From IMG/VR virus record IMGVR_UViG_3300017986_000079, positions 1 to 31,819 of that record: DNA of 31,819 bases; one strand, 5' to 3'. The position numbers and the translations under genes were made by a program. The DNA comes from a virus. The notes below the pieces were generated by a model. It was not told the origin of the DNA. It was given only the letters and a program-made list of their open reading frames with translations, and searched no databases. Shown in pieces: positions 1 through 31,819 of the stretch. Position 1 is the stretch's first letter. Every line of letters starts with the position of its first letter.

Positions 1-830
1 ATGTATGTTTCTTTAATAAACTGTGCTTCTTCGTAACTAATAGGTAAGTCAAGTGTAACTCGAAGGTACATTTTAGGTTTAATAATGTCACTTTCTGGAT
101 CAAGTAACTTGCTTAGTGTAGTTGTACGATACTTAGGACAGTTCCACCAGTTGATATACTCGGGTTCTTTGCCATTTTCTTTGTCAAGGATCATCATTCC
201 GCGTTCGTCATCCCATGCATCTGCATAGTTGTGTGGAAATGCGTTACCAATGTAATGAATTTTACCTTGCACCTGTCGCTTGTGGAAGTGACCACTAAAC
301 ACATACTCTTGATTTTTAAAATGTTGCGGGCGTAGATCACCGTGGTCTGGCATTTGCACCATAGCATTCATATAAAAACTTGGAAGTTCAAAATGACCAA
401 ACATATATTTGGCTTTAATATTTTCAATTTTCTTCCATTCGTCGCCTACAAGCCACGGAACAAGTGCTACATCATCTTCTTCGTAGATTTCATCTACAAA
501 AGTAACACCTTCAATGTGTTTGCCAAATATAGTTGAACTTACATCACGTTTGTCTTTGTAGTACAAATCGTGATTGCCTACAAACATATAAAAATTGTCA
601 AATGCTTTGCCTAACTTTTCTAAACTACGAATAGTAGCATCCATAGTTGTTAGGTTAAGCGAATTACGATTGTGATGCCAGTCACCGCAAAAGATAGCGG
701 TCTCGCAACCGTTTGCTTTTGCTTGTTCAATAAACCAATCTATAAATTCTTCGCAATCGTCGTTGTGTGCTCTACTGTTACCTTTTAAACCAAAATGTAT
801 ATCTGTAAAGACAGCCGCTTTTTTAAACAA
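1..830 (-). CDS. 47: gp47-like recombination endonuclease subunit (Mre11-type metallophosphoesterase), 3' end outside window
   Basis: This is the nuclease partner of gp46 (the T4 Mre11/Rad50 pair) that processes DNA ends for recombination-dependent replication. Translating the minus strand from a TTG at 828-830 gives about 276 residues before the window edge; T4 gp47 has 339, so roughly the last 60 residues are missing. The metallophosphoesterase motifs are intact: D10-I-H12 near the N-terminus, G49-D50-W-H-H, V-G-N86-H87-D88, a G-H-F-E motif and S-G180-H181-F-H183. The start is TTG because the frame is closed by TAA two codons upstream, no ATG lies near, and GGAG (839-842) stands 8 bp before it. 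It follows gp55 by 63 bp on the same strand, echoing the T4 55-47-46 order. Its own promoter lies in that gap. Identification is firm; the missing end is only a window effect. Confidence 0.93.
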   Translation of the reverse strand, partial: MFKKAAVFTDIHFGLKGNSRAHNDDCEEFIDWFIEQAKANGCETAIFCGDWHHNRNSLNLTTMDATIRSLEKLGKAFDNFYMFVGNHDLYYKDKRDVSSTIFGKHIEGVTFVDEIYEEDDVALVPWLVGDEWKKIENIKAKYMFGHFELPSFYMNAMVQMPDHGDLRPQHFKNQEYVFSGHFHKRQVQGKIHYIGNAFPHNYADAWDDERGMMILDKENGKEPEYINWWNCPKYRTTTLSKLLDPESDIIKPKMYLRVTLDLPISYEEAQFIKETY

Positions 831-857
831 AATTTATTCTCCGTACTAAGTTATTGT

Positions 858-886
858 ATTTTAAAGTCTTTTTGTTAAGAAGTCAA
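858..886 (-). promoter_or_regulatory. sigma70-type (early) promoter for gp47
   Basis: Read on the minus strand, TTGACT (881-886) and TAAAAT (858-863) are separated by exactly 17 bp. Each hexamer differs from the bacterial consensus at one base. Transcription would begin near 851, about 20 bases before the TTG start of gp47. The -35 hexamer and its flank (GTTGACTT) are the same as in the gp55 promoter, which supports a shared class of host-RNA-polymerase promoters for these early/middle genes. No experimental evidence is available. Confidence 0.65.
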
Positions 887-893
887 CCATAAA

Positions 894-1715
894 TTACTTG
901 CCTTCTTTTTCTCGCTTCATTGCGGCTTCCCATTCGCCTTGATGCTGTCTTGTATAACTTGGAGATAAGTCATTCATTTCAAGGATGTCGTCTCTAATGT
1001 TTTGATTGCGTTTTTCAATGTTGATAATACGTACAAATGAGTTTGTAACTGCCGCTGTGTAGTAAGCAAACGGGTTGTTTGATTTAGATTCATCAAATTG
1101 CAAACCGATTTGAGCAAGTTGTAGTATTGCTTGTCCTCGCATTTCGTCATTATAGGTATATCCTCTCACATTTCCTCGTGTTGCGTATCTTTCACACAGT
1201 TTCATCCACATTTTTGCAAGTTCATTAGTTGCTTTACCTGCTTTTGGATTAAATGCTCCATTTTCCATGCCGCCTTCCCAGTGACTTTTCCCTACAAGCA
1301 CTAATTCTCCTTCTTCATTAAATTTATAGTGTTGAAAAGGCGGAAAATTTAGTTTTACTTTGGTGTCTGCAACGGTTTTTGGATTCTTTTTACGTCCTGG
1401 CTCATCTGGAATATGGTCAAACGTCATAATACGGAAGATTAGCTCTTCTTTTGTAATCTTTGTGTATGGAATTTCACAATCTGCTTGTTTTACTTTTTCG
1501 CCATTGGCTTTTCTGGTTGCATAATCTGCTTGTGAAAGTCTTTTTGCTTTGTTTCTTTTTGCTTCTGCAATAGTTCTAATGTTAATTTTTTTAACATCGT
1601 CTAAAATAATATCAAATTGATGATAATCAGGATCAACAAAACTGCAAAATGAGCTCTTAGATTTGTGTATCTCGGCTAAGAGGTCTTTGTTGTTCAAATA
1701 GTTTATTTTTCTCAT
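894..1715 (-). CDS. 55: gp55-like sigma factor for late transcription
   Basis: Phage-encoded sigma factor that directs host RNA polymerase to late promoters, working in T4 with gp33 and the gp45 clamp. The protein has 273 residues, against 185 in T4. The diagnostic part is residues about 186-247: a Y-T-Y-N-D-E-M-R-G-Q segment, then F-D-E-S-K-S-N-N-P-F-A-Y and an E-K-R-N-Q-N helix. This matches sigma region 2 of marine T4-like gp55 proteins. The preceding 110-130 residues are basic and polar, with no domain I can name (for example the stretch around K-K-N-P-K-T-V-A-D). The ATG at 1713-1715 has GGAG at 1721-1724. It is transcribed away from the structural genes from a strong sigma70-type promoter. 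The family call is confident; the role of the extended N-terminal half is unknown. Confidence 0.85.
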   Translation of the reverse strand: MRKINYLNNKDLLAEIHKSKSSFCSFVDPDYHQFDIILDDVKKINIRTIAEAKRNKAKRLSQADYATRKANGEKVKQADCEIPYTKITKEELIFRIMTFDHIPDEPGRKKNPKTVADTKVKLNFPPFQHYKFNEEGELVLVGKSHWEGGMENGAFNPKAGKATNELAKMWMKLCERYATRGNVRGYTYNDEMRGQAILQLAQIGLQFDESKSNNPFAYYTAAVTNSFVRIINIEKRNQNIRDDILEMNDLSPSYTRQHQGEWEAAMKREKEGK

Positions 1716-1732
1716 AATTTCTCCATAATACT

Positions 1733-1750
1733 CGTATATTATAATATACG
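1733..1750. promoter_or_regulatory. perfect 18-bp palindrome over the gp55 -10 box (operator candidate)
   Basis: CGTATATTATAATATACG reads the same on both strands. It covers the whole -10 hexamer of the gp55 promoter and also presents TATAAT on the plus strand (1740-1745), though no plus-strand -35 box is visible 17 bp upstream of that. The symmetry and position fit a binding site for a dimeric regulator. In AT-rich DNA the symmetry could also be incidental to a good -10 region. Confidence 0.45.
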
Positions 1751-1766
1751 TACATTAAAAAGTCAA
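1738..1766 (-). promoter_or_regulatory. strong sigma70-type (early) promoter for gp55
   Basis: On the minus strand TTGACT (1761-1766) and a perfect TATAAT (1738-1743) are separated by 17 bp, leaving one mismatch to consensus in total. Transcription should start near 1730-1732, giving a leader of about 15 bases that contains the GGAG of gp55. The -35 box abuts the late promoter element that faces the opposite way (1767-1774), and the -10 box lies inside an 18-bp palindrome (1733-1750). Confidence 0.75.
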
Positions 1767-1774
1767 CTAAATAA
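1767..1774 (+). promoter_or_regulatory. late promoter element upstream of the tail-tube cap gene
   Basis: CTAAATAA resembles the T4 late element TATAAATA, with mismatches at the first, third and last positions depending on alignment. If used as in T4, transcription begins about 6 bases downstream near 1780, immediately before AGGAGAAG (1781-1788), and the gp48-like ATG is at 1795. It lies back-to-back with the gp55 early promoter and would serve the plus-strand baseplate operon. Confidence 0.55.
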
Positions 1775-1794
1775 TAACACAGGAGAAGAAAAAA

Positions 1795-2559
1795 ATGTCA
1801 TTTTTAGAAAACGTAGTTCAAAAAGTTGGTAACAACATAACAAATAACATAAAGCGTGAAATTGAAGACACCAATTTTGGCCGCGCACTAAGAATGGTTG
1901 GTATCTTAGACGGCGCCGAGCCTCAAGACAATAATTTTTCAGTAGCACGAGCGTTTGATCAAAATTCAAAGGGTGACTGGCGTGTAAGACTGTCTTTACC
2001 TCCAACAGGAACATTTAAAAGTAGTAATGTTTTAAATCCTTTACTTGAAACCAACGGCTTAGTTTTTCCATATACTCCGAGCGTGTTTGTTACTCATAGT
2101 GCAAATTATAACCAATTGCAACCGACTCATAGTAATTATCCCTTCCACATTTATTCTGGATCACAAGTGGATCAGTTTACAATTACAGGAGATTTTACAG
2201 TTGAAAATGCAAAAGAAGCAGAATATTGGGTTGCCGCAATTCACTATTTAAGATCTGTAACAAAAATGGCATATGGTGAAAGTTCTAACAAAGGCTCACC
2301 ACCTCCAGTACTAAAATTAAACGGATACGGTTCTTTTGTGTTTAATAATATTCCGGTTGTTGTACAAAACTTTAACGTAACATTACCTAACGATGTAGAT
2401 TATATTCCAACCAGAATGGCAGGCGAAGCATATGCTCCAACCAGATCAGAAATTGCAGTAGCTCTTGTTCCACAATACAGCAGAGATAAAGTTAATAAAT
2501 TTAGTCTTGATAAATTTGTTGACGGCGGCTACATTGGAACAGGACAAGGATACTTATAA
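1795..2559 (+). CDS. 48: baseplate tail-tube cap / tube initiator (gp48-like)
   Basis: In T4, gp48 and gp54 sit on the baseplate hub and start polymerisation of the gp19 tail tube; this 254-residue protein most resembles the gp48-type caps of marine T4-like phages (T4 gp48 has 364 residues). Recognisable stretches are D-W-R-V-R-L-S-L-P-P (about residues 61-70), V-F-P-Y-T-P-S-V with T-H-S-A-N-Y (about 90-105), Y-P-F-H-I-Y-S-G-S-Q-V-D (about 116-127) and L-P-N-D-V-D-Y-I-P (about 198-206). The last part is the tube-like beta fold shared by tube, cap and hub proteins. AGGAGAAG stands 6 bp before the ATG. The stop codon overlaps the next start as TAATG, suggesting translational coupling. gp54 is the alternative; no separate gp54 gene is visible here. 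Confidence 0.7.
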   Translation: MSFLENVVQKVGNNITNNIKREIEDTNFGRALRMVGILDGAEPQDNNFSVARAFDQNSKGDWRVRLSLPPTGTFKSSNVLNPLLETNGLVFPYTPSVFVTHSANYNQLQPTHSNYPFHIYSGSQVDQFTITGDFTVENAKEAEYWVAAIHYLRSVTKMAYGESSNKGSPPPVLKLNGYGSFVFNNIPVVVQNFNVTLPNDVDYIPTRMAGEAYAPTRSEIAVALVPQYSRDKVNKFSLDKFVDGGYIGTGQGYL

Positions 2560-2861
2560 TGGCAAAATATTCAGAATCAAGTCCTTGGAAAGATACAAGA
2601 GAAATAAGCGGACAATATCTTGGCATATTAAGCATTAGACCAGTTCCGTCTGAATCAGATGACATCGAATATGAAATTGGTCCGCAGTATACATATAGAC
2701 CAGATCTATTAGCATACGACTTATATGATGATCGTAATCTGTGGTGGGTATTTGCTCAAAGAAATATGGATGTTCTTAAAGATCCAGTGTATGACTTTAT
2801 TGCAGGTACAAAAATTTATCTACCTAAAAAATCAAATCTAATAACAGAATTCGGAGTTTAA
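2559..2861 (+). CDS. 53: baseplate wedge gp53-like / LysM-type protein
   Basis: A small 100-residue baseplate protein; T4 gp53 has 196 residues and lines the wedge contact with the hub. The core Y-T-Y-R-P-D-L-L-A-Y-D-L-Y (about residues 45-57), then N-L-W-W-V-F-A-Q-R-N (60-69), D-P-V-Y-D-F (76-81) and G-T-K-I-Y-L-P (83-90) is the LysM-like pattern found in gp53 and in the small LysM baseplate proteins of other contractile tails. It overlaps the preceding stop codon by one base and ends one base before the next ATG. The identification is good; the short length means only the conserved core is present. Confidence 0.78.
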   Translation: MAKYSESSPWKDTREISGQYLGILSIRPVPSESDDIEYEIGPQYTYRPDLLAYDLYDDRNLWWVFAQRNMDVLKDPVYDFIAGTKIYLPKKSNLITEFGV

Positions 2862-2862
2862 T

Positions 2863-5646
2863 ATGCCCGAACCTCAAAATCAACAAGAACGTTTAAGACT
2901 CGCAGGGATAGATTCAGAAGACGTAGCCGAGCAAGGCGGCCTAAGTGAAGCATTGGCTCAGCCAGTTGTTCAATCGGCTAATATTACTCTTGATGGTTTA
3001 GGACAAGCACTTTCGGGACCTATGGCAGACGTTAAAGGTGCAATTAAATCTTTAGATAGACTTGGAGATGTAGTTAAAAATCCAGGAGCAGCCTTAGGAA
3101 ATGCTATTGGCGGCGAATTTGGAAATATAGTAAGTGGACTATTAAGCGGTTCTGGGATAGCGTTTGGCGGCGGGATACAAAAAAATCCTTTGAGCAGATT
3201 TGCAAGTTATAATAATATTTTTACATTAGGAGTTTTGTCTACAGCAGAAGTTAATAACCCAGATTTAACTTATAGAAAAAGAGGCCCAAGCATTGTTATT
3301 TTAAAATCTGGCGGTACTGGAGGAAATCAAGTTAAAACACCTTTAGAAAAGGCAGCAGGAATTACAGGTGAATACTTTATTGATGATGTTGAAATTGGTT
3401 GCTTAATAGCTCCTAATCCAAAAACTAAACAAACAAATGCTACTAATATTAGTTTTAGAGTAATGGAACCTTATTCAATGGGTCAATTTTTAAAAGCAAT
3501 GCATTCCGCGGCAATCCAAGGCGGATACAAAAATTACTTAGATGCACCATACCTTTTACAAATTGAATTTATTGGCTGGGACGATAATGGAAGACCTGTA
3601 AACGACTCTCGTTCTCGCCGAATGTTTCCTCTTAAATTTTCTAACGTAACATTTGATGTTGACGAAAACGGAAGTAACTACGAAGTTACTGCTATACCTT
3701 GGCATGAGCAAGCACTTACTGACGAAAGACAGCAAACTCCTAATGATACTGATATAAAAGGAACAACACTCCTTGAGCTTTTACAAACAGGACCTGAAAG
3801 TTTATCAACAATACTTAATACAAGAGAGCAAGAACAAGTTCAAGCAGGTAACAAAAAAGTTGCAGACGAATATGTTATTATGTTTCCTAAAGAATTAGCT
3901 TCAGCAACATCTCCAGGAGCAGAACAAACTGAGTCTAATCAAGGTGCAACTACATCAAGCACTCCGGCAAACGGCAGTGCAAGCGGTAATGCATCATCTG
4001 AAGAAAGAAATCAAGAATTATTTGATCAATTAACAGGTACGACTGGCGGCGATGTACCAGAAGATTTTGATGCTGAAGTTAGTAAAATTTTAGGCATTGT
4101 TGTTCGTCGAAGTCAGTTAGGAGAATCTATTAGAGAATCAGCTGAAAAAGAAGAAAACGTTAATGCTATTGGCAAAAGTAAAATTGTAAAAAGTTTCTTA
4201 GATGAAGGAACACAGTTTTTTGGTAAACCGGCATTTGTAGAAAACGAGGAAAATCCTGGAAATCTTAATAGAGCATTAATTCAAACTTCGGATGAAGGTC
4301 GACGAATAAACTTTAAACAAGGTACACGAGTACAAGATATTATTGAAGAAGCAATACTTATTTCAGAATACGGAAGACAATTTCCAACACAATCACCTGA
4401 CTCTAATGGCATGAAACAATGGTTTAGAATAGAAAGTGATGTTTTTGCAATACCGGGAAATGACAATGTTGCACAAACAGGAACACAAGCAAAAATTTAT
4501 GTTTATAAAGTTGTTCCGTTTCAAGTGCAAACATCAAGACTTACTTCGCCAACTCAGTCTCCAGCAGGATTTGCAGGATTACGAAATCAGGCTGTAAAAA
4601 AATATGATTACATCTATACTGGCGAAAATGACGACATTATAAATTTTGATATCAATATTAATACAGCATTCTTTAATGCTCTTAATGGCGATTTTGGTCA
4701 GTTAACACAGTCACAAAAAACACAAGGTTCTGGCGGAACTGTTGCATCACCGGATGCGCCTGTACACGGAGCCGCAGACGGCGACGAATCTAATTCTTCT
4801 TCTGCTGGCGTTTCTGGAGCACAATCTGTTCCAAGTACAAATACAGGAGAATCAGGTTCAGGACCGCAAAATCATCCAGAAACGCAAGTTGCAAGATCTT
4901 TTAATGATTCAATTGTAAATTCTAATACAGATTTAGTTAGTGTAGAATTAGAAATTTGGGGCGATCCTTACTATATTGCAGACAGCGGAATGGGAAATTA
5001 TAGTGCAGGCAACGATTTAGGAAAAATTAATTTAACCACTGATGGCACTATGAATTATCAAAATGGTGAAGTTGATATAGAATTAAACTTTAGAACTCCA
5101 ATTGATATAAGAGATCACGGGTCAATGAAATTTCCAGCAGGCGCTACAAAAGCGATCGGCGCTTTTAGTGGATTATATCAAGTAACACAGGTTACAAATA
5201 GTTGGAGTGGTAATCAATTTAAACAAACATTAAAAACAATTAGAAGAAGGAACCAGCCTGAAGACACTGGTGTTGTACCTCTTGATATTGCAATTGAAGC
5301 AGTAATTGAAAAAGGTATTGATGCAATTATTTCGCCTTTGGCTTCAGCTCCGGTAGCCGCGTTTAATGGTGCACTTCAAGATATTCAAGGTGAAATTGAT
5401 GCGGCAGCGGCAACATTATCAACTGGTTTAGGAGGTGCTCTTGCTAATGGAGCAGTAGCACTTGACGCAGGAATTAACGAAGTAACTGGAAACTTAGCCG
5501 CAGCCTTAAAAGAAAATATTCCCACTATTCCTTCTCTTGATGTAGAAGGTTCGTTAAGTAGTGCATTAAGTGAAACACCTGTAAATGTTACAAATACTAC
5601 AACAGATGCTCAGGGCGAAATTGATGATTTTGCAGAAGGACTATAA
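2863..5646 (+). CDS. large baseplate hub candidate (gp27 position)
   Basis: A 927-residue structural protein between the LysM/gp53 gene and the gp5 spike gene, which is where contractile systems keep the gp27-type hub. T4 gp27 has only 391 residues. The visible layout is: a Gly/Ala-rich helical start (residues 20-110); a conserved beta domain (114-285) with E-P-Y-S-M-G-Q-F, Y-L-D-A-P-Y-L-L-Q-I-E-F-I-G-W-D and an S-N-Y-E-V-T-A end; a Ser/Gly/Thr linker (about 346-383); a second domain with T-R-V-Q-D-I-I-E-E-A and K-Y-D-Y-I-Y-T-G-E-N-D-D-I-I (about 485-615); another Ser/Gly linker (about 622-677); a beta domain beginning L-E-I-W-G-D-P-Y-Y-I and ending in a Q-T-L-K-T-I-R-R-R segment (about 680-800); and an Ala-rich, mildly hydrophobic tail (800-927). 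The hub role is inferred from position and these motifs; I could not check homology. Confidence 0.65.
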   Translation: MPEPQNQQERLRLAGIDSEDVAEQGGLSEALAQPVVQSANITLDGLGQALSGPMADVKGAIKSLDRLGDVVKNPGAALGNAIGGEFGNIVSGLLSGSGIAFGGGIQKNPLSRFASYNNIFTLGVLSTAEVNNPDLTYRKRGPSIVILKSGGTGGNQVKTPLEKAAGITGEYFIDDVEIGCLIAPNPKTKQTNATNISFRVMEPYSMGQFLKAMHSAAIQGGYKNYLDAPYLLQIEFIGWDDNGRPVNDSRSRRMFPLKFSNVTFDVDENGSNYEVTAIPWHEQALTDERQQTPNDTDIKGTTLLELLQTGPESLSTILNTREQEQVQAGNKKVADEYVIMFPKELASATSPGAEQTESNQGATTSSTPANGSASGNASSEERNQELFDQLTGTTGGDVPEDFDAEVSKILGIVVRRSQLGESIRESAEKEENVNAIGKSKIVKSFLDEGTQFFGKPAFVENEENPGNLNRALIQTSDEGRRINFKQGTRVQDIIEEAILISEYGRQFPTQSPDSNGMKQWFRIESDVFAIPGNDNVAQTGTQAKIYVYKVVPFQVQTSRLTSPTQSPAGFAGLRNQAVKKYDYIYTGENDDIINFDININTAFFNALNGDFGQLTQSQKTQGSGGTVASPDAPVHGAADGDESNSSSAGVSGAQSVPSTNTGESGSGPQNHPETQVARSFNDSIVNSNTDLVSVELEIWGDPYYIADSGMGNYSAGNDLGKINLTTDGTMNYQNGEVDIELNFRTPIDIRDHGSMKFPAGATKAIGAFSGLYQVTQVTNSWSGNQFKQTLKTIRRRNQPEDTGVVPLDIAIEAVIEKGIDAIISPLASAPVAAFNGALQDIQGEIDAAAATLSTGLGGALANGAVALDAGINEVTGNLAAALKENIPTIPSLDVEGSLSSALSETPVNVTNTTTDAQGEIDDFAEGL

Positions 5647-5649
5647 TAT

Positions 5650-7521
5650 ATGGTAGATAAGGTTAATACTAATCAACAAGAACGTACATCCAGTGCTGGG
5701 TTTAAAGAAAAATTCCCTTCGCAACCTTGTATTGCTATTGTAAGAAATCATTTAGATAGCACATTTATGGGAAGTTTAGAAGTTGAACTATTAACAAAAA
5801 GTAATTCTGGTAACTCTACTAATGCCCCAGGACAATTATTAGTAGTCAAATATTTAAGTCCTTTTATGGGTGTTACATCACTTAATGGTACAACTGCAAA
5901 CGAAGGAGCACAAAATAGTCAACGTAGTTATGGTTTCTGGGGAGTACCACCAGACATTAATTCAAAAGTTCTTGTAGTATTTGCAGAAGGCGGACAAGGA
6001 TTTTGGATAGGATGTATTCCCGAAGAACATGTTAATATAATGACGCCAGATAGTTATGTTTCAAGTACATACAACGATACTGATCGTACTAAAAAATTAC
6101 CTGTTGTAGAATATAACAAAAAGGTAGAAACAGGTCAAGGGCGTAACAGTACTAAATTTATAAAACCTGTAAACAAAGATGTATTAGATATTCTAACAGC
6201 ACAAGGCCTTAACAGCGACGAAGTTAGAGGAACAACAAGTTCAAGTTCGAGAAGAGAACTACCGAGCAATGTTGTTGGACTAAGCAGTCCTGGACCAGCA
6301 GATCGCCGTCCAGGTGCACCAAGGGTGCAATATGGGGAAAACTTTGCACAAACACCAATGCCGCAAAACCGTTTAGGTGGAACAAGTTTAGTAATGGATG
6401 ACGGAGATACAACTTTACTAAGAACAGTACCAGCAAAGGATGGCGCACCTGTATATAAGAATGTAGAAGCCGGCGAAACTGGAGGTGATCCTACACTACC
6501 TCATAATGAACTTTTTAGAATTCGAACAAGAACAGGTCATCAAATATTAATGCATAATACTGAAGATTTGATTTATATTGCAAATGCAAGAGGAACAACT
6601 TGGGTAGAATTAACAGCAAATGGAAAAATTGATATCTATGCAAAGGATAGTGTCAATGTTCATAGTGAAACAGATATAAACATTAAAGCTGATAAAAATA
6701 TTAATATTGAAGCAGGTGAAGACATTAACTTAAAAGCAGGTAAAAACGGAAATCTTACAGCCGCTGAAAATACAAATATACGATCAAAACATCATTATGA
6801 AACAGCCGATCGTATTGATATGAACGGACCAGAAGCAACAGAAGCTCAAGCATCTCAGAGAGTTCCAGAACACGAACCTTGGGCAGGACACGAAAATTTA
6901 CATAATTCTACAGTAACTACTCCAGATACATTTAGTCAAAGTAGTACAAGACCTGCTGATTCACAGCCTAATCAGCAAACACCAGATCAAGAACAAGATG
7001 AAATTGATGCAGCCGCAGATGATCTTGACGGAGACGGAGTTGAAGCAACTGAAACAACTACAGGAGTGCCAGCAGAAGTTGCTTCTGCCGCAGAAGCAGT
7101 TCAAGAAAGTTTAAGTATTTCTTCTGTAGGTGATTTAGTAAATGCAGTAGTAAGCACTGCTGAAAAAATTACACACGGAATTGGACAAGCAATAGTTGGA
7201 ACTATTGATGCAATAGCAGGACCAAGTTTTTTAACAAACATTAAAAATGTTGGCGGCGAAATAATTCAAGATGTATCAACAGCGGCCGGAGATTTATTAA
7301 ATTTAAGAACAACACTTGCTAAAGGACAGTTACCTACACCTATAAATCCAGCCAATAGTGCTGAAAGTTTATTTGGCGGATCTGAAGATAGACAATTAAT
7401 AGCCGATGTTGGAGCAGGAAAATATAGCAATGGCGAAACAGTTACTATGTCTAATGGTGATAGATTGCGTGTAACAGAAGAAGATGGAAAATTTAGTTTA
7501 GTGAATTTTAATGTAGGTTAA
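5650..7521 (+). CDS. 5: gp5-like baseplate spike without lysozyme domain
   Basis: The central spike that pierces the outer membrane. T4 gp5 has 575 residues: OB-fold, lysozyme, triple-stranded beta-helix. This 623-residue protein has an OB-like N-terminal domain (about residues 22-130; C-I-A-I-V-R-N-H, Y-G-F-W-G-V-P-P, F-W-I-G-C-I-P). A low-complexity linker rich in Ser, Pro and Gly (about 160-285) stands where T4 has its lysozyme; I see no lysozyme-like Glu/Asp/Thr arrangement. Residues 286-396 carry the VgrG/gp5 start (F-R-I-R-T-R-T-G-H-Q-I) and short repeats such as I-N-I-K-A-D-K-N and I-N-I-E-A-G-E-D, typical of the beta-helix. An acidic linker (about 435-470), an Ala-rich helical stretch (472-564) and a short C-terminal domain follow. 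It sits between the hub candidate and gp25, as expected. Confidence 0.85.
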   Translation: MVDKVNTNQQERTSSAGFKEKFPSQPCIAIVRNHLDSTFMGSLEVELLTKSNSGNSTNAPGQLLVVKYLSPFMGVTSLNGTTANEGAQNSQRSYGFWGVPPDINSKVLVVFAEGGQGFWIGCIPEEHVNIMTPDSYVSSTYNDTDRTKKLPVVEYNKKVETGQGRNSTKFIKPVNKDVLDILTAQGLNSDEVRGTTSSSSRRELPSNVVGLSSPGPADRRPGAPRVQYGENFAQTPMPQNRLGGTSLVMDDGDTTLLRTVPAKDGAPVYKNVEAGETGGDPTLPHNELFRIRTRTGHQILMHNTEDLIYIANARGTTWVELTANGKIDIYAKDSVNVHSETDINIKADKNINIEAGEDINLKAGKNGNLTAAENTNIRSKHHYETADRIDMNGPEATEAQASQRVPEHEPWAGHENLHNSTVTTPDTFSQSSTRPADSQPNQQTPDQEQDEIDAAADDLDGDGVEATETTTGVPAEVASAAEAVQESLSISSVGDLVNAVVSTAEKITHGIGQAIVGTIDAIAGPSFLTNIKNVGGEIIQDVSTAAGDLLNLRTTLAKGQLPTPINPANSAESLFGGSEDRQLIADVGAGKYSNGETVTMSNGDRLRVTEEDGKFSLVNFNVG

Positions 7522-7528
7522 ATACAAT

Positions 7529-7981
7529 ATGAGCACAACAGAAAAAAATATTTACAAGCAAATAGTAGTACCGGGTAATCAGTCACAAAACGAAGTTCCG
7601 GAGCAGAGAGCATATAGAGGAATTAGTACTGTTGATCCTGATGCTTCTGATTTTGTGCTTTATGATATTGCTTTAATAAAACAAGATATTATTAATCATT
7701 TTCATATTAGACAAGGTGAAAAATTAAGTGATCCGGGATTTGGTACAATTATTTGGGACGTTTTGTTCGAGCCATTAACAGATCAATTAAAAGAAGCAAT
7801 AGCTAATAACGTTACTCGAATAATTAACTACGATCCTCGAGTATCTGTTGAAGAAGTAGTAGTAGATAGTTATGAAAGCGGAATACAAATAGAGTGTACA
7901 TTAACTTATAAACCATATAATATTTCTGAAAGTATGAAAATGAAGTTTGATGAAGATGCAGGCTTTGCAGTTAGAAATTAA
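7529..7981 (+). CDS. 25: gp25-like baseplate wedge protein
   Basis: Small wedge protein of the gp25 family, which in T4 clamps gp6 and helps nucleate the sheath. It has 150 residues (T4: 132). The family core is clear: D-I-A-L-I-K-Q-D-I-I-N-H-F (about residues 46-58), I-R-Q-G-E-K-L-S-D-P-G-F-G-T (about 61-74), then L-F-E-P-L-T (about 80-85) and I-I-N-Y-D-P-R-V. The ATG lies 7 bp after the spike gene's stop, and the gene leads into gp6, the usual order of spike, gp25 and gp6 in contractile tails. A frame-internal late promoter-like string just upstream is probably coincidental. Confidence 0.92.
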   Translation: MSTTEKNIYKQIVVPGNQSQNEVPEQRAYRGISTVDPDASDFVLYDIALIKQDIINHFHIRQGEKLSDPGFGTIIWDVLFEPLTDQLKEAIANNVTRIINYDPRVSVEEVVVDSYESGIQIECTLTYKPYNISESMKMKFDEDAGFAVRN

Positions 7982-8001
7982 GTGCGTATATAATTTAAAA
8001 A

Positions 8002-8009
8002 AATAAATA
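8002..8009 (+). promoter_or_regulatory. late promoter element upstream of gp6
   Basis: AATAAATA differs from the T4 late element TATAAATA at one base. It lies in the 49-bp gap between gp25 and gp6. Expected transcription start is near 8015, followed by GAGGAAAG (8019-8026) and the gp6 ATG at 8031, so the leader would be about 16 bases. Confidence 0.6.
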
Positions 8010-8030
8010 CACTATAACGAGGAAAGCAAC

Positions 8031-11000
8031 ATGTCATCAACAGATAGACAAAACAGATTATTATTAGCGGAAGATTGGAAAAGAATCTATCAGTCATTTC
8101 GCAATGCAGATTTTAAGTCTTATGATTTTGATAATCTAAGACGCACAATGATTTCTTACTTACGTGAGAATTACCCAGAAGATTTTAACGATTATATTGA
8201 AAGTTCAGAATATCTGGCACTTATTGATATGATTGCTTTCTTAGGTCAAAATATTGCTTTCCGTATTGACCTAAATGCCCGTGAAAACTACTTAGAATTA
8301 GCAGAGCGCCGTGAGAGTGTACTACGTTTAGCAAGATTGCTTTCCTACAATGCTAAACGTAATAGAGCAGCCAACGGCTTACTAAGAATTGAAGCAGTAA
8401 GTACTACAGAAGAATTAACAGATTCTAACAATATTAATTTAGAAAACCAAACAATTCAATGGAACGACCCTTCTAATCCAGATTGGTACGAACAGTTTAT
8501 TAGAGTTATAAATGCTTCGCTGCCAGTTAACGGAACATACGGTAGACCTATTAAAAAAGGTACTGTAAATGGTATTCCTACAGAACAATATAGAATGAAT
8601 AGTACAAATACTGACGTTCCTGCTTATAGTTTTACTAAAACAGTTGACGGCAAATCAGTACCATTTGAAATTGTTTCTACAGATATTAACGACGGATCTA
8701 TTGCAGAAGAAGCACCTTTTCCAGGAAATAATTTTGCATTTCTTTATAGAGAAGATGGCCGAGGAGTAGCAAGCTCTAATACAGGATTTTTTGCACACTT
8801 TAGACAAGGTAAAATGGATCAAGGACAATTTAATGTTTCTAATCCTTCTACAAGTCAAGTTGTTGCTATTGATGCAAGAAATATTAATGAAACAGACGTT
8901 TGGCTTTATAAGTTAGATAGTTTAGGTAATGAACAAGAGTTATGGTCTAAAGTTGATACAGTTGAAGGCAATAATGTTATCTATAATAGCCTTAATAAAA
9001 ATATAAGAAATATTTACAGTGTTCTTACACGAATTGAAGACCGAATTAGTTTAATTTTTAGTGACGGTGTTTTTGGAAATTTACCGCAAGGAAATTTCCG
9101 AGTATTTTATCGTACAAGTAAAAATCAAAGACTTATTATTACTCCAGATAATTTAAAAGGAATTGCAGTTCGTATTCCTTACATATCCAGAGCAGGTAAA
9201 ACAGAAACTGTTACACTAACATTTGCATTGAAATATACAGTTGACAATTCGTCAATTTCAGAGTCTAATGCAAGTATTAAAAGAAATGCACCATCAACTT
9301 ATTATACACAAAATAGAATGGTTACGGGAGAAGACTATCAATTAGGACCTTTAACTGTAAGCCAAGAAATTGTAAAAGCAAAAAGTGTAAATAGAACTTC
9401 CAGTGGAATTAGTAGATTTTTTGATCTTGTTGATGCAACCGGAAAATATTCTACAACTAATCTATTTGGCACAGACGGTGCAGTATATAAAGATTACCTA
9501 TCAATAAAAAACAGTTTTACATTTGATAATTTAACAGATATTGAAGGACAAATAGTAAACACAGTACAACCTATTTTATCAAGTATTAATATAAGAAATT
9601 ATTACTATGATCAATTTCCAAAAATTTTAATTGAAGATTTAGGAGCAACATGGGTTCCATTAAGTAGCGATACTAATTATTTTACAGGACGTTTAGAAAA
9701 CGCCGCAGGAGTATTAGTTAAAGTAGGCACATTTACAGGTTCTAATATGAAATTTGTAAAAGCAAATTCGTTACTTAAATTTGTTCCACGTGACGGTTAT
9801 CATTTTCTTAATGGTAAAGAAGAACCAGGAGAACCAGATTATAGAGGCGGCACAAATTATAAATGGGTTAAAGTTGTTAGCGTTATTGGAGATGGAACAG
9901 AACAGCAATTAGACGGCACTGGACCAATTCTATTTAATGATGAAATTCCAGCTAATTCAAAATTAGTTGAAATACGAACAGCATTACCTTCAACACTTAC
10001 AGATGATGTACAATCTCAAGTAACAAATCAAATTTTTGCATATAAAACCTTTGGCTTAAGATATTCAAGAAACGACGGAGAGTGGAGAGTTATAACAGAA
10101 AATAACTTAGACGCAAGCGGTAATTTTAGCACAGGTAAAACTGGAGATACAACAAACCAGCAATTAGACGCCAGTTGGCTATTAAAGTTTAACACAGACG
10201 GCGAAAAATATACAATAACTCATAGAGCTATGAGATATGTTTTTGAAAGTGATAAAGATATACGTTTTTATTATGATTCAAGCGACAAAATTTTTAATAA
10301 CAAAACTGGAAAAATTGTAAAAGATAAAATTAATGTTTTAAACATAAACACTAAGCCTGATAGTAGTGAACCGTTTAACTTAGATTATACTTGGGAAATT
10401 GTCGAGGAATATCGTGATGCAGAAGGCTATGTAGATAGTAAAAAAATTCAAGTTAGTTTCTTTGATGATGATTCCGACGGTGTTGTTGATAATCCAGAAA
10501 TTTTTGATGACATTGTAGATGAAACTACAAATCCAATAGATAAAGTTGTAGTACAAAAGAAAATTACAACAACCGACGGCGTAGAAGATTATGTTTATAT
10601 TGACAAAAACAGTATTAATTTAAAAATACTTGAAACTAAAGAAAGTCTCGGAGCATTAAGTGCGTATGATGATCAAACGGTATTTTATTATATTAAGGAA
10701 GATATTTTTGAAGTACTTAACGGAACTACCAGCACATTGTCAATAACAACTGATTATAAAGCAAACATTGGCAGAGACGGATTAAAATTTCAATATATAC
10801 ATGCCGCAGATCAAAATAGTAGAATTGACCCAAGTGCAAGTAATATAATAGATACATATCTTTTAACCAGAGGTTATGATACAGAATTCCGTAAATGGAT
10901 TGATGATGCTATAGCAGAAAAACCACTTCCTCCAAGTAGTGACACTTTATATTTGACCTATGCATCAGATCTTAATAAAATTAAATCACTTAGTGACGAA

Positions 11001-11486
11001 GTTATCTATCATCCAGTTAAGTACAAAGTACTATTTGGAAATAAGGCGTCTACAGATTTGCAAGCTACGTTTAAAGTTGTTAAAAACCCAGACTTAGTGT
11101 TAAACGATAACGAAATTAAATCAGAAGTTATCAGTGCAATTAATAAATTCTTTGCATTAGATAATTGGGACTTTGGAGAAAGATTCTACTTTAGCGAATT
11201 ATCAACATATGTAATGAATCAACTGGCGCCAAAAGTTGTTACTTTTGTAATTGTTCCGGTACAAGAAGATCAAACATATGGTTCTTTACAAGAAATTAAA
11301 TCTGAATCAGATGAAATTTTTATCAGCGGTGCAACAGTGCAGGATATTGAAATGATTGATGCTATTACAGCAGGAAGATTAAAGGCATCAGGTGCCTTAA
11401 CTACAGGAATAGAAAATTCTACTACTGGAATACAGAGTAGTACATCTATTATTAGTACAGACAACAGTGGAGGTCTTAGTTACTAA
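8031..11486 (+). CDS. 6: enlarged gp6-like baseplate wedge protein
   Basis: gp6 forms the inner ring that ties baseplate wedges together and controls expansion on contraction. This protein has 1,151 residues; T4 gp6 has 660. The N-terminus is a clear match: W-K-R-I-Y-Q-S-F-R-N (17-26), L-R-E-N-Y-P-E-D-F-N-D-Y (44-55), then a long helical segment ending in R-L-A-R-L-L-S-Y-N-A-K-R (about 100-111). Around 337-437 there are I-F-S-D-G-V-F-G and Y-T-Q-N-R-M-V-T-G-E-D-Y, the pattern shared with gpJ-type wedge proteins. The C-terminal block (993-1078) holds Y-K-V-L-F-G and N-W-D-F-G-E-R-F-Y-F-S-E-L. Between about 560 and 990 lies an extra region with an Asp-rich D812-D-D814-S-D816-G-V-V-D820 loop resembling a calcium site. 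GAGG stands 8 bp before the ATG. The stop codon overlaps the giant gene's start as TAATG. Confidence 0.9.
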   Translation: MSSTDRQNRLLLAEDWKRIYQSFRNADFKSYDFDNLRRTMISYLRENYPEDFNDYIESSEYLALIDMIAFLGQNIAFRIDLNARENYLELAERRESVLRLARLLSYNAKRNRAANGLLRIEAVSTTEELTDSNNINLENQTIQWNDPSNPDWYEQFIRVINASLPVNGTYGRPIKKGTVNGIPTEQYRMNSTNTDVPAYSFTKTVDGKSVPFEIVSTDINDGSIAEEAPFPGNNFAFLYREDGRGVASSNTGFFAHFRQGKMDQGQFNVSNPSTSQVVAIDARNINETDVWLYKLDSLGNEQELWSKVDTVEGNNVIYNSLNKNIRNIYSVLTRIEDRISLIFSDGVFGNLPQGNFRVFYRTSKNQRLIITPDNLKGIAVRIPYISRAGKTETVTLTFALKYTVDNSSISESNASIKRNAPSTYYTQNRMVTGEDYQLGPLTVSQEIVKAKSVNRTSSGISRFFDLVDATGKYSTTNLFGTDGAVYKDYLSIKNSFTFDNLTDIEGQIVNTVQPILSSINIRNYYYDQFPKILIEDLGATWVPLSSDTNYFTGRLENAAGVLVKVGTFTGSNMKFVKANSLLKFVPRDGYHFLNGKEEPGEPDYRGGTNYKWVKVVSVIGDGTEQQLDGTGPILFNDEIPANSKLVEIRTALPSTLTDDVQSQVTNQIFAYKTFGLRYSRNDGEWRVITENNLDASGNFSTGKTGDTTNQQLDASWLLKFNTDGEKYTITHRAMRYVFESDKDIRFYYDSSDKIFNNKTGKIVKDKINVLNINTKPDSSEPFNLDYTWEIVEEYRDAEGYVDSKKIQVSFFDDDSDGVVDNPEIFDDIVDETTNPIDKVVVQKKITTTDGVEDYVYIDKNSINLKILETKESLGALSAYDDQTVFYYIKEDIFEVLNGTTSTLSITTDYKANIGRDGLKFQYIHAADQNSRIDPSASNIIDTYLLTRGYDTEFRKWIDDAIAEKPLPPSSDTLYLTYASDLNKIKSLSDEVIYHPVKYKVLFGNKASTDLQATFKVVKNPDLVLNDNEIKSEVISAINKFFALDNWDFGERFYFSELSTYVMNQLAPKVVTFVIVPVQEDQTYGSLQEIKSESDEIFISGATVQDIEMIDAITAGRLKASGALTTGIENSTTGIQSSTSIISTDNSGGLSY

Positions 11487-14400
11487 TGGCTTATAATGAT
11501 GATCAAAAACCGCAAAATTTACCAGCAGGAAACACTACTCCTCGTAGAAAAAGTGCTGATCACTTACCTCGATATTTTAGAACAAATGTAAACAATAAGT
11601 TTTTATCGGCTACAGTTGATCAATTAATTCAGCCTGGTGTTGCTGAAAAACTAAATGGATATTATGGTCAAAAAAATGCTAAAGGATACCAAAAAGGCGA
11701 CTTTTATATAGGTGATGTTTCTAAATCAAGAGAAGATTATCAACTTGAGCCAGTATCACTTGTTAAAGACGATCTTAATAATATAGATTTTTATGCAGAT
11801 TATAACGATTATATTAATCAATTAAATTCGTTAGGATCTGCAATTGATGATCATAGTGTTTTAAATAGACAAGAATATTATGCATGGAATCCACATATTG
11901 ATTGGGATAAATTTGTAAATTTTCGAGAATATTATTGGCTACCTAATGGTCCGCAAACTATACAAATTGCTGGAGAAACTGACGAGGTAACTAAAACATA
12001 TCAAGTAACCAGTGTTAACAACGGTGAACATTATGGATATGTATTCAATCCAGACGGTCAAACTCAAAATCCAACATTAACGTTATATAGAGGTGTTACT
12101 TATAGATTTGAAATTGATGCATCAGGAAATCCGCTATCTTTTAGAACAAGAAAAGAAACAGCACCAATATTTAGACCAAACATAAGTTATTTTAGAGGAG
12201 ACAAAGTACAATATGAAGGCTCAATATATTTGTGTACTGATAATCACAATGCAGGTAATGAGCTTGACATAGAATTTTGGGATTTAGACACTACATTTAA
12301 TTTAACTACTAATGTTTCTGCACAAAGTATTGATAATGGAGTTATTGAATTAACTTTAGATGCAAGTACGCCTAATTTAATTTACTATATGTCAGATAAT
12401 GATGTATTTGCCAGTGGAACAATTAATGTATTAGACTTAGTAGAAGCATCGTCTATTAATGTTGAACAAGAAATTTTAAAATTAAAAACTTATACTACAG
12501 GAACTGGAGTATCGTTGTCAAATGGTATGAAAGTAGAATTTGTAGGAAATGTAACACCTGAAAAGTATGCAGAAGGTGCATGGTATGTAGAAGGAGTAGG
12601 TTCTGAAATTGATTTAATATCAGAAGTTGATTTAAGTACACCGAGTGCATATACTGATGATATAGAAATAGGATTTGATAATGACGAAAACGGCTTTGGA
12701 GTTTTACCGTTTTCCGAAGCAGTTGGATATCCATTAAACAAAGATTACCTTACTATAAACAGAGGAAGTCGAGACGGAAACTTATGGTCTAAATATAATA
12801 GATGGTTTCACAAAGATGTTATTGAAAAATCAGCAGAAGCAAACAAACAAGTATCTAACATTGATCAAAGTCAACGTGCAACACGACCTATTATTGAGTT
12901 TAACGCTAATTTAAAATTATATAATTTCGGAACTAAAAGAAAACTAACAATAGACTTAGTTGACTCTTTTACTAAAGATGTTTTTAGTACTATTGAAGGC
13001 TCTGTAGGTTATAATATTGACGATGTTGATGTTACTAACGGAATGAGAATTCTGTTTACAGCAGATCCAGATCCACGAGTTTACGGAAAAATATTTGAAG
13101 TTAAATTTATAACTTTCCAAAACAAGAGACAAATTACATTACAAGAAACTGAAGACACAGACCCATTACTTAACGAAGTATTATTATGTAATCAAGGTAC
13201 TGTTAATAGAGGTAGAATGTTATGGTTCGATGGAAGTGTTTGGAAATTAGCACAACAAAAAACTGAGATTAACCAAGCACCTCTTTTTGACGTGTTTGAC
13301 GAAAACGGAAATAGTTATTCAGATACAGAAGTATTTGATTCTACAACATTTGCTGGAACAAAAATATTTTCTTATGCACAAGGGTATGGAGCAAATGATA
13401 CAGAGTTAGGATTTCCGTTAGAATACAGATCAATAGAAAATGTAGGCGATATAGTTTTTAAATTTAACTTACTTGATGATGTTATTAATTGTGCTTATAT
13501 TGGTGAAGATGTAATAACTAAACCTTTGTCAGTTGGATATATTAGACAATATCCTAAAAGAAATACTTGGAAAACATTAAGTGGTTGGACTAAGGCAAGT
13601 TTATTAAGTAATCAGCCCGTCATTAGACAATATATTAATGATAACACAAGAACATTTTTTACACTTGATGTTTATGAAAATAGTGCTTTGTTAGATGACT
13701 TATGGTTAAGAGTTTTTGTTAACAATAATTTAAAATTTGAAAATACAGATTTTACTATAGGATCAGACAATAATAATAATTTAACAATTACATTTAACTA
13801 TGAATTATCTGAAGGTGATGTAATTATTCTTAAAACAAGATCGTCTGCGGAAAAAACACAATACGGCAAATATGAAATTGCAAGTAATTTAGAACGAAAT
13901 CCGTTAAACCAAGATATTACAGAATTTACATTAGGTGAAGTTAACGACCATGTTGGTACTATTATAGAAGAATTGACTACGTTTTCAGGAGTGTATCCTG
14001 GATTTAGTAACCTAAGAGATTTAGGCGAAGTGTCTCAATATGGTAAAAGAATTGTAAAACATTCGTGTCCAATAAATTTACCTTTATATCATATAGTTGA
14101 TAAAGAAGCTAATATAGTTAAATCATTAAAATTTGCACGTAGAGAATACGGAAAATTTAAAAGATCCTTTTTACAAAAAGCAAATGATCTTGGATTTAGC
14201 GGCCCTGTTAAAGATCATGTTGATTTAATTTTAAACGAATTAACAAAAGATAAAATAAAAACAATGCCGTTTTATTTTAGTGATATGGTTCCTTTTACAG
14301 GATCTGTAAGATCAACAACAGAAGTTTTAGATGAAGAAAATAACTTCTTTGCATTAAACAAAATTTATAATTTTTCACAACCAAGTTCAGATGCAGTACA

Positions 14401-17400
14401 AGTGTATCTTAACGGAATTCAATTAATATTAAACAAAGATTATACATTTAATGATCAAGGGTTTGTAATTATCACAGCAAATAAATCGCCAGGCGATATT
14501 ATTGATATTTACGAATACGAATCAACTAACGGAAGTTATGTTCCACCGACTCCTACAAAATTAGGAATTTATCCAAAGTATGAGCCTAAAAAATATATTG
14601 ATAACACATACTTAGAACCTCAAGAAGTAATACAAGGACATGATGGAAGTATTACTGTTGCATATGATGATTTTAGAGATGACTTAATATTAGAACTTGA
14701 AAAAAGAATTTATAATAATATTAAAGTTGACTATGACCCTGATATGTTTGACATCTATGATTACATACCAGGACATAGTAGAAATACAGGAATAGAACAA
14801 TCACAAATTAACGATTCAATGATTAGTGATTTTATTCAATGGATTCAATTAGTTGACGAAGATTATACAAACAATACATTTTTTGAAAGAGAAAACTCGT
14901 TTACATTTAATTATACAGGAGTGTTTGATCCGCAAGATAGACCGTTAAACGGTTGGTGGAGAGCAGTTTACAAATACGCTTTTGATACAGACCGTCCTCA
15001 TACACATCCTTGGGAAATGCAAGGGTTTAGTATTAAACCAGATTGGTGGGAAGACCAATATGGGTCTGCACCTTACACAAGCAATAACCTATTAATGTGG
15101 GAAGATATTGAAAAAGGCATTGTGCGTTTTCCAGATACTCCAGGGGTAAGTGTTCCTAAATTTGCAAGGAATAATATAACAAATAATATACCAGTAGACG
15201 AAGACGGAAATCTACTAAGTCCAGTTTATAGTAGTTTTGTTAAAAGTTATAACACAACTGAGTTAAATCGTAATTTTGTTTTTGGAGATCATAGTCCAAT
15301 TGAAACAGCTTGGAGGAAAGGTTCTGAATACCCATTTTCATTAATTACTGCTTTGGTTTTAAACCAGCCAGCAAGAACATTTGCGTCAATATTTGATAGA
15401 GTTAGACAGACAAAAAATTTATTAGGTCAAAGAAATTATCTTGGTCCTAATGAACATATTACTTTACAGAAACTTGTTTTTCCAAATGACGTTAATGAAA
15501 CTAACAGAGTATTTACATCTGGTTTAATTAATTATGTTTACGATTATTTGGCAAGTAGTGTTACTACTACTTTTAATAATTATAAAAATCGTTTATCAAC
15601 AATTAATAACCAACTTGGATTTAAAATTGGTGGTTTTACTACCAAAGATAAATTTAAACTAATATTAGATTCAAGAACACCTTTAAATAAAGGTAATGTT
15701 TTTGTACCAGAAGAAAACTATAATATTTTCTTAAACAAAAGTTCACCTGTAAAAAGTATTACATATAGCGGTGTAATTATAGAAAAACAAAGTTTTGGTT
15801 TTATTGTAAGAGGCTACGATCAAGTAGCGCCGTATTTTACATATAATCCTGCAATACCCTTACAAAATGATCCTCTTATTAATATTGGAGGAATAAATGC
15901 AAGTTTTGTTGAATGGGATAGTAGAAAAACTTATGTTGCAGGTGCAATAGTACAGCATCAAAATAGTTTTTATAGAGTTGTAGAAACACACGACAGCGGT
16001 CAAGAATTTGACGAAACTAAATTTGTAAAAATTCCTGAATTACCAGTACAAGGCGGCCGCGAAGCGTATTTTAGAAAAGCATTTAAAAACAACTCAGAAA
16101 GATTGCCATACGGTACTGTGTTTAAAAATATACAAGATTTAGTTGACTTTTTATTAGGATACGGTTATTGGTTAGAAAAACAAGGTTTTGTATTTGATTT
16201 TTATTCAGCAAAAGACGAATTTGTTTCTAATTGGCAAACAAGTGCAAAAGAATTTATGTTTTGGACTACACAGAATTGGAATGCTGGTAGTGTAATTACA
16301 TTAAGTCCGGGAGCATTTCAAATTAAATTTATTAGTGAATATTCTGTAGTTGATGATATTTACGATACATTTTATGGATATAGTTTATTAAAAGCTGACG
16401 GCAAAAAGTTACAACCAGAAAATGTTACGTTAACAAGAGAAAATCCAAAAGAATTTATTATTAAACCTAAAGCAACAGAAGACGGAATTTATTCTGTTCG
16501 CTTGTCGTTAGTACAAAAAGAACATGCTTTGATTATAGATAATAAAACAGTATTTGGCGATATTATTTACGATCAAGAACCTGGTTATAGACAACAAAGA
16601 CTTAAAGTTTTAGGATATAGAACAGATAATTGGGACGGAAGTTTAAATATTCCTGGGTTTGTTTTTGATAACGCCAAAATAACTGAATGGAAACCATGGC
16701 AGGATTATGCAATTGGAGACCTTGTAAAGTATAAAGAATTTTATTATAGTGCAAAAAATAAAGTAACAGGAACAGAAGTATTTGTAGCTTCGGAATGGGT
16801 TAGGTTGTCTGAAAAACCCGAAATGGGTCTAATTCCAAACTTTGAATATAAAACTAATCAGTTTGCTGATTTTTATGACTTAGATACAGATAATTTTGAT
16901 GTTGAACAACAAAAATTTGCACAGCATCTAATTGGATATCAAAACCGTGACTATTTGGCAAACATTATTAATGATGATGTTAGTCAGTACAAATTCTATC
17001 AAGGAATGATCCAAGATAAAGGTTCAAAGAACGCTCTTACTAAACTTTTTGATGTTCTTGGCAGTGCAGACAAAGACAGTTTAGAGTTTTATGAAGAATG
17101 GGCAATTAAACAAGGTCAATACGGTGCGGCACAAGGGTTTGAAGAAGTTGAATTTATTTTAGATGAAGATCAGTTTAAATTACAGCCTCAAAGTGTAGAG
17201 TTAGTAAATCAAATTCGAGGTGACGAAACAGACTTAGTTTATAGAATACGTCCGTTTGAAGTATTTTTACGTCCAACCGATTATGATCATAAACCGTTCC
17301 CAACAACATATGTTGATAAAACATATACAAAAAATAGCGGCTATGTTAATCCAGAAGACGTTGACTTTACAGTTTCAACATTTGATAATATTACAAACAT

Positions 17401-20400
17401 TGATTATACTAAATTATCATACGGAGATATTGTTTGGGCAGGAAATGTTGGATTAGGATGGGATGTCTATTTGTATACAAGTGCAGACATTGTTTTAGAA
17501 TCTGTAAGTGCAGAAAAAGAATTTGTATTTAAAACATTGCCTACAATGTTTAGCGAAGGCGACATTATTGGTATAGAATATACCGATGCTGAAGGAGTAG
17601 AAGTTAAAGAACTTGCAAAAGTTACTCAAGTTCTTAATAATAAAATTAAAGTTAATAATACATCTGCTCAAGAGTCAGAAACAATAACTAATCCGATTAT
17701 TTCAAGGTTTATTAGTGTGCGTGTAAAAGACTTTGACGAAGCTTCTAAATTAGTCCAAACTTTTAAAACAAATATTGGAAAGATTTGGATTGATGAAGAT
17801 TTAGATAAAAAATGGAGAGTTATAGAGCAGAAAGCCTCATTTGAAGAGCATCAAGTTATATCAAATACTGAGTCTGGATTACGTAATCAATATGGGATTT
17901 CAATAGACGCAAGTGATAATAATACACTTTTAGTAGTTGGCTCGCCAGATGACGATGACGGAAAAGTTTTTGTTTATGTTAGAGCTGGTAACTCAGGTGC
18001 TTACTCGCTAAATCAAGTTGTAGAACCAGAGTTAGGAATTGCAGATTCTAATCAAAAATTTGGAGCATCAGTTGCAGTTACTGATAATGGAAGATATTTA
18101 ATAGTTGGTTCTCCTGAAGCATCAAATGTTCGTAGTACATTTAAAGGCGATTATGATAGCTCTCAAGATTATAGCCAATTTGATATTGTTACTTACAAAG
18201 ATAATAATTGGCAAGCAACAAAAGACATCGAAGGCGCCGAAGTAAACATTAATTTTGGCAGTTTTGAATCAGTACCTGAAATATTAAGAGACTTGGGCCA
18301 AATAGAAAGTAACGCCGATATTAAACCTGCGCTACTCACAGGTGATTATCCTTTCACAAATATTAATACAGATCACTTTTTAATTAAAGCACCGTTTGAT
18401 ATGTATGAAGGGTCTGGAATTGGCGATACAGTAAAATTAGTTTGGAATAAATTAACCCAAGCAAACCAAGATATTGACACATTGCAAGAAGTTTTACCTT
18501 TTGCTGATCAAGTACCTGATTTAAGTGCTGAATTTTTAACTGCTGGACATATTATTTCTGAAAAAATTGATAGTATTCTTTATGTTGAAAATAGTAATAC
18601 TATTCCATTAGTAGGTCAAATTGTAGAAACACAAACTGGATTTGGTGAAGTTTCTTATACGTTTAATGACGGTGCAAAAGCAACAATTTATATTAAAAAT
18701 CAAAACGGTACATTTGGATTCTTTGGATCGTTAACTACAAGCATTGGTGAATTTGTTGGTGAGTATGTTACTGTTGCACCAAATGATACTGTAGCCGATG
18801 CAGACGAAAAATGGGGCGGTTACTGGAGAGTTGAAAAAGCACCTTATCTTGTAAGTTCTATAAATTCTGATGTAGGACGAGGTTTAGTTTACACTGATGT
18901 TATTCCGTCTGGTAATCCTGATCCAAATAGATTTTACTATAATATTTTAAATTATCAAACTGATATATCTTCAAGTTTAGATTCAATTCATAGTCAAATT
19001 ACTACATTAAGTTATCGAGGTAATCCTGGCCCAGGCGGGGTAACAGATGACTTTGAATCGTCTTTATGGGTAGCAAGAGCACCTAAGCCGTTAACGGATG
19101 TGTTAAATGTAGTTGCTCCAGGAGATCAAAGTAATGATACTGTTGATTTCTTCTATAATGATTTGCCTAATTATAATACAGGTAATTTTAATAATCCAGA
19201 AGATATTGGTCTTGGCGTTGAGCAAATGAATAAAACGCACACAATATATGATGTGTGGGATGGATACATTGATTTTAGAATAACTAAAAACTTAGGCGGA
19301 ATTCCAATTGAACCTAAAGTTGGACTTACTGTTAGAGATGTTACTAATCTTGGAACAGCCGAAGTTATGTTTTATCAAAGATTTGATACAAATAATGGTA
19401 GAATATATGTTAAAAATGTTACAGGTAACTGGGCAGTTGGTAATTTATTTGGCGAAAACAGAGAAATTGAGTTTTTAGCAGATGGTTCTGGAGATGCACT
19501 TTATGATCCAATTTCGGGATCTCGTGTTTTTGGTCAGATTGAACAAAGAGCATTTCCGTTAGATGAAGCAAATATTGGTAAACTTGTGGTGTTTGATAAC
19601 TCTGCAACTATTAATGTTCAAGATGTTGATGCTGATGTAACCACAAAAGAAGACACTATTTTAGATAACGAATATTGGTTCTATAGAGAAGAAACAGTAT
19701 TAGGTATTGCTCGTCCTGCAAACATTCCTACTATAGCCAATAACGATTGGGAATTAATTTATAACATTCCTGCATCTATTGACGGTGTGCAAAGTGGACT
19801 TACAAAAGAAGGAATGTTTTCTATCTACGAAAGAAAAGGTATTGGAGCATTTGTAAAACTTAATTCGTTTACAGTTACAGAACGCGGCAACAATCAATAT
19901 TTAGGTAGTGAATTAAAAGTTTCAAATAATAACGAATTCTATAGACTAATTGTTAAACAAACAGGTGACGGAACAAATACAAATCCTGGCAGACTTTATA
20001 TGTTTAACAATGGTGAATTTAACGGTATTGACTACGGCTGGGAATCAGCAAGAGATAAAAATTATAGAGGCCCATTTGACGATACAACATTATATTATCC
20101 ACAAGAAATTGTTTATTATAATAACAAGTTATATCAGGCAGAGATACTAAATGGACCTGGAACATTTGATGTAAGAGATTGGAATGAATTAGATCAAAAT
20201 GTTAATTACTTAGGATTTATTCCAAATAGATCAGCAAACATTGTAACAGATGCAGATCAAATTATTGAAGACGAAAATTTATTAGAATTTGCAAGAGCTT
20301 ATGATATAAGCAAAGACGGTGAAGTAATTGTTATAACAACAACATACAATGAAAATGCTGAAAATACTGTAGAAATTTATCGTAATATAAATGGACTATT

Positions 20401-23400
20401 TTATAGAGATCAAACAATATTATCACCAAGTAAATTAACTCAATATGGAAGTAATATTGCATTAAGTAATGATGGAAAATTAATTGCAGTAGGCGCACCA
20501 TACAATGATGATGAAGGATTAGACCATGGTACTGTTTATGTTTATAAACAACAAGATGGATCTTTCTTAGAGTCACAAAAACTTTATAGTCCAAAAGATG
20601 ATAAAACAGAATTGTTTGGATGGTCAGTTGACTTTGATGGTGATAGACTTATTATTGGTTCTGCTAACGGAGATTCGTTAATTACAACTACTTTTGACGG
20701 AAGCAGTGTTGGAAATGAAAAACCAGTTACTACATTTGACAAAGAATTTACTACTTTTAAAAATATAACTCAAGATACAGGAAACATTAGAGTATATGAA
20801 AGACTAAATGACTATATGTTATATTCACAAACTATTGATTTTGATAGAGATAACGTTAGTTTATTTGGACGTAGTGTATTATTAAGAAAAAACCATGTTT
20901 ATGCAGGACTACCAACATTTAAGTCAGGCATATATACTGGCGCAGTAGTTGATTATAGATTAGACGATAATACTACAATATGGGAAAATCTTCGTGTAAC
21001 TAAAAATCCTGTAGATGTTAGCAAAATTAAACGTGCTGTATTATACAATACAAAAACAAATACTATTCTTCAGTATATTGATTATATAGATGTACTACAA
21101 GGAAAAATTGCAGGACCAGCAGAACAAGAGTTGACATATAAAACACCATATGATCCTGCAACATATAATACTGGTATTGCTCCAAATACTGACAAAACAA
21201 ATAGCTGGGGAGAAGCCCAAGAAGGTCAACTATGGTGGGATTTAACAAATGCTAAGTTTAGAAATCCTTATCAAGGAAATGTAATCTTTAGTTCAAATAA
21301 TTGGAATTCAAGTTTTTCAAATCAAAATTCTATCGATGTTTATGAATGGGTAAAATCAAAATATCTTCCAAGTGAATGGGATGAAAAATCTGGTACAAAT
21401 GAAGGTTTGAAGCAAGGTATAACTGGCAAAACAAGATCAGGCGACGATGCTTATGTTCTTAAACGTGTATATGATACTGCATCAGGTACCTTTACTAATT
21501 ATTATTATTACTGGGTAAGAAATAAAACTACATTACCTGCTATTGAAGATAGAAAAACAACTGCAAGAGATGTTGCAAGATTAATTAGAGACCCAGCAAA
21601 TGAAGGCTATAAGTTTATTGCACTAATTACTGAAAATGAATTTGCCGTATTTAACTGCGAAAACATATTAAGTGATAGAGATATTGCATTAAGTATACAA
21701 TATTGGACCATTGAAGATCAAAATATTAATATACATAATCAATATCAAATTATTACCGAAGGATTAGAGACAAGTCTTCCAAGTACTGACATTCAAAGAA
21801 AATGGTTTGATAGTTTAGTTGGCTACGATGAGAAAAATAGACAAGTACCTGCTCCGGAATTAAGTGCAAAAGAAAAATATGGTATTTTAAATAAACCAAG
21901 ACAAGGATGGTTTATAAATAGAGAAGAAGCACTTAAAGAAACAATTGAAAGAATTAATAGTGTTTTAAAAGACAACCTAATTAGTGATGATAAAGATATT
22001 ACTAATCTTACAGACATAGATCCAGAGCCAACTAAGTCATCTAAGGTCTGGGATAGAAGTGTAGATACAAAGATTGAATTACAATTTGTTGGTGTTGCTA
22101 AAGCAGAACAAGCAACACTGGAACCTGTTGTCGAAAACGGAAAAATTGTTCGTGTAAACATTACTAACGGCGGTCGAGGCTATTTGCAAGAACCAACAGT
22201 TACAGTTTTAGGAACAGGTAAAGATGCAGAAATTAAAACAGTAATTAACAATCAAGGCACTGTTACAGATGTTATTATTGAAAATGCTGGAACTAACTAT
22301 GCACAAGATAATACAAGATTAGCAGTTAGACGTTATACGGTATTAGTTAAAGCAGACGAATCATTAAATAACAAATGGGCATTATACGAAAGAGATACTG
22401 TTGCTAAAGAATGGATTTTAGTTGAAAGTCAAGCATACGATGTAACTAAGTATTGGGATTATATTGACTGGTATGCTCCGGGGTACAATTCATTTACAAA
22501 AATTGATACAGTAATTGAACAATCATATGATTTAAGTAGACTAAATGATAGTATTGGTGATATTGTAAAAATACAAACAGTAGGTACAGGCGGCTGGCTA
22601 CTGCTTGAAAAGATTAATAATCAAGAAGGCGAAGACTATTCAGTAAATTATAAAACTATTGGTAGAGAAAACGGTACTATACAATTTAAAGAAACTTTAT
22701 ATAATGTTGAAGATTCTAAAGTTGGATTTGACACTACTAATTATGATGCCTTAACTTTTGATAGTCTACCAACAACAGAAACAAGAATTATTTTAAACAC
22801 TATTAAAGACAATGTCTTTATTGAAGAATTAGCATTAGAATATAATAAATTGTTTTTTGCAAGTTTGCGTTATGTTTTTGCAGAACAAAATTATGTTGAT
22901 TGGGCATTTAAATCGTCGTTTATAAAAGCAAAACATAATGTTGGTGAATTAGAACAAAAAGTAAACTTCCAGAACGATAATCTTCCAAGTTATGAAGAAT
23001 ATATTAAAGAAGTTAAACCATTTAAGACTAAAATTAGAGAATATCTAAGCTCTTACGAAAGTACTGACGTTGCAGGAAATAATGTATCAGATTTTGATTT
23101 ACCTGCAAGATACGTTTTAACATCAGACGGAATTGAACCATTAAGAGTTAAATCTTATAATACAGGAATTGTTGCAGACAATCCTGAAGAACTTGAAAAT
23201 TATCCAAATAAAAACTGGATTGATAATTCTGGATATAAAGTTGTTAAAATTGAATTAGATGATCCAGGTCAAGGATATACATCACCACCTACTGTTACAA
23301 TTGAAGGAAATAAAGGTGCAGTAGCAAAAGCGTCATTAGGTAAAAATGGTTCTATTAGCGGAATTCGAGTATTTGATCAAGGAGAAGGATATCTTGAGTC

Positions 23401-26400
23401 GCCAAAGATTACACTAAATGGTTCTATTTCTCCTGGAGGAAGAGAAGCAAGTGCATATGCTATTATAGGAAATAGTCCTGTAAGAAGTATAAAAACAATC
23501 ATAAAATTTGATAGAGTATCTGGAACATATGAATTTGTAAATTTAGACACAATACAAAACTTTGTAGCATCTGGATCTATAATTACATTTGATTTAGATT
23601 GGCCTATGGATTTAAGAACAACAACTGTTCGTGTTTTTGAAAATGACGACGAAGTCCTTGCAAGACGTTATACATATTCTAACCAACTTGATAAATCTAA
23701 AGGATATGATAGATACTTGGGTCAATTAAAGTTTGTTGATCCACCAGTTGCAAATTCAAACATTAGAATTGAATATTCTAAAGATATAAATTTATTAAAA
23801 GCACAAGATCGTATTAATTTAGCATATCAACCAACTGGCGATAACTTTGGTAAAACATTAGGACAACTAATGGACGGCGTTGACTACGGCGGAGTTCAAG
23901 TAAGATCTTTTGATTTTGGCGGAACAACTGGCTGGAATACAGCACCGTGGATGACACAGGGTTGGGACGTATTTGACACTGCATTTGAAGATGAAATATT
24001 CTTATTTAAAACAGTAATAATAGAATTTGATTCGCCAATTAGTGTTAGACCTAATGAAGTACTAACACAAAACAATACACTTGCATCAGGTAAAGTAATT
24101 GGATCTACCGAAACAACTGTAACATTGCAAGCAGACTTTGATTCTAATTTTTCAACAGAAGATGAAATATATGGAGAAGATAGTACGCTAATTGGCGCAG
24201 ATAGCTCTGTTAGAACACCAATTAATGTTAGTAATACATTACCTTTAAACACTCCGCTTGAAGAAGGAATAGAATATAATGTTTACAGAACAGCATATGA
24301 TGCTAATGGGCAAGTCTTAACAAATTATAGAGTTGATGATTCTGAATGGGACGGCTCTACAGTAGGTACACAGGATAATCCGTATGCAAATATGCTACCA
24401 ATACAAGGAAATCAAGAAACTGAACTTGATGTTAATGATTTAGGTGTAGATACTGAATTACAAACAGGAGAAGTAAGACTTGCAATAGTAATTCGTAAAG
24501 TTACTTCAGACGGATCGTTTATTCCTGATCCAGATAGTTTTGACACATCAATTGATGGCGGCAATTTAATATATGGAACAGCTACAGGATTAGATTCTGC
24601 AGATATTAATATTGACGGCGACGGATTTGTTACGCCAACAACATCTAAAGGTCCTGAAGAAATTGTTCCAGGACAAACATTAGACACTGTAGATATCCAA
24701 GTTTACGAAAAACCATCTGGTGGTAGTAGTCAAATTACTTGTAGAAATTATATTGGTAATGGAGTAAAATCTAATTTTGACATAGGAACACCAATAGGTC
24801 AATTTGCCAACTTGTTTGTTAAAGTTGATTACACAGTAATGAACACAAATGATTATACAGTAGACGTTGCAACTAATCAAGTAATTTTCTTTAATCCGCC
24901 TGCAGATAATTCAAGAATTAATATTATTAATCTTGGAGTTAGTGCAACAACAATTTTAGATATTGATACATTTATTGGTAACGGAACTACAATAGATTTC
25001 TTAACTAATGCAAGATTTGAAGATAATGCAAACGGATTAGTAACTGTAGATGGCGAAGTTGTAGACATAACTTTAGTTGAGTCCGATGACACATACGAAA
25101 ATAGTGGTAATTTTGTAGTAAGATTTGCTACGCCGCCTAAAGATGGCGCAATTATACAAATGATGTTAGCAGTAGGCGGCGTTGAAATATTCCAGCAATA
25201 CAGTACTGTAAATATTGATACATTTACTGCCGATGGAAGCACAACACAATACGAATTGTCTCAAGCACCATTTGAACAACAGCCAGAAAGTGCTTATGTG
25301 TTAGTTAAAGTAAACAATAAGATTTTAGATCCTGGTTATAGTCAAAAATTTGAAGTTACTACTGCACTAAGAGAATACCAATTAGATTTAACACAAATTC
25401 CAACTGCAACAGTTAACTCTTTTGACTTGGCAGTATACCTAAACGGTATTGAACTTGAGTATTTACAAAACTGGACATTTGAAGGCGCAGGATCGTTTAA
25501 TCCAAATGTACCTCCTCAATCGCAGCCAGGTAGCACTGTTACACTTGCCGCAGGTATTGGCGAAGATGGTGATGAATTAACAGTATATGTTCTTACTTCG
25601 GGTGAATACAGAATGGGGTATTATGAACAAGATAATACATATGTTAAAACGCCAAAAGTATTAAACTTAGATAATGCATTTAGCGAAGATGATACTATTA
25701 CAGTTTACCAATTTAGTAATCACGATAGTCAAGGTTTTGAAAGACAAAGTTTTGAAGTTACAGAAAAAACTGAAACTACACCTGGTACTAAATTATATTA
25801 CGATTTTAAACTACTTGAAAAAGGCTATATTACATTACGTAAACCTGCAAGAGACGCAGAATATGTTTGGGTAGTTAAAAACGGCGATTTACTATCTCCA
25901 AGTGTTGATTATAGTATTACTTCAAATAGACGTTATGTTAAATTAGTTCAACAACCAAACGAAGGTGACAAACTACAAGTATTACATTTTTCTGATAATA
26001 CAGTAGTTGATAAGTTTGGCTGGCGTCAGTTTAAAGACATTCTTAATAGAACTCATTATAAACGTCTTGAAGAAATTTATCATTTAGAAGAGCCATTAAA
26101 TTGGTATGATAAGACAATTAAAGTTGTTGATGGTAACGGATTACCAGAGCCTGAAGTTGGAGCAAAATATCCAGGCGTTATCTTTATTGAGGGTGAGAGA
26201 ATTGAATACTTTAGGAAAGTAGGTAACGAACTATTACAACTTCGCAGAGGAACACTTGGAACAGGTGTTAAAGATGTTTATGACGCTGGCACAATGCTTA
26301 TGGAACAAGGTGTTGATACTACATTACCATACAAAGACGAAGAAGAAATAATTACAGTTACATCTTCTGGATTTAGTACTGGAAGCGACAGTTATGAAAA

Positions 26401-27076
26401 CAGTCCAGGAATGGGCGTAACCAGTATTACATATGACTTTAATAATAATACGGCATTTCCATTAGGCGGACAAGTAACAACAGTTATTGGAACAGGATTT
26501 ACAGATAGGGTAGAAATTTACGTTGGAACAACAAAATGCGAAGCAACATTTATTTCAGAAAATGAATTAACCTTTGTAACTCCTGCACTACCTGTTGGAT
26601 CATATGACTTGATTGTTGTAAATCCGTTTACAACTGTACCTATTGATACTCCACAAACAAGTTTTGTTGTTCCTGGAGGTATTAAATATGTTCAAATTTT
26701 ATTACCATTTGCACCTATTCCTAACCCAGCAAGTGCAACAGATTGGTATAAAGACACTATTCCAGAAGAATATTGGGAAGCACAGGATATTGAAGTTTTC
26801 GTAGCTGGTAGGCGTTTACGTAAAACTCCGATAAGTAAGTATAATTACGATGCACAAGATAGTCCAGAAGGGGACATAATCTTAGAGGCAGAGTATGCTG
26901 TAAATAAAAATATAGGAGCATATGTGCGTTTAACAACTCCACCACCAGAAGGGACAACAGTAACTATTATTAGAAAGATCGGTACAACATGGTCTGACAG
27001 AGGAACTACTATAGCAAATAGCGATTCTAACATTGCTAAGTTCTTACGTGCTAAGACAACTGAGCTACCACGATAA
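11486..27076 (+). CDS. giant multidomain baseplate/host-binding structural protein (5,196 aa; gp7 position)
   Basis: One open frame of 15.6 kb, roughly 580 kDa. It starts on the last base of gp6 (TAATG) with GGAGG at 11469-11473. T4 has gp7, the wedge backbone (1,032 aa), in this place. The conserved N-terminal block includes W-N-P-H-I-D-W-D-K-F-V-N-F-R-E-Y-Y-W (about 134-151) and a stretch like copper-protein/YHYH folds, N-P-T-L-T-L-Y-R-G-V-T-Y (about 195-206). Further on are five carbohydrate-binding-like modules (near 229, 1476, 1735, 2221, 2860), beta-propeller blades (about 2140-2213 and 2776-3170), two Gly-Tyr beta repeats (about 3539-3616 and 3918-4002), fibre-like beta modules (about 718-1000 and 4419-4707) and a TIG/IPT-like domain (about 4975-5064). 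I see no protease, lyase or membrane segment. The frame is intact, with no sign of frameshift. A virion role is inferred from position and domain types; equivalence to gp7 is only positional. Confidence 0.8.
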   Translation: MAYNDDQKPQNLPAGNTTPRRKSADHLPRYFRTNVNNKFLSATVDQLIQPGVAEKLNGYYGQKNAKGYQKGDFYIGDVSKSREDYQLEPVSLVKDDLNNIDFYADYNDYINQLNSLGSAIDDHSVLNRQEYYAWNPHIDWDKFVNFREYYWLPNGPQTIQIAGETDEVTKTYQVTSVNNGEHYGYVFNPDGQTQNPTLTLYRGVTYRFEIDASGNPLSFRTRKETAPIFRPNISYFRGDKVQYEGSIYLCTDNHNAGNELDIEFWDLDTTFNLTTNVSAQSIDNGVIELTLDASTPNLIYYMSDNDVFASGTINVLDLVEASSINVEQEILKLKTYTTGTGVSLSNGMKVEFVGNVTPEKYAEGAWYVEGVGSEIDLISEVDLSTPSAYTDDIEIGFDNDENGFGVLPFSEAVGYPLNKDYLTINRGSRDGNLWSKYNRWFHKDVIEKSAEANKQVSNIDQSQRATRPIIEFNANLKLYNFGTKRKLTIDLVDSFTKDVFSTIEGSVGYNIDDVDVTNGMRILFTADPDPRVYGKIFEVKFITFQNKRQITLQETEDTDPLLNEVLLCNQGTVNRGRMLWFDGSVWKLAQQKTEINQAPLFDVFDENGNSYSDTEVFDSTTFAGTKIFSYAQGYGANDTELGFPLEYRSIENVGDIVFKFNLLDDVINCAYIGEDVITKPLSVGYIRQYPKRNTWKTLSGWTKASLLSNQPVIRQYINDNTRTFFTLDVYENSALLDDLWLRVFVNNNLKFENTDFTIGSDNNNNLTITFNYELSEGDVIILKTRSSAEKTQYGKYEIASNLERNPLNQDITEFTLGEVNDHVGTIIEELTTFSGVYPGFSNLRDLGEVSQYGKRIVKHSCPINLPLYHIVDKEANIVKSLKFARREYGKFKRSFLQKANDLGFSGPVKDHVDLILNELTKDKIKTMPFYFSDMVPFTGSVRSTTEVLDEENNFFALNKIYNFSQPSSDAVQVYLNGIQLILNKDYTFNDQGFVIITANKSPGDIIDIYEYESTNGSYVPPTPTKLGIYPKYEPKKYIDNTYLEPQEVIQGHDGSITVAYDDFRDDLILELEKRIYNNIKVDYDPDMFDIYDYIPGHSRNTGIEQSQINDSMISDFIQWIQLVDEDYTNNTFFERENSFTFNYTGVFDPQDRPLNGWWRAVYKYAFDTDRPHTHPWEMQGFSIKPDWWEDQYGSAPYTSNNLLMWEDIEKGIVRFPDTPGVSVPKFARNNITNNIPVDEDGNLLSPVYSSFVKSYNTTELNRNFVFGDHSPIETAWRKGSEYPFSLITALVLNQPARTFASIFDRVRQTKNLLGQRNYLGPNEHITLQKLVFPNDVNETNRVFTSGLINYVYDYLASSVTTTFNNYKNRLSTINNQLGFKIGGFTTKDKFKLILDSRTPLNKGNVFVPEENYNIFLNKSSPVKSITYSGVIIEKQSFGFIVRGYDQVAPYFTYNPAIPLQNDPLINIGGINASFVEWDSRKTYVAGAIVQHQNSFYRVVETHDSGQEFDETKFVKIPELPVQGGREAYFRKAFKNNSERLPYGTVFKNIQDLVDFLLGYGYWLEKQGFVFDFYSAKDEFVSNWQTSAKEFMFWTTQNWNAGSVITLSPGAFQIKFISEYSVVDDIYDTFYGYSLLKADGKKLQPENVTLTRENPKEFIIKPKATEDGIYSVRLSLVQKEHALIIDNKTVFGDIIYDQEPGYRQQRLKVLGYRTDNWDGSLNIPGFVFDNAKITEWKPWQDYAIGDLVKYKEFYYSAKNKVTGTEVFVASEWVRLSEKPEMGLIPNFEYKTNQFADFYDLDTDNFDVEQQKFAQHLIGYQNRDYLANIINDDVSQYKFYQGMIQDKGSKNALTKLFDVLGSADKDSLEFYEEWAIKQGQYGAAQGFEEVEFILDEDQFKLQPQSVELVNQIRGDETDLVYRIRPFEVFLRPTDYDHKPFPTTYVDKTYTKNSGYVNPEDVDFTVSTFDNITNIDYTKLSYGDIVWAGNVGLGWDVYLYTSADIVLESVSAEKEFVFKTLPTMFSEGDIIGIEYTDAEGVEVKELAKVTQVLNNKIKVNNTSAQESETITNPIISRFISVRVKDFDEASKLVQTFKTNIGKIWIDEDLDKKWRVIEQKASFEEHQVISNTESGLRNQYGISIDASDNNTLLVVGSPDDDDGKVFVYVRAGNSGAYSLNQVVEPELGIADSNQKFGASVAVTDNGRYLIVGSPEASNVRSTFKGDYDSSQDYSQFDIVTYKDNNWQATKDIEGAEVNINFGSFESVPEILRDLGQIESNADIKPALLTGDYPFTNINTDHFLIKAPFDMYEGSGIGDTVKLVWNKLTQANQDIDTLQEVLPFADQVPDLSAEFLTAGHIISEKIDSILYVENSNTIPLVGQIVETQTGFGEVSYTFNDGAKATIYIKNQNGTFGFFGSLTTSIGEFVGEYVTVAPNDTVADADEKWGGYWRVEKAPYLVSSINSDVGRGLVYTDVIPSGNPDPNRFYYNILNYQTDISSSLDSIHSQITTLSYRGNPGPGGVTDDFESSLWVARAPKPLTDVLNVVAPGDQSNDTVDFFYNDLPNYNTGNFNNPEDIGLGVEQMNKTHTIYDVWDGYIDFRITKNLGGIPIEPKVGLTVRDVTNLGTAEVMFYQRFDTNNGRIYVKNVTGNWAVGNLFGENREIEFLADGSGDALYDPISGSRVFGQIEQRAFPLDEANIGKLVVFDNSATINVQDVDADVTTKEDTILDNEYWFYREETVLGIARPANIPTIANNDWELIYNIPASIDGVQSGLTKEGMFSIYERKGIGAFVKLNSFTVTERGNNQYLGSELKVSNNNEFYRLIVKQTGDGTNTNPGRLYMFNNGEFNGIDYGWESARDKNYRGPFDDTTLYYPQEIVYYNNKLYQAEILNGPGTFDVRDWNELDQNVNYLGFIPNRSANIVTDADQIIEDENLLEFARAYDISKDGEVIVITTTYNENAENTVEIYRNINGLFYRDQTILSPSKLTQYGSNIALSNDGKLIAVGAPYNDDEGLDHGTVYVYKQQDGSFLESQKLYSPKDDKTELFGWSVDFDGDRLIIGSANGDSLITTTFDGSSVGNEKPVTTFDKEFTTFKNITQDTGNIRVYERLNDYMLYSQTIDFDRDNVSLFGRSVLLRKNHVYAGLPTFKSGIYTGAVVDYRLDDNTTIWENLRVTKNPVDVSKIKRAVLYNTKTNTILQYIDYIDVLQGKIAGPAEQELTYKTPYDPATYNTGIAPNTDKTNSWGEAQEGQLWWDLTNAKFRNPYQGNVIFSSNNWNSSFSNQNSIDVYEWVKSKYLPSEWDEKSGTNEGLKQGITGKTRSGDDAYVLKRVYDTASGTFTNYYYYWVRNKTTLPAIEDRKTTARDVARLIRDPANEGYKFIALITENEFAVFNCENILSDRDIALSIQYWTIEDQNINIHNQYQIITEGLETSLPSTDIQRKWFDSLVGYDEKNRQVPAPELSAKEKYGILNKPRQGWFINREEALKETIERINSVLKDNLISDDKDITNLTDIDPEPTKSSKVWDRSVDTKIELQFVGVAKAEQATLEPVVENGKIVRVNITNGGRGYLQEPTVTVLGTGKDAEIKTVINNQGTVTDVIIENAGTNYAQDNTRLAVRRYTVLVKADESLNNKWALYERDTVAKEWILVESQAYDVTKYWDYIDWYAPGYNSFTKIDTVIEQSYDLSRLNDSIGDIVKIQTVGTGGWLLLEKINNQEGEDYSVNYKTIGRENGTIQFKETLYNVEDSKVGFDTTNYDALTFDSLPTTETRIILNTIKDNVFIEELALEYNKLFFASLRYVFAEQNYVDWAFKSSFIKAKHNVGELEQKVNFQNDNLPSYEEYIKEVKPFKTKIREYLSSYESTDVAGNNVSDFDLPARYVLTSDGIEPLRVKSYNTGIVADNPEELENYPNKNWIDNSGYKVVKIELDDPGQGYTSPPTVTIEGNKGAVAKASLGKNGSISGIRVFDQGEGYLESPKITLNGSISPGGREASAYAIIGNSPVRSIKTIIKFDRVSGTYEFVNLDTIQNFVASGSIITFDLDWPMDLRTTTVRVFENDDEVLARRYTYSNQLDKSKGYDRYLGQLKFVDPPVANSNIRIEYSKDINLLKAQDRINLAYQPTGDNFGKTLGQLMDGVDYGGVQVRSFDFGGTTGWNTAPWMTQGWDVFDTAFEDEIFLFKTVIIEFDSPISVRPNEVLTQNNTLASGKVIGSTETTVTLQADFDSNFSTEDEIYGEDSTLIGADSSVRTPINVSNTLPLNTPLEEGIEYNVYRTAYDANGQVLTNYRVDDSEWDGSTVGTQDNPYANMLPIQGNQETELDVNDLGVDTELQTGEVRLAIVIRKVTSDGSFIPDPDSFDTSIDGGNLIYGTATGLDSADINIDGDGFVTPTTSKGPEEIVPGQTLDTVDIQVYEKPSGGSSQITCRNYIGNGVKSNFDIGTPIGQFANLFVKVDYTVMNTNDYTVDVATNQVIFFNPPADNSRINIINLGVSATTILDIDTFIGNGTTIDFLTNARFEDNANGLVTVDGEVVDITLVESDDTYENSGNFVVRFATPPKDGAIIQMMLAVGGVEIFQQYSTVNIDTFTADGSTTQYELSQAPFEQQPESAYVLVKVNNKILDPGYSQKFEVTTALREYQLDLTQIPTATVNSFDLAVYLNGIELEYLQNWTFEGAGSFNPNVPPQSQPGSTVTLAAGIGEDGDELTVYVLTSGEYRMGYYEQDNTYVKTPKVLNLDNAFSEDDTITVYQFSNHDSQGFERQSFEVTEKTETTPGTKLYYDFKLLEKGYITLRKPARDAEYVWVVKNGDLLSPSVDYSITSNRRYVKLVQQPNEGDKLQVLHFSDNTVVDKFGWRQFKDILNRTHYKRLEEIYHLEEPLNWYDKTIKVVDGNGLPEPEVGAKYPGVIFIEGERIEYFRKVGNELLQLRRGTLGTGVKDVYDAGTMLMEQGVDTTLPYKDEEEIITVTSSGFSTGSDSYENSPGMGVTSITYDFNNNTAFPLGGQVTTVIGTGFTDRVEIYVGTTKCEATFISENELTFVTPALPVGSYDLIVVNPFTTVPIDTPQTSFVVPGGIKYVQILLPFAPIPNPASATDWYKDTIPEEYWEAQDIEVFVAGRRLRKTPISKYNYDAQDSPEGDIILEAEYAVNKNIGAYVRLTTPPPEGTTVTIIRKIGTTWSDRGTTIANSDSNIAKFLRAKTTELPR
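12170..12289 (+). repeat. carbohydrate-binding-like module 1 (giant protein residues 229-268)
   Basis: The pattern Y-F-R-G-D-K-V-Q-Y-E-G-S-I-Y-L-C followed by W-D-L-D matches the CBM5/12 layout: Tyr, Gly-Asp-x-Val, x-Tyr-x-Gly, then an aromatic-x-Ala/Cys strand and a closing Trp. It is the first of five such modules spread through the giant protein. Binding is inferred from the motif only. Confidence 0.5.
15902..16039 (+). repeat. carbohydrate-binding-like module 2 (giant protein residues 1473-1518)
   Basis: It begins E-W-D-S-R-K-T-Y-V-A-G-A-I-V with the Trp at 1477, followed by S-F-Y-R-V-V and a K-F-V-K-I-P-E end. This is the same strand order as the CBM5/12 fold, with His in place of the middle Tyr (V-Q-H-Q-N). 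Confidence 0.55.
16679..16813 (+). repeat. carbohydrate-binding-like module 3 (giant protein residues 1732-1776)
   Basis: The pattern is W1735-K-P-W-Q-D-Y-A-I-G-D-L-V-K-Y-K-E, then F-Y-Y-S-A-K and closing E-W-V-R-L. It is the best match of the five to the CBM5/12 pattern, with both the opening and closing Trp and the G-D-x-V-x-Y core present. Confidence 0.6.
18146..18263 (+). repeat. carbohydrate-binding-like module 4 (giant protein residues 2221-2259)
   Basis: D-Y-S-Q-F-D-I-V-T-Y-K-D-N-N-W-Q-A-T reproduces the core with Phe for the usual Gly and Trp for the second-strand aromatic. It lies directly after the first propeller blades, so it may be an insertion in the propeller. Confidence 0.5.
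20063..20200 (+). repeat. carbohydrate-binding-like module 5 (giant protein residues 2860-2905)
   Basis: L-Y-Y-P-Q-E-I-V-Y-Y-N-N-K-L-Y-Q-A-E followed by D-W-N-E-L is the same core with Pro-Gln for Gly-Asp. It sits between two propeller blades. Confidence 0.5.
22098..22333 (+). repeat. Gly-Tyr beta repeat, copy 1 (giant protein residues 3539-3616)
   Basis: It contains I-T-N-G-G-R-G-Y-L-Q-E-P-T-V-T-V and, after a short strand, E-N-A-G-T-N-Y. A second copy lies about 380 residues further on (23238-23493). The G-x-G-Y-x-x-P-x-V-T-(I/V) pattern recurs twice within each copy, in phage tail and fibre style. Confidence 0.5.
23238..23493 (+). repeat. Gly-Tyr beta repeat, copy 2 (giant protein residues 3918-4002)
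   Basis: It contains D-P-G-Q-G-Y-T-S-P-P-T-V-T-I and then F-D-Q-G-E-G-Y-L-E-S-P-K-I-T-L, the same unit as copy 1 with better conservation of the G-x-G-Y-x-x-(S/P)-P core. Confidence 0.55.
24740..25606 (+). other. fibre-like beta modules in the giant protein (residues 4419-4707)
   Basis: There are three successive units of the type I-G-N-G-(T/V)-x-x-x-F, then V-x-V-(D/N)-(G/Y), a Y-T-V strand, and F-x-x-P-P-x-D-(G/N)-(A/S)-x-I. Their starts are near 4419 (Y-I-G-N-G-V-K-S-N-F), 4494 (F-I-G-N-G-T-T-I-D-F) and 4577 (F-T-A-D-G-S-T-T-Q-Y). Similar units are common in tail fibres and spike proteins. A related but more diverged unit lies near residues 942-1000. Confidence 0.5.
26411..26678 (+). other. 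TIG/IPT-like Ig-fold domain near the giant protein C-terminus (residues 4976-5064)
   Basis: G-G-Q-V-T-T-V-I-G-T-G-F, then V-E-I-Y-V-G-T-T-K-C, N-E-L-T-F-V-T-P-A-L-P-V-G-S-Y-D-L-I-V-V-N is the standard IPT/TIG order (G-x-x-x-T-I-x-G-x-x-F; x-V-x-x-G; T-P; G-x-x-x-V-x-V). Such domains act as spacers or adhesive Ig modules in surface proteins. Confidence 0.65.
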
Positions 27077-27079
27077 ATA
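27072..27079 (+). promoter_or_regulatory. late promoter element upstream of the gp8-position gene
   Basis: GATAAATA differs from TATAAATA at one base and overlaps the TAA stop codon of the giant gene (27074-27076). The expected start is near 27085, with AGGA at 27087-27090 and the ATG at 27098, giving a leader of about 13 bases. It would let downstream genes be made without transcribing 15.6 kb first. Confidence 0.6.
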
Positions 27080-27097
27080 GTATAGCAGGAAAATAAA

Positions 27098-27712
27098 ATG
27101 GCAGACAAATTTAAAGATTTTAATGGAACACTGATACAAGGTCATATTAAGATAACTGACCCAGAATCAGGAAAAGTTATTGTAGATAAGCGTAATGCTA
27201 TCCACTACGAAAACATGAGTATTTCGTTAGCTGAATCATTAGCTAATAATGGTAGCGGCTGGATATACGAAATGAGCTTTGGTAATGGAGGAACATCAGT
27301 GGATCCTACAGGTATTATTACGTACCTTACTCCTAACAGTACTGGAACAAATGCAAGTTTGTATAATCAAACTTATACAAAAGTTGTAGATGACAGAAGT
27401 GTTAACAATATTGATCCAATTAGAAATAAAATTGAAACAAGACACATTAGCGGTACTAACTACACAGATATTGTTGTTACTTGTTTATTAGACTACGGAG
27501 AGCCAGCAGGTCAAGATGCATTTGATAATGCAACTGACGAAGCAAGTTCATTTATTTTTGATGAACTGGGATTAAGGGCTTATTCAACACAAGGTACAGG
27601 ACGTCTGCTTACACATGTTATTTTCCATCCTGTGCAAAAATCATTGAATAGATTAATCCAAGTAGATTATACCGTAAGAATTCAATCATTATCAGGTTTT
27701 AACGAGGTTTAA
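27098..27712 (+). CDS. baseplate-associated structural protein at the gp8 position
   Basis: A 204-residue protein, conserved in appearance: N-A-I-H-Y-E-N-M-S (33-41), E-M-S-F-G-N-G-G-T-S-V-D (about 58-69), T-Y-L-T-P-N, L-Y-N-Q-T-Y, K-I-E-T-R-H-I-S-G (about 111-120), F-I-F-D-E-L-G-L-R-A-Y and V-I-F-H-P-V-Q-K-S-L-N-R-L-I-Q-V-D-Y (about 173-190). I recognise it as a recurring small structural protein of marine T4-like phages located between wedge and fibre genes. Its order (gp6, giant, this gene, fibres) matches T4 gp8, the wedge protein, but T4 gp8 has 334 residues and I cannot confirm homology. A late promoter element precedes it and AGGA stands 7 bp before the ATG. Confidence 0.6.
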   Translation: MADKFKDFNGTLIQGHIKITDPESGKVIVDKRNAIHYENMSISLAESLANNGSGWIYEMSFGNGGTSVDPTGIITYLTPNSTGTNASLYNQTYTKVVDDRSVNNIDPIRNKIETRHISGTNYTDIVVTCLLDYGEPAGQDAFDNATDEASSFIFDELGLRAYSTQGTGRLLTHVIFHPVQKSLNRLIQVDYTVRIQSLSGFNEV

Positions 27713-27715
27713 TAA

Positions 27716-29746
27716 ATGCCATATACTATTCCATATACAGATGAAGCAAACAATGGTACTATTACTGTAATTGATAATACTATTGATCAAAGTACTTCAA
27801 TTAAATTTCCTGGTAAAAACGTAACATCATATGGTAGTGCTATTGCTGAAAACTTCCTGCATATGCTTGAAAACTTTGCAAGTGCAACAGAACCTCCAAG
27901 AGCAACAGAAGGTCAGTTATGGTATAATACTACTCCGGGAGCAGAACAACTTAAAGTATATGACGGAACAGTTTGGGTTCCAGCAGGCGGTTTAAATAGA
28001 GCTCCGACAGCACCAGATGTTGCATTTTCTCAAACTGGTGATCTTTGGGTTGACACAGATAATCAGCAACTTTATTTAAACTCAGGTTCTGGTTGGGTAC
28101 TTGTTGGTCCTACATTTAGTGATGGTTTAGCAACAGGTGCAACACCTCTAACATTAACAGGTGTTGATAATCAGGATTATACAGTTTTACAGGTAGAAGT
28201 TGAAGCACAACCTGTAGCAATTATTTCTGCAGATACCTTTACACCTAAAGTAGTTATACCAGGATTTACAGTTATTAATCCAGGTATAAATTTATCCACA
28301 AGAGATTTTACAGGAGAAGGCGGATCTCCTAAATTTTATGGCACAGCAGAAAAAGCAGAAAACTTAATTGTTAATAATACTCCTGTTGACGCTGGTAACT
28401 TTTTACGTGGTGATGTAAGTAGTACTACGCTATTTCCTGTAACAGTACAAAATAATACAGGTTTAATTATTGGTACAGATGCGGCACTAAACGTAGGTGT
28501 TGACGGCCAAGCTGGTGTTATTAGACACCAAATTGAAGGCTCTAATATTGATTTACAAGTTAAAAATTCTGGTTCAACTCGTACAGTTTTGCGTGTTGAT
28601 TCTAATTTGCGTGTAGGTATTAACAATCTTGCTCCAGACGAAGCACTTGATGTTATTGGAAATATTCAAACAGATTCAGACTTATTTGTAAATGGCACTA
28701 CACAGAGTTCTACAATTAATACAGGAAGTGTTATTGTTAAAGGCGGCGTAGGTATTGCAAGAAATTTAAATGTTGGCGGCAATACACAAGTATTAGGAAT
28801 TACTACATTAGGACCAACAATTCCAGATGGCAATAACACAAGAGATTTAGGAGCACCTGCTTCTAAATGGCGTAACATTTATTCAACTACATTTATTGGT
28901 AACTTAACTGGTAATGTTAACGGTACTGTATCAGGTATTGCAGGTTCAGCAAATAAATTAACATCTGCAAGTTCGTTTAGAATTGCAGGTGACGTTGCAA
29001 CAACAGAAGATGTAGTATTTGACGGACAAACCGGCGGATCGTTAAAAACATTCCAAACAATTATTTCAAATGAGATTGTTTCTGGTAAGGATGAAACGTT
29101 TGAATCTCAAATTGACGACGAATTACTTATTAACAGAACTACAGGTAATACTGGATTATATAAAATTTCAAGACGTAACTTATTAGATTCAGTGCCAACT
29201 AATCCGCCAGGGGTTGTATTGCCATATGCAGGTTCAGCAGTTCCACAGGGTTGGTTACTATGTGACGGAAGTGAAGTAAGAATTTCAGAATACGGATTAC
29301 TATTTGAAGCTATTGGATATTCTTTTGGAGCTCGTGCTACAATTACAGCAGGATTTTTTAAAGTCCCAGACTTAAGAGGTAGATTGCCTCTTGGTGCAGA
29401 TAACATGGGTGGCCAAAGTGCAGATACTGTTACCGCAGATTATGCAGACGGTGTTGGACAGATTGGCGGATCAGAAACAGAAAATATTGCAGTTGAAAAT
29501 TTACCAGAACACAAGCATGATATGAGAGGCGACAGCGGCGATCAGTACTATGGCATTAGAGATATTAGCGGCACACCAAATGATAACGAAGCTATCGTTT
29601 ATGACGCACCTAATGCAAGCGGCAACGGCCAGGCTCTACCAAACAGTGGTGGTATTTTAACTGATGCAGAAGAATTAGGTATTCCGTTGAATATTATGAA
29701 TCCAACATTAACGATGAATTATATTATTTGGACAGGCAGGGTATAA
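27716..29746 (+). CDS. tail-fibre protein with collar domain (gp12-like C-terminus)
   Basis: A 676-residue fibre protein. The N-terminal domain (about 1-150), with I-D-Q-S-T-S-I-K-F-P-G-K-N, N-F-L-H-M-L-E-N-F-A, G-Q-L-W-Y-N and G-D-L-W-V-D, is shared with the two following genes and probably attaches the fibre to the virion. The shaft (about 150-490) includes L-T-G-N-V-N-G-T-V-S-G-I-A-G-S-A, a repeat style known from tail fibres. The tail-collar domain begins at P498-G-V-V-L-P-Y-A-G and has P-Q-G-W-L-L-C-D-G, F-K-V-P-D-L-R-G-R-L-P-L-G (from residue 548) and N-L-P-E-H-K-H-D (596-603). It ends M-N-Y-I-I-W-T-G-R-V, as in collar-type short tail fibres. GAGG (27704-27707) precedes the ATG. A gp12-like receptor-binding role is inferred. 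Confidence 0.82.
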   Translation: MPYTIPYTDEANNGTITVIDNTIDQSTSIKFPGKNVTSYGSAIAENFLHMLENFASATEPPRATEGQLWYNTTPGAEQLKVYDGTVWVPAGGLNRAPTAPDVAFSQTGDLWVDTDNQQLYLNSGSGWVLVGPTFSDGLATGATPLTLTGVDNQDYTVLQVEVEAQPVAIISADTFTPKVVIPGFTVINPGINLSTRDFTGEGGSPKFYGTAEKAENLIVNNTPVDAGNFLRGDVSSTTLFPVTVQNNTGLIIGTDAALNVGVDGQAGVIRHQIEGSNIDLQVKNSGSTRTVLRVDSNLRVGINNLAPDEALDVIGNIQTDSDLFVNGTTQSSTINTGSVIVKGGVGIARNLNVGGNTQVLGITTLGPTIPDGNNTRDLGAPASKWRNIYSTTFIGNLTGNVNGTVSGIAGSANKLTSASSFRIAGDVATTEDVVFDGQTGGSLKTFQTIISNEIVSGKDETFESQIDDELLINRTTGNTGLYKISRRNLLDSVPTNPPGVVLPYAGSAVPQGWLLCDGSEVRISEYGLLFEAIGYSFGARATITAGFFKVPDLRGRLPLGADNMGGQSADTVTADYADGVGQIGGSETENIAVENLPEHKHDMRGDSGDQYYGIRDISGTPNDNEAIVYDAPNASGNGQALPNSGGILTDAEELGIPLNIMNPTLTMNYIIWTGRV

Positions 29747-29749
29747 TCA

Positions 29750-31606
29750 ATGAGCTATAAATTAAATAAAACTGATGGCGAACTTTTAGTAGAATTAGCA
29801 GATGGTATCATTGATAATTCCACTACTGACATAACGTTAGTTGGTAAAAATTATAAAGGTTTTGGCGAGTTTATAAACGAAAACTTTATTAAAATGGTAG
29901 AAAATTTTGCCGGAACTAATACTCCAGGCAAACCATTAGTAGGTCAATTATGGTATGATACTGGCCAAGCACGATTGAAATTATATGATGGAAGTACTTT
30001 TAGAACTGCTGGCGGACCAATAGTATCAAATACTCAACCAGATATGGTTGCAGGTGATATTTGGATTGACAACGAAAACAATAAAATGTATTTCTTTGAC
30101 GGTACAGATTTAGTACTTGTAGGTCCTGAATATGATGCGGCACAAGGACAAACTGGATTTGAAGTAGCATCAGTTATTGATATTTCAGCACGTGAACGTG
30201 TTGTTCTTAAAATATGGATTGGTGGTACATTATTTGGTGTAATTACAAAAGAAGAATTTTTACTTGCAGGTGAAAACAAAATACCTGGATTTCCTGATGA
30301 TGAAGATGATATTGTTATACCAAAAAGACAAAAGTACAGTCAAGGATTTAATTTAGTAGATTCAAATTTTTGGTATAGAGGAACAGCTTCAGAAGCAAGA
30401 TCTCTTGTTGATACAGACGGAACTGCATACTCATCAGCTGACTTTTTACCTACAGGCGAAAATGGTGAGACAACTGGTTCTATAAAAATTAAAAATAGTG
30501 CAGGTTTAAGTATTGGTATTGCTGATACTGAATATATGACACTTAAAATTGTAGGTACAACTACTACACTTGAAACACAACAAAGTGGAACTGATGTTGC
30601 TATTAGAACAAGAAGCGGAAACCAGTTTACTGATGCTTTAAAAATTGATGCAATTAATAGTCGTATGGGCATTTTTAAAAGTGAGCCAGAATATACACTT
30701 GATGTTGCAGGAACAATGCACACATCGTCAAGTGTAATAATTGATGGCGACTTAACAGTAAACGGTGATGCCACATATGTTAATGTACAAAACTTACAAG
30801 TTGAAGATATTAATATTGAATTAGGAGTGTCAGACGGTTCAATAGAGAATGATGCAGGAGTAGACGGCGCAGGCATTATTATTAAATCATCAGAAGGAGA
30901 CAAGACGTTTGTTTACGATAATAGTACAACGTCATTTGATTCAAATTTAAATTTTAATCTTGAAGCTGGAAATGAGTTTAGAATTAATGATACACTTATA
31001 GCAAGTTCTACTGAATTAGGATCAGGTATAACATTAGCAAGTGGTCTTTCACAAATTGGCACATTAGTTAATCTTAATGTAGACAACATTAACTTAGATG
31101 GAAATACTATTAGTACATCAGTTACTGGTCTAACATTTGATTTATCTGGTCCAATGAACGTATCAAATACACAAATTAAAGATGTTAATGATCCAACAGA
31201 TCCACAAGATTCTGCAACTAAGGCATATGTTGATAGGGTTGTTGACTCAGAACCTGTAGTAATGGCATTAGATACTACTGGATTAGCATCTCCAAGTGCT
31301 GGAAATCCTTATACAGATGTAATTGGTATTTTAGAGACACTTTTCCCAGCATCAGAGAAAGAAGAAAATACTGTTGCAAGAATTCATTGTACATCATATA
31401 CAGGTGTTGAAGTTACAGGTATTGATGTACAATCTGCTATGAGTAAAAGCTATTTGTCAGTGCTGACAGACGATTCAACAGCACAGTCGGTAGTACAAGA
31501 CGTTAACTTTAGTCCAGTTGATGCACTTGCAAATTTAACACCATCCAGACAAACTATGACATTTAGGGTAACAGGTGGTGTTTGGTCTTGGATCGGAACA
31601 GCGTAA
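29750..31606 (+). CDS. tail-fibre protein, second paralogue
   Basis: A 618-residue fibre protein. Residues 1-140 match the previous protein's N-terminal domain: D-N-S-T-T-D-I-T-L-V-G-K-N-Y-K-G-F-G, N-F-I-K-M-V-E-N-F-A, G-Q-L-W-Y-D, G-D-I-W-I-D and L-V-L-V-G-P-E-Y. The middle has D-G-D-L-T-V-N-G-D-A-T-Y-V-N (about 338-351), a common marine phage fibre element, and D-S-A-T-K-A-Y-V-D-R (near residue 491), a tail-fibre repeat. The C-terminus is distinct: no collar domain is present and it ends V-W-S-W-I-G-T-A. It follows the previous stop by 3 bp. Different tips on the same base imply different receptors or positions, but this is inference. Confidence 0.75.
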   Translation: MSYKLNKTDGELLVELADGIIDNSTTDITLVGKNYKGFGEFINENFIKMVENFAGTNTPGKPLVGQLWYDTGQARLKLYDGSTFRTAGGPIVSNTQPDMVAGDIWIDNENNKMYFFDGTDLVLVGPEYDAAQGQTGFEVASVIDISARERVVLKIWIGGTLFGVITKEEFLLAGENKIPGFPDDEDDIVIPKRQKYSQGFNLVDSNFWYRGTASEARSLVDTDGTAYSSADFLPTGENGETTGSIKIKNSAGLSIGIADTEYMTLKIVGTTTTLETQQSGTDVAIRTRSGNQFTDALKIDAINSRMGIFKSEPEYTLDVAGTMHTSSSVIIDGDLTVNGDATYVNVQNLQVEDINIELGVSDGSIENDAGVDGAGIIIKSSEGDKTFVYDNSTTSFDSNLNFNLEAGNEFRINDTLIASSTELGSGITLASGLSQIGTLVNLNVDNINLDGNTISTSVTGLTFDLSGPMNVSNTQIKDVNDPTDPQDSATKAYVDRVVDSEPVVMALDTTGLASPSAGNPYTDVIGILETLFPASEKEENTVARIHCTSYTGVEVTGIDVQSAMSKSYLSVLTDDSTAQSVVQDVNFSPVDALANLTPSRQTMTFRVTGGVWSWIGTA

Positions 31607-31619
31607 TATTTACAAAAGC

Positions 31620-31627
31620 GATAAATA
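31620..31627 (+). promoter_or_regulatory. late promoter element upstream of the third fibre gene
   Basis: GATAAATA, identical to the element at 27072-27079, lies in the 46-bp gap after the second fibre gene. The expected start is near 31633, with AGGGG at 31639-31643 and the ATG at 31653. Confidence 0.6.
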
Positions 31628-31652
31628 TTAAATATAACAGGGGTTAGAACAG

Positions 31653-31819
31653 ATGGCATATACTATCGACAGATACAATAGAACGGTCTTAACAGTAGTT
31701 GAGGACGGGACATTAGACCAGACTACTGACATTAAATTAGTTGGTAAAAACTATGCTGGTTACGGTGAAATACAAAATGAAAATTTTGTTTTCTTATTAG
31801 AAAATTTTGCAGGATCAAC
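31653..31819 (+). CDS. tail-fibre protein, third paralogue, N-terminal fragment (runs off window)
   Basis: Only 55 codons are visible. They read M-A-Y-T-I-D-R-Y-N, then D-G-T-L-D-Q-T-T-D-I-K-L-V-G-K-N-Y-A-G-Y-G-E and N-F-V-F-L-L-E-N-F-A-G. This is the same N-terminal domain as the two preceding fibre genes, particularly the second (L-V-G-K-N-Y-K-G-F-G-E). The start is set by AGGGG 9 bp upstream. The frame is open to the window edge. Confidence 0.75.
   Translation, partial: MAYTIDRYNRTVLTVVEDGTLDQTTDIKLVGKNYAGYGEIQNENFVFLLENFAGS

Follow-up and report, generated by a model that had tools for sequence, protein, structure and literature searches.

A 5,196-residue phage protein encoded after gp6 is a probable baseplate wedge scaffold in the position of gp7

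A stretch of virus DNA of 31,819 nt (IMG/VR record IMGVR_UViG_3300017986_000079, positions 1 to 31,819; hereafter the window) contains one unbroken, ATG-initiated frame of 5,196 codons (11486..27076; this and all features below are on the + strand) that takes up 49% of its length and raises the question of what a protein of this size does (calculated mass 586.9 kDa, pI 4.5). A sequence-only reading of the window had described a single ~15.6-kb gene after gp6 filling half of it, which these values bear out. We conclude that the giant protein most likely forms the outer part of the tail baseplate, where T4 has the much smaller gp7. With moderate confidence, we favor the reading that it is the partner of gp6, a wedge protein in the BW3/gp7 position that has grown to a ~590-kDa scaffold in a jumbo-phage lineage.

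The gene is a real single frame and not an assembly artefact. At the base composition of the window, a frame of 5,196 codons would stay open by chance with P ~1e-190, and codon-position GC is uniform in ten of ten slices of the gene (0.40–0.49, 0.31–0.40 and 0.14–0.17 at the three positions). Two IMG/VR loci on one 67.5-kb contig (L010 and L098) match the window at 99.96% over 1486–23984 and at 99.94% over 10486–31819, so that together they span the whole gene. Two further loci on two contigs with a second sample id (L091 and L011) match at 99.91% over 14627–31819 and at 99.96% over 1486–13581; either of the two sample ids may be that of the window itself. None of the four alignments contains a gap. 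The earlier concern about an assembly error is thus met by a gap-free match of at least 99.9% over the whole gene.

Relatives were examined in two sets of 80 loci that have some contigs in common. In the set retrieved with residues 3001–3833 (L091–L170; frames of more than 300 codons considered), every locus has one matching frame and none of the 80 is split; 44 of them, one being the window's virus, include both frame ends and encode 4,953–5,583 aa. In the set retrieved with the N-terminus (L010–L089), L046 carries one in-frame stop, with homology continuing beyond it and no change of frame. In L031 a stop falls 6 nt ahead of the contig end, and in the remaining 78 of 80 the frame is open to the locus end. 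An assembly error or split gene is ruled out by the gap-free, near-identical contigs, the unsplit relatives and the steady codon-position GC.

Profile matches to phrog_10938 (E 3.1e-265 for the first half, 3e-83 for the second) identify the protein as a member of an already known family, PHROG 10938 ('virion structural protein') of RaK2-like jumbo phages, in keeping with the earlier suggestion that the gene as such might not be new. The same profile matches four stretches on the 67-kb contig of the window's virus, and the family also occurs in contigs of up to 607 kb. Our search for homologues, which the sequence-only reading had proposed, yielded the 44 complete IMG/VR frames and eight isolate giants. 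Named members are RaK2 ORF070, 121Q gp582, GAP32_230, CBB_236, PA5oct gp355 and Atu_ph07 gp180, and phAPEC6 gp245 is presumably another, judging by its size and position. The jumbo-phage records examined label these proteins 'hypothetical', 'structural' or 'virion structural protein' and give no role, and we found no description of the module layout or role in the literature searched. A DNA-level search of window positions 1–24900 against phage records returned no match.

Homologues in this family are present in virions, and the window protein is a putative virion component. CBB_236, which we identified as the PHROG 10938 giant of CBB, was detected by 21 unique peptides in virion mass spectrometry (PMC5259590). 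The 381.9-kDa phAPEC6 gp245 is listed with 17 virion peptides, beside gp244, a 'baseplate wedge' (PMC7247149), and the record of the PA5oct giant carries the note 'ESI-MS/MS'. Peptide coverage of the CBB and phAPEC6 homologues is low (7.6–7.7%) and compatible with cleavage.

The gene order in the window is gp53-x-gp5-gp25-gp6-giant. A gp25-like wedge/sheath initiator (7529..7981; GPW_gp25 E 3e-9, phrog_261) precedes the proposed partner, a gp6-like baseplate wedge protein of 1,151 aa (8031..11486; phrog_10646 E 3e-299, phrog_219 E 3e-21), whose stop overlaps the start of the giant gene by 1 nt. A gp6-like gene lies immediately upstream in 91 of 97 loci (96 from IMG/VR, one isolate), with an identical 1-nt overlap in 72 of the 91. 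The other six are loci in which our script picked up no long ORF upstream. Five of these have a short giant frame (658–993 aa), for which another ORF was probably mistaken; in the sixth, L046, the giant frame is cut. On the 3′ side lies a conserved gene for a 204-aa protein of phrog_11259 (27098..27712), found no more than 250 nt from the giant in all 63 IMG/VR loci that extend far enough and in the giant regions of eight of eight isolates.

Among the isolates, the giant gene immediately follows gp6 in seven of eight, including the six named PHROG 10938 records. The exception is SCTP-2, in which it lies ~92 kb away from gp6, an arrangement that speaks against a wedge role. A 3,096-aa gene that precedes the SCTP-2 giant was considered as gp6 and is unsupported as such; the gp6 of this phage is located elsewhere.

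T4 gp7 is likewise encoded directly after gp6, and a survey of nine records (T4, seven complete jumbo genomes and the 67-kb contig of the window's virus) revealed a complementary distribution of gp7 and the giant. The gp6 family phrog_219 is present in nine of nine, the gp7 family phrog_964 in T4 only, and phrog_10938 in all eight non-T4 records, including that of the window's own virus; T4 gp7 and the giant never co-occur. The absence of phrog_964 from the eight giant-bearing records refers, for the window's virus, to a 67-kb fragment of its genome. BW2 (gp6) and BW3 (gp7) are described as a (BW2)2-BW3 heterotrimer, with receptor-binding proteins usually docking on BW3 (PMC10811340, PMC6300606).

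The T4 gp8 family was also undetected in all eight giant-bearing records, and the gp10 family was found among them only in PA5oct, as two partial matches that both lie outside the giant. The absence of gp8 counts against a role confined to the position of gp7, and also means that the giant could replace other wedge proteins. We regard as tentative, and on balance unlikely, the wider proposal that one polypeptide replaces gp7 and at least part of gp8, gp10 and gp11 across a large jumbo/mega-phage clade, with plug-in modules between and after two core blocks and some of these gripping glycans.

Counterparts of T4 gp7 (BW3) are P2 gpI, its accepted equivalent, pyocin PA0619 and the type VI secretion protein TssG. 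Sequence-profile comparison matched the giant to neither T4 gp7 nor P2 gpI, and a control comparison of these two with each other fails too. A profile match of the giant to gp6 was likewise not obtained, in a comparison whose controls had little power: gp6 compared with T4 gp6 reached only 13%, and a profile built from the relatives' gp6 did not find T4 gp6 under HMMER defaults. Pfam and NCBIfam searches with the core of 20 members returned no wedge or Tail_P2_I family.

Searches of structures gave a similar picture. No gp7- or TssG-titled entry is among the 50 VIA matches listed, these lists being filled by CBM and barrel matches. Foldseek comparison of two models with the PDB gave no match at E ≤ 0.001, and against viral models 24 matches, led by uncultured phage proteins and the Atu_ph07 giant, the last few at low coverage. 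Sequence searches of the PDB with the two halves of the giant as single sequences returned nothing at E ≤ 0.1, a core profile nothing at E ≤ 10, and two module peptides nothing in one case and only E ≥ 0.08 in the other. Profiles of the halves gave weak matches only, to the Milano tail spike (E 0.0057), a depolymerase (0.069), a tail fibre (0.1) and an unrelated protein (0.49). The missing gp7 matches in profiles and structures are weak negatives, because the controls fail and the match lists are full of CBM and barrel entries. Compared with T4 gp7, the giant is five times longer and has no detectable sequence or fold match.

The conserved part of the giant consists of two core blocks, with variable cargo between and after them. 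Both blocks were delimited with a close-relative HMM and hmmsearch, their limits being profile positions converted to window residues, and both are found in eight of eight isolate giants, which are likewise single chains. Core block A (~residues 20–1915; 11543..17230) has gaps, for example at ~residues 150–380 in several isolates, and core block B (~residues 3150–3890; 20933..23155) has one near residues 3520–3640. A conserved N-terminal block had been noted earlier; with two blocks, conservation extends beyond the N-terminal part. The window giant is longer than those of the eight isolates (5,196 versus 3,323–4,555 aa) and differs from them by a ~1,200-aa segment with a split propeller and by extra C-terminal modules.

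The best-conserved stretch (residues 1781–1965; 16826..17380) has a mean identity of 0.69 over all pairs, the highest of any region, and carries the motif H.IGYQ.R.YL..FY.G.I..KGT..EWA...YG. Residues ~1784–1885 are predicted as a run of helices at low pLDDT in models of the isolated segment. Low confidence in isolation is compatible with a stem that needs partners, yet it weakens the helix call too. We consider this stretch a candidate gp7/BW3-type stem. It lies inside the chain, and the published description of Milano BW3 places the helical part at the N-terminus (PMC10811340), a difference that weighs against the wedge assignment.

The remaining modules are of several kinds. CBM5/12-like module 1 (residues 1473–1518; 15902..16039), detected by Pfam PF02839 and our own HMM, resembles in its model a chitin-oligosaccharide deacetylase module (3wx7; Z 7.0, 1.2 Å, 45 aa) and the Milano tail spike (8fqc_P1; Z 7.0, 1.6 Å, 45 aa). 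Module 2 (residues 1733–1776; 16682..16813), detected by alignment and our own HMM, is an insert missing at that place from the eight isolate giants, and its model matches 8fqc_P1 at Z 8.1 and 1.3 Å over 45 aa. Best matches for this fold (Z 6–8, 1.2–1.6 Å, 45–46 aa) would be weak alone, and the fold is accepted because they agree with Pfam, in which PF02839 scores 52.9 bits for the half protein against a cut-off of 26.2, in two stretches. Both modules sit inside core block A. A small beta-barrel follows in an AF2 model (residues 1996–2076; 17471..17713), with VIA matches at Z ~7 to tail-tube, tailspike and unrelated barrels.

Self profile comparison indicates a split beta-propeller, with its first blades at residues 2103–2222 (17792..18151) matching the remaining blades at 2926–3144 (20261..20917) with Prob 96–97%. 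The second part contains FG-GAP_2 (PF14312) at residues 2986–3020, which is found in 9 of 10 close-relative C-halves, and a profile at the first blades (A7) matches integrin weakly (E 0.81). The ~700-aa insert within the propeller (residues 2223–2925; 18152..20260) has an internal duplication (~2292–2412 and 2522–2652) and a CBM5/12-like stretch near 2858–2917, where the A8 profile (~window 2854–2893) provides the E 0.0057 match to the Milano tail spike, gp124. GGxGY-type repeats occupy residues 3553–3614 (22142..22327; Prob 97% to the second repeat, and a match to phrog_460) and 3918–3977 (23237..23416; self profile comparison). The GGxGY-type unit of phrog_438 (gp8-type) matches giants, and a match to cyanophage P-RSM6 falls at ~3918–4005. 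Further internal repeats (~residues 4303–4775; 24392..25810; best Prob 93% in self comparison) look beta-sandwich-like by eye, and a TIG/IPT Ig-like domain (PF01833) lies at residues 4988–5047 (26447..26626). The CBM5/12, FG-GAP and TIG modules are real by Pfam, and the "many" glycan-binding modules of the sequence-only reading reduce to two secure CBM5/12 modules. In the eight isolate giants, neither FG-GAP nor TIG was found at E ≤ 0.01.

Some of these modules would suit a peripheral fibre or whisker protein, attached to the baseplate or sheath, encoded beside gp6 by chance and not paired with it, with another gene as the true gp7 equivalent. Besides the CBM5/12 module, the only feature that the giant has in common with the Milano tail spike, the T7 fibre N-domain (Pfam Phage_T7_tail) occurs in 2 of 10 close-relative C-halves. 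CBB, phAPEC6 and Atu_ph07 are described as bearing unassigned tail or head whiskers (PMC5259590, PMC7247149, PMC6102473), the SCTP-2 giant is distant from gp6, and phrog_11259 offers an alternative conserved candidate in every isolate. The presence of both core blocks in all eight isolate giants, the recurrent 1-nt coupling to gp6 and a distribution complementary to that of gp7 argue against this alternative, which we consider rather improbable.

Less probable still is a fused wedge and adhesin, as the sequence-only reading had proposed, in which the giant is the main receptor-binding protein and its CBM and propeller modules bind host glycans. The wedge part of that proposal agrees with gene context; the adhesin part is weakened by fairly even conservation. 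In the window protein, CBM5/12 exceeds the Pfam cut-off. At E ≤ 0.01 it recurs in five of eight isolates and, among close relatives, in 8 of the 10 N-halves and 1 of the 10 C-halves examined. Gp119 of the herellevirus Vp4 is described as a CBM-bearing baseplate wedge protein with reported cell binding (PMC11406892); by this description it resembles the giant in combining a wedge protein with carbohydrate-binding folds, and differs in its 831-aa length and CBM families. The design had also been described as lacking a counterpart in T4, which is correct; among RaK2-like jumbo phages such genes are the norm, and Vp4 provides another CBM-bearing wedge. Glycan binding by the giant is putative, and CBM5/12-like folds were also matched in entries for tail spikes, fibres and contractile-injection baseplates (among them chains 9f4a_LS and 7b5h_AE, known by entry title). 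Since the closest matches include the Milano tail spike besides chitin-active enzymes, the CBM modules may equally well serve a purely structural purpose or bind glycans.

Conservation along the chain bears directly on the adhesin proposal. In 43 close pairs, mean identity is 0.64–0.83 in 19 of 20 regions, the lone outlier being residues 1966–2102 (0.54), and reaches 0.80 in the last 96 residues; these values are computed on window residues, so insertions absent from the window are not counted. Across 38 sequences, only the TIG region near the C-terminus (4951–5100, in 15) and residues 4141–4260 (in 5) vary in presence, residues 200–300 are partly missing (24 of 38), and the last 196 residues are about half-matched in 16 of 26 relatives. 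No hypervariable or mosaic receptor-binding tip was found along the giant in these 38 sequences. This fairly even conservation argues against a host-range adhesin and fits a scaffold.

A polyprotein-like precursor cut during assembly into several baseplate proteins, resembling for instance gp7, gp8 and gp10, would accommodate the undetected gp7 and gp8 families, the restriction of gp10 to PA5oct and the low peptide coverage, and is very improbable given a variable insert between blocks A and B and no clean gene boundaries.

The wedge scaffold in the gp7 position is thus favored by gene order, gp6 adjacency, the gp7/giant swap, homologues in virions and even conservation. In such a wedge, the helical stem (~1781–1965) would pack with two copies of gp6 and with gp25, and core blocks A and B would form what remains of its body. 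Pointing outward from the wedge, the inserted modules (CBM5/12-like, split propeller, GGxGY, beta repeats and TIG) would offer docking sites to the 204-aa protein encoded downstream, to fibre proteins and perhaps to surface glycans. We infer six copies per baseplate, each an uncleaved chain.

The two-block layout of core and cargo, the gp7/giant swap in nine records and the fairly even conservation are findings of this analysis. Because every surveyed record has gp6 and then either gp7 or the giant, never both, the giant is a testable candidate for the missing gp7 of these phages. The core-plus-cargo layout indicates which of its parts merit attention, and an adhesin role is tempered by a chain that resembles a conserved scaffold more.

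The window, a linear virus record of 31,819 bp, contains an ATG-initiated open reading frame at 11486..27076 (+) that encodes a 5,196-aa protein (hereafter the giant) with a mass, computed from the window, of 586.9 kDa. Codon-position composition is alike from end to end of the gene, and the chance of such an open run arising at random is about 1e-190. An initial proposal that this is a single very large gene had left room for an assembly error joining separate genes. That possibility is contradicted by a 67.5-kb contig (loci L010 and L098) that spans the entire gene at 99.94-99.96% identity and without gaps, while two contigs from a second sample id (L091 and L011) match the window at 99.91-99.96% over most of the gene. 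A single frame, unbroken as far as each sequence reaches, is likewise present in all 80 loci found via giant residues 3001-3833, 44 of which are complete at both ends and encode 4,953-5,583 aa (one being the same virus). Among the 80 loci found via the N-terminus, an in-frame stop occurs in L046 only, and in L031 a stop falls 6 nt before the contig runs out. The L046 stop (4739-4741), in a relative's partial giant frame, is followed by homology in the same frame and is either real or a sequencing error. These comparisons confirm that the giant gene is intact and very large.

The giant matches phrog_10938, annotated 'virion structural protein', with a profile of 3,324 positions. A tblastn search of 50,697 phage records with residues 1-1,000 matched 57, all below 60% identity, including RaK2-, 121Q-, GAP32-, CBB-, PA5oct- and Munch-type phages as well as Atu_ph07, Phosso, SCTP-2 and Vibrio 2.275. 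In eight isolates (RaK2, 121Q, GAP32, PA5oct, Atu_ph07, Phosso, SCTP-2 and Vibrio 2.275), the homologue measures 3,323-4,555 aa. A selection of 30 records (156-607 kb), each first located through the giant family itself, shows one giant frame per record (2,261-5,293 aa).

PHROG and Pfam assignments place the gene among baseplate genes. A late sigma factor (894-1715, minus strand) is followed by gp53 (2559-2861), a virion protein (2863-5646), a gp5-like hub protein (5650-7521, plus strand; assigned by hub PHROGs, with DUF2345 below its cut-off), gp25 (7529-7981) and, immediately before the giant, a gp6-like protein (8031-11486, plus strand). The hub protein has no match to a lysozyme Pfam domain, in contrast to what the hub proteins of CBB and GAP32 are annotated with. 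The gp6-like protein is likewise larger than in T4 (1,151 versus 660 aa), and the T4 gp6 family matches it mainly over ~115 residues near the N-terminus. Upstream sequence of at least 1,000 bases is available for 97 loci (96 from IMG/VR plus CBB); 91 of them have a gp6-like gene directly before the giant, with a 1-nt stop/start overlap in 72 of these. The other six lack a detected long upstream ORF, which a short or cut giant frame probably explains. A gp6 profile built from 76 close-group sequences, which does not find T4 gp6, recognizes the gene directly before the giant in seven of the eight isolates. In SCTP-2, gp6 lies ~92 kb from the giant. The position is occupied there by a 3,096-aa gene (L007 6606-15896) that is not supported as a gp6 candidate: it does not resemble gp6, and SCTP-2 encodes its gp6 elsewhere.

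Passages in PMC10811340, PMC6300606 and PMC10457771 describe a gp6-type wedge protein (BW2) pairing in known systems with one gp7-type protein (BW3; gp7, gpI or PA0619); BW3 is the usual docking site of receptor-binding proteins. With gp6 directly before it in seven of eight isolates and in 91 of the 97 loci, the giant is the strongest candidate for BW3, and we infer its pairing with gp6 from position and distribution. Profiles of T4 gp7 (T4 plus 21 relatives) and P2 gpI gave no match to the giant, but this test has little power, because the gp7 and gpI profiles also fail to match each other and the gp6 comparison with T4 gp6 reaches only 13%. Family distribution is more telling. Nine records were compared: T4, the 67-kb contig and seven complete jumbo genomes. 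All nine contain the T4 gp6 family; the gp7 and gp8 families occur in T4 alone, and the gp10 family in two records (T4, and PA5oct with two partial matches). The giant occurs in eight, T4 being the exception. The wedge role suggested by the sequence-only reading thus draws support from position and distribution, though not from the weak profile comparison, and a scaffold in the gp7 position is the most likely function.

The first gene 3′ of the giant encodes a 204-aa protein (27098-27712, plus strand; phrog_11259) that is likely its partner. This protein lies within 250 nt 3′ of the giant in all 63 IMG/VR loci with sufficient downstream sequence, and among 26 relatives it is 76-89% identical in 25, while the remaining contig stops short of the gene. 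It is present in the regions of all eight isolates: it adjoins the giant in Vibrio 2.275, SCTP-2 and Phosso; in PA5oct and Atu_ph07 one or two small genes intervene; and in RaK2, 121Q and GAP32 it sits on the opposite strand at a distance of ~7 kb.

We compared a profile built from 38 non-redundant close relatives (window included) with the eight isolate giants and converted its positions to window residues; two blocks are present in all eight. Block A covers about residues 20-1910 (reaching about 2010-2040 in five isolates), with a gap at about 150-380 in several; block B covers about 3150-3890 and is interrupted near 3520-3640. The segment between them differs greatly in size (about 100 aa in RaK2, more than 1,000 in the window giant), and the chains diverge downstream of block B. 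Self profile comparison of the window giant identified a propeller (residues 2103-2222 and 2926-3144) split by an insert of 700 aa (between 2222 and 2926) that carries a duplication of its own, a GGxGY pair (residues 3553-3614 and 3918-3977; window 22142-22327 and 23237-23416) and repeats within residues 4303-4775. The GGxGY unit also occurs in gp8-type phrog_438, and through it this family matches three giants: that of the window's virus and those from Atu_ph07 and Phosso. Head-closure phrog_460, phrog_438 and a cyanophage P-RSM6 protein have this unit in common; it may be a structural module that roams among T4-like phages.

Pfam detects CBM5/12 (twice), FG-GAP_2 and TIG in the window giant. 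At E≤0.01, CBM5/12 is found in 5/8 isolates and, among close relatives, in 8/10 N-halves and 1/10 C-halves; FG-GAP_2 in 4/10 N-halves and 9/10 C-halves; and TIG and the T7-fibre N-domain in 5/10 and 2/10 C-halves, respectively. Our own CBM HMM, built from two window-type modules, counts two in the window, two, three or four in 26, 9 and 3 close relatives (n = 38), and one in 3/8 isolates.

AlphaFold2 models of residues 1000-2110 (86 sequences) and 1525-1965 (115 diverse sequences) had mean pLDDT values of 77.7 and 74.6. The best-conserved stretch, residues 1781-1965, is a predicted helix run with low confidence around 1784-1885. PDB searches with both models returned no match at E≤0.001. A second structure comparison was consistent with CBM5/12 folds (chitin-oligosaccharide deacetylases and the Agrobacterium phage 7-7-1 tail fibre) and with a small barrel at residues 1996-2076; a CBM5/12-like module resembles the Milano tail spike gp124 (Z 8.1, 1.3 Å over 45 aa). 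Because CBM5/12 and barrel matches fill the lists, other domains were barely tested by structure. Among viral models, proteins of uncultured phages and the giant of Atu_ph07 headed the matches.

The CBM5/12 modules also bear on the proposal that the wedge protein is fused to an adhesin, and a passage in PMC11406892 reports a CBM-bearing wedge protein of Vp4 as cell-binding. Over 43 close pairs of 703, counting only positions present in the window and not the relatives' own insertions, the main core regions show a mean identity of 0.72-0.83, and the CBM modules, propeller and insert one of 0.64-0.68. The most variable stretch is residues 1966-2102, at 0.54; the 96 residues at the C-terminus are at 0.80. 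Some parts come and go (residues 4141-4260 in 5/38, the TIG region in 15/38, residues 200-300 in 24/38), but these pairs and positions reveal no hypervariable tip on the giant, which speaks against a host-range adhesin. Downstream of the 204-aa protein lie a tail-collar fibre protein and then a second fibre-like protein, with at least 99% of their length matched in 25/26 and 22/26 relatives, respectively; in the remaining relatives they match less or not at all, mainly at contig ends. Glycan contact by the CBM-like modules is possible, and an adhesin function, also possible, is not favoured over a wedge scaffold.

Published mass spectrometry places homologues in the virion. CBB_236, that phage's copy of the giant, is reported in virions with 21 unique peptides and 7.72% coverage in PMC5259590. 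PMC7247149 reports 17 virion peptides for phAPEC6 gp245 (381.88 kDa), listed beside gp244 'baseplate wedge'; we take gp245 as the giant of that phage from its size and position. For PA5oct, the giant's record has an ESI-MS/MS note. Such data show presence in the virion and say nothing on full length. As the sequence-only reading had allowed for, the gene as such is not new: the window giant adds a long member to a family of jumbo-phage virion proteins that was already known.
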